From a virus: DNA of 64,000 nt. Made by a program: the position numbers and the translations under genes. Positions 1 to 64,000 of the stretch are shown here, piece after piece. The stretch covers positions 186,001 through 250,000 of IMG/VR virus record IMGVR_UViG_3300012988_000016; one strand, 5' to 3'. The notes below the pieces were generated by a model. The model was not told the origin of the DNA. It saw only the letters and a list, made by a program, of their open reading frames with translations, and did not search any database. The first letter of the stretch is position 1. Each line of letters starts with the position of its first letter.

Positions 1-1
1 C

Positions 2-523
2 ATGTCGCTAGGTATCTACGGTGGTAGCTTCGATCCATTCACCCTTGGTCATCTGAGCATCCTCAAGGGGGCGCTGAAGGTGTTCGATCGAGTCAAGGTG
101 GCGATCGGCATCAATTCGGACAAGAAGGGGATGTTCACGTTCGAGGAACGGAAGCAAATGATTGAGCAATACATCGATCTGTACCGCCTTCATGGGGTGA
201 CGGTCGATTGCTTCGAAGGTCTGCTGATTGACTACTGTCAGTCTCAAAGGACCGAGGAAGTCTACCCCACCATCATTCGTGGTTTGCGGGCCATCTCCGA
301 TTTCGAGCAAGAGATGAAGATTGCCGACATCAACCATAAGCTGGACCATACCATCCAGACGATCTTCATTCCTGCCGAGGCGGGACATCTTTACGTCTCC
401 TCCAGTACCGCCAAAGAACTGGCCAAGTACACCACACAGGAAGTTCAGCTGGCCGACTATGTGATCCCCAGTGTGGCGGTACAGTTGATCAACAGATCTC
501 AGCCCAGAAGCACCTTGGCCTGA
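2..523 (+). CDS. coaD: Phosphopantetheine adenylyltransferase (PPAT)
   Basis: Catalyses the fourth step of CoA synthesis: 4'-phosphopantetheine plus ATP gives dephospho-CoA plus pyrophosphate, in the cytosol. The 173-residue product has the nucleotidyltransferase signature GGSFDPFTLGH near the N-terminus (T/HxGH motif), the RGLRAISDFEQEM substrate-binding block and a VSSSTAKEL block near residue 132. These are in the order and spacing expected of CoaD, which is usually about 160 residues. The stop overlaps the next start (TGATG). With coaE at 4.6-5.2 kb the window encodes both terminal CoA steps. The start is at the window edge, so its promoter is not visible. Confidence 0.95.
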   Translation: MSLGIYGGSFDPFTLGHLSILKGALKVFDRVKVAIGINSDKKGMFTFEERKQMIEQYIDLYRLHGVTVDCFEGLLIDYCQSQRTEEVYPTIIRGLRAISDFEQEMKIADINHKLDHTIQTIFIPAEAGHLYVSSSTAKELAKYTTQEVQLADYVIPSVAVQLINRSQPRSTLA

Positions 524-1245
524 TGTACCTGCGCAAGATCTACATCCGACACAGAGAACAATATCCAGACAGCCCCAATACTTTTGCGGCTTTGGACGGA
601 TTTACCCAACTAGGTGTTGAGGTACAGCCCTATTACGGTTTTGACGATATCCAAGCCTTGACCGATCTGGGCCCAGAGGTTGGGGTGACGGGCTTCGTAG
701 GAGATACGTGGGCCGCTCTAAAGGTCTTGGGTAAGCCGATGCCCATCCCCATCGATTACCCAGAGCAATTGACTCCTTGGTTGGGCCGTAAGATCTGGCG
801 AAGCACCCTGGGGGAGATACGGCGTTCGGTCGAGCAAGTGTTCATCAAGCCAGTGTCGGAAAAGCTCTTCACTGGCTTCATCTGGCGTTCCAATATGGGT
901 GACCAGATACGTATGGCGACTTGTGAGGACGATACCGAGATTTGGGTCTCGGAACCGATCTCCCTGGAGTCTGAGTACCGCTGTTTTATCCAAGATGGGG
1001 ATATTGTGGGAGTCCGCCACTACAAGGGAGATTGGGGCAAGGCGATCGATCGTCGAACCGTAGAAGCAGCGGTCTCAGCCTACAAGGACTGTCCCAGAGC
1101 ATTCTCACTAGATTTCGGGGTGACCAGCACAGGCCAAACTGTGTTGGTGGAAGTCAATGACGGGTATGCATTGGGGTCCTATGGACTCCCTTCCATCATC
1201 TACGCGAAGTTTATCGAAGCTCGCTGGGAGGAACTGACCCGATGA
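523..1245 (+). CDS. ATP-grasp protein, R2K-like clade
   Basis: 240 residues. The C-terminal half has ATP-grasp features: an FIKP strand (about residue 108), a YRCFI segment and the metal-binding end SLDFGVTSTGQTVLVEVND. ATP-grasp enzymes ligate a carboxylate to an amine or thiol through an acyl-phosphate. The substrate here is unknown. It resembles the R2K clade seen in phages and conflict loci. It overlaps coaD by 1 nt and the next gene by 4 nt, so the three are probably cotranslated. A second protein of the same general type lies at 6689-7495. Confidence 0.75.
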   Translation: MYLRKIYIRHREQYPDSPNTFAALDGFTQLGVEVQPYYGFDDIQALTDLGPEVGVTGFVGDTWAALKVLGKPMPIPIDYPEQLTPWLGRKIWRSTLGEIRRSVEQVFIKPVSEKLFTGFIWRSNMGDQIRMATCEDDTEIWVSEPISLESEYRCFIQDGDIVGVRHYKGDWGKAIDRRTVEAAVSAYKDCPRAFSLDFGVTSTGQTVLVEVNDGYALGSYGLPSIIYAKFIEARWEELTR

Positions 1246-1499
1246 ATGCCCTAACGATCGCCAGAGAAGAAGCGGCCAAGCTAGAGGTTAAGTTGGACGA
1301 CGCCACTCTGGAGTCCCTCGTCTGGGAGCAAACTGGATGGCCCGGCTTCTTTGCTGGTGACGATCCAGAGGCTGAGTTTCGGAGACAACTCCAAGCCGCC
1401 ATGCAGCCTATCGTCACAGCCCAGCGGTCTAGAGATCGACGAGAACTCCAGGAGAAACTCCCAACCAAATGGGAACTCCTCCTGGAGGACGATCAGTAA
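1242..1499 (+). CDS. Small protein with C-terminal tag
   Basis: 85 residues, no recognised domain. It begins at an ATGA overlap with the ATP-grasp gene. It is mostly helical and charged, and ends in LPTKWELLLEDDQ, which fits the C-terminal peptide shared by about fifteen proteins in this window. Its end converges on the gene at 1493-1762. Confidence 0.75.
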   Translation: MNALTIAREEAAKLEVKLDDATLESLVWEQTGWPGFFAGDDPEAEFRRQLQAAMQPIVTAQRSRDRRELQEKLPTKWELLLEDDQ

Positions 1500-1762
1500 C
1501 CTCGCATCATCTGCCACAAACGCATCACATCGCTGGCTCCGCCAAAGCCTTCGACAATACCTGAGCCCGCTTCCCTGAAGGCTTCGATGGTGGCCCACGC
1601 CACCTCGGCCGCACTAACGGCTTGTCGCTTGCGCCATTCGTCCTCGGTGCCAGCCTCGATGATGTGAAGCGGCACGCCGCCTGGCTTGAATAGAGGAGCC
1701 ACCTCAGCGGCAAAGACGGCCGCGTAGATGACTTGCTCTCCTTGGGTCAAGCGTTCAATCAT
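1493..1762 (-). CDS. Hypothetical protein
   Basis: 89 residues, helical and alanine-rich, no known family. The ATG at 1762 overlaps the stop of the upstream 395-residue gene as TGATG, which favours this start over the GTG two codons earlier. Third gene of a minus-strand operon behind an XRE regulator. Confidence 0.7.
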   Translation of the reverse strand: MIERLTQGEQVIYAAVFAAEVAPLFKPGGVPLHIIEAGTEDEWRKRQAVSAAEVAWATIEAFREAGSGIVEGFGGASDVMRLWQMMRGY

Positions 1763-2949
1763 CACCACTTGCCTTCGCGAATGGTGTTTGGACCAACTAG
1801 CTTGACTTGATGAGGAGTGCCCACCATGTGAGTAACCTGGTCCAACTTGTTGAGATCGATCGACTCGTTCTCGGGCAAGAGGTTAAGCCCCTTCTGCATC
1901 CCATACTTGAGCATCGACATCACTCCTTTGAGCTTGTCGGTGCCTTGCAGGGCATGCAGGTCGTCCTTGTAGGTGTCAAACCAGGGCAACCCATAGCGAG
2001 CGTAATCGGCCGCAGTTTGGGGCGGGCTGGGCGGGTCCTGTTGGGTGACCGCTTTCCACACCAGGCTGTTGGCCAGGTGGATGAAGACCCGTTGGGTATT
2101 TTGAGTGTCCCAGTCGGAGATATCGAAAGGATCGGCGTAGATCTCCTGCTTCATCTGACCGCCAGCTGCCATCCCCATATCGGCAGCTGCCGCACCAAAC
2201 ACCTCTTCGTCAGAATCACAAACTGAACGGATCGCATCCGCACCCTTCGTTTCTGATCGACTCCGCATACCACGGCGTCTAGTGTCCGCATTGGTGGCAG
2301 ACATTGGACGAATGCCGCCAGATGACTTGCCTTCCCACATATCACCCCCCAAACTGGTGCTTCGCATGATTCTAGGTTGAGGCACCACACGAGGGAAGCG
2401 GCGGTTGAATACCTCCGACTTCATAGGTATCACCTCAATCTGGATACCGCCAAACTCGGCCTCTCCAGTGATTTGCTCCTCAGCCGTGACACCCAAGCCA
2501 AGTGGGGCGGCCACGAACTGTCGAACCAACCCTTTCTCCACCACGTAGCCGTCGATCCACGGCTGTTTGGGGACCGTCACATAGTCCTTTGGCGTCAAAC
2601 CAGCTGACCACCTCTCACCCGTCACCGCACTCACCTTACCGGCTGCGATCTTGACCGCGAAGGGGTAGACGCCTTGATATTGGACCTGATGGCCGCTGAA
2701 GCGCATCCACAGTGCTTCTGATTGGTATAGGGCCGTCATGATGCCGCCATGTTCCAACCACTTGGCCGGCACCCGATCCTTGAAGTCGTCTACCCGCCTG
2801 AGTGGGAAATGACCCAAATCAGGAGGTAGTGGATAGGCCTTTCCGTCGTCTGGGATCCGAAGCGTACGCTGAAGGCTGATCTTCATCTTCGCCTCCGGAT
2901 GCACGTCTGGAAGGCTGAATGAAAGTACGTTGTTGTATAGGTCTAACAT
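1762..2949 (-). CDS. Conserved hypothetical protein, 395 aa
   Basis: No function assigned. The N-terminal part has a conserved-looking block (PLPPDLGHFPLRRVDDF, about residues 40-56) followed by segments such as GGIMTALYQSEALWMRFSG. I recall similar sequences from bacterial chromosomes without a known role. The middle (about 200-250) is Ser/Arg-rich and low complexity, and probably disordered. A clear Shine-Dalgarno (AAGGAG, 7 nt before ATG) precedes it, unlike the many GGTGTA-preceded genes here. It lies 15 nt downstream of the XRE regulator and is probably cotranscribed with it. Confidence 0.75.
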   Translation of the reverse strand: MLDLYNNVLSFSLPDVHPEAKMKISLQRTLRIPDDGKAYPLPPDLGHFPLRRVDDFKDRVPAKWLEHGGIMTALYQSEALWMRFSGHQVQYQGVYPFAVKIAAGKVSAVTGERWSAGLTPKDYVTVPKQPWIDGYVVEKGLVRQFVAAPLGLGVTAEEQITGEAEFGGIQIEVIPMKSEVFNRRFPRVVPQPRIMRSTSLGGDMWEGKSSGGIRPMSATNADTRRRGMRSRSETKGADAIRSVCDSDEEVFGAAAADMGMAAGGQMKQEIYADPFDISDWDTQNTQRVFIHLANSLVWKAVTQQDPPSPPQTAADYARYGLPWFDTYKDDLHALQGTDKLKGVMSMLKYGMQKGLNLLPENESIDLNKLDQVTHMVGTPHQVKLVGPNTIREGKW

Positions 2950-2964
2950 ATCGTTTTCTCCTTG

Positions 2965-3315
2965 TTACCAGTTTCCGTCTCTAACTCGTTGCTGTATCTC
3001 GACCAATTCTTGGTCCGGCAAATCTTTGATCTCGGCCAAAAGTCGAATGAAAAGCTCAGGCCGCTTCATCAACGCCTTCTTGAAGGTAGCCGATACTCTG
3101 CCGGTCATCGCCAATAGGAGGTCCGGACTTGCCCCCAAGTCTTGGGCGATAGCCAACACCACCTTCTCGGAAGGGTCATTGAACCGTCCCAGCTCCAATT
3201 TGGACAGATAGCCTGGGTCCACCCCCACCCGTTGAGCCACTTGCCGTAGCGAAAAGCTAGGATCTGTCGCTCTTTTGGCTTCTCGAAAAGCTTTGATGTA
3301 TTGCCCGAAATCCAC
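2965..3315 (-). CDS. XRE-family HTH transcriptional regulator
   Basis: 116 residues. A Cro/C1-type helix-turn-helix spans about residues 8-65, with the typical SLRQVAQRVGVDPGYLSKLE recognition region. A helical C-terminal extension may dimerise. Start GTG at 3315. It probably controls its own operon (this gene plus the 395- and 89-residue genes). The target operator is not known; a near-palindromic element lies just upstream (3324-3336). Confidence 0.88.
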   Translation of the reverse strand: MDFGQYIKAFREAKRATDPSFSLRQVAQRVGVDPGYLSKLELGRFNDPSEKVVLAIAQDLGASPDLLLAMTGRVSATFKKALMKRPELFIRLLAEIKDLPDQELVEIQQRVRDGNW

Positions 3316-3323
3316 TGTAGCAT

Positions 3324-3336
3324 GGTATACAACACC
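3324..3336 (-). promoter_or_regulatory. Variant promoter/operator before XRE regulator
   Basis: On the minus strand this reads GGTGTTGTATACC, a partly symmetrical element ending 8 nt before the GTG start. It resembles the phage-wide GGTGTA element but departs from it. It could be a promoter overlapped by an autoregulatory operator. Confidence 0.35.
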
Positions 3337-3348
3337 ATCTACAGAGGG

Positions 3349-3525
3349 TCAACGAAAATCGTCACCCATCACCAAATCGGCTGACAGCAACATGATGATC
3401 AGGGCCGTGATACCCAGCAACAGATTGGGACTGAGGCGGAAGAAGTCTAGGATCAACTGGAGCAAGTAGGCGCCTATGACGGTGAAGAGCAGGACCGTCA
3501 TCGCTATCAAGCAGCCCTCCTTCAT
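3349..3525 (-). CDS. Small two-helix membrane protein
   Basis: 58 residues. Two hydrophobic helices (about residues 7-28 and 35-52) fill most of the protein, separated by the short FFRLSPN turn. The ATG at 3525 overlaps the upstream stop as ATGA, so this start is preferred over longer in-frame readings. Function unknown. Confidence 0.7.
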   Translation of the reverse strand: MKEGCLIAMTVLLFTVIGAYLLQLILDFFRLSPNLLLGITALIIMLLSADLVMGDDFR

Positions 3526-3809
3526 CGACCTTTGAATTGGTCTTTCGGGATCCCGAACTCTTCTCCCACTCGCGTACTCAAGTAGGCGGCCACCCACCAA
3601 TCCATCGTGTAGTGCCTGTCTGGGTCCGGAGGATTTTCCTCGACATCGCCGTTTTGGATCTGCATCGCCTTCCGAAGCTCATACGACTCCTCGGGCGTCA
3701 ATCCCAGTTCTTTAACTAGCTCCAAGTCATTGCAACCATGGCGACTCAACTCTTCTGAGCAGACGCCAAGCATGTACTTGATCAGACGGGCTTCTAAGGG
3801 GGTTAACAT
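3522..3809 (-). CDS. Hypothetical protein
   Basis: 95 residues, no recognised family. The acidic, helical first half is followed by DPDRHYTMDWWVAAYLSTRVGEEF. A GGTGTA element (3820-3825) lies 10 nt before the start, so this gene heads a two-gene unit with the small membrane protein downstream. Confidence 0.75.
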   Translation of the reverse strand: MLTPLEARLIKYMLGVCSEELSRHGCNDLELVKELGLTPEESYELRKAMQIQNGDVEENPPDPDRHYTMDWWVAAYLSTRVGEEFGIPKDQFKGR

Positions 3810-3810
3810 G

Positions 3811-4578
3811 TTAGGGTGTTACACCAATTCGTCGTTTGGCGCTATTGAACGCCTTCTGACTTTCTCTCACTCGAATTCGAAATTTTGCCTCCTCTTTTCG
3901 CTTATCTCGCGCAGCCATACCTGCACGGGCTTCAACGGACAATCTCCCTTCGTACAGAGTATCCCATTTAGACATCTGTGGTTTTTTCTCCGAGCCTACC
4001 CTAGTGTGATTTTCGCCAGGACGGTGACCGAAGCCACTACCGTTCCATACGGGATCAAATCTCTCTCTCAACACATCTTCTACTGCTTTTGCCATCCATT
4101 TCAAAGGAATAACCTTGAAGCTAAACTCAGACAGAGACCATATACCCTGAGACTTAGCTACTTCATCAATACTGCTATAGTGCTGACTGAGCCTCGCGGT
4201 TAAAGAATCCCCCTTCTTCCCAGAAGCACTCCCAATGTACAGAGGATATTGGTTGGTAGACACACCTTCATACAAGGGGAGCGACCCCGAATACTGTATC
4301 GCGTACACACCTTGATCTTCTAAGTGCTGGATTTCTGGAATTTTCAGAAATGAAATGGGAGGCATGCTGAAGAACGCCCTAATGAAATCACTTGGTTCGG
4401 GCTCCAACGACAGATAGATCTTCGAATAGTCCTTGTAATCCCCTAGCAAATCAGAGGGATGAACTTCAGAGTCGTCGAAATTAGTCAAGCTCATAAACTG
4501 CTCCAATGAATCGCCTTCTATGGGGGAAATAGGCTGAGGTTGAGAGTAGGTTGCCAATCTAGTACGTCTCGGCATCAC
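3811..4578 (-). CDS. GIY-YIG endonuclease, Eco29kI-like
   Basis: 255 residues, resembling the Eco29kI group of type II restriction enzymes with a GIY-YIG nuclease fold. Visible blocks in order: GVYAIQYSG and YPLYIGSA (the GIY and YIG tyrosines), SLTARLSQH (catalytic Arg), AVEDVLRERFDPVWN (catalytic Glu and the PVWN block), GFGHRPGENH, and the C-terminal SKWDTLYEGR. All expected active-site positions appear intact, so it should cut DNA. Known Eco29kI cuts CCGCGG. The site recognised here is unknown. No adjacent cognate 5-methylcytosine methyltransferase is present. It overlaps coaE by 20 nt. It could serve host-genome degradation, exclusion of other phages, or homing. Confidence 0.82.
   Translation of the reverse strand: MMPRRTRLATYSQPQPISPIEGDSLEQFMSLTNFDDSEVHPSDLLGDYKDYSKIYLSLEPEPSDFIRAFFSMPPISFLKIPEIQHLEDQGVYAIQYSGSLPLYEGVSTNQYPLYIGSASGKKGDSLTARLSQHYSSIDEVAKSQGIWSLSEFSFKVIPLKWMAKAVEDVLRERFDPVWNGSGFGHRPGENHTRVGSEKKPQMSKWDTLYEGRLSVEARAGMAARDKRKEEAKFRIRVRESQKAFNSAKRRIGVTP
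3820..3825 (-). promoter_or_regulatory. GGTGTA promoter element
   Basis: Lies inside the 3' end of the GIY-YIG nuclease gene, 10 nt before the ATG at 3809. It would allow the downstream pair to be transcribed separately from the ASCH-coaE-nuclease operon. Confidence 0.6.
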
Positions 4579-5182
4579 CAGTTCTCCACCGATCGAGAAT
4601 CGGACGAGCTTGGAGGAAAGCCAGCGAACGTGCTCGAAGGTTAGCCAGATCCCCGTTGTTGTGAATCAGGTAATCTGCATGAGCGATTGCTCGGCCGGGG
4701 TTCTGAGAGGCGATCCGAATCTTAGCCTCTTCTTCGGTCAGACTACTTCGAGCCATCAGGCGTTGGAGTTGAAGGTCAAAGTCAATATCAACCACCACCA
4801 ACGGTCGAAGCGACACCCAATAATTGGACTCCACCAATTGGCTTGCTTCGTAGCAGATCAGCCCATCCAGCTTCAACGATTTCTCGATGAAACGGCTGTG
4901 AATGTGCTCCCATTGGATACGTTCCAACCTTTTGAGCAGCGTATCCCTGAATCTGAAGACGAGCCTCCCGAGTTTCTTCCGATCGATCTGGCGATCTTCA
5001 GTCAAGAAGTCCTCACCAAATGTGCGAACGATCTCATCGTAACAGTCCTCCCCAGGCCTCATCACTTCTCTGGAGAGCTGGTCGGCATCAATCACATGTA
5101 CGCCCGCCTCAGCAAAGAATCGGGCGACTGTGCTCTTACCCGAGGCGATTCCGCCTGTCAGTCCAAACACATCTCTAATCAT
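4559..5182 (-). CDS. coaE: Dephospho-CoA kinase
   Basis: Phosphorylates the ribose 3'-OH of dephospho-CoA, the last step of CoA synthesis. 207 residues, the normal length for CoaE. A P-loop GLTGGIASGKST is at residues 7-18, followed by VIDADQLSREV and a characteristic C-terminal ADYLIHNNGD block. It starts at an ATGA overlap with the ASCH gene, in an ASCH-coaE-nuclease operon driven by the GGTGTA element at 5608-5613. Confidence 0.95.
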   Translation of the reverse strand: MIRDVFGLTGGIASGKSTVARFFAEAGVHVIDADQLSREVMRPGEDCYDEIVRTFGEDFLTEDRQIDRKKLGRLVFRFRDTLLKRLERIQWEHIHSRFIEKSLKLDGLICYEASQLVESNYWVSLRPLVVVDIDFDLQLQRLMARSSLTEEEAKIRIASQNPGRAIAHADYLIHNNGDLANLRARSLAFLQARPILDRWRTGDAETY

Positions 5183-5598
5183 AGAAGTCCTTTGAAGACG
5201 GTCTCTTCCTCAGCCGTCAGCTCGACATCAAAGAATCCCAACTGACCTTTGAGGGGCCGGAAGGGCAACGCAGTGATCGATTCCAGCTTGTAGCCGTACT
5301 GCTCTTTCATGTGCCATACCCCACCGTCCTCTGCCCCTCTTGGATAGATGTGGGTGATGACCGCTGCCCCTAGGATTCCGCCCATACGGTACACATGTGA
5401 GCTCAGCTTAGGCATCGTAATCCCACACCAACTTTCGGCGAAGGCTAGGTCAGCCTTTGTGAAGGTGCCGGCTGAATGGATCAGGAAGGGAAGCGGGAGT
5501 TCGAGCTTCGTCTTCCACTTGCGGTTCTCGATGCGCTTCGGGCCGTCAACAACAAGCCAAGCCCAGGGTTGTCTGAGGCTGAGAGCCTTGACGATCAT
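5179..5598 (-). CDS. ASCH-domain protein
   Basis: 139 residues. The ASCH (PUA-like, RNA-binding) signature is at the N-terminus: ALSLRQPWAWLVVDG then KRIENRKW. The fold is linked to RNA binding, RNA modification or coactivator roles. I chose the ATG at 5598 because it lies 9 nt after the GGTGTA element, and because the ASCH signature begins a few residues later. First gene of the operon with coaE and the GIY-YIG nuclease. Confidence 0.88.
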   Translation of the reverse strand: MIVKALSLRQPWAWLVVDGPKRIENRKWKTKLELPLPFLIHSAGTFTKADLAFAESWCGITMPKLSSHVYRMGGILGAAVITHIYPRGAEDGGVWHMKEQYGYKLESITALPFRPLKGQLGFFDVELTAEEETVFKGLL

Positions 5599-5607
5599 TT
5601 GGGACAA

Positions 5608-5623
5608 TACACCGCCTGGTGTA
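5608..5623. promoter_or_regulatory. Divergent GGTGTA promoter pair
   Basis: One element on each strand: 5608-5613 (minus) ends 9 nt before the ASCH start at 5598, and 5618-5623 (plus) ends 9 nt before the ATG at 5633. Only 4 bp separate the two hexamers, so initiation on the two strands should be mutually exclusive or coordinated. Confidence 0.65.
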
Positions 5624-5632
5624 CAACAATCC

Positions 5633-5851
5633 ATGGAACCCACCGAAAAGCTCTATGTGGTGCGCTTGTTCGACATGTTCGATGGCTGGATCGACATCTC
5701 AAAGCCGTTGTCTGAAGCTGAAGCAAAGACGATTTGGAACGAGAGGACTAAGAACGGTACTTGCAAGACCCAATACGCAGATGGGGACTATTACAAGATC
5801 TTCCCCGCCGACACCAAAATGCTCATCACCCCTGAGACGACTGGCCGCTAA
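5633..5851 (+). CDS. Hypothetical protein
   Basis: 72 residues, no known domain. N-terminal YVVRLFDMFDGWIDIS looks like a beta-strand pair, followed by a helix (EAEAKTIWNERT). The 5633 start is fixed by the GGTGTA element 9 nt upstream. Longer in-frame readings run through the oppositely oriented ASCH gene. Confidence 0.75.
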   Translation: MEPTEKLYVVRLFDMFDGWIDISKPLSEAEAKTIWNERTKNGTCKTQYADGDYYKIFPADTKMLITPETTGR

Positions 5852-5852
5852 T

Positions 5853-5858
5853 GGTGTA
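5853..5858 (+). promoter_or_regulatory. GGTGTA promoter element
   Basis: Begins 1 nt after the TAA of the 72-residue gene and ends 11 nt before the ATG of the Bax-inhibitor-like gene. Confidence 0.6.
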
Positions 5859-5869
5859 TAGTGGGCGTC

Positions 5870-6535
5870 ATGAAGTCAAGAATCATAGATGCTCACAGCG
5901 GCACTGACCATCAATTGGGCGAGCGTTCCTACATCCTCTGTTTGATGATGTGGGTCATGTTGGGCTTTGCCAGCACCGGTTTTGGAGCCAGTCTGACTTG
6001 GGGCACGCCGTTTTCGAAATGGGCGACCCTAGGTTTGGCTTTGATTACCTTCTTGGGGTGTTTCCTCGCCGCCATTGAGGCTCTGCCGATCGCCATTTTT
6101 GGATATCTGCTGATCACTTTCCCCTTTGGGGCCATGTTGGGGCCAGTGGTGGCGACCTACACCAAAGCCAGCCTGATCAATGTGTTGGGCACAACCGCCA
6201 TCCTGAGTCTTGGGATGGGCGGAATCGGCTTCATCTACCCCAAGAGTCTTGGTGGGCTGCATACTTACCTGTTCGGCGCCCTCTGGATGCTGATCTTGTC
6301 TCAGTTTGGGACAATCATCCTTGCTGCCATGGGTTTTCCTGTACAAGCTGCTTGGACGTGGATGGACTGGTTTGGGGTGGCGCTTTTCAGCGGGTTGCTG
6401 ATCTATGACGTCAACCAGGCGGTCCGAAGTGAGCGGACCTTGCTTAGCAGCCTGGGGTTCGCAGTTGCCATTTACTTGGATATCTTGAACATTTTTATCC
6501 GCTTGTTGGAGCTCACAGGTAAGAAGGACAAATAA
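5870..6535 (+). CDS. Bax inhibitor-1 (YccA/LFG) family membrane protein
   Basis: 221 residues with about seven hydrophobic helices. The conserved C-terminal signature is present: LLIYDVNQAVR, then AIYLDILNIFIRLLEL with the acidic residue in the penultimate helix. Bacterial members such as YccA bind and inhibit the FtsH membrane protease, and others act as pH-gated Ca2+ leak channels. A phage copy could protect phage membrane proteins or modulate host FtsH (inference). Start at ATG 5870, 11 nt after the GGTGTA element. Confidence 0.85.
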   Translation: MKSRIIDAHSGTDHQLGERSYILCLMMWVMLGFASTGFGASLTWGTPFSKWATLGLALITFLGCFLAAIEALPIAIFGYLLITFPFGAMLGPVVATYTKASLINVLGTTAILSLGMGGIGFIYPKSLGGLHTYLFGALWMLILSQFGTIILAAMGFPVQAAWTWMDWFGVALFSGLLIYDVNQAVRSERTLLSSLGFAVAIYLDILNIFIRLLELTGKKDK

Positions 6536-6554
6536 TCCCTTCTGCCTGGGGCTT

Positions 6555-6713
6555 ATGCTCAATCTGGATACCAAATACTACGAATACAGCACCACTGAGG
6601 TCAACACAATTGGACCAGTCAAGCCACCAGAAGGGGATGGCTGGTTCTTCGTCGCTATGAGTGGCGGACACCTGCACAACTATATCCTATGGGCCCGACA
6701 GAAGAAGAGATAG
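6555..6713 (+). CDS. Small hypothetical protein
   Basis: 52 residues, read directly from the sequence. It starts MLNLDTKYYEYSTTEV, has a PPEGDGWFFVAMSG core and ends LWARQKKR. It looks like a small beta-rich phage protein. Its 3' end overlaps the following ATP-grasp gene by 25 nt. Confidence 0.65.
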   Translation: MLNLDTKYYEYSTTEVNTIGPVKPPEGDGWFFVAMSGGHLHNYILWARQKKR

Positions 6714-7495
6714 CTAGGTGGGGGAAAGCAGCGTATCCAACGTTGCTGTTACCTCCAACTTACAGCACAGAAGCAGAGGCGCTGCGTAAAGCCGCTCAGG
6801 CGAGGGATTGGAACATCCATCGGGTCCTCAGATGCCAGACCCCCTTTACGGCGGGTCCAATAGCAGTGCATGGACCACTTCCCTTCTGTGACTCGGTCGC
6901 CAGTCGGATGATGCTGGGATTGCTGGACCCTCCAGATGATTGGTTGGGCCGACTTCCTCAGCATTTCCTTCTTCGAGATTTGTGGGTCGGCACTGTAGCG
7001 GATCTCCACCGAGTTAAAGAACGATCGTTCGTCAAGCCCGCCAACGACAAGGTGTTCCAATACGGAACCTATGAACGAGGCTCAGATGTGCCGGTCCGCC
7101 ACATCCAAGATTCATGCCCCATCATTGTCTCGGAGGTGGTGGCTTGGGATCTGGAGGTTAGACTCTGGATCTTAGATCGCCAGATTGTAGCGGCCGAGCA
7201 TTACCGCATCATTGGAGATCACGAACCAGAAGACGTGGCCAGACAAGCGGCTGAATTCGGCCAACAGGTGTTGGCCGATCCGTCCTATGATCTGCCCTCA
7301 GGGGTGGTGTTGGATGTGGGCCACATAGAGGAGCGGGGCTGGGCAGTCGTGGAGGCCAATCAAGCCTACGCCTCAGGCATCTACGGGGAACAGAACCATC
7401 AGGCTATCCTTGATGTAGTGCAACGCTCTAGCGATGGCTTGGAAGCCGTCAAGCCTGAAGATGTCAAGTTCGTTCGAAAGTATCTGACAACCTAG
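6689..7495 (+). CDS. ATP-grasp protein, R2K-like clade (second copy)
   Basis: 268 residues. ATP-grasp landmarks are SFVKPANDKVF (about residues 113-123), a VSEVVAWDLEVRLWI strand pair and the metal-binding end GVVLDVGH...WAVVEANQAYASGIYG. The overall plan matches the protein at 523-1245, but the sequences are too different for a recent duplication. The substrate is unknown. The start overlaps the preceding 52-residue gene. Confidence 0.72.
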   Translation: MGPTEEEIARWGKAAYPTLLLPPTYSTEAEALRKAAQARDWNIHRVLRCQTPFTAGPIAVHGPLPFCDSVASRMMLGLLDPPDDWLGRLPQHFLLRDLWVGTVADLHRVKERSFVKPANDKVFQYGTYERGSDVPVRHIQDSCPIIVSEVVAWDLEVRLWILDRQIVAAEHYRIIGDHEPEDVARQAAEFGQQVLADPSYDLPSGVVLDVGHIEERGWAVVEANQAYASGIYGEQNHQAILDVVQRSSDGLEAVKPEDVKFVRKYLTT

Positions 7496-7733
7496 CCAAA
7501 TGTTCGGCCATCGCTTGACGTTGCTCGATTGAACCATAGCGGCAACAGCGCCGACAACCACCACTCAGTCCAGGATAGGCGCAAGTGCAGGAGGAGCTGC
7601 AGGGATTGGTTAGCAGACAAGGGCAACCACGATCATCCTCGACATCAACCAAAGAAGTGGTCCTCAACGCTTCTTCTTGATTTCTGTCGTAGCAGCAATC
7701 AACACAGCAACATTCTTCCTTGTTGTGGTTCAT
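7464..7733 (-). CDS. Cysteine-rich small protein
   Basis: 89 residues with about 16 cysteines, in clusters ECCCVDCCYD and GCPCLLTNPCSSSC, then GGCRRCCRYGS. The spacing suggests several metal sites. The tail (EQRQAMAEHLARL) is helical. The ATG at 7733 overlaps the upstream stop (ATGA). The 3' end overlaps the convergent ATP-grasp gene by 32 nt. Confidence 0.75.
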   Translation of the reverse strand: MNHNKEECCCVDCCYDRNQEEALRTTSLVDVEDDRGCPCLLTNPCSSSCTCAYPGLSGGCRRCCRYGSIEQRQAMAEHLARLSDTFERT

Positions 7734-8065
7734 CGCCCCACCACAGCCGTCTGCAACATTGCCTTGACCTGTTGGGTCAAACACTCTAGACGCAAACTCT
7801 GTACCCAATGTTCAGGGAATAGGGGTTGGTCGGTGGGGGTGAAGTTCCAGATAGAGCGCACAACGTAGGCCAGGTAGGTCTTACGGGTCGAGACGTAGCA
7901 AGCCATCGCCAGCTCTTCTTTGGTGGCTCGGCGGCACACTTCCGCCCAATTGGGGTTGGAAGTGAAGAAAAGAGCCTCACACTTGTCCCCTTCTATTTGA
8001 AGGATCAGAGCTAAATGCTCTTTACCATCATCGTGGATGGCCACCTGACCTGGAAGGAGCTCCAT
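7730..8065 (-). CDS. Hypothetical protein
   Basis: 111 residues, beta-rich N-terminus (LLPGQVAIHDDGKEHLALILQI) and a helical C-terminus. No known family. A GGTGTA element lies 9 nt before the ATG. It heads a two-gene unit with the cysteine-rich protein. Confidence 0.75.
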   Translation of the reverse strand: MELLPGQVAIHDDGKEHLALILQIEGDKCEALFFTSNPNWAEVCRRATKEELAMACYVSTRKTYLAYVVRSIWNFTPTDQPLFPEHWVQSLRLECLTQQVKAMLQTAVVGR

Positions 8066-8074
8066 ACTCCAGTG

Positions 8075-8080
8075 TACACC
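8075..8080 (-). promoter_or_regulatory. GGTGTA promoter element
   Basis: Minus-strand element 9 nt before the start at 8065. It lies beside the inverted repeat at 8084-8126. Confidence 0.6.
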
Positions 8081-8083
8081 AGG

Positions 8084-8126
8084 CTAGACGGCCGGGAAAG
8101 GAAATTCCTTATCGTTTTCCGTCTAG
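8084..8126. repeat. Inverted repeat between divergent genes
   Basis: Arms CTAGACGG (8084-8091) and CCGTCTAG (8119-8126) are perfect, with a GGAAA...TTTCC inner match and an AAGGAAATTCCTT core. The right arm ends 1 nt before the ATG at 8128. It may be an operator or an RNA hairpin at the start of the 8128 gene. Confidence 0.5.
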
Positions 8127-8127
8127 T

Positions 8128-8532
8128 ATGAGGAAACCGGACCTCCAAGGACCCCTGGGTCGAGCCTGGCGGATAAAACCAGTTGCGGAGGTTTCTTCCA
8201 AATACCTGACTAGTTGGCTGGTCAACCGGTCAGGCAGCGTATCCTATGGGTGGTGGCTCATAGCCGTCACCCGCACCACAGAAACGGAGCAAAGGTTCAT
8301 GATCATAACGATCGATACTGAGCAATCTTCGGAGCCTCAACCAGATCAGGAGCAATATCCTGTCTCATCCTACGAGGTGGTAGAGCTACTTCAAGTGGTG
8401 GAAATAGAGCAAGCGGACCGTCTCTGTGAGTTGGGGGTCAGGACCATTCTGTCGGGCGGGCTTGACCCCAAGAAAGATCATAGTTCTTATTGGCACCAGC
8501 TGGTCGTCAAAAATACTGTTTGGAAAGGTTGA
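8128..8532 (+). CDS. Hypothetical protein
   Basis: 134 residues without a known domain. A beta-rich stretch (SGSVSYGWWLIAVTRT...RFMIITID) is followed by an acidic helix. An internal ATG at 8299 with a weak AAAGG before it is an alternative start. I kept the longer form because the upstream codons read as a plausible strand region. No GGTGTA element precedes it. Confidence 0.55.
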   Translation: MRKPDLQGPLGRAWRIKPVAEVSSKYLTSWLVNRSGSVSYGWWLIAVTRTTETEQRFMIITIDTEQSSEPQPDQEQYPVSSYEVVELLQVVEIEQADRLCELGVRTILSGGLDPKKDHSSYWHQLVVKNTVWKG

Positions 8533-8554
8533 CATCAGGACGGGAATTTAGATA

Positions 8555-8758
8555 ATGGGTCGGATGAGGTTGACCCGACAGGGTGTGAGAGATCTGGGCG
8601 GCAATGACCGTCGCCCGCCTAGAAAGCACCGTTTTGGGCCACTCAAACAATGCCCGCATCGGAACTTCCGACCCTGTTGTTACCCTAGAAACTGTCTACA
8701 TTGGGAATGCCCAGATTGCAACCTAGGTTTGGATCTGGCCCACAATCCCCCAATGTGA
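8555..8758 (+). CDS. Small zinc-binding-like protein
   Basis: 67 residues, basic, with five cysteines (QCPHRN, PCCYP, NCLHWECPDC). The N-terminal LTRQGVRDLGGN is a motif I associate with small phage and plasmid proteins. Function unknown. Confidence 0.6.
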   Translation: MGRMRLTRQGVRDLGGNDRRPPRKHRFGPLKQCPHRNFRPCCYPRNCLHWECPDCNLGLDLAHNPPM

Positions 8759-8759
8759 T

Positions 8760-8765
8760 GGTGTA
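8760..8765 (+). promoter_or_regulatory. GGTGTA promoter element
   Basis: Ends 10 nt before the GTG start of the PcfJ-like gene, which supports GTG 8776 as the start. Confidence 0.6.
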
Positions 8766-8775
8766 GGACTGTCCT

Positions 8776-10029
8776 GTGAAGCAGAATGACCGACTTCAAA
8801 AGAAGGCGATGGCCGAGCTTGAACGTGCTCGCCGCAAGCAGAGAGCTGATCAGAAGAAGCAGGCCCAACGTGAGAGCGAGCTCAATTGCCTGCAGTCCAG
8901 AGAGCAGGCCTATCAGGAATCGCTCAAGAAGCGTTATGTCAGGACCGAAATAGCTCCTGATCTACGGAGCCAAGTGCTAGCTAGAGCGCCCAAGCTCAAG
9001 GAGATGATTTACCAAAAACCTCTTGAGCTTCTGAAAGATCATACGCTTGAAAAGGATTGGATCCGTCCAATCGCCGATTGGGTGCCAAGGGGTAAGTCTC
9101 GCGACACCCAATTTTTCAGCTTGGCCGAACACCTACTATCTAGGTACAAGACCCCACAGTTCCTGTGGTCAGCCTTCTTTGACTTTGAGCATGCGGAAAA
9201 GACAGTTCCGCTGGTGATTCATGTGGCAAGAGGAGGCAGCCTGTACGATAAGGTGAAAGACGGGTCTTTTCCCGTCCCTTTCACGAGAAAGCTGTGCCAT
9301 CAGTTTCTGTCGACTACTTCCGACTACACGTTCATGTCGGCTGTCCGTAAGACTCAGGTTGAGGCAGAAGGAGGGGACAGAAATCTTTTCCGGATCTGGA
9401 GTCAGAGCAGACACGCCCTGAGGCTTCAGACTGCTGAGGTAGAGGCCTTCTGGGCCACAGTGTTGCAGTTCTTTGCCAGGACCACCATGTTGGACCCTGC
9501 TCAGATCGGACCACTCATTGACTACATTCAGAATCGCTACACGGCCGACAAGACCTATTCGATGAAGGGTCGCTCGATCCTTGCTTTGATGCGTGACCGA
9601 GATGAATGGCATCAAGAATTGGCCGCCGTCAAGGTGTTCAAGAAGCGTAACTACGAACCATCTGGCTTCAAACAAGCCCAATATACCAAACAGTACCCAA
9701 ATCTAGGTAAGAGTGGTCATTACCAGGTCAACTGGTACATTTTTGAGATCCTGACCGCCACCGAGTTGGCCGATGAAGGGCGGTCGATGCGGCATTGTGT
9801 CTACAGCTACGCATCTAGGATCGAACGAGGAGATGTGTCGATCTGGTCCCTATGTGGTGAATCTAAGGGTCAAGATCTCAGATATCTGACCATCGAGGTC
9901 AATAATCGTGCCAAGGCGATCGTGCAAGTTAGAGGGATCTGCAATAGTCGAGGCAACGCTCCCGAGCTGGGGGTGGTGTCTCAATGGGCATCGGAGAACG
10001 GTCTGACGATGAGTCTATACGGATGGTGA
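8776..10029 (+). CDS. PcfJ-like protein
   Basis: 417 residues. The N-terminal 60 residues are a basic, coiled-coil-like region. The C-terminal part (about 320-410) matches the PcfJ-like domain plan: LADEGRSMRHCVYSYASR, then DVSIWSL, RYLTIEV and a VQVRGICN block. PcfJ is named from a conjugative plasmid, and its biochemical role is not established. The conserved His-Cys suggests a catalytic or metal site. Start GTG. The stop is followed 1 nt later by the next GGTGTA element. Confidence 0.75.
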   Translation: MKQNDRLQKKAMAELERARRKQRADQKKQAQRESELNCLQSREQAYQESLKKRYVRTEIAPDLRSQVLARAPKLKEMIYQKPLELLKDHTLEKDWIRPIADWVPRGKSRDTQFFSLAEHLLSRYKTPQFLWSAFFDFEHAEKTVPLVIHVARGGSLYDKVKDGSFPVPFTRKLCHQFLSTTSDYTFMSAVRKTQVEAEGGDRNLFRIWSQSRHALRLQTAEVEAFWATVLQFFARTTMLDPAQIGPLIDYIQNRYTADKTYSMKGRSILALMRDRDEWHQELAAVKVFKKRNYEPSGFKQAQYTKQYPNLGKSGHYQVNWYIFEILTATELADEGRSMRHCVYSYASRIERGDVSIWSLCGESKGQDLRYLTIEVNNRAKAIVQVRGICNSRGNAPELGVVSQWASENGLTMSLYGW

Positions 10030-10030
10030 T

Positions 10031-10036
10031 GGTGTA
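10031..10036 (+). promoter_or_regulatory. GGTGTA promoter element
   Basis: Located between the PcfJ-like stop and the 54-residue gene, ending 9 nt before its ATG at 10046. Confidence 0.6.
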
Positions 10037-10045
10037 GAAGTCAGG

Positions 10046-10210
10046 ATGGCTCTGAAGCTGAAAGCCTCGAAGAAGCTTAGTCTGGTGCGTTCTAAGACCA
10101 AACGGGTTAACCCTGATTTGGACGCTAGAGCGCTGGGAGCCGAAGAAGTGTCGACTGCAAAAGAATTCTGGGCTACGCATTGGGTTCTCCTTCGAAAGAT
10201 CCCCAAATGA
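10046..10210 (+). CDS. Small basic hypothetical protein
   Basis: 54 residues read from the sequence. The very basic N-terminus (LKLKASKKLSLVRSKTKR) suggests nucleic-acid binding. It is followed by a helix (VSTAKEFWATHWVLLRK). The ATG is set by the GGTGTA element 9 nt upstream. It overlaps the next gene by 4 nt (ATGA). Confidence 0.7.
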   Translation: MALKLKASKKLSLVRSKTKRVNPDLDARALGAEEVSTAKEFWATHWVLLRKIPK

Positions 10211-10569
10211 CCTTGGAGGTATGGTCCGCCAGAATCTCGACGGGCGATCGAGATGCGTTCAATGTGACGCGAAAGAGCGGCAATGGGGTGTTCGCCCCTA
10301 GTTGGACCATCCTCCGTCCCATCCTAGACCTGAATCGAGCCAAACAGCCCATCTCCAACACGGCTTGGCAAACCTACTGCAGAGCCTACCTGCTAGAAAT
10401 GTCCCAATCATATCGGATAAATAGGGGCGAGTGGGATTTGCTGTTGGCTCGTGAGAGGGTAGTGCTTTGCTGCTACTGCACCGACCCGACACGTTGTCAC
10501 CGCACTGTCTTGGGTAAGATCCTCGCCCACCTGGGTGGCGTCTATTATGGCGAGCTAGAGTATTTGTGA
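10207..10569 (+). CDS. DUF488-like protein
   Basis: 120 residues from the ATGA-coupled start. The C-terminal part has VVLCCYCTDPTRCHRTVLGKIL, the Cys...CHR...L pattern of the DUF488 family. Some members of that family are small phosphatase- or nuclease-like proteins of unclear role. The active-site cysteines look intact. Confidence 0.7.
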   Translation: MTLEVWSARISTGDRDAFNVTRKSGNGVFAPSWTILRPILDLNRAKQPISNTAWQTYCRAYLLEMSQSYRINRGEWDLLLARERVVLCCYCTDPTRCHRTVLGKILAHLGGVYYGELEYL

Positions 10570-10581
10570 GGTCGTCTAATC

Positions 10582-11181
10582 ATGAAAAAGAAACCAGTTT
10601 GGTTCAGCGTTTGGGATGCAGTGACGATCGGTACTCCTGGTCTGGTGATGGCCGGTTTGACGATCTACATGATGGTTAGTGGGTTTGATGGACCCCGTCA
10701 AGCGATCCCACTCATGTGGACCGTCACCGTAGCGTTCATGGCCATCTGGCTTCGCTGGACGCTGCTCAAGAAGGCGGACATCGATAGCTTCGTCTGGTAT
10801 CCGACCTACGGCCTGATGCTCAAGCCAGAGCAATACGTGTTGCCACCCGCCCCAAAGGTGAATGAACTGGTCAAGCAAGTGATCGATAGTTGGACCCCCA
10901 TCTATCCCAATGCAGCTCAAATCATCACTGATGGGGAAGTCATCTGGGGTTTCTTCAAGAAAGACTTGGACGAGAACGACAAGAACCCCGCCCATCAGAA
11001 GGTCAAAGGTGTGACACTAGCGTACAGCTACACGATTGAAGTCGACTACAACCAGCCAAATGAGTCCATCTACGCCACTGCTTTGACGCATGAGTTGGGC
11101 CATCTGATTATCGGTCATGCGACCGGCAATTGGGATCAGACGTTCCACCATTCGATCATGAACCAACACAATTTGCTCTGA
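10582..11181 (+). CDS. Membrane-anchored zinc metallopeptidase
   Basis: 199 residues. Two N-terminal transmembrane helices (about 12-35 and 42-62) are followed by a zincin domain with HELGHLIIGH (about residue 171). HExxH binds zinc and supplies the general base. A later SIMN could be the Met-turn. It is compact, like small phage or minigluzincin proteases. Substrate unknown. The catalytic side relative to the membrane cannot be told. It overlaps the next gene by 1 nt. Confidence 0.82.
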   Translation: MKKKPVWFSVWDAVTIGTPGLVMAGLTIYMMVSGFDGPRQAIPLMWTVTVAFMAIWLRWTLLKKADIDSFVWYPTYGLMLKPEQYVLPPAPKVNELVKQVIDSWTPIYPNAAQIITDGEVIWGFFKKDLDENDKNPAHQKVKGVTLAYSYTIEVDYNQPNESIYATALTHELGHLIIGHATGNWDQTFHHSIMNQHNLL

Positions 11182-11507
11182 TGGCCTCCTTCAAGCTGCT
11201 TCCTCTCAACAAGCAAGAACCTTTGACGGAATATCTAAAAGCGGCATTCCCGATCATTAGACGCGAGCCGATCCCTAATCCGTACGCAGGTGAACGATGC
11301 GTATACCAAGAGGGTATCTGCATGCGTGAGGCTTGTGGACAACCTAGATGGCAGGACCCTGAAAAGGGTGATTCGGTACTCTGCAGACGCCATACAGAGG
11401 AGGTGTATCGAGGCGAGGCCAAGGCTCCTCCTCTGCGGCGAGGAATTGACTACCAGGCGGTAGGACGTAAGACATTCCTTGTCTTTGACCTGCCAGACGA
11501 TACCTGA
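11181..11507 (+). CDS. Hypothetical protein with Cys cluster
   Basis: 108 residues from the TGATG-coupled ATG. Four cysteines (RCVYQEGICMREACG...LCRRH) with a His could bind one zinc. No family recognised. Confidence 0.65.
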   Translation: MASFKLLPLNKQEPLTEYLKAAFPIIRREPIPNPYAGERCVYQEGICMREACGQPRWQDPEKGDSVLCRRHTEEVYRGEAKAPPLRRGIDYQAVGRKTFLVFDLPDDT

Positions 11508-11510
11508 TCT

Positions 11511-11516
11511 GGTGTA
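11511..11516 (+). promoter_or_regulatory. GGTGTA promoter element
   Basis: Ends 9 nt before ATG 11526. This argues for that start over the in-frame TTG at 11517. Confidence 0.6.
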
Positions 11517-11525
11517 TTGCGTGGG

Positions 11526-11789
11526 ATGCCACACCCCACCACTCTTGATGGCCTGACTCCCAAGCAATTGGCTCAGGCCATTGGTCATTTCAGGTATGAC
11601 ACTCTGAAAGAGTTCCTCGATGAACTGGCAATCGCGTTAAATGATGAAGTGGCTGAGGGCGCTATTCTGGGGGAGGACGAATTGACCCGGGTTAAAACAT
11701 TGGCCATAGGTAACTTGAGTCTAGCTTCAAATCTCTTCGAAATAGCTTGGATCATGGTCAGACCGAATTCAGAATCCTCATCGGTGTAA
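11526..11789 (+). CDS. Hypothetical protein, tandem paralogue A
   Basis: 87 residues, all helical. It shares a block with the next gene: GLTPKQLAQAIGHFRYDTLK here versus GLTPVELAQQVANLRYDALK there, so the two arose by duplication. No known family. Confidence 0.7.
   Translation: MPHPTTLDGLTPKQLAQAIGHFRYDTLKEFLDELAIALNDEVAEGAILGEDELTRVKTLAIGNLSLASNLFEIAWIMVRPNSESSSV
11783..11788 (+). promoter_or_regulatory. GGTGTA promoter element overlapping a stop codon
   Basis: The TA of the element is part of the TAA stop of paralogue A. It ends 9 nt before ATG 11798, the usual spacing, which favours that ATG over the ATG at 11789. Confidence 0.6.
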
Positions 11790-11797
11790 TGGAGGGA

Positions 11798-12061
11798 ATG
11801 CACCCCTTACATATTGCGGGCCTTACCCCTGTCGAGTTGGCCCAGCAAGTGGCCAATTTACGTTATGACGCCTTGAAGGACTTCCTACAAGCACTCGCGG
11901 GTGAGTTGGGGGCTCAATCGATAGCTGATGGGGAACGGGGGCGGCCCAAACTGGCGAAAGCTTGTGGGATGGCCTCTCATAGCTTGGAAATGACCACCAT
12001 GCTGATCGAAACGGCTTGGCAAATCTCCGAGCCATTTATGCGGGATGAGCCTTCGGTGTAG
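11798..12061 (+). CDS. Hypothetical protein, tandem paralogue B
   Basis: 87 residues from ATG 11798 (alternative ATG 11789). Helical paralogue of the preceding gene, with the same length and the shared GLTP...LAQ...RYDxLK block. The duplicated unit includes its own GGTGTA element. Confidence 0.7.
   Translation: MHPLHIAGLTPVELAQQVANLRYDALKDFLQALAGELGAQSIADGERGRPKLAKACGMASHSLEMTTMLIETAWQISEPFMRDEPSV
12055..12060 (+). promoter_or_regulatory. GGTGTA promoter element overlapping a stop codon
   Basis: Shares its last bases with the TAG of paralogue B and ends 8 nt before ATG 12069. Confidence 0.6.
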
Positions 12062-12068
12062 GGACGGC

Positions 12069-12650
12069 ATGTCCCAAGATCCCCCCATCGCTCTCATCGA
12101 CCTAGACGGTTCGGTTGCCGATATGTCGACCGCATTGATCACCAATTTGAACCGGATGAGAAGTCCGAATGAAATGGTGGTATTTCCGGAAGACTTGGAG
12201 AACCCTCCTGAGTGGATGGACGCTAGGATGGATTACATCAAGCAACATCCTGGGTTTTGGCAGAATCTGGAGCGTATCCCAGAGGGGTTTTTGGTACTAG
12301 ACCTGATGCGACAGTTCGGGTTCTCGCTCAATGTTTTGAGCAAAGGGCCCAGGAAAGCGATCAATGCCTGGACCGAGAAGGCGATCTGGTGTCAGCAGCA
12401 CATCCCTGACGCTGGTGTGCAGGTGGTGACCAGCAAGCAACATACCTACGGCCGAGTACTGTTCGATGACTACCCTCAGTACATCGAACAGTGGCTCAAA
12501 TATCGGCCGCGAGGCACAGTGTTGATGCTGGACCAGCCTTGGAATCAGCATTTCAAACACCCGAACGTCGTCCGAGTAGGGAAAGGTTCTACCTGGCACA
12601 TGACGCTTCCGATCGTCACTGAAGCGTTGTACCAGGCGGCTAACCGTTAG
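12069..12650 (+). CDS. 5'(3')-deoxyribonucleotidase-like HAD phosphatase
   Basis: 193 residues. The HAD motif I is ALIDLDGSVADM (the nucleophile and acid Asp pair, about residues 11-13), with a later VLFDDYP that may be motif IV and a conserved GPRKAINAWTEK helix. NT5C-type enzymes dephosphorylate dNMPs, and several large phages carry them to adjust nucleotide pools. Start chosen 8 nt after the GGTGTA element. The 3' end overlaps the convergent tail-spike gene by 4 nt. Confidence 0.8.
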   Translation: MSQDPPIALIDLDGSVADMSTALITNLNRMRSPNEMVVFPEDLENPPEWMDARMDYIKQHPGFWQNLERIPEGFLVLDLMRQFGFSLNVLSKGPRKAINAWTEKAIWCQQHIPDAGVQVVTSKQHTYGRVLFDDYPQYIEQWLKYRPRGTVLMLDQPWNQHFKHPNVVRVGKGSTWHMTLPIVTEALYQAANR

Positions 12651-13888
12651 AGTTGTCCTGGAACAATCAGGAACCAATCTGGGGTACCTGAGAAGATGTC
12701 GCTAACTACGAATTCGTAGATACCGAACGAACCTACGCCTGACAGGTTGCCTAGCGATGCAACGCTCAAATTGCTTGGAGCTCCCGACCCTGAGAAGAGG
12801 GGCTTCCAAGCCGCCCCATTGTTGTTCTGGATAGCTAGTCGGAGGCGTTGTCCAATGAATAGCTTGGCCGGCATGGTGGCGGTGAAGCTGGCTCCATTGA
12901 CCCCCAATTCGGCTGTCTGGTAGCCAGAAAAAACACTGTGACTGGTTCCGATGCTGGTCACCCTATAGCTAGGCAACAGCTCGATATTCGAATAGCGATC
13001 AGTCAGAGTGGGAGGAGGAGATCCGAAGTTGATCGGATAAGCATTCTGATTGTACGTGTGATTCTTGCTCATCACGGTCGCACCAGCGGCCCAACCATGA
13101 GCGTACCACAATGTACCGGTCCCAGGATCGCCCGCAAAGTGGCAGTTAGTGACCACACAACGGCCTCCACCCGCGGTATAGATGAACGTGCCGCCCACAC
13201 CGCCTCCAGGACGCCCAATGAACGCACAGTTGTCGATCTGAGCGCTCGCGCCAGAGGCGGCTCGGATCTCAATCATCATCGTATTGGAAGTGCCAGGAGG
13301 TGAGAAGGCTGAATCTGACACCACCAAACGAGACCCCCCAGTGACGGTGCAGGAGGGGACAGCAGCCGCCACATTAAGGGTGCAGTTCTGAACCGTCACC
13401 GTCTGGTTGGACACGCCCGCATAGACGATGGTTCCTTGGACCAAACCAGCATCGGGGTTCAGGTTTGACATCACGTTTCGGATCAAGATCCTTTGAGGGG
13501 TTGATCCGACGGTGGTCGCACAATTGAACACCGTGCCGGAGTTGGCCTGAGCGGACGCTAGATAGAAATTCTCGAAACGAGTTGGGGTAGTGATGCTGCC
13601 AGTGATAGAGAACCAGTCTTTGGTCGGATGATCCATCCCTATCGAACAATTGCCAACCCCCACCAGCGATACTTTTCCGTTCCAAGTCAAAGTATCGGTG
13701 ATACGAAACGACCCATCAAGAATCACATCCCCGCCGTTGGGCAGCGACACACAATAGTCGTGGGCAGCTCGGATGGCAGTTGTGTCGTCCGCCACCCCAT
13801 CTCCCTTGGCCCCATAGGCTTTGGGCGAGACACGGCCTCCACCTTGAAATCCAGAGAAACATCGTACATTGCTTCTAAAATCGGGCAT
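12647..13888 (-). CDS. Beta-helix tail-spike-like protein (pectate-lyase superfamily)
   Basis: 413 residues. The N-terminal SPKAYGAKGDGVADDTTAI is the typical start of phage right-handed beta-helix spikes (pectate_lyase_3 type). Repeated Asn/Val/Thr-rich strands follow (VTVQNCTL, VVTNCHF, AQIDNCAF). It is probably a receptor-binding or polysaccharide-degrading virion protein. This is the only clearly structural gene in the window. It has an AGGA-type ribosome site before ATG and no GGTGTA element. Confidence 0.8.
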   Translation of the reverse strand: MPDFRSNVRCFSGFQGGGRVSPKAYGAKGDGVADDTTAIRAAHDYCVSLPNGGDVILDGSFRITDTLTWNGKVSLVGVGNCSIGMDHPTKDWFSITGSITTPTRFENFYLASAQANSGTVFNCATTVGSTPQRILIRNVMSNLNPDAGLVQGTIVYAGVSNQTVTVQNCTLNVAAAVPSCTVTGGSRLVVSDSAFSPPGTSNTMMIEIRAASGASAQIDNCAFIGRPGGGVGGTFIYTAGGGRCVVTNCHFAGDPGTGTLWYAHGWAAGATVMSKNHTYNQNAYPINFGSPPPTLTDRYSNIELLPSYRVTSIGTSHSVFSGYQTAELGVNGASFTATMPAKLFIGQRLRLAIQNNNGAAWKPLFSGSGAPSNLSVASLGNLSGVGSFGIYEFVVSDIFSGTPDWFLIVPGQL

Positions 13889-14031
13889 TTGGGGTCCTAT
13901 CTTGGCTATCTACCCTAGCTGGCCCGATAAGTGATTTTGAGACGGCCCAATTGGCCCAAGATATCGCCCGATTGGCCCGATTCTGGACCAGAGGTGTAAG
14001 GATCCCCCATCTGCTGACCGTAAGGAACCAC
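13889..14031. other. Intergenic region with GGCCC repeats
   Basis: Divergent gap between the tail spike and a zinc-ribbon gene. It contains short near-repeats (ATTGGCCC occurs at least twice, with CCCGAT units), the GGTGTA element at 13993-13998 and an AAGGA site before ATG 14032. No gene seen. Confidence 0.5.
13993..13998 (+). promoter_or_regulatory. GGTGTA promoter element, long spacing
   Basis: Ends 33 nt before ATG 14032, one of the few copies not at the usual 8-12 nt. Here a Shine-Dalgarno-like AAGGA lies between the element and the gene, as expected if the element is a promoter. Confidence 0.5.
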
Positions 14032-14625
14032 ATGATCCCCACCGAAGACCAACCCTGCAAAGATTGCCAACGAAACACCACCGATCGAGATTACCGAATT
14101 CAGACATTTACGGCAAATGGGGAATATCTGTACACCCTCTGCCAAATGTGTTCTAGAAATCGTAAAGACGAAGAATATGCCCGAACAGGCGTCATTACGA
14201 CCAGTTTGTGGATGGATCGCCACCTAGATCATCTGAGCGTCTCTCGTAAGAAGCCGTTGGAGGATCCCCTCTTGCTGGCAATGGAAGGGTTGCAGCAGTT
14301 GACCCGAAAGTTCGAGGCCGAGGTCTGGTTCAATGGGTTGCAAAAGATCATTCTAGACTGTGACAGTGGGGGGATGGAGCTCAAGTCGGGCGATCTGCAG
14401 ATCCTCACGCTCTGCACTGGCGGCCGTGTACTGATGACGTTGTCCAACCCAGCGAAAGATTCGATCAGCCTCATCACGACGGATGAAGATGACGCCAGAC
14501 CAAAGATGGGCATCCAGGGCATCTGCGCCACTGCTGAGGTGGCGACAGGTTTGATCGAGCAAGCCATCACTGCTTGGCAGGCGGGTGCCAGGCCAGAAGC
14601 CTCCAGAGAAGTGTATCTGGTGTAG
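14032..14625 (+). CDS. Zinc-ribbon hypothetical protein
   Basis: 197 residues. An N-terminal zinc ribbon is formed by PCKDCQRN and TLCQMCSRN (CxxC...CxxC). The rest is an unassigned alpha/beta domain. The ATG has an AAGGA about 5 nt upstream. Confidence 0.7.
   Translation: MIPTEDQPCKDCQRNTTDRDYRIQTFTANGEYLYTLCQMCSRNRKDEEYARTGVITTSLWMDRHLDHLSVSRKKPLEDPLLLAMEGLQQLTRKFEAEVWFNGLQKIILDCDSGGMELKSGDLQILTLCTGGRVLMTLSNPAKDSISLITTDEDDARPKMGIQGICATAEVATGLIEQAITAWQAGARPEASREVYLV
14619..14624 (+). promoter_or_regulatory. GGTGTA promoter element overlapping a stop codon
   Basis: Includes the TAG stop of the zinc-ribbon gene (…CTGGTGTAG) and ends 9 nt before the GTG start at 14634. Confidence 0.6.
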
Positions 14626-14633
14626 ATCGATAG

Positions 14634-15119
14634 GTGTCGTCACCTGAGCTATCGTCTGAGCAGATCAAAGAGTTAAGGCAGACGATCCGAACCGTAGATA
14701 GAAGCTCAGACTACAGATGTCCTGATTGCGGAGGAAAAGTCTCCCTCCTGGCAGGCAAGTTCGGGCTGTTCTATCGCTGTTTGGACGGTTGGATCCAGTG
14801 GCGGAAAGCTAATTTTGACTTAACGGTTGAGACTTGCTCTGGCAAATTCAGCGCCAACAATGACGGAACCCCATTGGGGATCCCGGGCAATCGGGCCACC
14901 CGACAAGCCAGACAACGGATCCATCGTTTGCTGGAACGTCATCCTGATTTGTTTGATTGGCAGACCCTTGAGGCTGAACTGAGTGAAAAATTTACGGAAG
15001 CAGGCCGAACGTTCGGCCGTCTCTCGTGTATGTCGTTGGAGGACTGTCAACTAGTGCTTCGCCACCTCGAATACCGACCTACCATCTGGGAATTGCTGAG
15101 CGATTCTAGCAACCTATAG
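14634..15119 (+). CDS. DUF3268-like zinc-finger protein with C-terminal tag
   Basis: 161 residues. A topoisomerase-type zinc finger (RCPDCGGK...YRCLDGW) is followed by GIPGNRATRQARQRIHRLL, resembling the DUF3268 plan. It ends in YRPTIWELLSDSSNL, a clear copy of the shared C-terminal peptide. Start GTG. Confidence 0.72.
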   Translation: MSSPELSSEQIKELRQTIRTVDRSSDYRCPDCGGKVSLLAGKFGLFYRCLDGWIQWRKANFDLTVETCSGKFSANNDGTPLGIPGNRATRQARQRIHRLLERHPDLFDWQTLEAELSEKFTEAGRTFGRLSCMSLEDCQLVLRHLEYRPTIWELLSDSSNL

Positions 15120-15127
15120 TTACGTTC

Positions 15128-15454
15128 ATGCAAGAGCCAAAGACCATTTTCACTGTCACTGTCGTCTGTTCCAGACACATCATCAATCATCGATGCTGGG
15201 GTTGGTATCACACCAAAGAGGACGCCTGGACCGACCTGACTCAAAATACCGATCTTTTCTTCGAAAGTGCGACGTTCGATTACGCTGTCATTGAAGAATT
15301 GGGGCCAGGTATCATGAGTGGCATCGACGCTCCCTCTGAACCGGAATGGATCCGAATCAAGAACTTTGACCCTACAGAGCACACGTATGAGCTCGAACGG
15401 CTGGAGCATACTCCTGAATTTGCCCAGGGGATGATCTGTTGGGGGATGGGCTGA
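15128..15454 (+). CDS. Conserved phage hypothetical protein
   Basis: 108 residues, beta-rich N-terminus (FTVTVVCSRHIINHRCWGWYHTKEDA cut by turns) then an acidic middle. I recall similar small phage proteins but no function. The stop overlaps the next start by 1 nt. Confidence 0.7.
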   Translation: MQEPKTIFTVTVVCSRHIINHRCWGWYHTKEDAWTDLTQNTDLFFESATFDYAVIEELGPGIMSGIDAPSEPEWIRIKNFDPTEHTYELERLEHTPEFAQGMICWGMG

Positions 15455-15882
15455 TGGCCGACCATCAATGGTCTTACTGTAACCATTGTCACCGTTGGAT
15501 GGTTCTCTGTGGGGACTGTGGCAACAACACCTGCAGTGGAGGTTACGGACGGATGTCAGACGGGAACCCTTGTCCCAGGTGTCCTTCAGCCTATCAGCTG
15601 GATGATCTGCTCTACAACACCCGCCATACCATCAATTTCTCTGAGCTGGAGGGGTTGTCCAAAGAAGACTACACGGACCGTCTCAAGGCCCTGACCCCTA
15701 TCCCGACGGAGCTCAAGTTGGCTCAGTTGGACGACCAGATCGTCGCCTACGAGGCCCAGCACGGCTTCTCTTCTGAAGAGATGTTGACTCGTGTCAGCTC
15801 AGGAGATCTGGAGGAGACGGAGCAGATTTGCGACTGGTTGCTGGACCTGGATTTGCGGGGCCGGTTGCGAAATTGTCGGTAG
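15454..15882 (+). CDS. Zinc-binding hypothetical protein
   Basis: 142 residues. The N-terminus has many cysteines (YCNHCHRW, LCGDCGNNTC, CPRCPS), enough for two zinc sites. The rest is helical and acidic. The ATG overlaps the upstream stop (TGATG). Confidence 0.7.
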   Translation: MADHQWSYCNHCHRWMVLCGDCGNNTCSGGYGRMSDGNPCPRCPSAYQLDDLLYNTRHTINFSELEGLSKEDYTDRLKALTPIPTELKLAQLDDQIVAYEAQHGFSSEEMLTRVSSGDLEETEQICDWLLDLDLRGRLRNCR

Positions 15883-15933
15883 TGGGGGTTAAGTTGTCGA
15901 TTTTCTGTGCCGTCTAAGTAAGCAACACAACAC

Positions 15934-15939
15934 GGTGTA
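15934..15939 (+). promoter_or_regulatory. GGTGTA promoter element
   Basis: Ends 9 nt before ATG 15949 and heads a three-gene unit (15949-18400). Confidence 0.6.
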
Positions 15940-15948
15940 CAGAATCCA

Positions 15949-16797
15949 ATGACCGAAACTATTGAAGACCTCCACCGACCCATGACAGATCCGGCCATCC
16001 AACGGCTGAATCATCTCTACGGGACCGCCCACGAACGAGATCAAGCCCGCTTCATTCTAGGGCTTTTGACCATAATCCGTCTTTCCAACGGAAGCCAACG
16101 TTCTAGGAAAGATTTGACGGCCCCCTACACAAAGACCGGCAAGGAGGGGAAGGCGGTCAAAAAAGAGGCGATGGCCAAGGAATGGCACCGGCAATTCGTC
16201 GACCATTTGATTCAGCAAGGATTCGTCCAGCAAGTCAACCAGTCGAGGAACATCAGCTTCCAAGCGGTCGATCAAAAGGCTCAAAAAGACCTGTTCGACA
16301 TGGTGGAGGATGCGTTGTTTGAGGATGGCCAGCAGCTCAAGAAGCTGTTGTGGCCCTCCGACCATCTGGACCTGACCGAAGCCTTGCAGGAAGAGCATGA
16401 GGCTGAGACCAAGGGGGACGATCCGCCTCCTGTCGATGAGGGGTTGGATGCCGTCAAAGAGGTGGCGAGTCAGCTCAAGTTGGTGGCCGACCATCTGGGG
16501 CAGGTCTATCAAGGATTGACGACCCTGGACAAGCGGTTGGATGAAAAACTCACCGATCTGGAGACCCGATTGGGGCATCTCTCCGGTCTGGAGAAGAGGA
16601 TCGAGACCTCATTCAATCGGATAATTGAGGCAATCGAGAAAGATGAGCGCGTTCAGCTCAGCGTCTTGGCTGACAAGATGATTGAGATCGGTAGCCGTCG
16701 CACCTCCTTGTCCAATCAGCTGGAATCGGAAGGGCGTCGTCTCGACAAGACGTTGGAAGAAATCAAGACCTTGACGGCCAAAACGAGCAAGTCGTGA
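15949..16797 (+). CDS. Coiled-coil protein
   Basis: 282 residues. The N-terminal 110 residues are a globular helical domain. The C-terminal half is predicted coiled coil (heptad-like VKEVASQLKLVADHLGQV, then LEKRIETSFNRIIEAIEK). It is probably oligomeric. Couples to the next gene by a GTGA overlap, which suggests the two proteins interact. Confidence 0.7.
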   Translation: MTETIEDLHRPMTDPAIQRLNHLYGTAHERDQARFILGLLTIIRLSNGSQRSRKDLTAPYTKTGKEGKAVKKEAMAKEWHRQFVDHLIQQGFVQQVNQSRNISFQAVDQKAQKDLFDMVEDALFEDGQQLKKLLWPSDHLDLTEALQEEHEAETKGDDPPPVDEGLDAVKEVASQLKLVADHLGQVYQGLTTLDKRLDEKLTDLETRLGHLSGLEKRIETSFNRIIEAIEKDERVQLSVLADKMIEIGSRRTSLSNQLESEGRRLDKTLEEIKTLTAKTSKS

Positions 16798-17852
16798 AAA
16801 GAGACAAGACACCTCTTCATACTGAGGAAGCCTACCAGGCGGCTATCTTTGCCGCGCAGGTGGATGCGATCGATCTGATCGAGGAATACAAGAAAAATCC
16901 TCCCAAGACCTCTAGGGATAAAGCTCTGAGCGAAAACGCCATTTGGCTCAAGGTTGACCCCAAATATCGCAACATCATCATGGATATGAAGGGGTACGAG
17001 GCCAAGTGGTTGGCCTATGTGTTGGCCGATGGTGGGCCCTGCAGTCCTTTCAAAGCTCGTGCTCGTGCTCTAAAGGAGCTGCGCAAGGGTTTCAACGTGG
17101 TGCCTGCCTGGGAGGCCCTGGATGAAGGCATCAACCCAGAACATGTGTACGAAGCTTTCACCTCTGCCAGTACAGCCGCCAAAAATGCGGCGGATGGGGA
17201 AGCCCATCAACGATTCGAACAGAGTCTCACTGAGAGTATCGTCAAACCCATTCGAGACAGGAGACCGGTCAGTCCAAAGTCGATTTCACGTCGAGGGGGG
17301 AGAAGTAAGTTGAGTAGACCACCTAGGCAGCGCCCAGCACCTGAACAAACCGAAACTGCGATCGTAGCAGAACCTCCTCGATCCAGATGGGCCAAACCCT
17401 TGGATGAGATGACGACCGAATCCAAGGCATTGTGGGTAACCATCACCATGACGCTGGACAAGGAGATCCCAGCTTTCGTCGCCAGCCGTCTCAATGGTTT
17501 GACTGAACCTAGTCAGATCGAAGACATCTCTGACGAATTCAAGCTTGAGGTCAACGCTTGCTATCAGAATCTATTGGGCAAGATTCGCAATATCCGTGCC
17601 CGTGGGACCTCGAAAGAGATCCTGAATATCAAGCAAAGCGAGATCATTGAAGCGGCGGAGATCCTAGGATTCAAAGCTCCCTCTCGAAGTGCCAAACATT
17701 ACCGAACTTGGCGGCCGGATTTGGAATTGGCCAAAAAGGCCTATCTGAAACTTGCCTCACGCTTTCACCCTGACAAGAACCCCGATGATGATCGAAGCGC
17801 CCAACGCTTCGATTCGATCCAAAAAGCCTGGAACCTGCTGAAGAGTCTCTAA
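16794..17852 (+). CDS. C-terminal J-domain protein
   Basis: 352 residues. A J domain occupies about the last 45 residues (AYLKLASRFHPDKNPDD, with the HPD at residues 325-327), followed by an FDSIQKAWNLL helix. J domains recruit and activate Hsp70 (DnaK). The long unassigned N-terminus probably binds the client. It could recruit host DnaK for assembly or replication steps. Start GTG. Confidence 0.85.
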   Translation: MKRDKTPLHTEEAYQAAIFAAQVDAIDLIEEYKKNPPKTSRDKALSENAIWLKVDPKYRNIIMDMKGYEAKWLAYVLADGGPCSPFKARARALKELRKGFNVVPAWEALDEGINPEHVYEAFTSASTAAKNAADGEAHQRFEQSLTESIVKPIRDRRPVSPKSISRRGGRSKLSRPPRQRPAPEQTETAIVAEPPRSRWAKPLDEMTTESKALWVTITMTLDKEIPAFVASRLNGLTEPSQIEDISDEFKLEVNACYQNLLGKIRNIRARGTSKEILNIKQSEIIEAAEILGFKAPSRSAKHYRTWRPDLELAKKAYLKLASRFHPDKNPDDDRSAQRFDSIQKAWNLLKSL

Positions 17853-17872
17853 ATCCAACATTAGGAAACCAA

Positions 17873-18400
17873 ATGACACGTAAAATTGAACTGATCCCAG
17901 AACGTTACGCTCAAGCCTACAAGCCGAATCCGGACCTACAGCCTGGAGTCCAGCTGGCCCAATTCCTCCTCAAGGCCGCCAAGGACATGCCTCAGGAATT
18001 CTTCCAAAAGACCGTCTTGGCTCGTATCGCCTTCAACATGAGCAAGACCCCGCAGCCGACCCACGAATACGTCAAGAAGCGCTTCGGCTACGTGCTCAAG
18101 TCGGCCGAGACCATCCTCGAACGTGATCACAATTGCACCGTCTACAGCGATCGTGTGGAGGGCTACCGTGCCACGACGAACGATTCAGATCGCGCCAAGA
18201 CCAAGCTCCGTGCCCAATCGGCCCGTTTGGTGACACATCATCAGCGGGTGCAGAAGACCGCCAATGCGATCGACATCAAGAATCTGCATGGGGCGATTCG
18301 TGACGAAGTGCTGAACGCCAAGCACGCCTTGAACCGGATCGGCGCCAGTTTGGTCAACCTACCTCAGTTGCCGGCCAAGCCGGAAGAGAAGAAGGTCTAA
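17873..18400 (+). CDS. Hypothetical protein, helical and basic
   Basis: 175 residues, helical, Lys/Arg/Gln-rich. No known domain. Third gene of the coiled-coil/J-domain unit. It has a weak AGGAAA upstream. It converges on the methyltransferase gene with a 4-nt gap. Confidence 0.7.
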   Translation: MTRKIELIPERYAQAYKPNPDLQPGVQLAQFLLKAAKDMPQEFFQKTVLARIAFNMSKTPQPTHEYVKKRFGYVLKSAETILERDHNCTVYSDRVEGYRATTNDSDRAKTKLRAQSARLVTHHQRVQKTANAIDIKNLHGAIRDEVLNAKHALNRIGASLVNLPQLPAKPEEKKV

Positions 18401-18404
18401 CCGG

Positions 18405-19397
18405 TCAGAACCGCATATCCAGGCCCGCCAATCGGGCCTGTTCCAAAACGCCTTGTTGCTCAGTCGACTCAAGGCGTTTTTGGATCTCGGCTGCCGATTG
18501 GGGGTTGATCTCAATCCCCAAATAGTCCCGTCCCAGCCGCTGTGCCTCCTGAAGAGTCGTCCCACTGCCGGCGAACGGATCCAGAACCAGACAAGGGTCG
18601 ATCTGATCCGTCTCACACTTGCAAGTCATTTGCCAACCCTTGGTCAGATATTCGGGGGGTTGGATGGACGGCATGCTGTATCCCTTGAAGGCGCCGGTCC
18701 CCACACTGCCGTAGCGGGTCGGGTGCCCTTCCCGCTCCGCCACTTCTGACAGGCGTTCCAACTGACGCTCCAGCGGGGCCCCACAGAGGCCACAGCAGCC
18801 TTTCTCGCTGGTGGAGAGGCGGATGCACCGGTTCGGTAGAGCGGTCGGGAATACGGCAACGTGGGCGCCTCCATAGCGTTCAGTCGGTATGTTCCAGCAG
18901 TTCCGCAGATTGGCGTTTGAGTCTTCTCTGACCGCCTCAGAGTCGTAATAGTAGTGCTTTTGCTTGGTCAGCAGGAACAACGGTTCGAATGCTCTGGAGG
19001 GGCGGTCATGCACGTTCTCCGGCATACCGTTTCCCTTGTTCCAGATGATTTCCGACCGAAGGAAGAACCCTATTTGGCGCAACCGGAGGACGAGCCGCCA
19101 GGGTATTCCCAACAGCTCCTTGTTTAGGTAGGTATCGTCGATGTTGAGCCAGAACGAACCGTCGTCCCTCAGGACTCGGTACACTTGTTGGCATATTTCG
19201 ACCATGTGATCCAGATACTGCTCTGAGGTCTTCTCATGGCCCAGCTGACCCTGCCAACCGTCCGGCCATTCAGCTGATGTGGGACCGTAGTCTCTTAGGG
19301 CATAATAGGGCGGGCTGGTGATGCAACAGTGGACGTGTTGATCGGGGAGCTGGTGTAGTTGGTCGAGTGCGGCGCCTAGGAGGATCTGATTTCTCAC
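18405..19397 (-). CDS. Site-specific DNA methyltransferase (N4-C or N6-A type)
   Basis: 330 residues. The catalytic motif IV TSPPYYALRDYG is near residue 27 and the SAM-binding motif I DPFAGSGTTLQEA near residue 271, the order of beta-class amino-methyltransferases. An internal zinc-like pair (CCGLCGAPL) and CKCE are also present. GTG 19397 is preferred because it lies 10 nt from a GGTGTA element. The longer TTG reading would start inside that element. It is divergent from the tracrRNA-cas9 unit. It may modify phage DNA against restriction. No partner nuclease is adjacent. Confidence 0.9.
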   Translation of the reverse strand: MRNQILLGAALDQLHQLPDQHVHCCITSPPYYALRDYGPTSAEWPDGWQGQLGHEKTSEQYLDHMVEICQQVYRVLRDDGSFWLNIDDTYLNKELLGIPWRLVLRLRQIGFFLRSEIIWNKGNGMPENVHDRPSRAFEPLFLLTKQKHYYYDSEAVREDSNANLRNCWNIPTERYGGAHVAVFPTALPNRCIRLSTSEKGCCGLCGAPLERQLERLSEVAEREGHPTRYGSVGTGAFKGYSMPSIQPPEYLTKGWQMTCKCETDQIDPCLVLDPFAGSGTTLQEAQRLGRDYLGIEINPQSAAEIQKRLESTEQQGVLEQARLAGLDMRF

Positions 19398-19407
19398 TGG
19401 TGGAGGA

Positions 19408-19413
19408 TACACC
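19408..19413 (-). promoter_or_regulatory. GGTGTA promoter element (methyltransferase)
   Basis: Ends 10 nt before GTG 19397. It is arranged back to back with the tracrRNA promoter 30 bp away. Confidence 0.6.
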
Positions 19414-19443
19414 AAAAATTCTTTTGCAAACTCTCAGATGGTC

Positions 19444-19449
19444 GGTGTA
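19444..19449 (+). promoter_or_regulatory. GGTGTA promoter of the tracrRNA
   Basis: GGTGTA followed by TA, so TGTATA can act as the -10. A TTGCAA lies about 16 nt upstream and could act as -35. It ends 12 nt before the anti-repeat of a non-coding RNA. This is the best evidence in the window that GGTGTA directs transcription rather than translation. Confidence 0.7.
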
Positions 19450-19456
19450 TAGGAAC

Positions 19457-19559
19457 ATCACGATCTAAAGGGGTCGCTAACCAGGTCCCCAGCTACCACC
19501 AAATATGCAAAGCTGGGCAAAGGGCCCCTAGGACCAACATCCTAGGGGCCTTTATTTTT
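19457..19559 (+). ncRNA. tracrRNA (type II CRISPR)
   Basis: The anti-repeat at 19462-19481 (GATCTAAAGGGGTCGCTAAC) pairs with the 5' half of the CRISPR repeat. It gives a GUU/AAC end, a G-U wobble, a small bulge, nine consecutive pairs, one mismatch and four more pairs. This lower-stem/bulge/upper-stem layout is as expected. A stem (19488-19494 with 19511-19517) and a terminator hairpin follow. The 5' end is inferred from the promoter spacing, the 3' end from the T-run. The orientation also fixes the crRNA as plus-strand (spacer then repeat). Confidence 0.9.
19523..19559 (+). terminator. Rho-independent terminator of the tracrRNA
   Basis: An 11-bp perfect stem (19523-19533 with 19540-19550, loop CCAACA) is followed by TTTATTTTT. 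It also forms the last hairpin of the tracrRNA. It lies 13 nt before the cas9 ATG. Confidence 0.92.
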
Positions 19560-19572
19560 CCAGGACATAGAC

Positions 19573-22500
19573 ATGACACTTACATTGGGTCTAGATATCG
19601 GTACCAACTCGATTGGGCACGCACTTGTTGAGACGGATGAACAGGGGAACGTCATCTCCCTGAAACACATTGGAGTCCGAATCTTCAGTGACAGTCGAAC
19701 CGATAAAGAGAAGAAGCCTCTCAACGAGGCCAGGCGAACGGCTAGACAAGCGAGACGACAACGCGAACGCAAGAAGTCGAGGATGAAAGCCGTCTTGCGA
19801 GTATTGCGAGAACACGGGCTAGACCCTCAAGATTCCCTTCTGGAGAGCCCTTACGCAGCCAGGGCCGCCGCCCTCACAGGGCCGCTCAGCAGGTCTCAGG
19901 TAGGGAGGGCTATCTGGCATATTGCCAAACACAGAGGCCCTCGACTGGTGCGAAAAGATGACAAGGAGCAAGGTGTCATCAAAGAAGGCATCCGCAGTCT
20001 CGAAACCGAGATGCTGGCACAGAAGGCTCGGACCTATGGTGAACTTCTTGAAAGAATCCGGCTGAATGGTGGGTCTGTACGTCTCCGAGCTAACAGTGAG
20101 GGCTCATACAATCGTTACCCGTCCAGACAGGTGATGGAGGCTGAGTTCAACCATCTGTGGGAATCTCAAGTACCGCACCATCCAGAGGTTATGACCGAGG
20201 CTCTTAGAGAGCGCCTCATAACGGCCATCTTCTATCAGCGTCCTTTGAAGCCAGTCTATCCAGGGCGATGTACGCTGGAACCAGATGAATATCGGATGCC
20301 AAAGGCGATGCCAATGGCCCATGAGTTCAGGATCCGATCGGAGGTGGCCAATCTGACCCTCAAACAGGGAGATGAGGTCCGAACCCTAACGGCCAATGAG
20401 CGTCAAATCGTAGTTGATGGTTTGTTGAACTCAGAGAAGCTGACCTTTACCGCTATCGCCAAACTGCTGGGATTTCGTGCCGGCGTGAAGTTCAATCTCG
20501 AAGGAGATGACGGTGATGGGGGCAAGGCCAGGAATTACTTGATCGGAGATCTGACTTCCAGCAAGATTCGTAGTGTGTGGCCCAATTTCTCTAAAATGCC
20601 GGAGAACATGAGACTTAGCTTGATCCTAGCATTGCTTGACATTGACGATGAGCTAGAACTCAAATGTAAGCTTCGATCCGATTTTGGGATTTCACCAGAG
20701 GTGGTGGATCAGTTGTCTAGTTTGATGCTGCCAGCCGGATACATCAATCTCAGCCAAAAAGCTGTGAGGGCCGTCTTGCCTTATCTTCAACAAGGTATGG
20801 GCTACGCACAAGCCTGTGCAGCTGCTGGATACCATCATTCCGATCATCGTCCAGAGGAATTGACCCCAATCCTACCCTTCTACAACGAACTCCCAGGAAT
20901 GAAGCGTTATCTGGGGCAGGAACAAAAGGGTAAACCTGGAAGGATCTCTAATCCAACAGTCCATGTGGCTTTGAATCAGGTTCGCAAGGTTTACAATACG
21001 TTGGTTGAGGTCTTTGGGGTGCCTGATTGTGTCAATATCGAGGTCACTCGTGAATTGAAACAGACGGCCAAGCAGAAGATCGCGGCCAATAAGCAGAATG
21101 CGGCCAACAAGAAGGTTCGTGACGCCTTCAAAGAGAAGTTCCCCGAGCGTGCCAACTCCGACCAAGACCTGGTACGTTGGAGGTTGTGGAATGAACTTCC
21201 AGAGGAGCGCAAGGTCTGTGTCTACTCTGGAAAAGAGATTACTCTTAACGACCTTTTCTCACCTAGGGTTGAAATTGACCACATTATCCCCCACTCGATC
21301 TCTTTCGACAACAGCCCGTCTAATCTGGTGCTTTGTGCTCAAGGGGCTAACCGTCTGAAGACCAATAAGACTCCTCATGAAGCCTTCGCCCCTGGCCTAC
21401 ACAAGGAGTTCAACTGGTCAGCCATTGAGCAACGAGTGTTTGAACTGGCAGCTGACAAATGCGGCACCTGGGCTAAAAAGAAGCTTCGCTTCAAGCCAGA
21501 TTATCTAGATGTAGGAGGGGATTTCGCCACCAGGCAATTGAACGACACGGCTTACTTGTCAAAAGTTGTCCGTATCTACCTAGGACACTCCTGTCCAAAG
21601 GTGTTAGCCGTACGGGGTGCCGTTACGGCCATCTGCCGCAAAGAATGGGGCCTCGACCGATTGTTACGAGACACAGTTTCCGATCATGCCGATCTGTTCT
21701 GCCTATCCTCGGTCAAGAGCACGGGGGTGTTTATGGCCCCTCATCATGTGACAGGAGGGTCGCACGACATTCGGGAAGATTGCTCGGTCAATAAGCTGCT
21801 CAAATTTGGAGCTGAAGTAGTACGTGTAGATCCTATCGGGAGGTTCCAAACGCCAGGTGAGATTCGCAGGATCGAGCCAAGAGGTCCAAAGGTTAACTTC
21901 CAAAATCTTAGAACCACAACTAGGAAGCCGTTGACTAGCCTTACGGCGAACAGTATCTCACAGATCAAAGATGATGGGTTGAGAACCAAAATCACAGCCC
22001 ATATCAAAGAGGTCAATCCCAAGCTCCTTACCGACACTCTGAATCGAGAGGCTAAGGTAGAATTGTCCAGGCTGTTGGGAGAGTTTGGCCAGAAGCACTC
22101 CGTTGGAAGGGTCCGGATTGTCGCCAACAAATCTGGAGTCATCGTTCGACACGGAGCCGCTAACCAACACACAAAGGTGTTGATAGCAGATACGAATCAT
22201 CATGGAGATGTGGTGGTAAGAGACGGTAAAGTGAAGATGCTCCTGACCACGTATGCAGAACTCAACCATCCACCAGAAGTGGAAGCTGGATGGACGCTAA
22301 AGATGCGACTGCACAAGGGCGACATGATTCGTGTGCCAGGATACGTCTACAACAAATACCCAAAGAAGCCGAATTATGGGAAGGACAGATCTGACCACCG
22401 GCATCATGCGGTGGATGCTTTCGTGATAGCTTGCATCACACCAAGTCTGTTGCGCAAGATCAGTCGTTCCATCGCCTTGTCCAAGTACAACCAGTTGCAC

Positions 22501-22635
22501 GAGTTCCCAGAGCCGTACGAGAGGTTCAAGCAAGAACTGAAGACACATTTGAGGAAACTCGTTGTGTCCAATAAATTGGACCATAGCATCAGCGCCCCCA
22601 TTTTCACCGAAACGAACTACGGCTTCACAGCCTGA
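19573..22635 (+). CDS. cas9: Cas9 RNA-guided endonuclease, compact (II-C-like)
   Basis: 1020 residues, within the II-C range. RuvC-I LGLDIGTNSIGHAL has catalytic D8. An arginine-rich bridge helix follows (ARRTARQARRQRERKK). RuvC-II VNIEVTRE has E490. The HNH motif EIDHIIPHS has D569-H570, with N584 and N593 after it. RuvC-III DHRHHAVDAF has H945 and D948. All nuclease residues are present, so it should cut both strands. No cas1, cas2 or csn2 lies nearby, so new spacers would need host proteins in trans. The start follows the tracrRNA terminator with no room for a usual promoter, so expression probably depends on terminator read-through. Confidence 0.95.
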   Translation: MTLTLGLDIGTNSIGHALVETDEQGNVISLKHIGVRIFSDSRTDKEKKPLNEARRTARQARRQRERKKSRMKAVLRVLREHGLDPQDSLLESPYAARAAALTGPLSRSQVGRAIWHIAKHRGPRLVRKDDKEQGVIKEGIRSLETEMLAQKARTYGELLERIRLNGGSVRLRANSEGSYNRYPSRQVMEAEFNHLWESQVPHHPEVMTEALRERLITAIFYQRPLKPVYPGRCTLEPDEYRMPKAMPMAHEFRIRSEVANLTLKQGDEVRTLTANERQIVVDGLLNSEKLTFTAIAKLLGFRAGVKFNLEGDDGDGGKARNYLIGDLTSSKIRSVWPNFSKMPENMRLSLILALLDIDDELELKCKLRSDFGISPEVVDQLSSLMLPAGYINLSQKAVRAVLPYLQQGMGYAQACAAAGYHHSDHRPEELTPILPFYNELPGMKRYLGQEQKGKPGRISNPTVHVALNQVRKVYNTLVEVFGVPDCVNIEVTRELKQTAKQKIAANKQNAANKKVRDAFKEKFPERANSDQDLVRWRLWNELPEERKVCVYSGKEITLNDLFSPRVEIDHIIPHSISFDNSPSNLVLCAQGANRLKTNKTPHEAFAPGLHKEFNWSAIEQRVFELAADKCGTWAKKKLRFKPDYLDVGGDFATRQLNDTAYLSKVVRIYLGHSCPKVLAVRGAVTAICRKEWGLDRLLRDTVSDHADLFCLSSVKSTGVFMAPHHVTGGSHDIREDCSVNKLLKFGAEVVRVDPIGRFQTPGEIRRIEPRGPKVNFQNLRTTTRKPLTSLTANSISQIKDDGLRTKITAHIKEVNPKLLTDTLNREAKVELSRLLGEFGQKHSVGRVRIVANKSGVIVRHGAANQHTKVLIADTNHHGDVVVRDGKVKMLLTTYAELNHPPEVEAGWTLKMRLHKGDMIRVPGYVYNKYPKKPNYGKDRSDHRHHAVDAFVIACITPSLLRKISRSIALSKYNQLHEFPEPYERFKQELKTHLRKLVVSNKLDHSISAPIFTETNYGFTA

Positions 22636-22740
22636 TTTGCGAGAGCCTCTATCGAGAGAGGCCTCATCTGCTCTTTGACAACCGAACCGCTCGCAAACCG
22701 TCGTGCAAGTACTCAATATTAATGTGCTTGCACGAATAGG
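22636..22740 (+). promoter_or_regulatory. Putative CRISPR leader
   Basis: 105 bp between cas9 and the first repeat. It holds a 6-bp hairpin (GCCTCT 22645-22650 with AGAGGC 22657-22662), and a 9-bp inverted repeat TCGTGCAAG/CTTGCACGA (22701-22709, 22727-22735) around an AT-rich core ending 5 bp before the array. The perfect repeats are at this end, as expected of the leader side. Confidence 0.55.
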
Positions 22741-23717
22741 GTTGTGACCCCTTTTGATCTCTCGATCCATTCTCCCGTCTTGGCCATCCCCAATCTCACC
22801 GCCGGATCCGCGTTGTGACCCCTTTTGATCTCTCGATCCATTCTCCCACCCAGGCAACCAGTTTGTCCGCGCACCCCTAGAATGTTGTGACCCCTTTTGA
22901 TCTCTCGATCCATTCTCCCAGTCAGGCCAATGTCTCATACTACCTAAAGAGAGCTGTTGTGACCCCTTTTGATCTCTCGATCCATTCTCCCGGTGAAAGG
23001 ATGATGTCAGAATGACTTGGTCAATGTGTTGTGACCCCTTTTGATCTCTCGATCCATTCTCCCAGCCAACAGCTTCGCTGCACAGATGCAGTTTGATGCG
23101 TTGTGACCCCTTTTGATCTCTCGATCCATTCTCCCCGAGCCAACTGACGTCAGCGAACCACGCCCCCTGGTAGTTGTGACCCCTTTTGATCTCTCGATCC
23201 ATTCTCCCTCGACGCCCGAGATCGTCACCAAGTACACGCACACGTTGTGACCCCTTTTGATCTCTCGATCCATTCTCCCTACGTGCCGAGACGCTGTTCG
23301 ACTGTTACAAGGAGGTTGTGACCCCTTTTGATCTTCCCGATCCATTCTCACTACGCTGCTCAAGTAAGAAGGCGTTTCCGATCTGTTATGACCCCCTTTA
23401 TCTTCTAACCCATTCCACCACCCCTCTTGGTGCTGGTGTCTCCGCGTGAAGTTGTGACCCCTTATCGTCTTGTCCTTTCACACCAACTCGTCGCCAACAC
23501 GAAGTTGTGACCCCCTTCTGATCTTCTGATCCTTTCTCACAACAAGAGAACCGTTACTCAACACGGAACATAAGGTTGTGACCCCTTTTAGATCCCTTCG
23601 AGACATTCTCCTCTATCGTAAACACCTCGGCGTTGTAACCCCTTTTGATCGTCTGATCCTTTCTCACGTTGTGAGATCAACTACAACGAGCTCGCCAAGT
23701 GTTGTGACCCCTTTTGA
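22741..23717 (+). CRISPR. CRISPR array, 15 repeats, 36-bp consensus
   Basis: Consensus starts GTTGTGACCCCTTTTGATCT and ends CTCGATCCATTCTCCC. Eight identical repeats begin at 22741, 22812, 22884, 22956, 23028, 23100, 23173 and 23244, with 35-37-bp spacers. Repeat 9 (23315) has a few changes. Repeats 10-15 (23385, 23451, 23514, 23575, 23632, 23701) are degenerate with shorter intervals, and the last is a 17-bp remnant. The 5' end resembles II-C repeats (GTTGT...). The crRNA strand is plus because the tracrRNA anti-repeat pairs with the repeat's 5' half. Confidence 0.97.
23385..23717 (+). repeat. Degenerate distal CRISPR repeats
   Basis: Six decayed repeats. Their first 11-15 bases, which pair with the tracrRNA, stay nearly intact, while the 3' halves have diverged. 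Two of them (23514, 23632) share the variant end CTGATCCTTTCTCAC, which suggests an older repeat type. Confidence 0.8.
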
Positions 23718-23750
23718 GTACGTCGAGTGACCTGAAACGTCAACGATACG

Positions 23751-23785
23751 AAGGCCGAGCTCCTCAGGGGGTTCGGCCTTTGCCG
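23751..23785 (+). terminator. Hairpin after the CRISPR array
   Basis: AAGGCCGA (23751-23758) pairs with TCGGCCTT (23773-23780), followed by a weak TTTGCCGTTT. It probably ends pre-crRNA transcription. Confidence 0.6.
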
Positions 23786-23788
23786 TTT

Positions 23789-23794
23789 GGTGTA
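23789..23794 (+). promoter_or_regulatory. GGTGTA promoter element
   Basis: Ends 9 nt before ATG 23804, just after the array terminator. It shows that the tagged-protein operon starts here and not inside the array. Confidence 0.65.
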
Positions 23795-23803
23795 TCGATC
23801 CCC

Positions 23804-24421
23804 ATGCCTCCGCCCGACCCTCCTGCTTCAAGCCTACAGATAGACCTGAATGGCCTGATCACACCCTTCGGCGGGGGGCTGACCGGTCTCCCGCCTGGAG
23901 AGTTGTGGAACCTGTCGGGCGTCGGTAGTTTGGTCTATTCGGGGGAGTTCACCCAGCAGGTGTTCGATAGAATGATCGCCAGATGTGTTGGTGGGGTCAG
24001 GCCTGCCTTTGCGATCATGAATCGAACCGCCTACAACGAGTGTGTGATGAATGGCGGGTGTCAGAACACCATCACTCCGATGCCCTCAATCGAAGGCACC
24101 CACACTACTTCAGTCAGCTACGCGGGGATCCGTCTCTATGTCAACAATGAGACGTCCAATGTATCGATATTGCTGAGCAGTGACTTTGTTCAGCTGAGTA
24201 TCGCCCAAAGGATCGACCCGCCCTTCACCTCTGTCCCGATCACTGGATTCACCCGTTTACAATTGGAGTGGATGATACCATCCGGGGCTAGAGACGGCTT
24301 CGATGATAGTGTAGCGTTCCTCCATTCTCCTCAGGATTTCACCAAAATCATGTCTGAGCCGGTCCGACAGAGCAGGCTACAGATCCTGCGTGACGGTGAT
24401 GGGTTGAAAGCACAGGAATGA
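23804..24421 (+). CDS. Tagged unknown protein, paralogue 1
   Basis: 205 residues. The core (SGEFTQQVFDRMI, then RTAYNECV, then IRLYVNN and SIAQRIDPPF) is shared with the next gene, so the two are paralogues of an unknown family. It ends VRQSRLQILRDGDGLKAQE, the shared C-terminal peptide. The ATG is fixed by the GGTGTA element; the longer reading would run through the terminal repeat. Confidence 0.72.
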   Translation: MPPPDPPASSLQIDLNGLITPFGGGLTGLPPGELWNLSGVGSLVYSGEFTQQVFDRMIARCVGGVRPAFAIMNRTAYNECVMNGGCQNTITPMPSIEGTHTTSVSYAGIRLYVNNETSNVSILLSSDFVQLSIAQRIDPPFTSVPITGFTRLQLEWMIPSGARDGFDDSVAFLHSPQDFTKIMSEPVRQSRLQILRDGDGLKAQE

Positions 24422-24424
24422 CGT

Positions 24425-24955
24425 ATGCCCCCTTCTAGACCCACCATATCTCTAGCGGCAGATCGAGACGGCAACCTACTGATCACATCTATCAAGTACT
24501 TGAGAGAAGAACATCTGTGGCATTTGGGCGGCTTCACCCGACAAGTGTTGGAACAGCTGATCGATCGTAGCATCGATATCCCAGCATTTGTTTGGATCAC
24601 TCCAGAAGCATACAACGAATTAGCCAGTGATTCGGGGACGAATCCAAGCACTTACCGAGGTATGCCTATCCATGTCAACAGTGCGATAGATGAAGACAAC
24701 GTTACCGCCGTGTTGATGTCGACAGCCTACTGTCCGTTGGCTGTCGCCCACAGAAGAGATCCCCCACCTATTAGGCAATTCAATTTTCTCAGATCCAGTC
24801 TAGAGTTGGGGAGACCGCCATCGGTTCAAGAGGATTTGTTGAACCTACAAGCAGAAGCGACGCACTCGGAAGCGGTTGTCAAGCAAGCATTTGCTGAAGT
24901 GGTGCGTCAGAGCCGTCTACAGATCTTGCGTGATGGGGACGGTCTGGATGGCTAA
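24425..24955 (+). CDS. Tagged unknown protein, paralogue 2
   Basis: 176 residues, paralogue of the preceding gene (GGFTRQVLEQLIDR, PEAYNEL, MPIHVNS, AVAHRRDPPP). It ends VRQSRLQILRDGDGLDG, nearly identical to the tail of paralogue 1 although the bodies have diverged. It overlaps the next gene by 8 nt. Confidence 0.72.
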   Translation: MPPSRPTISLAADRDGNLLITSIKYLREEHLWHLGGFTRQVLEQLIDRSIDIPAFVWITPEAYNELASDSGTNPSTYRGMPIHVNSAIDEDNVTAVLMSTAYCPLAVAHRRDPPPIRQFNFLRSSLELGRPPSVQEDLLNLQAEATHSEAVVKQAFAEVVRQSRLQILRDGDGLDG

Positions 24956-25595
24956 GCCCCACAAGCATTTCCGCCAACATCCAAAGCGTCTGGTGGGCAC
25001 GTTCTGGGTCAATGAGCGAGTACTAAAGGTCATCAAGATTTCCAAGCAGCGGGCTTGGTGTGTGGTGGTGCCTGGGCTGGAGATCATGCGGATAGATATC
25101 CAGGATCTGTTGCTCCAGTCGACCTACGTGGGACGAGAGATCCCCGATCGCAGTCGGAACAAGTATGTGGTGGCAAAGAATGGGGGATCCATTTCCGAAA
25201 TCTTGGGGATTACCGGTAATGAAGTTACTTTATCGGTTGTGCGTGGAGACTTATCTCAATTGAGCCCGCAGAACCTATGGGAGGGTTACCACATCTACCC
25301 TGTAGTAGGCTTCTTCGATGAATTCCGACATCCCACCGAAGCCGAGATACAAGATGGAGAAACTGTTTACCAACGATGGATGTTGTGGATACGAGCTGGT
25401 ATTCTAGAGCATGAGACGGAAATCAGAGAATTCTGTGACACCAGCTGGACAGCTCCTGAGGAACCCCCTGATGATAAGCCGGAACGAGCCCCAATCGTCG
25501 AAGTCCCAATTTCCCCCATTAGCCGTCAAAGCAGCTATCAGATCCTTCAGCAAGGGGACGGCCTAGACCCTACCAAGAAAGCCTCCGATGACTAA
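24948..25595 (+). CDS. Tagged unknown protein of the PxxLVxxxW family
   Basis: 215 residues. The N-terminus HPKRLVGTFWV...VIKISKQRAW matches three other window proteins (31225, 31805, 32448). A Pro/Glu-rich linker (EEPPDDKPERAP) leads to SRQSSYQILQQGDG, the shared C-terminal peptide. No known family. Confidence 0.72.
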   Translation: MAKPHKHFRQHPKRLVGTFWVNERVLKVIKISKQRAWCVVVPGLEIMRIDIQDLLLQSTYVGREIPDRSRNKYVVAKNGGSISEILGITGNEVTLSVVRGDLSQLSPQNLWEGYHIYPVVGFFDEFRHPTEAEIQDGETVYQRWMLWIRAGILEHETEIREFCDTSWTAPEEPPDDKPERAPIVEVPISPISRQSSYQILQQGDGLDPTKKASDD

Positions 25596-26106
25596 GACCG
25601 GAATAGCCGCGCTAGATGATATGTTGCCCGATGGGATCCCTACCGGTATCACGACCGTGACAGGTGGTGGATGCAGAAGGTTCGCACAATATCTGCATGA
25701 CAGCGATCTTGCAGTTGAGAAAATCTGGAAGGACTACACGGATCTAGACTTCAAAAGTGCGGCACAGGATCTTAAGAGTTCGATTCAGCACGACTTCGAT
25801 GGGATGTTGTTCTGTAACGGATTGGTTGGAACCATTGCCGAATGGGTGAGCCTGCTCCCATCCTTGATAGTCAGGTCTAAGCACGGTTCTATTCTGATTG
25901 CAACAGAACGAACCTACAGGGCCAGCACCTATTATGCCAATCTATGGTTGAAAGTGGATTCTGGTGACGACAACACCTCTCTGATCACCATCAGAAAAAA
26001 CAGGAGCAGTGGGGTAAATGGTGAACAAGCTACTATGACCTATAGGAAACGTCTCGTTATCGAAAGAGTGTCGGCATGGTCCCGCTTTGATGAGATGACG
26101 ATCTAA
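25588..26106 (+). CDS. Degenerate RecA/KaiC-like protein
   Basis: 172 residues. The N-terminus GIAALDDMLPDGIPTGITTVTGG matches the start of KaiC/RadA/RecA ATPase domains. Where the P-loop should be it reads GGGCRRFA, without the GKT/S lysine, so ATP binding is probably lost. Later strands (DGMLFCNGL, SILIATE) fit a truncated RecA core. It could be a decoy or a structural adaptor. Overlaps the upstream gene by 8 nt. Confidence 0.6.
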   Translation: MTKTGIAALDDMLPDGIPTGITTVTGGGCRRFAQYLHDSDLAVEKIWKDYTDLDFKSAAQDLKSSIQHDFDGMLFCNGLVGTIAEWVSLLPSLIVRSKHGSILIATERTYRASTYYANLWLKVDSGDDNTSLITIRKNRSSGVNGEQATMTYRKRLVIERVSAWSRFDEMTI

Positions 26107-26114
26107 CCTATTTG

Positions 26115-26130
26115 TGACTCTGCAGAGTCA
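26115..26130. promoter_or_regulatory. Perfect 16-bp palindrome abutting a start codon
   Basis: TGACTCTGCAGAGTCA, the last A being the first base of the lipoprotein ATG. It could be an operator, or an RNA hairpin hiding the start. Confidence 0.5.
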
Positions 26131-27158
26131 TGAAACGCTTCCTCCTTGCATTGATTCTAGCTGCACTGTCATGCAGCACCTCTAACCCTAGTTTGGTGGT
26201 CCAGCCCAATGGTGTGGGTGGGGTGGGCGGAACTCTCAACACTACAGCTGGCTCGGCGGGCTTGTGGACCCTAGCTCAGGCAGGTCTGATGCTAAATGTG
26301 TCAGATGGTGGGCAAGCAGGTCAAGACGCCGGCACTAAGCCGATCGAGATCATCACTGAGTTGCCAGACGGATTCACCTCTACCGAGATAGGGGGATACC
26401 GGTTGGGAGATCCGTTGGATGTGGGACAGTCGGGCGCCCCTTCCTTGCCCGATGACGACTGTGCCAATGTGATCACTGGTGTGTCGAGAGACTTCCGTTC
26501 CGATCGTCCAAACAACCACCCAGACTTTGAAGTGTTCGCCGGTAAGACGGTCTCTAGTGGGATGGTGGCACCCAACCTGGGGGACGACCAGAAGCCGGTC
26601 TATACGGGTGTGTGCGAGGTAGGGGCTCAGCCTACATGTCTGAATGGTCCGCAGACCACCAGCCAAGCCAACTTTGACCAATGGTACCGATCTGCCAACG
26701 GCTTGAACCAGCCCTACTTGGTGCGGATCTGGCTCGCCCCTCAACCATCCGGCCTGTTCAGCTTCGAAAGCTTGTTCTACTACCCCCTAGATGGGGCAGG
26801 GTTCAAAGACACCGGCCTGGCGGATGACCAGAAGCAGCACAACTTTGGCTTCACGACCGAGATCCACACACAGTTCCTCTACAAGGGTGGCGAAGTGTTC
26901 CAGTTCAAGGGGGACGACGATGTGTGGATCTTCATCAACCAGAAGCTTGCGGTCGATCTGGGCGGTTTGCACCACGCTCAAGCGGCCACCATCAGGCTGG
27001 ATGATGCGGCCCCTCAGCTGAGGATCGAGACAGGTAAGGTGTACAGCTTAGACCTGTTCCACGCCGAACGACACACCAATCAGTCGACTTTCCGCATCGA
27101 TTCGAACCTGTCGTTCGTCAATTGTGGGACGGTCGTTCCTGAACCCCCACCCAGGTGA
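26130..27158 (+). CDS. Lipoprotein with fibro-slime-like domain
   Basis: 342 residues. A lipoprotein signal peptide with lipobox LSC (Cys about residue 15) is followed by a Gly-rich linker (GGQAGQDAGTKP). A beta-sandwich domain then ends in FQFKGDDDVWIFINQKLAVD, the fibro-slime/PA14-like calcium- or sugar-binding signature. It is probably attached to an outer envelope layer. Such domains are known in Myxococcota, Fibrobacter and slime moulds. It may alter the host surface or be a horizontally acquired host gene. Confidence 0.8.
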   Translation: MKRFLLALILAALSCSTSNPSLVVQPNGVGGVGGTLNTTAGSAGLWTLAQAGLMLNVSDGGQAGQDAGTKPIEIITELPDGFTSTEIGGYRLGDPLDVGQSGAPSLPDDDCANVITGVSRDFRSDRPNNHPDFEVFAGKTVSSGMVAPNLGDDQKPVYTGVCEVGAQPTCLNGPQTTSQANFDQWYRSANGLNQPYLVRIWLAPQPSGLFSFESLFYYPLDGAGFKDTGLADDQKQHNFGFTTEIHTQFLYKGGEVFQFKGDDDVWIFINQKLAVDLGGLHHAQAATIRLDDAAPQLRIETGKVYSLDLFHAERHTNQSTFRIDSNLSFVNCGTVVPEPPPR

Positions 27159-27160
27159 TT

Positions 27161-27166
27161 GGTGTA
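27161..27166 (+). promoter_or_regulatory. GGTGTA promoter element
   Basis: Ends 10 nt before ATG 27177; a GGGGAG lies between, so this gene may have both signals. Confidence 0.6.
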
Positions 27167-27176
27167 ATTAGGGGAG

Positions 27177-28532
27177 ATGACCCAGAATGTCTCCCAATAC
27201 GCCCATCTGACCTTCGTTTCCCTGCTCAAGGCCTATCAGCAGGAGAACCCTAAAGAATCCGTACATGTGTGGATGGTAGAGGGTTTGACGACGGCGTTCC
27301 GGAAGCCTACCCTCAAAGGGGTCGCTCTAACACGTATCAAAAAGCTGATTCGAGATGTGATTCTCGAAGACCCTACATGGCTTTTGTTCAATGTGCTGCA
27401 CAACACACCTTTTACTGGAAGGTTGATGTATCTAGCACAGGGCGCCGAACCACCAGCCCCAAAGTCCAAGGCCCCTTCTTGCGGTAGCGAGTGGTTCATC
27501 GATACTCTGGCGAGCTTCTTCGAATGGTACGGCCAACCTCCTAACGAATTCAATCTAGCACGTGTCCACAAGCTTTTGGCCAATTGGGCTGAGCAGTACA
27601 CCATCTTGGTTGGCCAAAAGCCCGACCATAGCGTCTACATGTCGAGGTTCAAAGAGGCGTTTGAACCGATCAACCGGCACTATGGGAGCCGAATTCGGAT
27701 CAGCTATCAAAGGAAAGCACCAAAGCCCGAGCAGTTGAGCCTGGCGTTGCCTGACCCTAAAGATGCTCATCTGGTTATCGAACCGATCGATGACGGCCCA
27801 TTACCGGTTGAGGAAATGCCCATCATCGATTCGGCGCCTGTTGAGTATACGTTGCTGTCTATTGATCAGCAGCCAGATTACCAAGCATCTCTAGCCAAAG
27901 CTTGCGACAACATCTCATCTGTCAGTATCGTCAAAAAGAAGGGGCAGGTGTTGGCTCCCGACGAATACGACATCTTCCTAGGTCAGACCAAGCTTTTGGA
28001 CCTCTTGGTCAATGGTCCGATCGAGTTAGATCGTCAGCAGGACGAGAATGGGGAGTTCTACGATTGGCGAGATTACGCCCCCATCTTCACCAAATGGCCC
28101 ATGGTGGGGATCCGTGGCAATTACTTGATCTTCTGCTCGGTCAACCACCATGACGAAGAAGGACGGATGGTCCATCTGGGCGGCCAGATCCAGATTGAGG
28201 GAGGGAAGCCGATCTCTCAACGCAGCTTGGACAACATCCTGCACATTCAAGCTGTCACAAATCCAAAGCCTCACTGTTACGTTAACCGAATCAAGCTTCA
28301 GCCTGGCATTACTGGCAAATGCTGGATCAATACTGAAGGGTTCCGAGACATGGAGGGTTCACACAAGTGGTTTGTCGTCACCCGAAGGGATGATCCCAAA
28401 CCAGTGCCGGGGAAGATCGCTCTCGGGATGAACCCCGAATATGTTCTTTGGCTGGTACCGGAGTTCGTCCATTTGATGCATGTGGCGGAGTTGAAAAAGG
28501 TCCAATCGGCTGTTATGATCCGTCTCCCATGA
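27177..28532 (+). CDS. Unknown protein, 451 aa
   Basis: No family recognised. The N-terminal 180 residues are helical. The middle is an acidic, Pro-rich linker (about 195-235). The C-terminal part is beta-rich (MVGIRGNYLIFCSV, HLGGQIQIEGGKP). Stop overlaps the next start (ATGA). Confidence 0.7.
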   Translation: MTQNVSQYAHLTFVSLLKAYQQENPKESVHVWMVEGLTTAFRKPTLKGVALTRIKKLIRDVILEDPTWLLFNVLHNTPFTGRLMYLAQGAEPPAPKSKAPSCGSEWFIDTLASFFEWYGQPPNEFNLARVHKLLANWAEQYTILVGQKPDHSVYMSRFKEAFEPINRHYGSRIRISYQRKAPKPEQLSLALPDPKDAHLVIEPIDDGPLPVEEMPIIDSAPVEYTLLSIDQQPDYQASLAKACDNISSVSIVKKKGQVLAPDEYDIFLGQTKLLDLLVNGPIELDRQQDENGEFYDWRDYAPIFTKWPMVGIRGNYLIFCSVNHHDEEGRMVHLGGQIQIEGGKPISQRSLDNILHIQAVTNPKPHCYVNRIKLQPGITGKCWINTEGFRDMEGSHKWFVVTRRDDPKPVPGKIALGMNPEYVLWLVPEFVHLMHVAELKKVQSAVMIRLP

Positions 28533-29176
28533 CGATCAAATGGTCTGAACTTTCGGTCACCGAGCTGACTCACGCCCTGAGAACGTTGCCTCGCATGATG
28601 CTATACAGCTGGATCGTGCGAGAAGAGGGATGGACCAGAGCCTCGGTTTGGGAGTATGCTGAAGAAGGTCAGCGCCCGCCACTCATCATCAAGGACGGTG
28701 GATTATTTAGGTCCTATTGGGACAAGGATGGTCTAAGGTTCGAGTCTCTCAATGAAGCACAGGCCCATTGGGATGCTGAATGGATAGAAATTGGATGGCA
28801 GCTGATCGACTCAGAGGACGGATCTTCCACCCCGTCTCCGCCGCCATCGCTTGATTGGGCTAGTCTGAGCCCTATCGAGCTAGCAGGAGCCATCCGGACC
28901 ATCCCACGCCTGATTGCCTATGCCTGGACGGTGGACCGACAGGGGATGTGGGTCAGGTGGGACGTCGAGGAATACGGATGTGCTCAGGCGGCCTGTATCG
29001 TGGAAGAGGACGGCCTCTTCAGGGGGCCTAGCCGTGACCATCTGACGGGCCTCGAATATCCCAAATTCGAGACGTTGGAGGCCTGCAAGCAAGCTTGCGA
29101 CAGAGAATTGGTCAGCCGAGGCTGGCTATTGAACGATTTGGAAGCGAGGCCGCCCGATGCCCAAACTGACGATTGA
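28529..29176 (+). CDS. Protein with internal tandem duplication
   Basis: 215 residues made of two copies of an unknown domain of about 95 residues: WSELSVTELTHALRTLPRMM...FRSYWDKDGL...GWQLID, then WASLSPIELAGAIRTIPRLI...FRGPSRDHL...GWLLND. A Ser/Pro linker joins them. The ATGA-coupled start removes the longer reading. Confidence 0.72.
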   Translation: MTIKWSELSVTELTHALRTLPRMMLYSWIVREEGWTRASVWEYAEEGQRPPLIIKDGGLFRSYWDKDGLRFESLNEAQAHWDAEWIEIGWQLIDSEDGSSTPSPPPSLDWASLSPIELAGAIRTIPRLIAYAWTVDRQGMWVRWDVEEYGCAQAACIVEEDGLFRGPSRDHLTGLEYPKFETLEACKQACDRELVSRGWLLNDLEARPPDAQTDD

Positions 29177-29519
29177 GATCGACTACCCGCCGAATCTTTC
29201 TGCACATAACGCTGATGTGGTGGTTCAATCGCCCCTCTTCCGAGCTTACGTGAACGATGAGCTGTTGGCCTGTATCAAAAGCCTTCAGCTCAGTGTGGGG
29301 CCTTTGTCAAACGTCCCGACTGTGATGGTTTCCACCACTCATGAGGATTCGTTGGAAGGCGTCAGTGAAGATCTAAAGGCTCGCCTTGGCCGCTACAGGG
29401 AGCTGTTGGAAAGCCTGGGTCCTTATGTCATGCTGGCCTACGACGGCTTGACTCCTAGCGCTCCGCTAGAACCAGTGGAGCGTCGATCGGCCTGGCAGCT
29501 GATCAAGGATGGGGACTAA
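29157..29519 (+). CDS. Tagged small protein
   Basis: 120 residues; a beta-rich start (KLTIEIDYPP) and a helical middle. It ends ERRSAWQLIKDGD, the shared C-terminal peptide exactly at the terminus. The codons for the tag lie in a perfect hairpin (29499-29530). Overlaps the preceding gene by 20 nt. Confidence 0.75.
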   Translation: MPKLTIEIDYPPNLSAHNADVVVQSPLFRAYVNDELLACIKSLQLSVGPLSNVPTVMVSTTHEDSLEGVSEDLKARLGRYRELLESLGPYVMLAYDGLTPSAPLEPVERRSAWQLIKDGD

Positions 29520-29530
29520 TCCTTGATCAG
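29499..29530 (+). terminator. Perfect 12-bp hairpin across the stop codon
   Basis: CTGATCAAGGAT (29499-29510) pairs perfectly with ATCCTTGATCAG (29519-29530), with an 8-nt loop containing part of the stop region. No T-run follows, so it is a factor-dependent terminator, a 3'-end protector or a translation-termination signal. Confidence 0.5.
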
Positions 29531-29595
29531 CCAGTCAGCTCGACCTTTCGGTCACTCTTCACGTCCTTGACGGGTCTAAAAGGGGTTTAGAGCGT

Positions 29596-30369
29596 TCACG
29601 GCAGGTATGACAGCCCATATTGGACCCGACGGGACCTCAGGACCGAGAAATCGACCGGCTTGTCTTCTTTCTCCAGATACCTTTTGGTGATGAGAAAGTC
29701 TGCCAATGAACGGTCAATTTGACTCTTTGACATCCCATTGAAGTATGGGATGATGGCTTGCAGGAGATGGGTTGGCAGGAAGGAATCTCCTTCGAATCGG
29801 TCAGTGATGTGCTTTAGATAGGCGGCCGCATCTTCCTTCTGAGAGTCGCGTTCATCCAACACATCCATACGATCTCGCAGGCGTGGGGGAAGCTGCGGTA
29901 GCTCTGACAAGCCGATGAAGATCATCTGGAAACACTGTTTGTCGTTCCAGTCCCTGAGGTCCAGAAGTTTGCTGGTCAGCAGTTGGATCTTCGGATCGGC
30001 AAGCAACATATCGCCATTGGGGATGACCAGAAAGCACACGTCTTGACCAAGATCTCTGGTCAAAAAGCGCTCCAACACCTGAGACAATTCAACCGTGCGA
30101 AGGACGTTATGTTGACGATCTTCAGAGAGAGATTCTTTGTAGACCCCTCTCTTGCCCAGTTCTGCCGATTCCCTCAAATATTCGGCTGTCGTCAACTCCC
30201 CAAGATAGACTGAAGCCATCAACGGGTGTTCGCAAAATACCCTGAAGGGGTTGTTACTCATCTTGAGGGTCTCATCCAGATGCTTGACCAACGCCACTTC
30301 GTCGAAAACCCTCACATAGGAGGCAGGGTTGAGGGTTCGGATCACATGTTTGAGTTTTTCGTATGCCAT
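29596..30369 (-). CDS. Hypothetical protein, possible degenerate AAA+ fold
   Basis: 257 residues. Segments such as VCFLVIPNGDMLLAD, FQMIFIGLSELPQLPPRLRDRM and a helical C-terminal lid resemble AAA+ ATPase strands and sensor regions, but no Walker A is visible. Function unknown. Start 9 nt after a GGTGTA element. Confidence 0.6.
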   Translation of the reverse strand: MAYEKLKHVIRTLNPASYVRVFDEVALVKHLDETLKMSNNPFRVFCEHPLMASVYLGELTTAEYLRESAELGKRGVYKESLSEDRQHNVLRTVELSQVLERFLTRDLGQDVCFLVIPNGDMLLADPKIQLLTSKLLDLRDWNDKQCFQMIFIGLSELPQLPPRLRDRMDVLDERDSQKEDAAAYLKHITDRFEGDSFLPTHLLQAIIPYFNGMSKSQIDRSLADFLITKRYLEKEDKPVDFSVLRSRRVQYGLSYLP

Positions 30370-30377
30370 CTGGATCC

Positions 30378-31004
30378 TTACACCGGATCAGATCCTAGGT
30401 GTTGCCAGAGGGTTGGACGGTCGATTGGTGCCGAGGGAGCGGCCGGTACGACCGCCCTAGTGGGGGCAACAGGGTATGCTTCGTCGTCAGCATCCGTCGC
30501 CATAGAGTCATTCCTGTGGTCATCCATAGGGATAGGGCTACCGCCCACATGTTGGATAAACGCCTGCATAAGGTCGTCTCGAAGACGCTCCTCAACAGCG
30601 AGCGACGGATCGGTCCAGCCATGTGTGAGGATCGGGTTACGGTTACGGATCCTTCGTCTCAACGCCATTTCAAAGTACTGGACCAATAATGAGGGGTCAT
30701 CGACGGGCCTTTGGAACAGCCTACCCCCATCTCTGAACTGATAACGCCACATACCATCATCACCCAGAAACACCCCCACCTCCCTTTCATCAGAGGAATT
30801 TTGGACCGTTATCCGAAACCTAATCTGACACCCATTATTGACTATGTGGAATCCGTTTCCCTCCACATTCTCAAGAGGGACCCCCATCCTGACCACTACT
30901 TCTTGCAGCAACGCTTCCACCTGTGGTCGGCACCTAGCTTCAAGCTCGGTTGAGCGTTCCATACGGAATTTGGCCAATTCATCCAGATCGGTAAAAATAC
31001 TCAT
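30378..31004 (-). CDS. Tagged unknown protein
   Basis: 208 residues. An N-terminal alpha/beta domain with WRYQFRDGGRLFQ is followed by an Ala/Pro linker (PTRAVVPAAPSAP), ending DRPTLWQHLGSDPV, the shared C-terminal peptide. The ATG is coupled to the upstream stop (TGATG). Confidence 0.72.
   Translation of the reverse strand: MSIFTDLDELAKFRMERSTELEARCRPQVEALLQEVVVRMGVPLENVEGNGFHIVNNGCQIRFRITVQNSSDEREVGVFLGDDGMWRYQFRDGGRLFQRPVDDPSLLVQYFEMALRRRIRNRNPILTHGWTDPSLAVEERLRDDLMQAFIQHVGGSPIPMDDHRNDSMATDADDEAYPVAPTRAVVPAAPSAPIDRPTLWQHLGSDPV
30379..30384 (-). promoter_or_regulatory. GGTGTA promoter element overlapping a stop codon
   Basis: Includes the GTG TAA end of the gene at 30378-31004 and ends 9 nt before ATG 30369. 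Confidence 0.6.
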
Positions 31005-31228
31005 CAGATCTCCAGGTCCGCTGGGCGTTGTCGATACACCAACTGGCAGGATTCACAATGCCAGCCAAGGATGTGGTGCTGTTGTGGGGGCCCTCCATAT
31101 TTGGGACCTAGCGGGCCATGCCGGATCCCTATCGTGGCCACCACTTTTCCGCTACAGAGGCGGCACACGCCTGGTTTGGGGGCGTACTGGCCACGTAGGC
31201 GACGTCGGTCCTCCATATCGTTCTTCAT
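31004..31228 (-). CDS. Small zinc-ribbon protein
   Basis: 74 residues. One zinc ribbon is formed by CRLCSGK and CESCQLV, with a basic N-terminus. Linked by overlapping stop/start codons on both sides, inside the tagged-protein operon. Confidence 0.7.
   Translation of the reverse strand: MKNDMEDRRRLRGQYAPKPGVCRLCSGKVVATIGIRHGPLGPKYGGPPQQHHILGWHCESCQLVYRQRPADLEI
31035..31040 (-). promoter_or_regulatory. GGTGTA element inside the zinc-ribbon gene
   Basis: Ends 30 nt before ATG 31004, longer than usual; could be an internal promoter for the downstream tagged gene. Confidence 0.4.
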
Positions 31229-31818
31229 GGGATTGGAGTCTCAGGAGCGATTAATTGCCAGAGGGATGTCCGTGAGGGCGTTTCTGTTTGTGCCTCAGGT
31301 GCGACTTCAGGTTGAAGATCTGCCACCGCTACTTCAAACTGTTGTTCTTCCAACAGTTCTTCAGGAGTGGCACGGCGGTAAGTTTGCAAGAATTCAGAGA
31401 TTGGCGGTCGATCTACCGACATTTGCTCAACGCCTTGTCGTTGTCTGGACTCTAGACTGATACTGCCGATTGCGACAAAGTTGATTCTCCACACGCCATT
31501 GAGGGAGGGGTCTTCTGACGGCACCCTCCGCACGACAGGCATTCTAGGTCTCAACCAAGCCATTTCTTCAAAAGTACCCAAATACTTGGCACCATACAAC
31601 AAAGCTTCAATTGGCTCCCACCAATGATTGGGGGGATGACGGGACTGCGGTTCCAGTGCCTCGTAACGAATGACATGCACCTCACGTTCTCGGACATCCA
31701 ATATCTGGACATTATCCCACAGAAATGCAGCCTGATTTTGCCTCAACATGGCCCAAATCGTATCCACCAACGTTTGTGGGTCATCCGAGAAGCCTTGAAG
31801 ACGTTCATTCAGTGGCAT
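31225..31818 (-). CDS. Tagged unknown protein of the PxxLVxxxW family
   Basis: 197 residues. It shares MPL...DPQTLVDTIW, then VQILDVREREVHV and HWWEPIEALLYG with the gene at 31805-32410 (clear paralogues), and more weakly with 24948 and 32448. A Pro/Glu linker ends in SRTSLWQLIAPETPIP. Overlaps both neighbours. Confidence 0.75.
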   Translation of the reverse strand: MPLNERLQGFSDDPQTLVDTIWAMLRQNQAAFLWDNVQILDVREREVHVIRYEALEPQSRHPPNHWWEPIEALLYGAKYLGTFEEMAWLRPRMPVVRRVPSEDPSLNGVWRINFVAIGSISLESRQRQGVEQMSVDRPPISEFLQTYRRATPEELLEEQQFEVAVADLQPEVAPEAQTETPSRTSLWQLIAPETPIP

Positions 31819-32410
31819 GGGGTTCCTTCAGCAAATCCCATGCAGATATTCGTGAGATGGGTGATGATGGTTCAAGGCTTTCTGGAGGGATTGGTCCTGA
31901 ATCTGGAGAGGGCAAGGGCCGTGCCAAAAATTGGTTTAGGTGCTCTCGGTAAGCGAGGTGTTCCTCTCTAGTAGCCGGCCTATATGTCGTCAGAAATAGA
32001 TGCGTTCGACAATTTGCGCCCAACAAATAGTCTCTACCAGATGGTTTGTCTCTAAACCATACTGAATTTCCGTGGACACCTTCGATCTGCCAGGTTCGTC
32101 GAAGTTCATCCTCAGTAGCTACTATAGTAGTGACCATAGCGCCTGAAATAACCCACCCTGCTTCCTGATGGGTTCCTATATAGACACCACCCCATACGAT
32201 CGATTCGACTACAACCCACCAATGAGTAGGCTCAGTACGAAAATTCCAATGGACAGCCGTCAACACCACATGAGCTCGACGCTCTCTAACGTCCACTATC
32301 TTGACATATTCGGTATTCAGGCCGTCGCCCACATTGACCACCCAATAGGTATCGACCAATGTCTGAGGAGTGTTCAAGAATTGGTGACGTTGCTCTTCAC
32401 TCAGGGGCAT
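31805..32410 (-). CDS. Tagged unknown protein of the PxxLVxxxW family
   Basis: 201 residues, closest paralogue of the 31225 gene (MPLSEEQ, TPQTLVDTYWVV, VKIVDVRERRAHVV, HWWVVVESIVWGG). After a Pro/Ser linker it ends SRISAWDLLKEPHATE. The start at 32410 matches the paralogue and lies 11 nt after the GGTGTA element. The longer reading antisense to the next gene is an artefact. Confidence 0.75.
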   Translation of the reverse strand: MPLSEEQRHQFLNTPQTLVDTYWVVNVGDGLNTEYVKIVDVRERRAHVVLTAVHWNFRTEPTHWWVVVESIVWGGVYIGTHQEAGWVISGAMVTTIVATEDELRRTWQIEGVHGNSVWFRDKPSGRDYLLGANCRTHLFLTTYRPATREEHLAYREHLNQFLARPLPSPDSGPIPPESLEPSSPISRISAWDLLKEPHATE

Positions 32411-32421
32411 GAACCAACATC

Positions 32422-32437
32422 TACACCGCTCGGTGTA
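32422..32437. promoter_or_regulatory. Divergent GGTGTA promoter pair
   Basis: 32422-32427 (minus, 11 nt before ATG 32410) and 32432-32437 (plus, 10 nt before ATG 32448), only 4 bp apart as a palindrome-like ACACCGCTCGGTGT. It drives two divergent members of the same tagged family. Confidence 0.65.
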
Positions 32438-32447
32438 GGGAAGCTGG

Positions 32448-33173
32448 ATGAAGGTCCGTTCCAATCTGTCGATTGACGAACAGGTAGAGCTACAGTTGCG
32501 AGCTAGCCCAAAGAGGCTGGTGGGGTCTTGGTGGGTGGTGTCGGGCACCTTGAGGAAGGTGGTACATCTAACTAAGAAGCGAGTCATCATGGTGATGGCC
32601 AGCAATATAGAGGCTGAACCTTTGAAGATCCCGCTGCATCAGCTCTTCACAGATGAATGTATCTTCCTAGGATATGGTTTCATCCGTCCGCACCAGTTCG
32701 TGACCGATGTCAGAAATGGCTGGATGTTTCGAACCGATAGATACGATCCCGAGACCATTTGGCTAGATCTGGTTAGCAGCAACGCCACCTCAACTTTGCT
32801 CCAGCAGTCTAGCTACGATCTGCCAGGGGTCTATTGGGTACGTATCATGGATTTCGTGCAGTTTTTTAGAACCGTGCCAAACCAACTGGATGGGGTCAAC
32901 CAATGGGAAAACATCCGTGCGGCATACGCGGACCGATTAGGGAACTTGGATCAGCTATATAGCCAGGATCGAGATGCGACGACATCCCAGCGGACTGTCA
33001 CCTATTATGCGTATTCAATCCCTATTCAGGTGTCGCCACCATTGACGTCTGTGCCGACGCCCGCTACCCCTACAGAACCAGCCTCAGAACTGGTCAGACC
33101 TACTTTTGCGGATCATCTGTTGGGGACGGAGAGTGCGTGGTTGGTTCCTCATCAGGATGGATCAAACCCATAG
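32448..33173 (+). CDS. Tagged unknown protein of the PxxLVxxxW family
   Basis: 241 residues. N-terminus SPKRLVGSWWVV...KVVHLTKKR is closest to the 24948 protein. A Thr/Pro linker leads to VRPTFADHLLGTE, but here about 15 further residues follow, so the tag is near-terminal. Confidence 0.72.
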   Translation: MKVRSNLSIDEQVELQLRASPKRLVGSWWVVSGTLRKVVHLTKKRVIMVMASNIEAEPLKIPLHQLFTDECIFLGYGFIRPHQFVTDVRNGWMFRTDRYDPETIWLDLVSSNATSTLLQQSSYDLPGVYWVRIMDFVQFFRTVPNQLDGVNQWENIRAAYADRLGNLDQLYSQDRDATTSQRTVTYYAYSIPIQVSPPLTSVPTPATPTEPASELVRPTFADHLLGTESAWLVPHQDGSNP

Positions 33174-33270
33174 GGTCCACCATTTTGGACAGCGTTTGAG
33201 CTAGAGGAGGTAGGCTATCGAACATCTCTTCTAAGGTCTGAAATGCTCTAAGTCTCTCATATTTGTCCAT
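33100..33270 (-). CDS. Small hypothetical protein
   Basis: 56 residues: helical N-terminus (ERLRAFQTLEEMF) and a Pro/Asp-rich disordered end. The ATG overlaps the S24-like stop (TGATG). The 3' part overlaps the convergent tagged gene by 74 nt, so the end is less certain. Confidence 0.55.
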   Translation of the reverse strand: MDKYERLRAFQTLEEMFDSLPPLAQTLSKMVDPMGLIHPDEEPTTHSPSPTDDPQK

Positions 33271-33572
33271 CAGTCCTCCACCTGCACCAAAAGGCCGAAC
33301 ACGTTGTCGGCACGGCACCAACCGTTGACGTGACCCTTGTTGTTGCTGATCTGATATCGGCCGTCACTTCCGACGGCCGACACTAGGTGGAGCCATTGTT
33401 TGCCAGCAACCTTGCACAGCACCACGTCTCCCACCACCAGCTCACGGTTGACCGGACACAACGTTACCAACTGACCTGATTGGATCAAGGGCTGCATCGA
33501 ATTGCCCCGAGGGCGAAACTTGACGGTCTCGCCTGCTTGAAGCTTCTGGATATAGGGTGTGGCCCAGCTCAT
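33270..33572 (-). CDS. S24/S26-like peptidase-fold protein
   Basis: 100 residues. FRPRGNSMQPLIQSGQLVTL carries the catalytic-Ser motif GNSM. VVGDVVLCKV and YQISNNKGHVNGW follow, as in LexA/CI-type S24 and signal-peptidase-like folds. Where the catalytic Lys is expected I see WLHLV, so proteolysis may be lost. No DNA-binding domain is attached. Start is coupled to the upstream gene by ATGA. Confidence 0.75.
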   Translation of the reverse strand: MSWATPYIQKLQAGETVKFRPRGNSMQPLIQSGQLVTLCPVNRELVVGDVVLCKVAGKQWLHLVSAVGSDGRYQISNNKGHVNGWCRADNVFGLLVQVED

Positions 33573-33880
33573 TGTGGCTTGAAATCCGACATCACAACCG
33601 AAACCTCATGATTGATCCCTAAGCTCCAATGTCGACGGATTTCGTATGGGGGCCAAAGTTTGACCGCTACGAGTGAACGTCCGACCAAGATGTAGTACTC
33701 GTCCAGCGAAAGGTCTGTCACTGAGACATTCCAAAGACGAACTTCTGAGGATTCTTCAGCCACCATCTCGAAAGTCAACCCCTCACCACCAGTGACATGG
33801 CTCGATTGGATCAACAGCCTGGTGGGCACCTCCGGGTCCACTACCCAGGCTTTTAGGGATTCGAAGAATCTGAGAATCAT
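33569..33880 (-). CDS. Hypothetical beta-rich protein
   Basis: 103 residues, alternating strands (VRLWNVSVTDLSLDEYYILVG). No known family. Start 10 nt after a GGTGTA element; first of a three-gene unit with the S24-like protein. Confidence 0.7.
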   Translation of the reverse strand: MILRFFESLKAWVVDPEVPTRLLIQSSHVTGGEGLTFEMVAEESSEVRLWNVSVTDLSLDEYYILVGRSLVAVKLWPPYEIRRHWSLGINHEVSVVMSDFKPQ

Positions 33881-33890
33881 GCTTGACCCC

Positions 33891-33896
33891 TACACC
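33891..33896 (-). promoter_or_regulatory. GGTGTA promoter element
   Basis: Lies immediately after the stop of the large helicase gene and ends 10 nt before ATG 33880. Confidence 0.6.
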
Positions 33897-33900
33897 GCCG

Positions 33901-36900
33901 TCATTCCTCATTGATCAACGCCCAGAGCTGGCGACCGATCGACATACCGCTGTAGTGCTGAGTCCCCACACCAGCAGCCGCCAGCATGCTCTCATTGTCG
34001 AGACCATCTGTCGAGACCGCCACCTCTACCTTGCGCATCAGCAGATCATACAGCTGTTGTTGGAGTGAATCCATGTAGACAAGGAAATGGATCCTGGTGT
34101 CGAGCTTTTGACCGACACGATCCACCCGACCAACCGCCTGACGGAAAATGTGGGGACTGCATTGGGGGTTCTCCATCCAAATCTCAGTGGAGAAGTAGGT
34201 CAGAACGTTGAGACCGGTGCTGATCCCCTGGGGGTTGGCGACCAACACCCTAGCCTGTTTGCTGACAATCTGTTTCTCGATCCATGCTTGTCGTTTGCCA
34301 GGAGGGACCGCATCAGCGTACAGGACGGGAGCCTTGACGCCCAAATGTTGCTCAATCAGGCGGCTGATTCGTTGCAGCAAATTGGTGTGCCAGCCAAACA
34401 CCATAGCGTTTCGACCCTCAGCCAGCTCGGCTTTGAGGAGCTCCAACATCTTCTCTTCCTTGGCCGACAACATCTCGGCTGGGAATTGCTTGCCGGTCGC
34501 CACCAGCTCTCCCCCAACTGATTCAGGGTAGCGGATCTCGTACATTCCCTCAGCATTGTTGCCCACATCAGCCGAGCTGCGATCCAGGTAGCTGGGCAGT
34601 TCAGACAATTGCCCGAACAGCTTGCCCGATAGATCGGGCTGAAACTGATCTTTCTTAATCTGCTGTTTGAGTGCCGAAAGCAGATCCTTGTAACTGCCCA
34701 ACAGCTCAGCCGAAGCCTCCACCGCGTGTTTCTCAACCCTGCAGGGCGGGATATCGATCGCCAGGTCGGCCTTGTGGAGTGTGACCGCAATAGGCAGCAG
34801 GTGACGGAATAGGAACAAGGGAAGGATGCCAGGAGCATCACCGGCCGTCCGTTCATTCCGTTGAACACGGTCCGATACTGCCCCAAACGCCACCACCTCA
34901 CCTGTCTCACGATCCTTGTCAGAGAGGACTCGCTTACGGTAGCCATATCGGTCAACGAACCGTTGCTTATCTGCTCGGCCAAACTCCTGACGGAAGCTAG
35001 GCGAAACGGCCCACATGTTTTGGTAGAGCGATGTGGCGTAACCGTTCATCGCACTGCCGGTCATGAGAATCGAAGGGATCCCTAGACCGGTTAGACGGTG
35101 CGCCGCCATACCTTGTGCGGACGAATCAGAGCTGTATTCGTGACTTTCGTCAAGTAACAACAGGTCAAAGAAATTGGGCCGATACTTGGCCAAATGGTTG
35201 GCCAACGCCACTCGACGAGGCTCAGGAACCGCCTGATAGAGCCGTCCCTCGCAAGCAGGCAAAGACGATACCTTACCGGCTACAATCAGCTTTCGGAGAA
35301 TCGCCTCCGCCAATGTCAAACTGTTGGGTTCCAACCCATCAAGCTGAAGCTTGCCATCAACCCAAGTGATCTTGCCCAATCGGCACGTATATCCCCAAGA
35401 TTGTTTGGTGCTGGAGTAGAGGGACGCCCAACTGGCGTTTCGGAACGTATCGTCTTGCTCAAACGATAGCTGCAGGTCTGAACCTTGCTCCAACAACATC
35501 ACCAAACTTCGGGCCGCGTCTGAGAGGGCATAAGACTCCCCCGAATCGGCCGCCAATTGGCGAACCATGCGGGCAATCCGCTCTGGATTGTAGTCGGCCA
35601 GCATCAGCCGGCCAAACAATTTGAGCAAATTGGCATCTTCGGGGTCTTTCAGAAGCCGGCTGTAGACCTTGGGCAACAAGGCTTCGACCCATTCGGATTC
35701 GAACCGCCACTCAGGTTTCGGTTCCACCTTTTGCAGCTGATCCAGGATCCGCTGGGAATGTCGACTGGGCAACATGGTCCTGACTTGATGATTGTCAGGA
35801 CTGTAGGACATCAACCGAACAGCCAGCTTCTCGGCTTCGAAGCCCAGCCGCCCTTTGATCACGATGCCTTGATGTTGGCAAGTCAACCGCTTCTTGACGA
35901 TATCTTCCTTGGGAAGCGGAGCTCCGCATTTGGGACAACTACCCTCCACACTAGCCCAGCCATGACCCAACTTGGCCGCCTCACGAGACATGATGGCGAT
36001 CAGCTGTTTGTCGGCTGGGACGGTCGACAGATCGTCCAAATCTTGGAGATCAGCCAATACCCTCACCTCAGCGTCAGGCAGATTTAGTGCAGTTTCTTTC
36101 CGCCATGAGGCCAATAGATGGGGCGGGCAGATCACAAGGGTCCTATGGGCGATCGTTTGACTAACGGCCAACGCCACACTGGTCTTACCAGACCCGATTT
36201 CCCCCAACAGCTTACCATTCTTGAAACGGCGATTCTTGCACTGATTACCCCCCAACAGCATGATCAACGCTTTGGCGGTATGTTGCTGAGCACTAAATAG
36301 GGGGCGAGCTGTGGGCTTGAGTTGCACCCGATCAGCGTCCCGCTTGGGGTCATACAAGACAGGGCACTGCTGAAGCATCACCTGCATTAAGCTTGGCCCG
36401 TAGTGCTCCAACAAATCCTCGATCGACATCTGCTCGACATCAAGCGAGCTGGTCTTACCTAGCTTGGTTAGAGTTGTGTACTTCTTAGTCTTCAGATCCA
36501 AGATTGTGGTCACCAACTTGGGTTGCTGAACCTGTGTCACAGAGGTAACTTCCCCTGATTTGTTGGTTTTTTCCTCAACCGTCACAAAGTCTCGGTCGAA
36601 CACCCCCTTGACCAATAGGTCCGGCAGCCCCTGTGTGATGGGGGCAACTCGCCTGCCATTGAACAGTCCGCTAGCAATGCCGGCTGCAATGTGGGCGGGC
36701 CGTGGAGGAGTAGCGAGCTGATAGGTGCGGAACATCAGCTCCGATAGGGGCAGTGTGGGCATGATATGGGGGACCGCACTAAGGCCTCCCACCCTAGCGC
36801 TTTGCTGCCACGGACGGATCTTCCGCATCAATCCCAGGCGATCAAAATCTCGCATCCGCCAGTCGATCACATGATAGCCGCCCGTCTGTGGAGGGGTGAA

Positions 36901-37575
36901 GAGAACTTTGGTTGGCTCCCCCAACACTGGCATCAACTCAACCGATTCCGCCCACGTCTCTACTTTGCGCAAAAGCTTGGGATCTGAGCGCAGCTGTGTC
37001 TCGCCCTTGACCCCAAACAGTACCACTTGCTTGTAGGCATCGAAGTCCTCATCAGGGAAGCGGAAGCAGACCAGGTCGGTGAATTGGGTGGCAAGCGTCT
37101 TGGCCGATGCCTTGAGGGCATAGAACGGCACAACGAATACCAACACCCCACCCACCACCAAGGCGCTTTGGAAACGGTCTAGGAACCGTTGTTCGAGTCG
37201 GCCATGGACTGGGTCCAGATCATAGGGCGGATTCAGATACAGCAGGTCTCCAACAGGCTTCTCAAACGCAATCTGGAACGCATCCCCCTGTAGGGTGGCC
37301 ATCGGGCTACGCCAGTGACATCGCAGATCTTTGATCGTTTGCTCTAGCGTTTGGAAGCGGGTCTTCTCTAGTTCGCACGTGTAGACGGAGAGCGTCGACA
37401 ACGATCCAGCGAACGCCTGACGGGCCAAATCAGCAATCGCCCTACCCTCACCCGCACACGGATCCATGAGGACATACCCCGCATGATCAGCCGTATCCAA
37501 CAGACGGGCGATGTGTGAGATAATGTGTGGAGGAGTGGGGAAGTACCCTCCACTGGCAATCGCTTCGAGTCTCAT
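33901..37575 (-). CDS. DNA methyltransferase-SNF2 helicase fusion
   Basis: 1224 residues. The N-terminal N6-adenine methyltransferase-like domain has DPCAGEG (SAM motif I, about residue 40) and LNPPYDLDP (catalytic motif IV, about residue 115). The SF2 helicase has Walker A GEIGSGKTSVAL (about 457), LLLDESHEY (motif II, about 807) and VGRVDRVGQ (motif VI, about 1148). A zinc finger (CPKCGAPLP...TCQH) is near 550. This resembles the DarB-type antirestriction protein of phage P1, and DUF6094 methylase-helicases of mobile elements. It ends GRQLWALINEE, a possible weak copy of the C-terminal peptide. Probably protects phage DNA, or opens and modifies it. Confidence 0.88.
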   Translation of the reverse strand: MRLEAIASGGYFPTPPHIISHIARLLDTADHAGYVLMDPCAGEGRAIADLARQAFAGSLSTLSVYTCELEKTRFQTLEQTIKDLRCHWRSPMATLQGDAFQIAFEKPVGDLLYLNPPYDLDPVHGRLEQRFLDRFQSALVVGGVLVFVVPFYALKASAKTLATQFTDLVCFRFPDEDFDAYKQVVLFGVKGETQLRSDPKLLRKVETWAESVELMPVLGEPTKVLFTPPQTGGYHVIDWRMRDFDRLGLMRKIRPWQQSARVGGLSAVPHIMPTLPLSELMFRTYQLATPPRPAHIAAGIASGLFNGRRVAPITQGLPDLLVKGVFDRDFVTVEEKTNKSGEVTSVTQVQQPKLVTTILDLKTKKYTTLTKLGKTSSLDVEQMSIEDLLEHYGPSLMQVMLQQCPVLYDPKRDADRVQLKPTARPLFSAQQHTAKALIMLLGGNQCKNRRFKNGKLLGEIGSGKTSVALAVSQTIAHRTLVICPPHLLASWRKETALNLPDAEVRVLADLQDLDDLSTVPADKQLIAIMSREAAKLGHGWASVEGSCPKCGAPLPKEDIVKKRLTCQHQGIVIKGRLGFEAEKLAVRLMSYSPDNHQVRTMLPSRHSQRILDQLQKVEPKPEWRFESEWVEALLPKVYSRLLKDPEDANLLKLFGRLMLADYNPERIARMVRQLAADSGESYALSDAARSLVMLLEQGSDLQLSFEQDDTFRNASWASLYSSTKQSWGYTCRLGKITWVDGKLQLDGLEPNSLTLAEAILRKLIVAGKVSSLPACEGRLYQAVPEPRRVALANHLAKYRPNFFDLLLLDESHEYSSDSSAQGMAAHRLTGLGIPSILMTGSAMNGYATSLYQNMWAVSPSFRQEFGRADKQRFVDRYGYRKRVLSDKDRETGEVVAFGAVSDRVQRNERTAGDAPGILPLFLFRHLLPIAVTLHKADLAIDIPPCRVEKHAVEASAELLGSYKDLLSALKQQIKKDQFQPDLSGKLFGQLSELPSYLDRSSADVGNNAEGMYEIRYPESVGGELVATGKQFPAEMLSAKEEKMLELLKAELAEGRNAMVFGWHTNLLQRISRLIEQHLGVKAPVLYADAVPPGKRQAWIEKQIVSKQARVLVANPQGISTGLNVLTYFSTEIWMENPQCSPHIFRQAVGRVDRVGQKLDTRIHFLVYMDSLQQQLYDLLMRKVEVAVSTDGLDNESMLAAAGVGTQHYSGMSIGRQLWALINEE

Positions 37576-37640
37576 GCTGTTTTCTTCTTGGGACTATTGG
37601 GAGGTGAATCTGTGAGTGGGTATTACTCGAAACCGTAGGT

Positions 37641-37976
37641 TCACTCGCGATTGTCGCTGCGGCAAGTATTGGGGTAACGGTGAGCGAGGACGAAACGGTG
37701 AATCGTGAACTCGGGAGTCTCTTGGTTCTTTTCCATCTGCTCCAAAAGACCGTCCAAACGAGGAGAGTAGGTCATTCGGTATAGCGGAGATTGACGGAAC
37801 TCGACCAGGTCTTTGGCCATCGACATGAAAACGTCTTTGAAGACAATCTCATGACGGTTTAGTTCGGACTTCTTGGGGCGGGTACGCCGACATTCGTCCA
37901 CGTACATCGAAAGGGTGTGCTCAAGCAGCGTACGCAAATTCTGGAGCGTAAACAGATGATCGGTGAAAGTGAGCAT
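37641..37976 (-). CDS. Hypothetical helical protein
   Basis: 111 residues, mainly helical (LRTLLEHTLSMYVDECRR). No family. Lies between the 279-residue gene and the methyltransferase-helicase, all in the same direction, so probably cotranscribed. Confidence 0.6.
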   Translation of the reverse strand: MLTFTDHLFTLQNLRTLLEHTLSMYVDECRRTRPKKSELNRHEIVFKDVFMSMAKDLVEFRQSPLYRMTYSPRLDGLLEQMEKNQETPEFTIHRFVLAHRYPNTCRSDNRE

Positions 37977-38005
37977 GCTGATAGAACGGAAGCCGTTCCC
38001 AACAG

Positions 38006-38845
38006 TTAAGGCTGGACCGATATATTTCGCCGCCCCTTCTTGGGTTCGGTCATTTCGAAGAACAACTCCACCTGCTCGGCTAGGAATTTCTCAAACGGCT
38101 CATGGGCCGATGAGAATGAGATCCCCAATGCAATCCCCGCATCTTCCAAGCCGTCAGCCCTACAAGCGTGTTTGGGGTTATGGCCCCAATCTTCACGATA
38201 GCTGGGGTGATATCTCAAATTCCCCTCGATGATCCGGCTAGCCAGACCAGATTCGAGCGCGGCCAACAAGAGCTGCATGTAGAATCGATTGTCGGCCAGC
38301 AGGGGGCAACGGGTGCGACGATCCAGATAGGCGGCAAACAGGTAGGCGGACGGAGCATAGAGTTTGAGTGCCGCCTCATCAAGTGGATGTTTGAACCGCT
38401 TGGCGTGTTGGAGCATCGGCCGGTCATCGATCTGTTGAGCCTGGGCCCAATCGCGAGGGACCAGCATCATGAATCGAATGGCGGTCGGGTCTACCATCCC
38501 AGGGTCAAGCCGGAACAACTCTGGATGGTACAAGGTGGCGATGCTGCCTTCTGGCTCACGCTGCCAAGCCGTATAGAAGTTGTCGGATTTGAGGAATTCC
38601 AACCGTTCTCCAGCATTGGATCGACGGTAGCCGCCTTTGGCCGGTTCAGCCTTGCGACCCAACCTCAGATTGGTGACAAATGGCCTGAGCTCACTCTCAG
38701 TGCCGCAAAACATCGCCCACACGGGACGTATTTCGTTACCACCGCCCCCACTTTCCCACAAGCCGTTCGCCACCACAGCAGCGATGCAATAACCAGAGAA
38801 AGAGCGTCCTTTTTTGCCCTCTTTGGGCTCGATTGTGTAATCCAT
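38006..38845 (-). CDS. Unknown protein, 279 aa
   Basis: Alpha/beta protein without a recognised family. It starts DYTIEPKEGKKGRSFSGYC and has a Gly-rich turn (GLWESGGGGNE). It lies upstream of the methyltransferase-helicase in one transcriptional direction and could be an accessory subunit. No GGTGTA element directly before it. Confidence 0.68.
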   Translation of the reverse strand: MDYTIEPKEGKKGRSFSGYCIAAVVANGLWESGGGGNEIRPVWAMFCGTESELRPFVTNLRLGRKAEPAKGGYRRSNAGERLEFLKSDNFYTAWQREPEGSIATLYHPELFRLDPGMVDPTAIRFMMLVPRDWAQAQQIDDRPMLQHAKRFKHPLDEAALKLYAPSAYLFAAYLDRRTRCPLLADNRFYMQLLLAALESGLASRIIEGNLRYHPSYREDWGHNPKHACRADGLEDAGIALGISFSSAHEPFEKFLAEQVELFFEMTEPKKGRRNISVQP

Positions 38846-38908
38846 TGACTATGCCACAGTATTTGAACCCCTGTGTAGGTGTTGAGCTATATAACGGTCC
38901 GTCCGTCA

Positions 38909-38929
38909 AAAGGTTAAGGGTTAACCTTT
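38909..38929 (-). terminator. Palindromic hairpin at the end of a small gene
   Basis: AAAGGTTAA and TTAACCTTT are perfect arms around GGG. In the minus direction the stem includes the TAA stop of the 52-residue gene and is followed by a short T-run. Confidence 0.5.
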
Positions 38930-39079
38930 GAGGTAATCCTCCTCTTCACTACACCACTCTTCTAGGCGTTGCCTGGTTTCTCGGGACACTTTCTTTCCCA
39001 ACACATCCAGGCCGGCCCGCAAGACCTCAATCACTTCATCTAGGTGTTCTTCAGGAACAGCCAGAACTTCGGTCGCCAT
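38921..39079 (-). CDS. Small acidic hypothetical protein
   Basis: 52 residues read from the sequence: starts MATEVLAVPEEHLDEVIEVL, ends EEWCSEEEDYLKG. Helical and acidic. Start 8 nt after a GGTGTA element. Confidence 0.65.
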   Translation of the reverse strand: MATEVLAVPEEHLDEVIEVLRAGLDVLGKKVSRETRQRLEEWCSEEEDYLKG

Positions 39080-39087
39080 GCGGAGCT

Positions 39088-39103
39088 TACACCAATCGGT
39101 GTA
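39088..39103. promoter_or_regulatory. Divergent GGTGTA promoter pair
   Basis: 39088-39093 (minus, 8 nt before ATG 39079) and 39098-39103 (plus, 10 nt before ATG 39114), separated by 4 bp as in the other compact pairs. Confidence 0.65.
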
Positions 39104-39113
39104 CTGGAGTGGT

Positions 39114-39587
39114 ATGAAGCACGCAATCGAAACCCTCCGCCGTGAGGCTATGGCGCTCTACAGGGCGTTGCCTGGCGAGGGTTGGGCAGACACTAGAGAG
39201 CTACGAGAGTCGATGCTGCAGTCGATTGCTCAGCACTACGAGGCCGCCACCATCCTGGAATCTAAAGTCATAGCTTCGAGCCAGGAAACATTGACGCTAG
39301 ATATAGGTACCTTCTTAGGACTGAAGCGGCGAGATCCCTACCAAGACGTTGAGGCCTACTACGAGGGGCAGGACGCCTTGGCTAGACACAAAGATCCTGA
39401 GGTGACAGGTCCGATATGCAACTGTGGGGAATATTTCCGCCAAGATAGGCGCCACATGCCTGACTGTCCGATGCTACCTCGGACTCCTGACGGCCGCATC
39501 AACAACTGTTCGCTGGCCAACCACGACCTTGAAGCCAACTGTCAGATGTGTGATGGAAAGTGCCCTGATCGGGCTAATTTGCCATGA
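39114..39587 (+). CDS. Hypothetical protein with Cys/His C-terminus
   Basis: 157 residues. Helical N-terminus; the C-terminal third has ICNCGEYFRQDRRHMPDCP and NCQMCDGKCPD, suggesting two zinc sites. Stop overlaps the next start (ATGA). Confidence 0.7.
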   Translation: MKHAIETLRREAMALYRALPGEGWADTRELRESMLQSIAQHYEAATILESKVIASSQETLTLDIGTFLGLKRRDPYQDVEAYYEGQDALARHKDPEVTGPICNCGEYFRQDRRHMPDCPMLPRTPDGRINNCSLANHDLEANCQMCDGKCPDRANLP

Positions 39588-39835
39588 ATGCCGTTTTGGA
39601 GCAACTCATAGGAGAGCGGGACCCAATGGAAAACGTCTACGTTTGCTACAACGTTTTCGGCATGAGTAGAAGAGATGGCCCCTATACGTGGGAGCAAGCG
39701 CTGCGGGAGATGCAGGACATCTCCACCTACCTGGGTGTGTCGGATTGTACCTTCTTGATCGAAGGTCCTCAGGTGAAGCAAAATACCATCCACATTCCAA
39801 CCTTTGCCCAGCGGTTGGACGAACCGTTTATCTGA
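39584..39835 (+). CDS. Small protein with C-terminal tag
   Basis: 83 residues. Beta-strand YVCYNVFGMS then a helix. It ends IHIPTFAQRLDEPFI, which fits the shared peptide with Ala in place of the aromatic residue. Confidence 0.7.
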   Translation: MNAVLEQLIGERDPMENVYVCYNVFGMSRRDGPYTWEQALREMQDISTYLGVSDCTFLIEGPQVKQNTIHIPTFAQRLDEPFI

Positions 39836-39843
39836 AATAGCCC

Positions 39844-39966
39844 ATGAAAAAGCAAGAATTCAACATCAAGCCGCTGGTGGCGGCCGTGTTCAGGAAGATA
39901 GCCGCCAAGCTACCGGCTGGCCGGATCGTTGGGCCTAGAAAAAAGACTAGAGTCAAACGGGCTTAA
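39844..39966 (+). CDS. Very small basic protein
   Basis: 40 residues read from the sequence, starting MKKQEFNIKPLVAAVF and ending PRKKTRVKRA; net charge strongly positive. Follows the tagged gene by 8 nt. No clear ribosome site, so only moderately supported. Confidence 0.5.
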   Translation: MKKQEFNIKPLVAAVFRKIAAKLPAGRIVGPRKKTRVKRA

Positions 39967-39996
39967 TCTTTGGTCCATGGATCCGTTCTAGCAGCC

Positions 39997-40356
39997 ATGG
40001 CCGACAAGCTAATAATTCACGCTGCAAACAACTACTTCTTCTACCTCCAATGGGAAGTCACATTGGAGGATGGAGAGATCGATCTGGGCGCAATCCTTTG
40101 TGAATCCGCCGATGATGGTCTGGGCGAACCGCCGGCCGATCGTGGCAATTGGGAACACTGGATCGCCTGTAAGACCGTTCGAGAGCTGGAAGGCGTGGTG
40201 ATCGACGATCGTGGTGCCGCTTTCGAGACTCAGGCTCAAGCCAAGAAGGCTCTACAGGCCGTCAAGTTCGCCTGGACTCAAGATCGACCGCTGCCGGAGT
40301 GGGCCAAGACGGCTCTTGCTGAGGGATGGAAGGCTCCGAAGGGGTGGAAAGCTTGA
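39997..40356 (+). CDS. Hypothetical protein
   Basis: 119 residues. ANNYFFYLQWEVTLEDGEID is a beta hairpin, followed by an acidic loop and helices. No known family. ATG 39997 chosen over an upstream TTG. Confidence 0.6.
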   Translation: MADKLIIHAANNYFFYLQWEVTLEDGEIDLGAILCESADDGLGEPPADRGNWEHWIACKTVRELEGVVIDDRGAAFETQAQAKKALQAVKFAWTQDRPLPEWAKTALAEGWKAPKGWKA

Positions 40357-40370
40357 ACAAATTCAGCTAC

Positions 40371-40595
40371 ATGGAAAGCGTCAATGCCACCGGCACCAGT
40401 AGGTGGCATATCCGTCAGATCCCCAACGGTGAAAATCGAAAGCTAGGGGGAGGGATCACCACCCCCAGTCTCTGTGAACGAATCCAAAAGGGCTGGGATC
40501 TGAAAACAGAGGTCACCCAAGTCTTTGACCCATTCACCTGCAAAGAGTGTTTGGCTCAGTACCTTTCGCACACAGAAAAGCCATCTTCCACTTAA
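40371..40595 (+). CDS. Small hypothetical protein
   Basis: 74 residues with TSRWHIRQIPNG, then GGITTPSLCERI and FTCKECLAQYL. Three cysteines may bind a metal. A TTG at 40353 overlapping the upstream stop is an alternative start. Confidence 0.6.
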   Translation: MESVNATGTSRWHIRQIPNGENRKLGGGITTPSLCERIQKGWDLKTEVTQVFDPFTCKECLAQYLSHTEKPSST

Positions 40596-40625
40596 CTCTT
40601 CCCACCCCCATCCGTTCTATCCTGC

Positions 40626-40892
40626 ATGACCAACCTCACCCTGCACCCCCTCCTCAATCGTGCCGTCACCATCACCAAGGGCTGCGATGGTTTGCAGCTC
40701 CGCAAGAACCAAAAGGCCATCGTGATGGGCATCACCATGTTGGGTGCTGAGTACAGTCATCAGGTCAAAGTGACCCTCAATCTGGGCGGGCGTCAAACCA
40801 GCCTGTACGCTCGGCACATCAATCGTCTGTCCGACCCCACCTTCAACCTCAATAACGGCAATCCGCTCAAGCGGGTCACCATTCGGGCCTGA
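40626..40892 (+). CDS. Conserved small beta-barrel-like protein
   Basis: 88 residues: TITKGCDGLQLRKNQKAIV then VKVTLNLGGRQTSLYARH and NLNNGNPLKRV. The strand pattern is like a KOW/SH3-type barrel, and I recall phage relatives of unknown role. Stop overlaps the next ATG by 1 nt. Confidence 0.68.
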   Translation: MTNLTLHPLLNRAVTITKGCDGLQLRKNQKAIVMGITMLGAEYSHQVKVTLNLGGRQTSLYARHINRLSDPTFNLNNGNPLKRVTIRA

Positions 40893-41152
40893 TGGCACGG
40901 GCTAGAACTCTCCAACATCCAAAAGACTGGGTCTATGATCCAGTCTTTGACCTCCGTTGGCTCAAGCTAGTGTCCAACCTCTGGTTCCGTCGATTTCCGG
41001 TCAAGGTGATCCTCAAAGCAACCGGTGAAGAGGTTTGGATACTGGGCTGGCGTCGAGATTGGTTCGGGCCGACATTGCGGCTCAAGTTCTCCGACGGCTC
41101 AATCGGTCACGGATACGACCCTGCCACCATCCGACTCCCCCGACTCTCATGA
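40892..41152 (+). CDS. Small basic hypothetical protein
   Basis: 86 residues, basic and Trp-rich (VSNLWFRRFPVKVIL, VWILGWRRDWFG). Beta-rich. Coupled to neighbours by TGATG and ATGA. Confidence 0.62.
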   Translation: MARARTLQHPKDWVYDPVFDLRWLKLVSNLWFRRFPVKVILKATGEEVWILGWRRDWFGPTLRLKFSDGSIGHGYDPATIRLPRLS

Positions 41153-41358
41153 AGCATTACAAGCAAATGTTGGCCGATAGAGACGCGGCCACCAAACGAG
41201 CCTTGGAAGCTCTTGAAACAACTCTTCAAGAGTGTCGAGCTATTTTGGACCAGACCCACCGGCAACTGGGACACCAACAATTGTTGGTAAACGATTGGTA
41301 TCCAGAACTGGGCTACGAATGGTGGCCAGCCATTAACCCCACGACCAATCGGCCGTAA
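41149..41358 (+). CDS. Small helical protein
   Basis: 69 residues. Coiled-coil-like (AATKRALEALETTLQECRA) with a Trp/Tyr-rich end. Start is ATGA-coupled. Confidence 0.62.
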   Translation: MKHYKQMLADRDAATKRALEALETTLQECRAILDQTHRQLGHQQLLVNDWYPELGYEWWPAINPTTNRP

Positions 41359-41367
41359 GGAACAGGC

Positions 41368-41724
41368 ATGCACCTAAATACCATGATCGAAGAAATGACC
41401 CAAGATCTCAAGGGTCTTCGTTTCGCCTTTCCGGTTCGATGCACTATCGATACCCCCAATCCAGAAGACGCTCTAGACGATACGGTTCTTCATGCGACCT
41501 TTCGGATGGGGGAACGGATCCTAGCTGGCCTGGAAGTCATCAAGCAGGATGCCATTCAGCCGATCGATGTTGAGAAGGGTGTGACCCTCAAGGTCGTATT
41601 CTACGGCACCTGTGAGACCGTGATCATCAGTGAGGCTCGCATCGCACATCATGTGGTGGGGTTGGTGCTGGAAGTGGCCGGCTTCTTCGAAGTAGCGGTT
41701 CACGGCCGAGTTTTCGAATCATGA
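41368..41724 (+). CDS. Hypothetical protein
   Basis: 118 residues, alpha/beta with VTLKVVFYGTCETVII. No family. Stop overlaps the next start (ATGA). Confidence 0.65.
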   Translation: MHLNTMIEEMTQDLKGLRFAFPVRCTIDTPNPEDALDDTVLHATFRMGERILAGLEVIKQDAIQPIDVEKGVTLKVVFYGTCETVIISEARIAHHVVGLVLEVAGFFEVAVHGRVFES

Positions 41725-41972
41725 CCTTCGCCGAGTGGAAGACCGCCTGTATCCAGGAAGTCAGGGATCACGGCCTCAGCTTCGATGACTTGTGGGATGA
41801 CGATGACCCCTACGAGCTCTTTGAAGTGGCGGAACCGATGTTCAAGAACGGGGTTAGCCCTGCTGAGTTCATCGAAGAAGTGTTCGAGGAAGATCTGGCC
41901 CATCTGGCCGGCGTCGAACAAGAACAGGAAGATTCCTTGGAAGGGGAATTCGAATTTGAGGAGGAAGACTGA
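41721..41972 (+). CDS. Small acidic protein
   Basis: 83 residues, very acidic (DLWDDDDPYELFE and an EFEFEEED end). It could mimic DNA or bind a basic partner; this is inference from charge only. Confidence 0.65.
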   Translation: MTFAEWKTACIQEVRDHGLSFDDLWDDDDPYELFEVAEPMFKNGVSPAEFIEEVFEEDLAHLAGVEQEQEDSLEGEFEFEEED

Positions 41973-42241
41973 TGCCTCTTTACGGTCAGTACGGCGGCAA
42001 GCTCAAGATCCTCAGAGTAGCGACGGTCGAGGATTTCAGACATCTCGAAGGGGTGGACCCGATCGAAAAGGATCGCCTAAATATCGAAGCCGGCCTATAC
42101 GTGGTGATCGAATTCGACGGAAGTGCTGGCAGGGAATGCATGTATCCGAAGTCTCAGATACGGATCAAAGGGGATCCGACTGAAGTGGATCAGACCCTTC
42201 AAGCATTGAAGCGGCCTGTTCAAGGGCAGCCGAGCATCTAG
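41972..42241 (+). CDS. Hypothetical protein
   Basis: 89 residues with a strand-rich core (LYVVIEFDGSAGRECMY). Last of five coupled plus-strand genes. Its end overlaps the convergent gene by about 77 nt. Confidence 0.6.
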   Translation: MPLYGQYGGKLKILRVATVEDFRHLEGVDPIEKDRLNIEAGLYVVIEFDGSAGRECMYPKSQIRIKGDPTEVDQTLQALKRPVQGQPSI

Positions 42242-42467
42242 CGTCCTCAATAGCGCAGATTTGATCTATGACACTAGATTGACGGCGTTCCATACCTGGC
42301 ACTCCAGGGAAGTACCAATGGGTCAGGAGGAGGCCGATTGTTTTACCATCGGAGAACCGGACTTCTGCCAAGTCAGATCTGGTCTGGCTTATCCGAACTT
42401 CACAAGGTGTTCCGGCCTCATAGATCAAGTGCTTGACCCGTGTCATGTAAGGATACCAACTGCTCAT
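42165..42467 (-). CDS. Hypothetical protein
   Basis: 100 residues. VRFSDGKTIGLLLTHWY strand region and a helical end. Start is ATGA-coupled to the upstream 42464-43054 gene, which supports it in spite of the convergent overlap. Confidence 0.6.
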   Translation of the reverse strand: MSSWYPYMTRVKHLIYEAGTPCEVRISQTRSDLAEVRFSDGKTIGLLLTHWYFPGVPGMERRQSSVIDQICAIEDARCSAALEQAASMLEGSDPLQSDPL

Positions 42468-43054
42468 GCAGACCTCTCAGGTAGCAGCTCCTCAGCTCCC
42501 GCTATCCTGTACGCCACAGCCGTATTGTTGCCTCTAACTGCCGCTCCCATCGGATACGGGGAGAGGCCTCCTGGGGTAGAGATCAGTAGGCTATGGTGAT
42601 CATCGAATACGCCAATCACTTGATCGAAAGGAACGTACTTGGATAGGTAAACCGGACGATCAATGAATTTGGCCCAGTATCTCAGATTACTGGGAAGCGT
42701 GTATGCCCAGCACTTGGCCATAAAATGGTGTTCAACTGCATCTTGAACCGCTTCTAACAGGAGAGGGTTGAGAACAACGGCCACGGAGCTTTTTAGCTTC
42801 CTCCCGATCAACCCTAGACGATGGGTGGTAGGCTTTCCTGCCGCTCGAACCAAAAGTTTGGCCAACCCCTCTTGAACTTCCGACTCATCTCTGATGTCGT
42901 ATGTGATCATGATGCGGTATGAAGGCCCCGGGCATTTGCGAGTGGGCTCTATACCCCCTGCCCTCAGGACCAACCCTTGTTCTTCTGTATCGTACAACCC
43001 CGCATGATGGAAGTGGTCCGTCAGGAACAGGCCACGTAGGTCATAGTGAAACAC
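42464..43054 (-). CDS. Unknown protein, 196 aa
   Basis: Alpha/beta protein without a known family, with segments SYRIMITYDIRDESEVQE and VYLSKYVPFDQVIGVF. Start GTG, 9 nt after a GGTGTA element. Confidence 0.65.
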   Translation of the reverse strand: MFHYDLRGLFLTDHFHHAGLYDTEEQGLVLRAGGIEPTRKCPGPSYRIMITYDIRDESEVQEGLAKLLVRAAGKPTTHRLGLIGRKLKSSVAVVLNPLLLEAVQDAVEHHFMAKCWAYTLPSNLRYWAKFIDRPVYLSKYVPFDQVIGVFDDHHSLLISTPGGLSPYPMGAAVRGNNTAVAYRIAGAEELLPERSA

Positions 43055-43063
43055 TTAGGTCAA

Positions 43064-43069
43064 TACACC
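43064..43069 (-). promoter_or_regulatory. GGTGTA promoter element
   Basis: Ends 9 nt before GTG 43054, just beyond the end of the HslV-like gene. Confidence 0.6.
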
Positions 43070-43071
43070 GT

Positions 43072-43593
43072 TCAGGTGTGGATGACGTGGAAAGGGGCTC
43101 TGACACAATTGGTATGGTGCTCTGCCGCTTTCAAGGCGCTGAGGATGCGTTTCCTGGGGGACGAATACCCTTTCCGCTTCTCTGATTCGAATAACGAGCC
43201 ATTGGCTGCGTCGGCCGTCCCAATAGCGTAATAGTTGTTCCTGATCCGCCAAGGGATCCCGTCCCCCTCAGCCAAGTAGAGGGTTCCGCCTATGCCGATC
43301 AAGCAAGCCACCTCACCCACATCTTCCTTAGGTACAGATTTTTCAATGGCAGCCTTGAGGACATCGGTCAAATAGGACTTGACCCATCTATTTAGATCCG
43401 TCCCAGGAGGGTCTAGCTCTAGACGTTGCCACATCGACTCCCATGGGGTGGTGCCGCAACAACCCACAATGAGGGGTCCACATCTAAACACCTTGGGCTC
43501 CGCTTGAGTAAGAACCGCATCCTCAATCGTCACTGCCGAATCCCCACCCATCCAAACTCGGCCAGGCTCAACAATCGCAGCGATGCATGTCAT
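43072..43593 (-). CDS. HslV/proteasome-beta-like Ntn hydrolase
   Basis: 173 residues, the length of HslV. It starts MTCIAAIVEPGRVWMGGDSAV, with Thr2 in the nucleophile position and the GGDSAVT strand-turn of self-compartmentalised proteases. LIVGCCGTTP and VACLIGIGGTLY fit the following strands. No HslU partner is visible, so it may act alone, as in phage head-associated or free Ntn hydrolases. It has a true Shine-Dalgarno (GGAGG, 7 nt before ATG) and no GGTGTA element. Confidence 0.75.
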   Translation of the reverse strand: MTCIAAIVEPGRVWMGGDSAVTIEDAVLTQAEPKVFRCGPLIVGCCGTTPWESMWQRLELDPPGTDLNRWVKSYLTDVLKAAIEKSVPKEDVGEVACLIGIGGTLYLAEGDGIPWRIRNNYYAIGTADAANGSLFESEKRKGYSSPRKRILSALKAAEHHTNCVRAPFHVIHT

Positions 43594-43647
43594 GGGGAAC
43601 CTCCAATAGCTGGCCTTTCACAAGAGCAAAACGACATCCCCAATCTT

Positions 43648-43700
43648 GGTGTACTTTAAGGCTTGGATCCACTCGCTGGTTTGATTAAAGTATAGGTGTA
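43648..43700 (+). promoter_or_regulatory. Two tandem GGTGTA elements
   Basis: 43648-43653 and 43695-43700, both plus strand. The second ends only 3 nt before ATG 43704, which is too close for a leader or for the usual spacing, so the first may be the active one. Confidence 0.5.
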
Positions 43701-43703
43701 AAA

Positions 43704-44189
43704 ATGTCCCACATCCATCCTCTGCTGATCATCTATGTTGTTCTGGCGTTGGGGGCGGTATCTTGCTTCTATGCTGCAGACAGACTGTTCTTCCACGGCT
43801 TCTTTGGACCCAAGGTGAAGGTCCCTAAGAATGTGGGTCGGAAGCACTACAGCGACCTACGTATCGTCTTTCCAAGAGCGGTGTTAGACGCCAATACATT
43901 CACCCAGATGCGTCTCAGACGGGCCCGAGCAGATGTCAGAGCTCCTTCGGAAGCTCAAGAACAATGGCGACTACAGTACTCTACCGTTCCGACACAATTT
44001 GCAGTGCGGACTGGACAAGAAATTCATGACGCCATCCAGACTATGTTGGCGGCTGAGTTGGGTACGGATCAACATAGTCTGCAGACCAACCCTTCGAATC
44101 CAGAAGTGAAGGTAAAAGAACCTCCCGAACCTCCCAAATCCAAGCGTTCGGCCGACCACTTGTTGGACAATGATTGGAAGATCAAGTGA
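43704..44189 (+). CDS. Membrane-anchored protein with C-terminal tag
   Basis: 161 residues. One N-terminal transmembrane helix (about 6-27) and a long polar region; a Pro/Glu linker (KEPPEPPKSKR) leads to SKRSADHLLDNDWKIK. If the helix inserts N-out, the tag is cytosolic. Confidence 0.72.
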   Translation: MSHIHPLLIIYVVLALGAVSCFYAADRLFFHGFFGPKVKVPKNVGRKHYSDLRIVFPRAVLDANTFTQMRLRRARADVRAPSEAQEQWRLQYSTVPTQFAVRTGQEIHDAIQTMLAAELGTDQHSLQTNPSNPEVKVKEPPEPPKSKRSADHLLDNDWKIK

Positions 44190-44677
44190 CACAAGAGAAG
44201 GTTGAGCGGCCCACTTACTTTAGCCTAGAGGTATCGACTGAGGTGGCGGCAGAGGTGTGGCGTTCCCTGAAGGATTGCGTTGATGTTAGTGAAAAAGAGC
44301 AATTCCTCGATAGTTTGGCCCACATTCTCAGCTCTAAGCTGGAAGACGCTTTCGAGATTGGGGTCCTGTTGGCTAGACACAATTTCTATGTTGACGAAAA
44401 CCTGATCGTGGGCTTGGTCAATGCCGACATTTACCACACTAGGAAGAGAGTACTGTCGTGCATGTTGAGCTGGTGGGTCCACTACCACGCTCCAAAGCCT
44501 ACCCTATCGGTAGGGACATGCGTGATCTACAAGGGAGATGTCAGGGTTGTGGATCGCTACGACCTAATTCGAAATCAGAACCAAATCGTATCGATCGACT
44601 ATGATCGAGCCGTCTATGTGTGTAGTGACGGGCGTCAACTGCTTTGGGAAGACACCAGTTATCTGGTGGTTGGCTGA
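44186..44677 (+). CDS. Hypothetical protein
   Basis: 163 residues. Helical N-terminal domain and a beta-rich C-terminal part (GTCVIYKGDVRVVDRY). GTG start overlaps the upstream stop (GTGA). Confidence 0.65.
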   Translation: MTQEKVERPTYFSLEVSTEVAAEVWRSLKDCVDVSEKEQFLDSLAHILSSKLEDAFEIGVLLARHNFYVDENLIVGLVNADIYHTRKRVLSCMLSWWVHYHAPKPTLSVGTCVIYKGDVRVVDRYDLIRNQNQIVSIDYDRAVYVCSDGRQLLWEDTSYLVVG

Positions 44678-45048
44678 CCGATAGGGTCTTCCGTCAGATG
44701 ATCCCAAGCAGACCTAGGCTCAGTTGTTGGTCCGGCGATTGGAACCAATCTTGAGACCTGTAGTTGTGGGGGAGGCACGAATGGCATCCACATCCCTCTA
44801 GAGTTATCGCAGCTCAACGGTCTGAGAGGGGAGGTTGGACTGTAGATAGGTACGACTCGGCCAAAGCTAACAGCTATTGCGGTAGCACTAACCTGCATAT
44901 TGGTGAAAGAGGGGTAGGACCCCTCTTGATGGATCTGAGCCAAATGGTCCGTCAGGCTCAGAAAGGCGGCCGTCAGCCTAGTGACACTGTCGGTCAACTC
45001 CGACACCTGGGCTTCCAATACCCTGATCCGTTCTTCTTCGTGGGGCAT
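44659..45048 (-). CDS. Coiled-coil protein with C-terminal tag
   Basis: 129 residues. Coiled coil (EEERIRVLEAQVSELTDSV) then a Ser/Pro linker, ending EPRSAWDHLTEDPIGQPTTR. The TGATG-coupled start at 45048 is chosen over longer readings. Convergent overlap of 19 nt with the upstream plus gene. Confidence 0.72.
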   Translation of the reverse strand: MPHEEERIRVLEAQVSELTDSVTRLTAAFLSLTDHLAQIHQEGSYPSFTNMQVSATAIAVSFGRVVPIYSPTSPLRPLSCDNSRGMWMPFVPPPQLQVSRLVPIAGPTTEPRSAWDHLTEDPIGQPTTR

Positions 45049-45566
45049 CAGTCGTCCAAGAAACGGTCCAGCAGTTGCTTGAAAATAGACGGTTTGGAAG
45101 CTAGGCGCTTCTGTTCTTTGGCTTCCCTTAGGCGAACCCGCTTCTCGGTCTTCTCTATCTGTTGCTTGACTGCTGAGGGGTTGACGTGAGGGTCCACTCG
45201 CCAGAGTTTCCAAGCTGATTCGATCTGCACCAATACAAAGCTATCGGTCTGCATTTGACTCAGCTTCTTGAGACTCGTATGATGCAATGTTTGCCCTTGT
45301 CGAGGGTGTGGGCTATCCACCAATCGACGCTTGTACCAATAACTAGAGGAAGCGTCTAATGCGATGCTGAATTGATAGCTAGGCTCGGGTCTAAACCTCT
45401 TCCGGAAGTTAGGCCTATAGGGTTCTATCACCAAAAAGCCTTTTTCGAAGCTATCGATCAAGTGTCGAGGGATCTCCAAAACCAGCGTCTCCGAATCACG
45501 CTCAATAACGGTTCGAGGAGCTCCATATTCTGGCGGAGCTTTGGAGAGTGGGATCAGGTAGGACAT
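45048..45566 (-). CDS. Unknown protein with C-terminal tag
   Basis: 172 residues. Beta-rich start and a long basic helix (EKTEKRVRLREAKEQKR). It ends SKPSIFKQLLDRFLDD, the shared peptide at the terminus. Overlaps the upstream 58-residue gene. Confidence 0.7.
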   Translation of the reverse strand: MSYLIPLSKAPPEYGAPRTVIERDSETLVLEIPRHLIDSFEKGFLVIEPYRPNFRKRFRPEPSYQFSIALDASSSYWYKRRLVDSPHPRQGQTLHHTSLKKLSQMQTDSFVLVQIESAWKLWRVDPHVNPSAVKQQIEKTEKRVRLREAKEQKRLASKPSIFKQLLDRFLDD

Positions 45567-45730
45567 TTGGCTTTCTTGGCCCCCTCGGCCATCATCACCA
45601 AAGCGGCCTCTTCATACTGTTGACGCCGCTTTTCGGGCAGTTCTGGCCACCAATCGAAAGGATTGGGGCCGTCCGGTTGGACGTATTTGCCGTAGTTTAG
45701 TTCAATCCAGAGTTGGTGGCCAGGGGTCAT
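45554..45730 (-). CDS. Small hypothetical protein
   Basis: 58 residues read from the sequence. It starts MTPGHQLWIELNYGKYV, has NPFDWWPELPEKRRQQYEEA and ends KKAKCPT. Start 8 nt after the minus-strand GGTGTA. Confidence 0.65.
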   Translation of the reverse strand: MTPGHQLWIELNYGKYVQPDGPNPFDWWPELPEKRRQQYEEAALVMMAEGAKKAKCPT

Positions 45731-45738
45731 GCTGACAA

Positions 45739-45768
45739 TACACCAATCAAGAGGAGTTTTGTGGTGTA
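45739..45768. promoter_or_regulatory. Divergent GGTGTA promoter pair, wider
   Basis: 45739-45744 (minus, 8 nt before ATG 45730) and 45763-45768 (plus, 9 nt before ATG 45778). Confidence 0.6.
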
Positions 45769-45777
45769 TCTCCTATG

Positions 45778-46068
45778 ATGTTGCAAGTAGGTCAGCGGAT
45801 CGTCGATGGGTCAGAAGAATGGGTTGTGACGGAACTACTGAATCAGAAGAACCATACACCTAGGGTTAGGATCTTGGTCGAAAAAGCAGGTGAACATATG
45901 GCGACCTACTTGACCGTAGGGAAATCATATGTTCTTCGTCGAGGAATGCAGCTGGGAGATGAGGAACACCACGTTTGGGTCGTTCCAGCCAAGCAATGCA
46001 AGAGGACTAGCTCCCAGGTGATCTTGTACGACTTTAAGAGCGGGCCAGGTATTGAGATCGACTCCTAG
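45778..46068 (+). CDS. Hypothetical beta-rich protein
   Basis: 96 residues, alternating strands (VGQRIVDGSEEWVVTELL) like a small barrel. ATG 45778 gives the usual 9-nt spacing to GGTGTA; an ATG one codon earlier is possible. Confidence 0.65.
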   Translation: MLQVGQRIVDGSEEWVVTELLNQKNHTPRVRILVEKAGEHMATYLTVGKSYVLRRGMQLGDEEHHVWVVPAKQCKRTSSQVILYDFKSGPGIEIDS

Positions 46069-46095
46069 CAGGCATGATGCTATATAGGGTATCCA

Positions 46096-46347
46096 ATGGC
46101 TTTTTGCGATTTCTGTGAATGCCCTGCCTGTCAGAATGGGCATGAAATGCTGACCCACGCCCAAACCGAAGCCGGAACCTGGATCTGCGAAGTCTGTTAC
46201 GACTACGAGGTCTGTATGACGGCTCAGAAGAAGGCAACGGGCCGACACAACGGCCCCTGTGAGACCGCGTGCGATCATCGGCCCAAGATCACGTCTCCGT
46301 GGATCCTGTGGGTTGACCCCAACGCGCCCGCTACCCCACCATGTTGA
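46096..46347 (+). CDS. Cysteine-rich small protein
   Basis: 83 residues with ten or more Cys (FCDFCECPACQNGH, ICEVCYDYEVC, PCETACDH). Probably binds two or more zinc ions. Function unknown. Confidence 0.68.
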   Translation: MAFCDFCECPACQNGHEMLTHAQTEAGTWICEVCYDYEVCMTAQKKATGRHNGPCETACDHRPKITSPWILWVDPNAPATPPC

Positions 46348-46835
46348 CCCCCAAATTCCTCAAGCGGGCTTATGACCGTCTGCTTCGGCAGGATCAACTA
46401 GACAAGGATCCACCATCGCCAGTCAATCTAATGGATTCTCCTGTCAAGGCATTGGTACCTCCAGGATGGGTAGTCTACATCTCCGAACCCGAATACATAG
46501 GGACGTTGCCAATTCAACAACACATCCACGTAGGAACCATTGACGAAATTCAGCCTAGAATCGGAACGTCATTGGGAGAGCGGGAGTTCCAGGAACATGG
46601 CAGTATTGCTCTAAGGATTCCGACTTCTACATTCAACGAAGCCGACAACACCATCGACGGCACCTGGACCCTAGCCGTCAAGGGGACGGTTCTTGTCCGA
46701 GCCAAGCGAGGAGGGTTCTACTGGACCTCCCTGGAGAAGAGGCGAGACACTTGGTTCGTCCGTTGTGGCAGATCAAAGCTTGATGTCACCTTCTGTGATG
46801 TCCGGAAGCTGTGGGTCGTCCGAAAGTTGCCCTAA
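46341..46835 (+). CDS. Unknown protein, 164 aa
   Basis: Alpha then beta (WVVYISEPEYIGTLP, LAVKGTVLVRAKRGGFYW). No family. Overlaps the preceding gene by 7 nt. The 3' end overlaps the convergent 46773-47048 gene by 63 nt. Confidence 0.65.
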   Translation: MLTPKFLKRAYDRLLRQDQLDKDPPSPVNLMDSPVKALVPPGWVVYISEPEYIGTLPIQQHIHVGTIDEIQPRIGTSLGEREFQEHGSIALRIPTSTFNEADNTIDGTWTLAVKGTVLVRAKRGGFYWTSLEKRRDTWFVRCGRSKLDVTFCDVRKLWVVRKLP

Positions 46836-47048
46836 GGTAGGGTGTCGCTCCCGCCACTGACGTTCCAAGTCTTGACTCAGCAGATCAATCTGGAGGTCCG
46901 TCAACCACTCTGCACCACACTTGAGGCAAGTGGGGATCACCAGATCTTCGGGGATTTGATAGTTCGGCTCCCCACGATAGCTTCTAAGGCGCTCCAGCCC
47001 TTGCTTGAGGCAAAGCACATTCCCACACCCACCACACGTGCGATCCAT
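46773..47048 (-). CDS. Zinc-ribbon small protein
   Basis: 91 residues. CGGCGNV...TCLKCGAEWL zinc ribbon, then a helical acidic end. TGATG-coupled start. Confidence 0.65.
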   Translation of the reverse strand: MDRTCGGCGNVLCLKQGLERLRSYRGEPNYQIPEDLVIPTCLKCGAEWLTDLQIDLLSQDLERQWRERHPTLGQLSDDPQLPDITEGDIKL

Positions 47049-47287
47049 CAACTGACTCCAACCTGCAAAACCGGCTTGTGATTGTACCGGTAAAAGCGTT
47101 CGATGTAGCGATTCTCTGCCTCGGTAAGAGACGCCTCAACCAGCACATCGAATCTGCAGATGAAGTTGCCTACGCACGGCTGAAAGGCTGGCACTTTGCA
47201 GCAAGGACAGGGCTCCAAGGCCGTTCGATTGGTGTTGTAGGATGGGGCAGGCGGGCTGTAGGAATCTAGGATTTGGTATTGCGACAT
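47048..47287 (-). CDS. Small protein with Cys pair cluster
   Basis: 79 residues. PCPCCKVPAFQPCVGNFIC could form one zinc site; the end is helical. Start 12 nt after the minus-strand GGTGTA. Confidence 0.62.
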   Translation of the reverse strand: MSQYQILDSYSPPAPSYNTNRTALEPCPCCKVPAFQPCVGNFICRFDVLVEASLTEAENRYIERFYRYNHKPVLQVGVS

Positions 47288-47299
47288 GGCTAGCCTCAG

Positions 47300-47315
47300 T
47301 ACACCAGATGGTGTA
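47300..47315. promoter_or_regulatory. Divergent GGTGTA promoter pair
   Basis: 47300-47305 (minus, 12 nt before ATG 47287) and 47310-47315 (plus, 11 nt before ATG 47327), 4 bp apart. Confidence 0.62.
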
Positions 47316-47326
47316 AACCCCCAAGT

Positions 47327-47626
47327 ATGAACCTTCGCCTTGCGACTGAACTTCAGCTTTATTTGGATGGGTTGGTACCCTTGGATGCTCTAAGCAATGT
47401 AGCTCACGAGGTTTTGGCCCATGAGGTGGACGGAGACGCCATACCTCACCCAGATACGAACACCATTTGCCACCTGATCGCCGACTACAACAAAGGAGCG
47501 ATCACCGAGGCTTGGCTAAAGATCCAGCTGCCAGCCGTCCCAGAGATTGAGGTGGTGCGGGATACGATGCCCCACCATCAGATCCCCACCCCTCCACCAT
47601 CGTTCCCCACGGATAACGAACCATGA
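47327..47626 (+). CDS. Hypothetical protein
   Basis: 99 residues. Helical first part (LSNVAHEVLAHEVDG) and a Pro-rich tail. Stop overlaps the next start (ATGA). Confidence 0.65.
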   Translation: MNLRLATELQLYLDGLVPLDALSNVAHEVLAHEVDGDAIPHPDTNTICHLIADYNKGAITEAWLKIQLPAVPEIEVVRDTMPHHQIPTPPPSFPTDNEP

Positions 47627-47802
47627 GCCTTTCAACAGTTTTGGAACAAATCATCTGCTTCGGCCTAATCCTTTGGGTTATCGAAGCCTTCGTCCCAATG
47701 GGCGCTGGAACCAAGAGGTTACTGCAAGTAGTGGTCTCCATCTTCCTGATATTGTGGATCCTTCAAGGATTGGGGTTGGTTCACACCAACGTCAGACTAT
47801 GA
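47623..47802 (+). CDS. Small two-helix membrane protein
   Basis: 59 residues read from the sequence. Helix LEQIICFGLILWVIEAFVPM, turn GAGTKR, helix LLQVVVSIFLILWILQGLGL. Resembles widespread small Thivi_2564-type membrane proteins of unknown role. Confidence 0.7.
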   Translation: MSLSTVLEQIICFGLILWVIEAFVPMGAGTKRLLQVVVSIFLILWILQGLGLVHTNVRL

Positions 47803-48068
47803 AAGTATTGGAAAAAGGCAAACCCCCAAGTCGAAACCTTGTCTGTACGGGACGAGGTAACGGAGGGGGCGGTTGTTCGGCCAAATTGGAGGTTGAGAGG
47901 TCGGATCTGTTCCAGACAAGCCGACACAGCTATGGGGATCAATACCCTGATTACTTCATCACATTCAAATGTCCTGATTGTGGTGTTTTGACCGATATCG
48001 ACGACTTCCCTGGAGTGATAAGAGCCACGGATCTCCCTAAGCAGCGCCGTGATGACGGTGGCCTCTAA
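47799..48068 (+). CDS. Conserved zinc-ribbon-like protein
   Basis: 89 residues. CTGRGNGGGGCSAKLEV then TFKCPDCGVLTDI, a pattern I recall from many phage and bacterial small proteins. ATGA-coupled start. Confidence 0.72.
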   Translation: MKVLEKGKPPSRNLVCTGRGNGGGGCSAKLEVERSDLFQTSRHSYGDQYPDYFITFKCPDCGVLTDIDDFPGVIRATDLPKQRRDDGGL

Positions 48069-48073
48069 ATAGA

Positions 48074-48104
48074 AAAAGGATCCCAATTGGGATCCTTTTC
48101 TCGA
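48074..48104. terminator. Bidirectional terminator
   Basis: A perfect 26-bp palindrome (48074-48099, AAAAGGATCCCAA and its complement) with A-run and T-run flanks between two convergent genes. Confidence 0.9.
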
Positions 48105-48123
48105 CTTGCTAGAGATATTTGGT

Positions 48124-49116
48124 TCAGAATGCTGAGCTCTGGATTACCCAGAAATCGCTAGCCAGTTTGGTGTTTTTGAGATAATCGTAACTCACCCAGT
48201 AGTAGCCAGCCAAGCCCCAAGCTGATCCCCAGCTGTTACGAACCAAGAATGCGCCCTTGGAAGCTGAATTGAACGGGTTAACCATTTGGTCGTCATACCC
48301 GACCAAGCATTGAGCGTGACCGCCCTGCAGAGTTTCTGACTTGCCTGGGATGTTCAGGAAGCCGTTCTTGGCCATATCAGCCGACATGAAGTAGCTGTAG
48401 ACCTGGAAGCCGTAGCCAACCAAATAGCCGGCAGCTAGTGTGGCTTTCATGGTCGCCAAGTCACCATCTGCGATCGAATGATACGATGTGACCTTGTGCG
48501 TCAGAGCTGTGGTCCACAAGGCAGCTGGCGGGTTGGTGGCGAACTTCGAGATATTGTACGGCCATGAGGCTTCATCCACCACACCGTATTGAGCCGCAGC
48601 TTTGACGGTATCGCGGATGGTAGCTCCGGAATCCTCAGAGACGGTCCCCTCGATCTTCCGCGTGGCGTAGTACTCAAACAACCGGCTTACTTGCACCAAC
48701 TTGGCTGGCGTCGGAGTTGGGGAGGGTGATGGGGTTGGAGCTGGAGTGGGAGCTGAGGTGGTCTTGATGGTAGTGGTGAAGGTAATGGTGCCATCAGCCG
48801 CTACTGAGACGTTCGAAACACTGACATTGGCTGTGGCGGCACCCAACTGAGCCAACGAAGTTTTGGCCAACCCACGGTTCTCATTGGCTTCCACCATACC
48901 AGCCAACATGTTGGCCGTACAGCTGCCTAGGTCGCCCTGATCTTCAACTGGACTACAGATGGAACGCAAGTCTACCGAGGCGGGAGCGGCACCAAACACT
49001 CCTGAGGGTAGTTTGAGGCGATAGTCTTCATCTCGGGTGTCGGTAGGCTGTTTCTTCCAACCACCTAGGTGAACCTGGCGTGGCGAACCATTCGCATGAT
49101 GAGCTGTCTTGAGCAT
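48124..49116 (-). CDS. Papain-family (C1) cysteine protease
   Basis: 330 residues. Catalytic Cys in VEDQGDLGSCTANMLAG (about residue 66), His in GGHAQCLVGYDD and Asn in VRNSWGSAWG. An inserted segment (about 92-136) with Thr/Val strands and a PTPAPTPSPSPTPTP linker splits the domain. No signal peptide, so it acts in the cytosol or is packaged or released at lysis. Its ribosome site lies in a perfect hairpin, pointing to translational control. Confidence 0.9.
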   Translation of the reverse strand: MLKTAHHANGSPRQVHLGGWKKQPTDTRDEDYRLKLPSGVFGAAPASVDLRSICSPVEDQGDLGSCTANMLAGMVEANENRGLAKTSLAQLGAATANVSVSNVSVAADGTITFTTTIKTTSAPTPAPTPSPSPTPTPAKLVQVSRLFEYYATRKIEGTVSEDSGATIRDTVKAAAQYGVVDEASWPYNISKFATNPPAALWTTALTHKVTSYHSIADGDLATMKATLAAGYLVGYGFQVYSYFMSADMAKNGFLNIPGKSETLQGGHAQCLVGYDDQMVNPFNSASKGAFLVRNSWGSAWGLAGYYWVSYDYLKNTKLASDFWVIQSSAF

Positions 49117-49117
49117 A

Positions 49118-49145
49118 TTTGATTCCTCCGCTAAGAGGAATCAAA
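49118..49145 (-). promoter_or_regulatory. Hairpin sequestering the protease ribosome site
   Basis: On the minus-strand mRNA, TTTGATTCCTC, loop TTAGCG, GAGGAATCAAA form a perfect 11-bp stem. The 3' arm contains the Shine-Dalgarno GAGGA, 7-8 nt before ATG 49116. Could be an RNA thermometer-like or protein-bound translational operator. Confidence 0.7.
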
Positions 49146-49230
49146 CAAGAACAAGTTACGGGTCAAAAAGGGCCAAAAGGCGCCATAAACCACACATTTG
49201 GAAACAATTGGTTAACGTCTAGTTAACGAA

Positions 49231-49809
49231 TCATTCAAAGGCATACCAACTGAAGGCCCACTCATACCCACCATAATTTCGCAATTCTGTATACGAGACC
49301 CAATGTGCCCCCACCAATGGGAACGGATCTAACACCAGATAGCTATACTGTCCGTCTATTTTTCGATATCCGGAGACGATAAAGGCGTGCGGTACAGTAG
49401 CGGCCAACACCGGAGAACCCGCATCTAACCAGGCTCTCAGCTGAGCAGATGAGAGGTAAGAAGGTTCGTAGATGCTTTGAATCCCATGTGCCTGCAAGGT
49501 AGTGGTCACCGTTTCAGGACTGTTGGCTCCCTGGTTACATCCTCCATAGCAGGCAGCCGCTGCACAACAGCTAGGGTCTTGGAAACGAGCTGCCACTACC
49601 CCACATTGAGTGGTAGGTTGTCCGTACTTGCCGCTCAGCATCTCGATATCGGCAGCCCAACACCAATTGCTGCAAGACTGATAGACGATCCGAATGCCAG
49701 TATCGACCACCACGGGTTTCTCACCCGCTTCCCTCGACATTGCCCGCAAGGGTGTAGGAGTACTGTCTAGGGCCAGGATCCAAACCAGCAGTAGGAGCAG
49801 CTTCCGCAT
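49231..49809 (-). CDS. Secreted papain-like cysteine protease (C70/AvrRpt2-like)
   Basis: 192 residues. An N-terminal signal peptide (KLLLLLVWILALDS) is followed by a compact cysteine protease with catalytic QSCSNWCWAADIEMLS, a Cys-rich loop (CCAAAACYGGC) and PHAFIVSGY (His). Resembles papain-like C70/AvrRpt2-type or C39-like secreted proteases. Exported to the periplasm or outside. The ATG 49809 is favoured over a GTG upstream. Confidence 0.85.
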   Translation of the reverse strand: MRKLLLLLVWILALDSTPTPLRAMSREAGEKPVVVDTGIRIVYQSCSNWCWAADIEMLSGKYGQPTTQCGVVAARFQDPSCCAAAACYGGCNQGANSPETVTTTLQAHGIQSIYEPSYLSSAQLRAWLDAGSPVLAATVPHAFIVSGYRKIDGQYSYLVLDPFPLVGAHWVSYTELRNYGGYEWAFSWYAFE

Positions 49810-50128
49810 GACATCCACAAGATATCAGAAAAAGGACAACTCGGATCGGCTGGCCGACCGATATCAAGCTAAATCTTGGTGGGTCCGACGATGGCGAGAC
49901 AGGTGGCTGCTCACCATCCCCTACACGGCTCTGAGGCTTTGGTTCGGAACACGAACCAAGCAGGCCTTGGCCCGTCCAGATCTGTACGTCACTCGGGAGT
50001 CTCTACCCAATTGCTGGAGCGTCGCTTGTGGGATTGTGGACGGCCGTAGGGACTATTGGTACACAGCAGAGGAGGTGTTCACGAGGCTGAGGGAGCGGCT
50101 GAAGGAGAAGACTTGTGATAAGCCATGA
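49808..50128 (+). CDS. Hypothetical protein
   Basis: 106 residues, basic and Trp-rich (WWVRRWRDRWLL). Its ATG overlaps the ATG of the divergent protease within CATG, so the two starts share bases. 3' end overlaps the next minus gene by 50 nt. Confidence 0.6.
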   Translation: MTSTRYQKKDNSDRLADRYQAKSWWVRRWRDRWLLTIPYTALRLWFGTRTKQALARPDLYVTRESLPNCWSVACGIVDGRRDYWYTAEEVFTRLRERLKEKTCDKP

Positions 50129-50468
50129 AGGATTCGACTAATTCCCGCAACTTTTTGACGGCTTGTTCAGCGTTGGAACCGACCCCCACGCCGAACACTT
50201 CATCTTGGTCTTCGACGTAGGCCTCATACTGCCTGGCATCTACCCGTTCGATGAACTTGCAATGTTCTTCCAGCAAATCTGGGGTCTTGAGACCCTTCTT
50301 TTGCCTTCTAGCCTCCTCCAAAAAGGTGTGAGCTTCCTCACAAATCAGCCTGACGGCTCTGGTGGTGGGAGCTCCTCCTCCAGCAGCATAACCCTCTAGA
50401 CGACGCAACATCTTGTGTAGTGCGGCATTCTCCAGTTGGAGTTTCTCCAATTCGGTGATGCGGGCCAT
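50079..50468 (-). CDS. Hypothetical coiled-coil protein
   Basis: 129 residues. N-terminal coiled coil (ELEKLQLENAALHKMLRRL), Ser/Ala-rich end. No family. Confidence 0.65.
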   Translation of the reverse strand: MARITELEKLQLENAALHKMLRRLEGYAAGGGAPTTRAVRLICEEAHTFLEEARRQKKGLKTPDLLEEHCKFIERVDARQYEAYVEDQDEVFGVGVGSNAEQAVKKLRELVESFMAYHKSSPSAAPSAS

Positions 50469-50497
50469 GCTGCTAGAACGGGTCGACCATCCAGGAA

Positions 50498-50932
50498 TTA
50501 AGCCGCGCCTTTGCGCTTGTTGCGGTTCCGTTCGGTCTTGCCGGTTCGCTTGGTCTCTTTCTGGCCGAACCCTGCCTGCTTGGTCTCCTTGACGATTCGT
50601 GCTTCGATATCTTCATCGTGACGAGCCGCCATATCGGAGGTGATCCATTCTTCGGCTTCCTCCAACAAGGTAGTCAGGATGGTGACGAACGGGGTCTCCA
50701 ACCCTACATGCACCATCGAGCTGCGGTCCTTGTGGGCACGGATGTGGGGAATGAACTTCTCTGGGCCGGGAGCCTGGCCGGTGCCTTGCTGCTTGACCAG
50801 ACGGCCGATTCGGAATGAGTATTGAAGCTCATTTCCGCGGGCGGGGGCAGTGCTGATCTCAACAGCGTAGCCGGTCACGGTATCTTTGCACGTATGAGTG
50901 AGGGTCCAAACGGTCTGATGATTGTTGGTCAT
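50498..50932 (-). CDS. Hypothetical protein with basic tail
   Basis: 144 residues. Beta-rich N-terminus (TGYAVEISTAP...YSFRIGRLV) and a Lys/Arg-rich C-terminal tail (KRTGKTERNRNKRKGAA), likely nucleic-acid or membrane binding. Confidence 0.65.
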   Translation of the reverse strand: MTNNHQTVWTLTHTCKDTVTGYAVEISTAPARGNELQYSFRIGRLVKQQGTGQAPGPEKFIPHIRAHKDRSSMVHVGLETPFVTILTTLLEEAEEWITSDMAARHDEDIEARIVKETKQAGFGQKETKRTGKTERNRNKRKGAA

Positions 50933-50994
50933 GTACTACCTAGCGGCCCAAATGGCGAAAGCTTTAGAGGCTGTCGGAAAAAATGACCATGGTC

Positions 50995-51000
50995 GGTGTA
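50995..51000 (+). promoter_or_regulatory. GGTGTA promoter element
   Basis: GGTGTAAT, 13 nt before ATG 51014, heading the HU-led block of plus-strand genes. Confidence 0.6.
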
Positions 51001-51013
51001 ATGGTACAACATC

Positions 51014-51304
51014 ATGAGTAAAACCCAACTGATCAGTGACCTGGCCCAAAAGACTAACCTCGCAAAAGGGCAGGTTTCTGACATCTTGGAGGCTTTGGCT
51101 TCCCTCGCCACCCAAACCCTCAAAACTGAAGGAGAGTTCACCATTCCTGGATTGGTCAAGATCACCAGCAAGGAGAAACCAGCTACAGCAGAACGTCAGG
51201 GACTGAACCCGTTTACCAAGCAGCCGATCGTCATCCCAGCCAAGCCGGCTTCAAAGAAGCTGGCCGCCAAGCCGATCGCTGCTTTGAAGAAGGCGATCCT
51301 CTGA
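51014..51304 (+). CDS. HU/IHF-family DNA-binding protein
   Basis: 96 residues. The HU plan is present: KTQLISDLAQKTNLAKGQVSDIL, then EFTIPGLVKITSKEKPATAERQ and the arm region NPFTKQPIVIPAK. The end is a Lys/Ala-rich tail. Bends or compacts DNA. Coupled by 1 nt to the next gene. Confidence 0.9.
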   Translation: MSKTQLISDLAQKTNLAKGQVSDILEALASLATQTLKTEGEFTIPGLVKITSKEKPATAERQGLNPFTKQPIVIPAKPASKKLAAKPIAALKKAIL

Positions 51305-51819
51305 TGAGTCGATCGACCATGTATTGCGTCCGGCAGGACGGGTTTGTTGCGCCTTACCTGTATCTTCAGAACAGTAATGGTACTGGCCCCGTTGTGTGGA
51401 CCACATTGGTCGAACGTTACGGGTTACGTCCTCTACCAGGAAAATGGGACCCATGGGAAACCCTATTTCAAGTGGTAGAGGACGGCTCCCTAAAGCTAGA
51501 GTGGTGGGAACACAATACCCTCTGGTGGACTTACGATTACGCGATGCTGAGACGGGAAGACTTTCAAGCGATGGCCGATTCGTTTCGGATTTTTGCTGAA
51601 CGTCAGAAACAAGACCGTATCTCGCACGGCCCTGAGATGGCGGAAGCGCTTGAGAGGATGCTGATGTTCGAACCTGATATCTTGGCAGCCTGCATCCGAG
51701 TCACCGATCTGTCGGACAATTTATGGGTCAGCTACAACCCAGAGACCGATGAACGAGATCTTAATTACAACCTCCACACAGGCAACAAGCATCAATACAT
51801 CGAGGTTCGACGTCCGTGA
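51304..51819 (+). CDS. Unknown protein, 171 aa
   Basis: Trp/Tyr-rich N-terminal half (WWEHNTLWWTYDY) and a helical middle. No family. GTGA overlap with the next gene. Confidence 0.65.
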   Translation: MSRSTMYCVRQDGFVAPYLYLQNSNGTGPVVWTTLVERYGLRPLPGKWDPWETLFQVVEDGSLKLEWWEHNTLWWTYDYAMLRREDFQAMADSFRIFAERQKQDRISHGPEMAEALERMLMFEPDILAACIRVTDLSDNLWVSYNPETDERDLNYNLHTGNKHQYIEVRRP

Positions 51820-52106
51820 GTGATGAGGACGATACGGAAGAATTGAATTCCAAAGCCCGTCCCGAGACAGGGCCAATGAAGTTTCTTGGAGACTGGTGTG
51901 GGACCTTCATTCGAGGTGATGCTTCGTTTGCCTACGCTCGTTCACTTGAAGTTTTGATGGATCCGAAGGCAGATGAGATCTCACTAACGATCGCCAAAAT
52001 GGTGTTGGCCAACCTTCTCCAATCCCTGAATGATTCAGACGAATCTAGATTTGCGCCAATGCAGCAGATGTATGAATACCATCGCTGCAAACGTCAAAAA
52101 CGATGA
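51816..52106 (+). CDS. Hypothetical protein
   Basis: 96 residues, acidic N-terminus and helical rest (ISLTIAKMVLANLLQSLN), basic tail. GTG start, ATGA overlap with the next gene. Confidence 0.65.
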   Translation: MSDEDDTEELNSKARPETGPMKFLGDWCGTFIRGDASFAYARSLEVLMDPKADEISLTIAKMVLANLLQSLNDSDESRFAPMQQMYEYHRCKRQKR

Positions 52107-52345
52107 AATCCTTCACGCCAGGACAATTGGTCCAAGTGCAGCGTCAGCCAGCCGCCAAGTGGGAACCGGCTACCTATCTAAGACCACACGAGGATTGGCC
52201 TGGTAGCCATTTGGTTGATCTGCCTGATGGGGCGGAACGGTGTATTGATCGAATGTTGGGTGGCGATTGTGACCCCAATCACCCCCGAGCCTGTAAAGTC
52301 AAAGTGCTGATGGTACCTGCCCGACGAATCCGTAATCCCACATGA
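52103..52345 (+). CDS. Small hypothetical protein
   Basis: 80 residues. Starts KSFTPGQLVQVQRQP, resembling a small barrel. ATGA coupling on both sides. Confidence 0.62.
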   Translation: MKSFTPGQLVQVQRQPAAKWEPATYLRPHEDWPGSHLVDLPDGAERCIDRMLGGDCDPNHPRACKVKVLMVPARRIRNPT

Positions 52346-53013
52346 CCGATCAACACATACCCTGTCAAAGATGTGCCGACTACAGATCCAGAGCCATCTG
52401 GACTATGGCGCTAAATTGCAAGTCCTGCGAAGGGACTGGAATCGTCCGAAATCCAGCCTCATATGTGTGCAACCAATGTGGTGGAGGGTTGTGTGAGGAC
52501 AGTGAGGGTCAGTGGCCTAGCGGATTGACCGACGCCACCGTCTCAGGCGGCTATAGCTCCTTCCACCTCATGGACTGCACCCGCTACCGTTTCTCCCTAT
52601 GCGAGAAATGCCTGAGAAACTTCTTCACGGCCTTCAAGATCCCTCCCGAGGTTTTTTGCCACATAGGCGGGGGAATCGAGACGTACGAGAGTGACTTGGA
52701 TCTCTACCACCACCGTCTTTGGGAAAAGGCTGGGGGCGACATCAAACGATTGCTTGAGGGCGGATGTAACTGGCGAGAGAACTGTCAGGAACCAGCCATC
52801 TACCGTCTGATGGGCTTAGGTGGCAACTTGCGGTCGGAGGCCCGCTGTGAGGCCCATAAGTGGTGCAGTGTAGGGCTATGCGACCGTGTGGCACCGTTCC
52901 AGATGGTACCCTTCCTCGAAGCTGTCACGGAAGAACAACAACAGGCGGTCAGCCAAGCATGGGGATCGGGAGAAAAGATACCAGATGAGCCGGAGTTATC
53001 AGAACCAGACTAA
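52342..53013 (+). CDS. Cysteine-rich multi-zinc protein
   Basis: 223 residues with about 17 Cys: DnaJ-type CQRC...CKSCEGTG, then VCNQCGGGLC, LCEKCLRN and C-terminal CNWRENC, HKWCSVGLC. Several zinc sites; may bind nucleic acid or a protein. Function unknown. Confidence 0.7.
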   Translation: MTDQHIPCQRCADYRSRAIWTMALNCKSCEGTGIVRNPASYVCNQCGGGLCEDSEGQWPSGLTDATVSGGYSSFHLMDCTRYRFSLCEKCLRNFFTAFKIPPEVFCHIGGGIETYESDLDLYHHRLWEKAGGDIKRLLEGGCNWRENCQEPAIYRLMGLGGNLRSEARCEAHKWCSVGLCDRVAPFQMVPFLEAVTEEQQQAVSQAWGSGEKIPDEPELSEPD

Positions 53014-53293
53014 CATCTTGGCCGAGCTGTCTTTCCTCAAACCGGAACCAGGTGTGAAGAAGGTAACCGAGTACGGTACTGAGGAGTTGCGTCAATTCGC
53101 CCGTGGATTGTTGGTTAGACAGTGTCCAGAATGCGGGTCAAAAGCGTCAATTCCTCATTACCAGAACGGACGCAACACTTGTTTGGATTGTGATACCATC
53201 TATCGCCCCGAAGATGTGGTGGTGATTGCCTTGCTGAAAGCTTTCCAGTCCGGCGCTGAAGATGAGGCGGAACGGCTCAATCCGTCGGCTTAA
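52985..53293 (+). CDS. Zinc-ribbon protein
   Basis: 102 residues. Zinc ribbon RQCPECGSK...TCLDCDT, then a helix. Overlaps the preceding gene by 29 nt. Confidence 0.65.
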   Translation: MSRSYQNQTNILAELSFLKPEPGVKKVTEYGTEELRQFARGLLVRQCPECGSKASIPHYQNGRNTCLDCDTIYRPEDVVVIALLKAFQSGAEDEAERLNPSA

Positions 53294-53486
53294 GTTCGCA
53301 GGCCTCTAAGATCTCGGCCTTTTCTTCCACCACAGACACCACGTGAGCGTATATCTGCTGGGTGTAACAAAGGCCGCTGTCATCCATCACCAGGCCTAGG
53401 TGGATTGCAGTTTTGCTGCAGATGGGGCAGCAGACCAACGGCATCCCTTCAAACGTCTCACCAGGCTCAAGGTCTCGTAGATCCAT
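53277..53486 (-). CDS. Small zinc-binding-like protein
   Basis: 69 residues. CCPICSK with later Cys (LCYTQQ, EACEL). Convergent overlap of 17 nt. Confidence 0.6.
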   Translation of the reverse strand: MDLRDLEPGETFEGMPLVCCPICSKTAIHLGLVMDDSGLCYTQQIYAHVVSVVEEKAEILEACELKPTD

Positions 53487-53526
53487 CCCCCATCATATCA
53501 CGGTTTTTAGATACTGGAAATCCTAG

Positions 53527-53781
53527 ATGTCAGCCCCAACTAATCTGCGGAACCTAAAGGTAGGAGATCAGGTGGTGGTGACTTGTCCAGAATTTGAGAA
53601 GAGTGAGTTCTCTGTTCTGGGAGAAATAGTCTCGGTCCACCGCCTAAATAGCGGCTACAAGGTTCGTCCTATGAGTCATCAGAATATCAAGTTTTCGTGG
53701 GGGTACTCAGAACTGAGACTCCCCACCAGAGAAGAGGTCTACCGTCCTAGCTTCTCTGAACGCCTATTCGAGAGTTTCTGA
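53527..53781 (+). CDS. Barrel-like protein with C-terminal tag
   Basis: 84 residues. KVGDQVVVTCPEFEKSEF and GYKVRPMSHQN look like a KOW/SH3-type barrel. It ends YRPSFSERLFESF, which fits the shared peptide. Confidence 0.68.
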   Translation: MSAPTNLRNLKVGDQVVVTCPEFEKSEFSVLGEIVSVHRLNSGYKVRPMSHQNIKFSWGYSELRLPTREEVYRPSFSERLFESF

Positions 53782-54120
53782 TAGCTTGCAGCCGAAGCAC
53801 CGGAACCGGCCATTACGGTCTGGTTCCGCATAAGGGAACGGTTGTTCACAACCCTGGCAAAGCAAGCTGTTGTTGCCGTCTCGACGGGCCACGTTCTCAC
53901 GACGGTAGACCGCATCCTCATGACAGAGGTTGCAACCTGCACAGAATTTCTCTTGGCTGACAATCTTGTATTCTTTGCCGCTACACCAAGGACAAGGGTC
54001 TCCTGGGATCGTCACCTGATGACCACTGACGGTAGCGCCGACAACTCCTTGATGGGCGACGGTCTGAGCTGCTCCACCGTAAAATCTAGCCAAAGGATTT
54101 AGATACGGACCAATTGCCAT
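53764..54120 (-). CDS. Cysteine-rich zinc protein
   Basis: 118 residues. Cys clusters DPCPWCSGK, FCAGCNLCH, LCQGCEQP, RCFGCKL give at least two zinc sites. Start 9 nt after the minus-strand GGTGTA inside the 40-bp palindrome. Confidence 0.7.
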   Translation of the reverse strand: MAIGPYLNPLARFYGGAAQTVAHQGVVGATVSGHQVTIPGDPCPWCSGKEYKIVSQEKFCAGCNLCHEDAVYRRENVARRDGNNSLLCQGCEQPFPYAEPDRNGRFRCFGCKLSETLE

Positions 54121-54159
54121 GATGATCAATACACCGAAATTTCGGTGTATTGATCATCA
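54120..54159. promoter_or_regulatory. Perfect 40-bp palindrome with divergent GGTGTA promoters
   Basis: The centre is GAAATTTC. Each half carries GGTGTATTGATCATC, on both strands (hexamers 54130-54135 minus, 54144-54149 plus). It drives genes starting at 54120 and 54162. Perfect symmetry includes bases downstream of each promoter, so a dimeric protein may bind there as well. Confidence 0.75.
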
Positions 54160-54161
54160 AA

Positions 54162-54437
54162 ATGTGGCGAATCCCTGACCCCAATGAATGCGTCGGCCCT
54201 ACCAGCTGGATCAAGATCGACCATTGGGTGTGTAGATGCCTACACGAGTTCACAGGAGAGCGTCGATCTTGTCCACGCTGTAATGAAGAAGATGATGTGT
54301 TTGCCAAAAATGACCTGTCATGGCCTTGTGCCGATCCTGAATGCAGCAATACGGAAGGCGGAGCCAATTACAGTCGACGCATCACCTACATGTATTGCTG
54401 GAAATGTGCCATGTCCAAACTACCTGAGGATTTATAG
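54162..54437 (+). CDS. Zinc-binding small protein
   Basis: 91 residues. VCRCLHEF, SCPRCNEE, PCADPEC and YCWKCAMS pairs suggest two zinc ribbons. Start 12 nt after the plus-strand element. Confidence 0.68.
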   Translation: MWRIPDPNECVGPTSWIKIDHWVCRCLHEFTGERRSCPRCNEEDDVFAKNDLSWPCADPECSNTEGGANYSRRITYMYCWKCAMSKLPEDL

Positions 54438-54944
54438 CTTCTGAAAGCGTTTGACGAACTGACGAGCGATCGATCTAGGCATCGGCATCATCCCCACTGC
54501 GGTGACGGATCCAGGAGTTAGCTCGGTTCTCCCTTCATCGATCACTAGAGCGGCATGATACCCACCCTCAAGCAATCGCCCATGCAGCTTCCTAAGGTCT
54601 TTCTCGCTGCCGGCTCGGAGCATGATCTTGGGGTAACTGTGGCGATTCCAATCGTCTTCCCATCTCCCATGCTCAGCATTGTCCAAAGGTCCCTTGAGAC
54701 CTAGGTGAACCGCATGGCCGATCTGGGCTCCTTGCTTGCCTGGGCTCATCTGCAGGTCGGTTCGGACCACCACATACATGACGATTTCGTCGGTTTGTTC
54801 GACAGGTGACTCAATTGTCGCCTCTACAGGCACTTCGGCGGACAAGCCACAAGTGTGTTCACCGTCCCATACCCCTTCTGCAACCTCAATATTGGGGTCA
54901 CAAAATGCTGCTATACTGGCGCAAACTCTACACTTTTCGGACAT
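54432..54944 (-). CDS. Peptidyl-tRNA hydrolase, PTH2 family
   Basis: 170 residues. The PTH2 domain (about 55-165) is preceded by a Cys-containing, disordered N-terminus. Signatures: MYVVVRTDLQMSPGKQGAQIGHA, cut by the usual strand turn, PKIMLRAGSEKDLRKL and VIDEGRTELTPGSVTAVG. Releases peptides from stalled peptidyl-tRNA; PTH2 is typical of archaea and eukaryotes but also occurs in phages. Confidence 0.9.
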   Translation of the reverse strand: MSEKCRVCASIAAFCDPNIEVAEGVWDGEHTCGLSAEVPVEATIESPVEQTDEIVMYVVVRTDLQMSPGKQGAQIGHAVHLGLKGPLDNAEHGRWEDDWNRHSYPKIMLRAGSEKDLRKLHGRLLEGGYHAALVIDEGRTELTPGSVTAVGMMPMPRSIARQFVKRFQKL

Positions 54945-55167
54945 AACCTTTTCCTGGTAGCTGGTCAGGGAAATCGGCCGTCACCCAATCACCTGCCACC
55001 ACATCGTGATGAGTAGGCTCGTAGAGACTGACATGACCACTGGGCCATTCCCTGAATATTTGGGTCACCTCGTCATCCAAGCAAATGACCGTCATCATGT
55101 GCAGCACACAAGTCCAATCGGCTCGGCTAGCTAGCCCCCCAGTTCGAAGGGCTTGATCGAACGTCAA
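54928..55167 (-). CDS. DUF2829/Tad2-like protein
   Basis: 79 residues. MTFDQALRTGGLASRADW then SLYEPTHHDVVAGDWVTAD fit the DUF2829 plan: an N-terminal AL...G...R..W and a C-terminal Y.P...D..A.DW. Some DUF2829 proteins are Tad2, which sequesters the cyclic-ADP-ribose signal of Thoeris. That role is inferred here. It is coupled to the MBL hydrolase gene. Confidence 0.65.
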   Translation of the reverse strand: MTFDQALRTGGLASRADWTCVLHMMTVICLDDEVTQIFREWPSGHVSLYEPTHHDVVAGDWVTADFPDQLPGKGYVRKV

Positions 55168-56138
55168 ACTGTTATCTCCAACCCCTCATAGGCGGCCAGG
55201 GTTTCGATCCCACAGAGGTCTTGCACCTGTTGAGCGATGATCCGGATCTGAAAATCGTCCGCCTCTGGATCGTGATGAGTGGTCACCACCTTCTTGGGCT
55301 TGGCCTCGGCCGCCACTTCAGAGATGTACTCAGGGAATGAATGCCCCCAACCATATTTGGCGGGTCCGTTCTTCTTCCCCTGATAGGTGTGTAGATCGTA
55401 TTGACAATCGGTGATCCACACGTCAACTCCCTGCACCAACTCAAGTAATCCAACAGGAGTGCCGCCGCGGTAAGGTTCATGGTCGGTCGTAAAGGCGATG
55501 CTTTGCCCCTGATGTTCGATCCGGTAGCCAAACGTGTCTTGAGGGTGAAACAGTTTTCTAGCCATCACCGTGACGCCAGGATCGGCCAGATCCTTAGAGT
55601 CGTTGAAAATACGTATCCAGCCATCATAGACGCTATTGGAAGTCATATGCATGGCTATCTGTTGAAGTTCTTCCAGATTTACTGGAGAAACTGGGGGATT
55701 CATTTGACCTCGGTATACCCGATCCAGCTCGCTGTCCCAGCTCTTGCCACCAAAGAACTGAAAGTCACATTGAAAACGCTTCCGAGGCAAGTATAGGGGC
55801 TTCCAGAAGGGCATACCTTGGATGTGATCCCAATGGACGTGAGATTGGAGGATCGTTCCTTTGAGGGTTTTTGTTACCATCAGCTGTTTCATCTGATGAT
55901 TGCCCAGCTCTCTGAGGCCGGTCCCCATGTCGAGGATGAATAGCTGTCCACCTGCCTGAACCTCCACACAGGTGGTGTTACCTCCGTAGGTGCTCGATTC
56001 TTCAAAAGACAGCATATCGAAGCTGTCACCACGCTCAGCTGCCTCAAAGGCCCGTCTGACCTTGTCGCTAACCTGAGCGGGGGTCAACGGAGTGGGGACC
56101 GAACCTCGGACGCCCCAGAATTTGGTATTGATGGTCAT
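55164..56138 (-). CDS. MBL-fold metallohydrolase
   Basis: 324 residues. It starts FWGVRGSVPTP and has STYGGNTTCVEVQ, then the metal motif SHVHWDHIQGMPFW (HxHxDH) and a later AFTTDHEP. The PhnP/cyclic-nucleotide phosphodiesterase-like branch is suggested by the FWGVRGS opening. It may cleave a signalling nucleotide; substrate unknown. First in an operon with the DUF2829-like and PTH2 genes, 10 nt after GGTGTA. Confidence 0.88.
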   Translation of the reverse strand: MTINTKFWGVRGSVPTPLTPAQVSDKVRRAFEAAERGDSFDMLSFEESSTYGGNTTCVEVQAGGQLFILDMGTGLRELGNHQMKQLMVTKTLKGTILQSHVHWDHIQGMPFWKPLYLPRKRFQCDFQFFGGKSWDSELDRVYRGQMNPPVSPVNLEELQQIAMHMTSNSVYDGWIRIFNDSKDLADPGVTVMARKLFHPQDTFGYRIEHQGQSIAFTTDHEPYRGGTPVGLLELVQGVDVWITDCQYDLHTYQGKKNGPAKYGWGHSFPEYISEVAAEAKPKKVVTTHHDPEADDFQIRIIAQQVQDLCGIETLAAYEGLEITV

Positions 56139-56148
56139 TGGGGGTCAA

Positions 56149-56163
56149 TACACCAGCGGTGTA
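56149..56163. promoter_or_regulatory. Divergent GGTGTA promoter pair
   Basis: 56149-56154 (minus, 10 nt before ATG 56138) and 56158-56163 (plus, 9 nt before ATG 56173). The spacing selects the second of two ATGs for the plus gene. Confidence 0.65.
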
Positions 56164-56172
56164 GAGACATGG

Positions 56173-56688
56173 ATGGAAAGACGTGATTTTCTAAGTCTGG
56201 TGCCGGCTGTGGGGTTCGTGCTGTTGGCTCCCAAATTGGCGTTTGCCAACGCTATTCCGTTACATGGCGGCCTCTACAAAGAGGTCCTGCTTCAACGAAT
56301 CCTTCACTCAGAGGCTTTGGCTGAAAGGAATTTCAATCTTCGTCAAGAGACGGCCGATTCCAAGATCTGGCCGGTGATCCTGCAACACTCTGAAACCTTT
56401 GATGGCCGTCAGAAGGTCCACATAGCCCATGAGAACGTGTCCCATCAACGTCTAGGGTTGCTTGAGTACAATCCACCGAATCCAACAGATGCTTGGTTGA
56501 TGGAAGGCCGAAATAATGCGATGAGATTCTCGATAAAGGATCTAGGTGTCTACTATGAGTGGCGACGGGCCTTATCCTTTCTGAAATTTGGGCTACCAAA
56601 CTTGCGTCAAAGTAAATCGTTCGCACTAACTTGCTACCTCTACACCCAGATGGGTTGGGAACCCCTCCAGAAGGCGCTTCACATCTGA
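56173..56688 (+). CDS. Tat-exported hypothetical protein
   Basis: 171 residues. Twin-arginine signal (ERRDFLSLVPAVGFVLLAP...AFA), so it is exported folded, to the periplasm. The mature domain has no known family. Stop overlaps the next ATG by 1 nt. Confidence 0.72.
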   Translation: MERRDFLSLVPAVGFVLLAPKLAFANAIPLHGGLYKEVLLQRILHSEALAERNFNLRQETADSKIWPVILQHSETFDGRQKVHIAHENVSHQRLGLLEYNPPNPTDAWLMEGRNNAMRFSIKDLGVYYEWRRALSFLKFGLPNLRQSKSFALTCYLYTQMGWEPLQKALHI

Positions 56689-56945
56689 TGCCCAAACCAC
56701 TGGACCCAAAAGTCATAGAGGCGCTAGACGCCGTCAGGCGAGCCGAGCGGACCGCCGAGTTGGCCGAAATACGAGCCGACAATTGGACCATGTCGATCTG
56801 GTTGGGGATTCTTGGGTCAGTTTTGCTGATAGGAGCTTACTGGTTCTGGCCACTGTTGGCCCCCATCCCCTACGTGATGTTGATCTGGGGTTTGCTTTGG
56901 ACCAACAACCGTCGGGATATCCGTCGGCTCAGCGAAGAAGAATGA
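56688..56945 (+). CDS. Small membrane protein
   Basis: 85 residues. Charged N-terminus, then two transmembrane helices (about 35-52 and 54-72) and a charged end. No family. ATGA overlap with the next gene. Confidence 0.68.
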   Translation: MPKPLDPKVIEALDAVRRAERTAELAEIRADNWTMSIWLGILGSVLLIGAYWFWPLLAPIPYVMLIWGLLWTNNRRDIRRLSEEE

Positions 56946-57181
56946 CGTCCCGACGTGAACGGATCAGTAGCTCGGGACAAGTTACAGTCCTATGTTGCTT
57001 TCATCGTGAAAAGACCCCTTCTCTGACCATCTGGCCAAACGACAAATTCTTATGTCACGGCTGCCGTCATTCAGGGGACATGAAGGATTACCCAGAATTA
57101 TCCCAACGGGTCAACACCATCCGAAGATATCGGAATGGATCAGAGCAACTGTCTTTCCCTTGGTTCAACGCCGAAGATTGA
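56942..57181 (+). CDS. Stand-alone CHC2 (DnaG-type) zinc finger
   Basis: 79 residues. VLCCFHREKTPSLTI and FLCHGCRHSGD are the CHC2 zinc finger of bacterial primase. No TOPRIM or catalytic core follows, so it can only bind DNA or assist a primase. Possibly a remnant or a helper. Confidence 0.75.
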   Translation: MTSRRERISSSGQVTVLCCFHREKTPSLTIWPNDKFLCHGCRHSGDMKDYPELSQRVNTIRRYRNGSEQLSFPWFNAED

Positions 57182-57464
57182 CGCCCGTCTTGGCAATCTC
57201 GGCCGAGAAGGTCTCAATCTTGTGTGTGGTTCGGATCCAGTCTACCAATCCAGCCAACGGGCACAGCAACGATACCGAGCTGGCCAACAGGGCTCTTGAC
57301 CAAGACAATCCGACCAACAATCCGGTCACCAGAAACAAGATCAGGTAGGCAAGAGTCCAAAGCCCGTAGCGTCTCAACATCCCTTTTCGGATACGGGTGT
57401 AGTAATCCCTCAGGGTGTGAAGGTCTGCGATTCTGACCCACTCAGGTTCCGGCAATTCTTGCAT
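57165..57464 (-). CDS. Two-helix membrane protein
   Basis: 99 residues. Two transmembrane helices (LWTLAYLILFLVTGLLVGL and ALLASSVSLLCPLAGLV) with charged ends. Start overlaps the recombinase stop (TGATG). Confidence 0.68.
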   Translation of the reverse strand: MQELPEPEWVRIADLHTLRDYYTRIRKGMLRRYGLWTLAYLILFLVTGLLVGLSWSRALLASSVSLLCPLAGLVDWIRTTHKIETFSAEIAKTGVNLRR

Positions 57465-58303
57465 CACTTGACCAAGCGTAGAAAACGACTACTGCCGTCT
57501 TGGGGGCGAGCATGGAGATAGCGGGAAGTGGTGGCGATGTTTTGATGCCCCAACGTCTTTGAGATAAGGATGAGAGATGCGCCGGATTGCATGGCATGAC
57601 TGGCGTGACAGTGTCGGAACAGATGTGGCCAAGCCTTGACTCCTGCCTCCAGGCCAGTTCTCTTCACAATACGGCGGGCATCCCTGGTGCTGAGTTGGCG
57701 GCCCCGCAAAGACTTGAAGATAGGGGCGTCATCCTTGTCTTGCTTCTTGCGCAAAGCCCTCAGTTCGTCCGCAATCGTGCTAGGAAGCATGATGGTTCGT
57801 GTCCGGCGGCCTTTCCCATGAACCGTTACTCGGAAGTCCTGCAGGTCTTTGAATCGGAGGCCGACCGCCTCGGCGATCCGCACCCCAGAAGCGTAGAGGA
57901 AGCGGATCAGCGTCTTGTTACGCCCATGGTCAGCTGCATTGATGACTTGCTCCACCCCCTCTTCCTCAATGATCCGCTCGTTCAACGTATCTGGCACCTT
58001 GGGGGCCTTGAGGATCAGCCCAATATTGAAAACCAGGTAGCCAGTCCGATGGCCGAAACTGAGCAAACTCTTGATGGTGCTGATCTTCCTCGCCACGGTG
58101 GCGGGCATCCCATTCAGCGACTCGGCCCATCCCAACACCTGAGTGGCTGTTGCCCCCTGGAGGCCGTTAGGTAGCTCTTGGAGGAACTTTAGTGCTACTG
58201 GACGGTAGGCCGTCTTGGAGGCCGGAGGGCGACCGCTGAGCCACAAATCCAGCAACTGCTCATCAGAGGTGGCGCCGGATAGATTTTGGGGCAGGTGGTT
58301 CAT
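57464..58303 (-). CDS. Tyrosine recombinase (XerC/D-like)
   Basis: 279 residues. The N-terminal SAM-like core-binding domain is followed by the catalytic domain. It has Arg I in YASGVRIAEAVGL, Lys in VHGKGRRTRTI, HLFRHCHA (His and Arg II), LGHQNIATTSRYLH (His and the nucleophile Tyr). All catalytic residues are present. It could resolve dimers, integrate the element or work on a cassette; no att site was recognised nearby. Confidence 0.92.
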   Translation of the reverse strand: MNHLPQNLSGATSDEQLLDLWLSGRPPASKTAYRPVALKFLQELPNGLQGATATQVLGWAESLNGMPATVARKISTIKSLLSFGHRTGYLVFNIGLILKAPKVPDTLNERIIEEEGVEQVINAADHGRNKTLIRFLYASGVRIAEAVGLRFKDLQDFRVTVHGKGRRTRTIMLPSTIADELRALRKKQDKDDAPIFKSLRGRQLSTRDARRIVKRTGLEAGVKAWPHLFRHCHASHAMQSGASLILISKTLGHQNIATTSRYLHARPQDGSSRFLRLVK

Positions 58304-58333
58304 GATTGAACAAACGACCCATCTGTAGGGAAA

Positions 58334-58579
58334 TTAAGGAGCTTTGATCGCTGCCCGCCCCAAATTGGTGATCTGATAGGTTGGGTCGGCTTTTCCATTC
58401 CCACAGATCACATTGGCTGTCAGCAAAGATTCGAGCATCGGCCTAGTGACCTTGGAGATGGATCTACCCTCACACAAGACAGGATGTTGTCCGTGACAGG
58501 AGTCGTTGTCGATGTAGAAAATTGCGGCTCCTCTGGCCATAGCCTCCAAGATTTGGAGTGCGCGGCGAGTCAGAGGCAT
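58334..58579 (-). CDS. Small winged-helix-like protein
   Basis: 81 residues. TRRALQILEAMARG and YQITNLGRAAIKAP suit a winged helix; two Cys/His groups lie between. Probably DNA binding. Confidence 0.6.
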   Translation of the reverse strand: MPLTRRALQILEAMARGAAIFYIDNDSCHGQHPVLCEGRSISKVTRPMLESLLTANVICGNGKADPTYQITNLGRAAIKAP

Positions 58580-58582
58580 GGT

Positions 58583-58828
58583 TCAGGGCAACGCCGAAAG
58601 GGCCGTGTGTTGGATCACCATACAGGACCAGGGATAGTAGGATTTGTCCAACCCTTCCGCAGTCTCAATCTCGACGATCCACATGTCGACCAGATGTCGA
58701 GAAGACAGGCCTCGAATTTTGCCCGTACCTTTGACTGTCCCCAGGTCGAAATTGACCTTCTTTCCGTCAGCATAGAAGGGTTTGATCTTGCCCGATAGGT
58801 CGAGCTGCTGTTCGAATGATTGTGCCAT
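58583..58828 (-). CDS. Hypothetical protein
   Basis: 81 residues. VNFDLGTVKGTGKIRGLSS beta-rich core. Start ATG 58828, 14 nt after GGTGTA, is chosen over the longer reading. Confidence 0.62.
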   Translation of the reverse strand: MAQSFEQQLDLSGKIKPFYADGKKVNFDLGTVKGTGKIRGLSSRHLVDMWIVEIETAEGLDKSYYPWSCMVIQHTALSALP

Positions 58829-58842
58829 GGTGGGTCCTACGG

Positions 58843-58873
58843 TACACCAAACCAGAAGGTTAAGGCCGGTGTA
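58843..58873. promoter_or_regulatory. Divergent GGTGTA promoter pair, wider
   Basis: 58843-58848 (minus, 14 nt before ATG 58828) and 58868-58873 (plus, 10 nt before ATG 58884). Confidence 0.6.
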
Positions 58874-58883
58874 TCGCACCCAG

Positions 58884-59051
58884 ATGAAAATCATCGAATC
58901 ATCAACTGATCTAATGACATGGAAACCCTTCATCGGCCCTGGACCAGACGAACAAGTTGAAGCTGCTTGGCAGGAGGTTCAGTTGTGGATCCAGCAAGAG
59001 CAACCCTTCGGGTTCTTCCGCATGGTCGCCTTCATTCCACCGGAGGTGTAA
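58884..59051 (+). CDS. Small hypothetical protein
   Basis: 55 residues. An amphipathic helix (DEQVEAAWQEVQLWIQQE) precedes a beta strand. No family. Confidence 0.58.
   Translation: MKIIESSTDLMTWKPFIGPGPDEQVEAAWQEVQLWIQQEQPFGFFRMVAFIPPEV
59045..59050 (+). promoter_or_regulatory. GGTGTA element, long spacing
   Basis: Overlaps the stop of the small gene. It is 31 nt before GTG 59082 and 58 nt before ATG 59109, so the downstream start is uncertain. Confidence 0.4.
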
Positions 59052-59108
59052 ACTCGTCCGACAAAACACCTACTAGACAAGGTGCGTCAAAGCAAGTACG
59101 TTCCCCAC

Positions 59109-59486
59109 ATGAAAGATTTCTCATTCGACTACGAGAAACTTTACCGTCTAGGCACCTCACAAGCCCTAGACTACCTCTACGAAATGATGGAGGAATTCCT
59201 GTTTGCTGGCCGTTATGACCTAGCCGAGCAAATCATGGTCAACATCGACCTGGACCGAGGTCAGACTGCGTTGGCGTGTGGGATCCTGACCGTCACGCTA
59301 ATTTGGGATGAGGTGTTGCCCAGTCGGCCTGCGTTCTACCAGCGGGCCTACGAGTACTACCGAACCCGAGATAAGGATGCCGACGCTATCTTGGACGGAT
59401 TGGAAAGGTACGAACCGTTTCCGGGAGTTCCGAGTCTTCGGGACTTTCGTGTGACGAGGTGGCAGGGGGCTTCAAAAGCTCAGTGA
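59109..59486 (+). CDS. Hypothetical helical protein
   Basis: 125 residues. KDFSFDYEKLYRLGTSQAL and repeated helices; no family. GTG 59082 (9 residues longer) is an alternative start. Confidence 0.6.
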   Translation: MKDFSFDYEKLYRLGTSQALDYLYEMMEEFLFAGRYDLAEQIMVNIDLDRGQTALACGILTVTLIWDEVLPSRPAFYQRAYEYYRTRDKDADAILDGLERYEPFPGVPSLRDFRVTRWQGASKAQ

Positions 59487-59577
59487 TCTTGGCTTGAGCC
59501 CTAACATCTCGCCGGCTCAATCGGATGTGACGGTGTTCCCGAACATCCAGGTAACCATCGTAGTGATTGAATGACAT
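59386..59577 (-). CDS. Small hypothetical protein
   Basis: 63 residues. DGYLDVREHRHIRLSRRDV is basic. The ATG directly follows the TAA of the upstream gene. It overlaps the convergent gene by 101 nt, so it is only moderately supported. Confidence 0.45.
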   Translation of the reverse strand: MSFNHYDGYLDVREHRHIRLSRRDVRAQAKITELLKPPATSSHESPEDSELPETVRTFPIRPR

Positions 59578-59844
59578 TTAGTGTCCTTTCAAAATCCTAG
59601 TCACAAGCCTCAGCCGGCTTGCTCGTGATCGCTTTCGAAAGCGTCGCAAGATAGGGTAGATGTCTTCCGACACCCCGTCTAGCTCGGAAGTGATCTTCAG
59701 CTTATTTCTTACCCCTTCCACGCTCAACAGATCTACCGTCACTTCGGGTGTGATGGTGTGGGTCAGCTGCTTGACTTGACACAAGTATTTGATCACCGCC
59801 CAAGTGAATAGGCGATAGAAATCCTGGTCTACTTTCGCCGACAT
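59578..59844 (-). CDS. Hypothetical protein, basic end
   Basis: 88 residues. Helical, ending in a basic stretch (RRFRKRSRASRLRLVTR). The TGATG-coupled ATG 59844 is preferred to the ATG at 59859. Confidence 0.6.
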   Translation of the reverse strand: MSAKVDQDFYRLFTWAVIKYLCQVKQLTHTITPEVTVDLLSVEGVRNKLKITSELDGVSEDIYPILRRFRKRSRASRLRLVTRILKGH

Positions 59845-60293
59845 CAGGGCAACCACCATGATTCCCGATCTTTGAACAACGGCTTGATCAAGTCGGCCTG
59901 GGCTTGACCATCTTTCCAACGTTGGATGAAGCGTTGGCGGTCTGCTTCGTCCTTGGCGTAACTGCCGCCACCCTCTTTCTGACCGTCCACCCGACACCAA
60001 GTCGCATCAGCTTGTTCGAAGGCGGCTTCCAAGCCGGCCCCTTTGCGGAGTGCTGATAGGAAGTCCAACGCACTGTAGACACATCCCCCAGAGCCAGGAA
60101 TCAGCCTTGAGGCGACCGCTTTGGGGGTGTTGTCCCCATACGGTTTCTCGGTAGCTTGTTCGAAATTGTCGAACGCCTTGAGGATGCAGAAGGCGATCGT
60201 CACTGGATGCCCTGGGTAGAGGGCGTGATCCGGAGTGATGCCGTATTCTTGAAATAGTTCCCGATCAATTGTCATACCCATCCTGACGGCCAT
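59844..60293 (-). CDS. Unknown protein, 149 aa
   Basis: Helical with conserved-looking ALDFLSALRKGAGLEAAFE. No family recognised. Start ATG 60293, or ATG 60275. Confidence 0.6.
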   Translation of the reverse strand: MAVRMGMTIDRELFQEYGITPDHALYPGHPVTIAFCILKAFDNFEQATEKPYGDNTPKAVASRLIPGSGGCVYSALDFLSALRKGAGLEAAFEQADATWCRVDGQKEGGGSYAKDEADRQRFIQRWKDGQAQADLIKPLFKDRESWWLP

Positions 60294-60312
60294 CAGATGT
60301 GGAAGTTAAGGG

Positions 60313-61257
60313 TCAAAAACGGGCTATACCAGCCTCATAGTAGATAGGCTGGAGCTCTGCCCCAAAGGCTCGACGGCCTAGCCGTTTGGCAGCCAGCGAG
60401 CCACTGAACAGGCCGCCAAAGGGTTCCCACACCACATCCCCTGGGTCAGATGAAGCTTCGATCAGGCGACTCATCAGGTCGAGGGGCTTCTGATTGGGAT
60501 GCAGCATTTTGGTCCCCACCTTGACCCTCTCATGCCCATTGACTGGACCTCGGTTCCAACAATTGGTCACCCCATGAGGGCAGTTGAACTTAGCTCTCAT
60601 CAGTTTCCACTCAGATGGGGTGACGGGATGCTGACCATCAAGTGAGAAATAGGGACGTCCCTCGGGTCTACCATGTTGATTGGCATGATTGACCATCAGT
60701 TGCATCGCCTGCACTGGGGGAAAGTACCAGAGTCGTCCTTGATTGAGGTACTTTCGAGTAGCCGCATCCTTGACCCCACAAGCCTCGTTGGCTGATTTGA
60801 GGGTCAGTCCAGTACGCCTCCATTCCCGCAGCAACCACTGTTTGAGCGTGGAACAGGCAACCTTTGGCTCAAACACGTACTGACAACATATCTCGGTCAC
60901 GACAGGGAAGCGGCGTATTTTCTTCGTATCTACGTTGCCTGCAATGTGCTGAAGTCCCTTGTTCCACACATTGAGGTTTTGATACCGCCAGCCATATCGC
61001 TCCAACAATGGGTGAGCGGACGCCCACCCTATCTCGGTATTCCAGAACCAGAGGGTAGTTTGGGGCAAGGCTAGCTCCGACCAAAGCCTCACATGAGGCT
61101 CATACCAAGGCGGTATGCTGAGATGATCGGAGGTGTCTCCTTCGAAGCCCAATAGACCGTACGCCCCATCTGAGATGATGACGGTTGGCTTGGGCCAATC
61201 TCTGTAGAACTGCAGACTGTCCCCAAGATAAAGGGAGGCTTGCCCCTCAAGCATCAT
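60313..61257 (-). CDS. DNA methyltransferase (second)
   Basis: 314 residues. N-terminal LYLGDSLQFYRDWP and IISDGAYGLLGF hold the catalytic-type block. The C-terminal VWEPFGGLFSGSLAAKRLG and FGAEL form the SAM-binding motif I region. The middle (LKSANEACGVKDAATR) resembles a helix-turn-helix. Probably methylates adenine or N4-cytosine. Start is ATGA-coupled to the upstream gene. Confidence 0.8.
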   Translation of the reverse strand: MMLEGQASLYLGDSLQFYRDWPKPTVIISDGAYGLLGFEGDTSDHLSIPPWYEPHVRLWSELALPQTTLWFWNTEIGWASAHPLLERYGWRYQNLNVWNKGLQHIAGNVDTKKIRRFPVVTEICCQYVFEPKVACSTLKQWLLREWRRTGLTLKSANEACGVKDAATRKYLNQGRLWYFPPVQAMQLMVNHANQHGRPEGRPYFSLDGQHPVTPSEWKLMRAKFNCPHGVTNCWNRGPVNGHERVKVGTKMLHPNQKPLDLMSRLIEASSDPGDVVWEPFGGLFSGSLAAKRLGRRAFGAELQPIYYEAGIARF

Positions 61258-62153
61258 GGGGATGGTTGGTAGACCGTAAAATTGTTCACGAAGGAGCTCT
61301 TCTTAGGGTCCAACACATCATCCAACAACATGGTGAAATCCCCATTCTTGGTACGATTCCCATTGTTGATGAACCCACCTCTAATCCCAGAAGTGAACAT
61401 CCATCGATGCTCGGCAGGGATCATTCGATCCAGCTTATCCCCTATACCGGCACCCAGTCTCAGTTGTTCGGCTCGCTTGGAACCAAAAATCAACGTATGG
61501 TCACGACGAACCAAATTATCCAATCGAGGCGGGCGTCCGTCATGAGCGTCGATCGCAGGAGCGAACAATGTGTTTTCAAAGCCGGCCCTAGGACGGTACC
61601 ACCAGAATATCGGATCGGTGCTTTCACCCCGCATATCCTGCATATCAAAGCAACAAATGGCGATTGGCCATTCTGGATATAGACGCCCCAATTCGTCCAA
61701 GAAAGCCTCAGGGATATGGGGGCGTTTGTTGGACGGAACTTCTTTCAACGCTAGATTCAAACCAGCCGCTGAATTGGACAGCGCTACCGTATAGGCACCG
61801 GAGTCAATGATCTCGAAGGCTACTGCACCCAACACATCTTCGTCATCGTCTTCACTCAAAGAGAAGCTTCTGGAAAAGCTTTTCTGCTTGGGTTTAAGAT
61901 GCTCGATCGCTTGATGGTATTCAGACAAGATGTCTTTGAAGCCGCTCGCATCCACCACATTAGCCGGACCCAATGAACCCAGGGCAGGGATGGGTAGGAT
62001 CATGGCATTCGGGCCTCGCCTGTAGGCCGTCACACTATTTTGATAACCCAGGACGTGGACTGTCTCAACCCCATCTTCTGTGGGATGATCCACTTCAGCT
62101 GAATAGATGACGGTGTTGGAAAGCTCAGTACCAGATTCGATGACACAACACAT
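61254..62153 (-). CDS. Unknown protein, 299 aa
   Basis: Starts MCCVIESGTELSNTVIYSAEV, with strand-rich segments and an acidic stretch (LSEDDDEDVLG). No family. Paired in an operon with the methyltransferase, 9 nt after GGTGTA. Confidence 0.65.
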   Translation of the reverse strand: MCCVIESGTELSNTVIYSAEVDHPTEDGVETVHVLGYQNSVTAYRRGPNAMILPIPALGSLGPANVVDASGFKDILSEYHQAIEHLKPKQKSFSRSFSLSEDDDEDVLGAVAFEIIDSGAYTVALSNSAAGLNLALKEVPSNKRPHIPEAFLDELGRLYPEWPIAICCFDMQDMRGESTDPIFWWYRPRAGFENTLFAPAIDAHDGRPPRLDNLVRRDHTLIFGSKRAEQLRLGAGIGDKLDRMIPAEHRWMFTSGIRGGFINNGNRTKNGDFTMLLDDVLDPKKSSFVNNFTVYQPSP

Positions 62154-62159
62154 GACAGG

Positions 62160-62648
62160 TCATACACCACCGAAAGGGACCTTGTGCGGGGGTTGCCAAT
62201 AGTTTGGCCAGTTCTCGATCAGTCGGGTAAGACAGTAATCCATGTGCTCAATCACACTAAGAGGTACTTGATGCACATTCCTAGCATGGCTGACCTCTAC
62301 CGGACATTCCAGCAACACCAACTCTGGAAAATGCCCAAAAGCCGACGCTATCTGAACGTAAGGCGCAAGATCGTACAACATCACATTGGTGTTATCGACC
62401 ACAACCGTCGATTCTCTAGACAATGGAGTGGTGGTCCGATAATAGTGCATGGGGGTGGACACCAGATTGACGAACTTGCGCAAACAAGCCCCATGAGCCA
62501 AACTCCGATCCTCTATTTCAAAGCTGTATCCACCTGGACCTTCATGCCAATGATCGGCACTGCAAATCGAAACGTCCCCCCAAGTGTTTCGCTTGATCCA
62601 AGTAGATTTCCCAGCGCCTGGTAGCCCAATCAAAATCACCACTCTCAT
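62160..62648 (-). CDS. P-loop kinase (polynucleotide-kinase/zeta-toxin-like)
   Basis: 162 residues. Walker A ILIGLPGAGKSTWIKR (about residues 5-20). STVVVDNTNV is the Walker B-like strand with the DNTN motif typical of AAA_33 kinases. Could phosphorylate a nucleic-acid end or a small molecule. Start 10 nt after GGTGTA. Confidence 0.82.
   Translation of the reverse strand: MRVVILIGLPGAGKSTWIKRNTWGDVSICSADHWHEGPGGYSFEIEDRSLAHGACLRKFVNLVSTPMHYYRTTTPLSRESTVVVDNTNVMLYDLAPYVQIASAFGHFPELVLLECPVEVSHARNVHQVPLSVIEHMDYCLTRLIENWPNYWQPPHKVPFGGV
62163..62168 (-). promoter_or_regulatory. GGTGTA promoter element overlapping a stop codon
   Basis: GGTGTATGA contains the stop of the kinase gene and ends 9 nt before ATG 62153. 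Confidence 0.6.
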
Positions 62649-62658
62649 GGTGAGGCAT

Positions 62659-62664
62659 TACACC
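62659..62664 (-). promoter_or_regulatory. GGTGTA promoter element
   Basis: GGTGTAAT, 10 nt before ATG 62648 of the kinase. Confidence 0.6.
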
Positions 62665-62675
62665 AAATCCTGGAC

Positions 62676-62975
62676 TCAAGGCTTCGGAAGTGGGTCTGCT
62701 TTGACGAACCAGCTGACACCCCAGCAAGAGTAGTGATCTCCCGAACAGGTGCAGTAGTAGGCCAGCGGGTCACCCGAACTATCTAGCGGCACAGGAGTGT
62801 TGTGGGCACCGAACGCACAGGTGTCAGCCGTCTGAGGGTCACACTTGAAAGTGCCGTAGTTGAAATCAGCCGCATCATGCAGATAGCAGGAGTCTGGGAC
62901 GGCTGGCTTCTGGTCAGGATCCTGACCTGAACATGAGGTTAGTACTAGGAACGCTAAAATGATGGTTTTACACAT
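62676..62975 (-). CDS. Small lipoprotein
   Basis: 99 residues. Lipoprotein signal (KTIILAFLVLTSCSGQ, Cys about residue 15) and a Cys-rich mature part (CDPQTADTC, YYCTCSGDHYSC) that could form disulfides in the periplasm. Confidence 0.75.
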   Translation of the reverse strand: MCKTIILAFLVLTSCSGQDPDQKPAVPDSCYLHDAADFNYGTFKCDPQTADTCAFGAHNTPVPLDSSGDPLAYYCTCSGDHYSCWGVSWFVKADPLPKP

Positions 62976-62983
62976 ACCATCTA

Positions 62984-63025
62984 GAACGGAGCAAGGAAAT
63001 GAAAGTTAAGGTCCCTGCTCCGTTC
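62984..63025. terminator. Hairpin between minus-strand genes
   Basis: Arms GAACGGAGCA (62984-62993) and TGCTCCGTTC (63016-63025). It lies 6 nt after the 264-residue gene and 8 nt before the lipoprotein start, without a T-run. A terminator or a leader hairpin for the lipoprotein. Confidence 0.55.
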
Positions 63026-63031
63026 TCAACG

Positions 63032-63823
63032 TCAACTTTCCCAGGTGGGGGTCGACCAGGCTTCGGGCCACGAACGTGTGGCGGGGGATGCTTGGTTCTT
63101 ATCCTTGGTCAAACCTTGATCCCGCATCTTCGCAGCAACCAGGCGGTCGGCCTCCACATCTGAGCCGTTGTAGCGTGAGACCTGCTCCTTATTGGGGTTC
63201 TTCTGACCTTCCTTGAGGGTCAAAAAGCCGCATTCGATCGCTCTCTCAAGAGCAGCGATCTTCATAGGAGATCCGTTCCGTAGGATGACCTGTTCCTTCC
63301 CATCATAGTAGATCTCAGAGTCTTTCAAAAAGGTCAGCTGAGAGTGGGCGGCGGTTCCAGTTACCCAGGAATGAACAAATTCTCTGGCTACCAGATAAAT
63401 GGTATAGACGGCACTCTGGGTTCCCTCTGACCTCTTAATCTGGGTCCAATCGACATCACGTGGGTACATGAACCCCGCTTGAGAGGTACGATCTTCGGAC
63501 AACCATCTCCCCTGATATACCTCTCCGTACAGTTTTACCGTACCATGCAGCTTATAGTTTCCAGCATGAGTCCTGACCACCGTACCATCTGGCAGGGTTT
63601 CGGGGAGTTTGGTAGGTTGTTTACCGTAGAAGCCTGCACGACGGGCTCGGATGCGTCGACCCAAAGCCACTACGACTTCTGGATTCTCGGCCCTGGCTCC
63701 AGGCGCACATGCATACGAGATAGCGGCCAGATGTAGGTCTTGAACACCATAACTGGGGCAGTCGGCCCATCCAAGGATTTGACCATCAGCGTCTTGTTCA
63801 CCACAACATTCGCATTTAGACAT
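63032..63823 (-). CDS. Hypothetical protein with N-terminal CxxC
   Basis: 263 residues. CECCGEQD N-terminal metal site, then a beta-rich middle (TVVRTHAGNYKLHGTVKLYG) and a basic, Pro-rich end. No family. Start 9 nt after GGTGTA is chosen over an upstream GTG. Confidence 0.68.
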   Translation of the reverse strand: MSKCECCGEQDADGQILGWADCPSYGVQDLHLAAISYACAPGARAENPEVVVALGRRIRARRAGFYGKQPTKLPETLPDGTVVRTHAGNYKLHGTVKLYGEVYQGRWLSEDRTSQAGFMYPRDVDWTQIKRSEGTQSAVYTIYLVAREFVHSWVTGTAAHSQLTFLKDSEIYYDGKEQVILRNGSPMKIAALERAIECGFLTLKEGQKNPNKEQVSRYNGSDVEADRLVAAKMRDQGLTKDKNQASPATRSWPEAWSTPTWES

Positions 63824-63832
63824 GATGACTCC

Positions 63833-63838
63833 TACACC
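63833..63838 (-). promoter_or_regulatory. GGTGTA promoter element
   Basis: Ends 9 nt before ATG 63823, directly after the stop of the gene that runs off the window. Confidence 0.6.
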
Positions 63839-63840
63839 AA

Positions 63841-64000
63841 TCAGTTGACCCAAGTACTGGCCAATATGGCGGTACAGCTCCTTGTTACAAATCTCGTCGA
63901 CATATAGAAAGGATGTCCAAAGTCGAATCGACCTTTACACCCACAATGTGGACATGTGTGCTCCACTATTGTCTCGGTGACCCTAATTGGTTCATGCTCG
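63841..64000 (-). CDS. Partial zinc-ribbon protein (runs off the window)
   Basis: The open frame enters from the right edge and ends at TGA 63841-63843, about 52 visible residues, including TCPHCGCKGRFDFG and a C-terminal SCTAILASTWVN. The other half of the zinc site and the start lie outside. Confidence 0.6.
   Translation of the reverse strand, partial: EHEPIRVTETIVEHTCPHCGCKGRFDFGHPFYMSTRFVTRSCTAILASTWVN

Follow-up and report, generated by a model that had tools for sequence, protein, structure and literature searches.

Occurrence of a shared C-terminal tail

Why should a series of dissimilar small proteins from one huge phage end in similar peptides? The window analyzed here, a 64,000-nt stretch of DNA, spans bases 186001-250000 in the 308,895-bp record of a huge phage (309 kb, designated G000). 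A first-pass annotation of this window listed about fifteen unrelated proteins with a common C-terminal peptide, which it took to be a docking tag for a compartment, virion interior or scaffold made by the phage. The capsid protein gene of G000 (6317-7198) encodes a protein with 37-47% identity to the major head proteins of Bacillus phage G and Acidobacteriota phage Tunturi_5, and the capsid protein of the 485-kb uncultured phage LR745208 is 82.6% identical to it. IMG/VR contigs with a capsid protein 91-100% identical to that of G000 are referred to as the clade, which includes records of 312-529 kb, with G007 (512 kb) and G009 (407 kb) among the relatives. Genes were called with a simple codon-usage caller, and the C-termini were then read.

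All fifteen tails were encoded where they had been reported, and the phenomenon was larger than first described. On the forward strand, tails were found on an 85-aa protein (1242..1499; LPTKWELLLEDDQ), a 161-aa protein with a GTG start and a zinc-ribbon-like body (14634..15119; RPTIWELLSDSSNL), a 120-aa protein (29157..29519; RRSAWQLIKDGD), a 161-aa protein with an N-terminal membrane segment (43704..44189; KRSADHLLDNDWKIK), and an 84-aa protein (53527..53781; RPSFSERLFESF), whose tail recurs in near-identical form on a second protein at genome position 257799 on the reverse strand. In a further forward-strand protein of 241 aa (32448..33173), the motif RPTFADHLL ends 16 residues ahead of the C-terminus. 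On the reverse strand, the tagged proteins comprise 208 aa (30378..31004; RPTLWQHLGSDPV), 197 aa (31225..31818; RTSLWQLIAPETPIP), at most 266 aa with an uncertain start (31805..32605; RISAWDLLKEPHATE), a protein likewise of uncertain start (44659..45213; PRSAWDHLTEDPIGQPTTR), and 172 aa (45048..45566; KPSIFKQLLDRFLDD); a profile built from G009 only gave 18.2 bits for the first of these and 17.7 bits for the fourth. Weak variants, all on the forward strand, were encoded at 23804..24421 (RQSRLQILRDGDGLKAQE), 24425..24955 (176 aa; RQSRLQILRDGDGLDG), 24948..25595 (RQSSYQILQQGDGLDPTKKASDD), and 39584..39835 (IPTFAQRLDEPFI). The first three, which share RQS-x-[LY]-Q-I-L, and the tails IPTFAQRL and RPSFSERL scored low with the foreign profile, and their membership is therefore weaker.

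The search of the whole genome and of related phages gave matches in both. Nine more G000 proteins outside the window end alike according to a leave-one-out matrix (genome positions +123512, -133526, +155337, -183184, -250316, -257799, -262889, +285064, and -285061), giving a total of 24. Two further matches, at -135056 and +203852, were rejected because they fall in J-domain helices. With the G009-only profile, the threshold was reached by 7 of the 391 called C-termini of G000 and by 1 of 2173 internal segments (Fisher p = 1.3e-5), so that C-termini matched far more often than internal segments; none of the 330 N-termini reached it. Since some tagged ORFs were missed by the codon-usage caller, this test is conservative.

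In G007, approximately 64 proteins carry [RPYH]-PTRFERIL-x-[DE] at the end or have PTRFERE[DP]VI as their very last residues, and 'TRF.R' occurred in 28 C-termini vs 1 of 4889 internal segments. Approximately 30 proteins of G009 end in [RK]-[KTV]-[ST]-[VIAL]-[WFY]-[DE]-H-[LI]-[LM]-x-[ED]. When patterns were counted de novo without any seed, that of G007 ranked first, as did that of G009 with a reduced alphabet; the looser G000 form was not significant in this counting. When 19 further records were searched in six frames, 15 of the 16 clade records gave matches, and LR745208, Tunturi_5, and phage G gave none. Among the 30 matches retrieved from the 16 held-out relatives, which include at least two pairs of identical copies from overlapping records, 27 lay no more than 12 residues from the stop codon. 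No description of such a tail was found in the open-licence literature.

Bodies, linker, and selection on the peptide

The description of the tagged proteins as unrelated was largely borne out, since the 24 proteins of G000 fell into 21 clusters after removal of the tail; the corresponding reduction was from 64 to 48 in G007 and from 34 to 30 in G009. Some paralogues do occur in the set: one paralogous group comprises the proteins encoded at 31225 and 31805 together with a protein outside the window, and those at 23804 and 24425 form a pair. Paralogy as a full explanation was rejected on the number of distinct tail-stripped clusters. A capsid-like A-domain suspected by eye at 24425-24955 was not supported, and the structure model of the paralogue family in the window was poor. 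In the Pfam search of the tagged bodies, DUF1643 in G009 was the sole match above the cut-off. The DUF1643 protein carries the tail in G009 and lacks it in Tunturi_5, and one tagged protein of G007 has a paralogue without the tail, indicating that the tail is an add-on. Phage G was considered as an independent example of unrelated proteins that share a tag and was rejected, because its 27 proteins with a YWKENDRYL tail constitute one zinc-ribbon family, an expansion that has been noted before (PMC7824862).

The Pro/Glu-rich linker ahead of the motif was confirmed, with 14.6% Pro and 13.2% Glu vs 5.1% and 6.1%, respectively. The motif core ends 2-16 residues short of the C-terminus. The tagged proteins thus have an SspB-type layout, that is, a folded body, a flexible linker, and a short peptide near the C-terminus.

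The entropy of synonymous codons at each motif position was near the expectation from genome usage, apart from modest deficits for one Thr and one Arg position; where a 7-mer peptide recurred identically, the paired copies agreed at 77% of their nucleotides. Given this near-genomic variety of synonymous codons, selection is on the peptide, and a DNA-level element was rejected on the same ground.

Phage-specific forms of the tail

The tails can be summarized as basic-x-[S/T]-x-[W/F]-[D/E/Q]-x-[L/I]-[L/M]-x-[D/E], in which the [S/T]-x-x-[D/E] pattern fits a helix N-cap. Each phage has its own dialect of this form, namely R-x-[ST]-x-W-[QED]-x-L-L in G000, PTRFERIL-x-D in G007, and KSVW[DE]H[LI][LM]-x-E in G009. 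One conserved tagged protein (G000:123009-123512), with 27-58% identity across four phages, ends in QQSVYDQLMDD in G000, MSVYDRLM in G005, NRFSRILLDDDD in G007, and KTVFDHLLKDDEDT in G009. Every copy bears the tail type of its own phage; the tail is kept in relatives even on a diverged orthologous body. The predicted structure of this protein was beta-rich and gave no convincing match in the PDB.

The occurrence of the same tail on many bodies, in a phage-specific version, points to one common docking partner. The simplest reading of the dialects would be a single partner in each phage that changes together with the tail, and the tail itself is very probably a short linear docking peptide.

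Phage ClpX as a candidate partner

Comparison of gene content revealed a gene for the protein unfoldase ClpX at G000:116077-117318. Its product passes the NCBIfam cut-offs (NF003745, 457 bits with a cut-off of 359; TIGR00382, 411 bits with a cut-off of 371) and can be aligned to solved ClpX along its whole length. The clade ClpX proteins retain the C4 zinc N-domain, which serves in adaptor docking, and the ClpP-docking [VLIM]GF loop; in the members where the region was read, the RKH loop is replaced by other, often Gly-rich sequence. Phage G ClpX has kept the RKH loop. ClpX proteins of jumbo phages, including that of phage G, were already known (PMC7824862).

Thirteen clade records (G000, G005, G007, G009, G011-G017, G020, and G026) contain ClpX. 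No ClpX, and no credible tail either, was found in LR745208, in Tunturi_5, or in 13 sister-clade records spanning 167-619 kb. This joint absence amounts essentially to one evolutionary split, and ClpX is one of 36 genes, out of 74 common to G000, G007, and G009, that have no match in LR745208, the 35 others showing the same pattern. The shorter clade records G018, G019, and G021-G025 gave tag matches without ClpX and are probably fragments; G020 contains ClpX and gave no tag match. The Pseudomonas phage Paride, which also bears ClpX, showed no shared tail, so that it was negative as a replicate of the link between ClpX and the tail. The conserved tagged gene lies 12.8 kb from ClpX in G007, where ClpX holds an intein-like insert, and 6.6-6.9 kb away in four other phages. 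Among the clade records searched, a ClpP gene was detected only in G011, and ClpP of the host is therefore assumed.

On this basis, the ClpX of the phage itself is the best candidate that can be named as the partner, with the tagged proteins in the role of adaptors, a tentative proposal to which we give somewhat less than an even chance. In such a system, one phage-specific partner would read the tail that many unrelated accessory proteins present at the C-terminus on a flexible Pro/Glu-rich linker, and we infer a single partner for each phage. The partner may be phage ClpX, contacted through its zinc N-domain. The variable body would grip a host (or phage) protein in the manner of SspB, the tail would dock the adaptor with its cargo on phage ClpX, and phage ClpX together with host ClpP would unfold or degrade the gripped protein. 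Alternatively, the tagged protein itself may be the client of ClpX.

Any likeness in sequence to the XB peptide of the ClpXP adaptor SspB would lie in an R-P-x element of the tail. The C-terminal peptide of SspB binds the zinc domain of ClpX, and fusions of a binder, a linker, and XB degrade untagged targets in Escherichia coli (PMC12373786). In SspB and the CLIPPER degraders, a short C-terminal peptide is likewise joined to the body by a flexible linker (PMC12373786), and the large clade phages with tags encode a ClpX with a zinc N-domain. Unlike SspB, dozens of different bodies carry one peptide here, and the likeness is one of layout, as read from sequence. Gp53 of phage SPO1, which acts in an adaptor-like manner on host ClpC, is also a phage accessory protein directed at a Clp machine; however, it is one protein on a host unfoldase, without a family sharing a tag (PMC6873191).

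Alternative destinations and roles

Encapsulin cargo-loading peptides are C-terminal, follow a flexible linker, and occur on unrelated cargo. The clade tails are similar in all these respects, but no encapsulin was found, and the capsid protein, the sole HK97-type shell candidate examined, does not track the dialects. While a C-terminal docking peptide is well supported, the shell or virion destination in the first-pass annotation was not supported. The structural halves of the G000, G007, and G009 genomes hold 386 genes, and none of the 117 tagged genes is among them. The capsid protein of G000 is 92-94% identical to that of G007 or G009 despite sharply different tails, which makes it too constant to set the dialects, and the tag is missing from sister phages whose capsids are closely related. 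Furthermore, a GGTGTA motif located 15-19 nt upstream of start codons occurs often in the accessory region, where the tagged genes are found, and hardly at all in the structural region; its overall frequency is about equal for tagged and untagged genes, and it may be a promoter element of non-structural genes.

These observations weigh against the tail as a C-terminal counterpart of the T4 capsid targeting sequence, by which accessory proteins would be loaded into the virion by the scaffold and ejected into the next host. This reading retains a small but real chance of being right. T4 provides a precedent, with a single short tag placed on several unrelated and variable internal proteins (PMC5694885). 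In G007, two of the tagged proteins include fragments of the capsid protein, and the head protease and presumed scaffold, with only 46-55% identity between G000 and G007 or G009, are divergent enough to set the dialects. However, the T4 tag is an N-terminal propeptide, a position at which none of the G000 proteins reached the threshold, and it is cut off by the prohead protease and confined to few proteins, whereas the clade tag is C-terminal, occurs on up to about 64 proteins, and lies outside the structural gene region.

It is also unlikely that the tail acts as a degron, marking the accessory proteins for turnover by phage ClpX and host ClpP such that they act in a short early pulse. Recognition residues of ssrA-type degrons are read at the very carboxyl end, but 2-16 residues follow the core here, and the RKH loop, which ClpX requires for ssrA substrates (PMC7112951), is missing from the clade ClpX. 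Keeping dozens of diverse genes merely for the destruction of their products would also make little sense. The ClpX evidence itself suits a degron as it suits the adaptor role; the tagged genes lie outside the structural region and within that of the promoter-like motif, and fusion of the SspB tail destabilized GFP itself in E. coli (PMC12373786).

Any single partner could explain the uniform dialects, including a host machine (RNA polymerase, ribosome, or membrane scaffold) or another phage protein whose version the dialects would follow, and further conserved genes restricted to the clade exist whose function is unassigned. Such a hub is nevertheless improbable, as no candidate can be named and the sole conserved tagged gene sits in the ClpX gene block. 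An import or retention signal for a nucleus-like phage compartment would be compatible with the many soluble tagged proteins and the phage-specific dialects, but it is very improbable, given that the tail is missing from core replication proteins such as DNA polymerase and that known phage-nucleus import does not use terminal signals (PMC13282480). Finally, although paralogues exist among the tagged proteins and the common tail of phage G sits on one paralogous family, it is scarcely credible that chance, hidden paralogy, or a translated DNA-level element such as a terminator or ribosome site produced the tails, in view of the enrichment at C-termini with a foreign profile, the varied synonymous codons, the many distinct body clusters, and the gain or loss of the tail on the DUF1643 body.

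Implications for huge phages

Returning to phage ClpX as the partner, a parallel is found in the ankyrin/PRANC proteins of poxviruses, which carry a C-terminal F-box-like motif. They likewise form a viral set in which different target-binding bodies share one terminal docking motif for a degradation machine, but that machine is a eukaryotic ubiquitin ligase instead of the proposed ClpX, and the comparison is an analogy only. By extension, the clade might run its own targeted-degradation network, in which a loop-altered phage ClpX would be served by dozens of fast-evolving adaptors with a phage-specific tail, each of them bringing another host protein to host ClpP, as a counterpart of the poxvirus F-box sets; we regard this wider proposition as doubtful, though worth serious consideration.

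Huge phages encode hundreds of small proteins whose function cannot be recognized. By their docking tail, dozens of such proteins from many phages can be placed in a single functional set, and this grouping needs no homology between the bodies. The partner of the tail, once found, would give the role of the whole set, and the phenomenon is of note whichever partner holds. If the partner is phage ClpX, the virus would be running an adaptor system in bacteria that destroys selected proteins, and the tagged proteins would be a natural supply of modular degraders.

Gene starts and upstream sequences

A Met-Pro start was two to four times as frequent among the proteins carrying the C-terminal tail as among called genes in the phage containing the window, G000, and in its relatives G007 and G009. 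Such starts were found in 8 of 26 tagged proteins of G000 (against 9% of called genes), 18 of 64 of G007 (against 12.5%), and 12 of 34 of G009 (against 9%). In the upstream regions of the same three phages, the motif GGTGTA was located 15-19 nt upstream of the start codons of accessory genes, and it was nearly absent from the structural regions. GGTGTA is thus likely to be a clade-specific promoter element.

Neighboring genes and capsid-protein fragments

Cas9 of 1020 amino acids (Pfam: HNH_4, RuvC_III, and Cas9_a) is encoded at 19573-22635 of the window, and its gene is followed at 22738-23717 by a CRISPR array with the 36-nt repeat GTTGTGACCCCTTTTGATCTCTCGATCCATTCTCCC at a spacing of 71-73 nt. 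Degenerate copies of the repeat extend as far as the first of three weakly tagged ORFs, at 23804. Pfam also identified a papain-family protease (48124-49116) and a phage integrase (57464-58303), and inspection by eye revealed a protein ending in a J-domain (16794-17852); a second J-domain protein is encoded at G000 135056 (-).

In Bacillus phage G, the tail YWKENDRYL is common to 27 zinc-ribbon paralogues at 26-33 kb and 354-370 kb, and ClpX is encoded with an adjoining ClpP gene. The ClpX gene of G007 (277071-279290, minus strand) contains an intein-like insert within the Walker A region.

Pieces of the same phage's major capsid protein were found inside small accessory ORFs: at 11322-11507 of the window, in two G007 ORFs that are also tagged (220848-221597 and one ending at 223754), and in a minus-strand ORF of phage W02 ending at 122430. 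By eye, one of the two G007 ORFs also seems to contain a piece of decoration protein. These ORFs may represent decoys, regulators, or recombination remnants.
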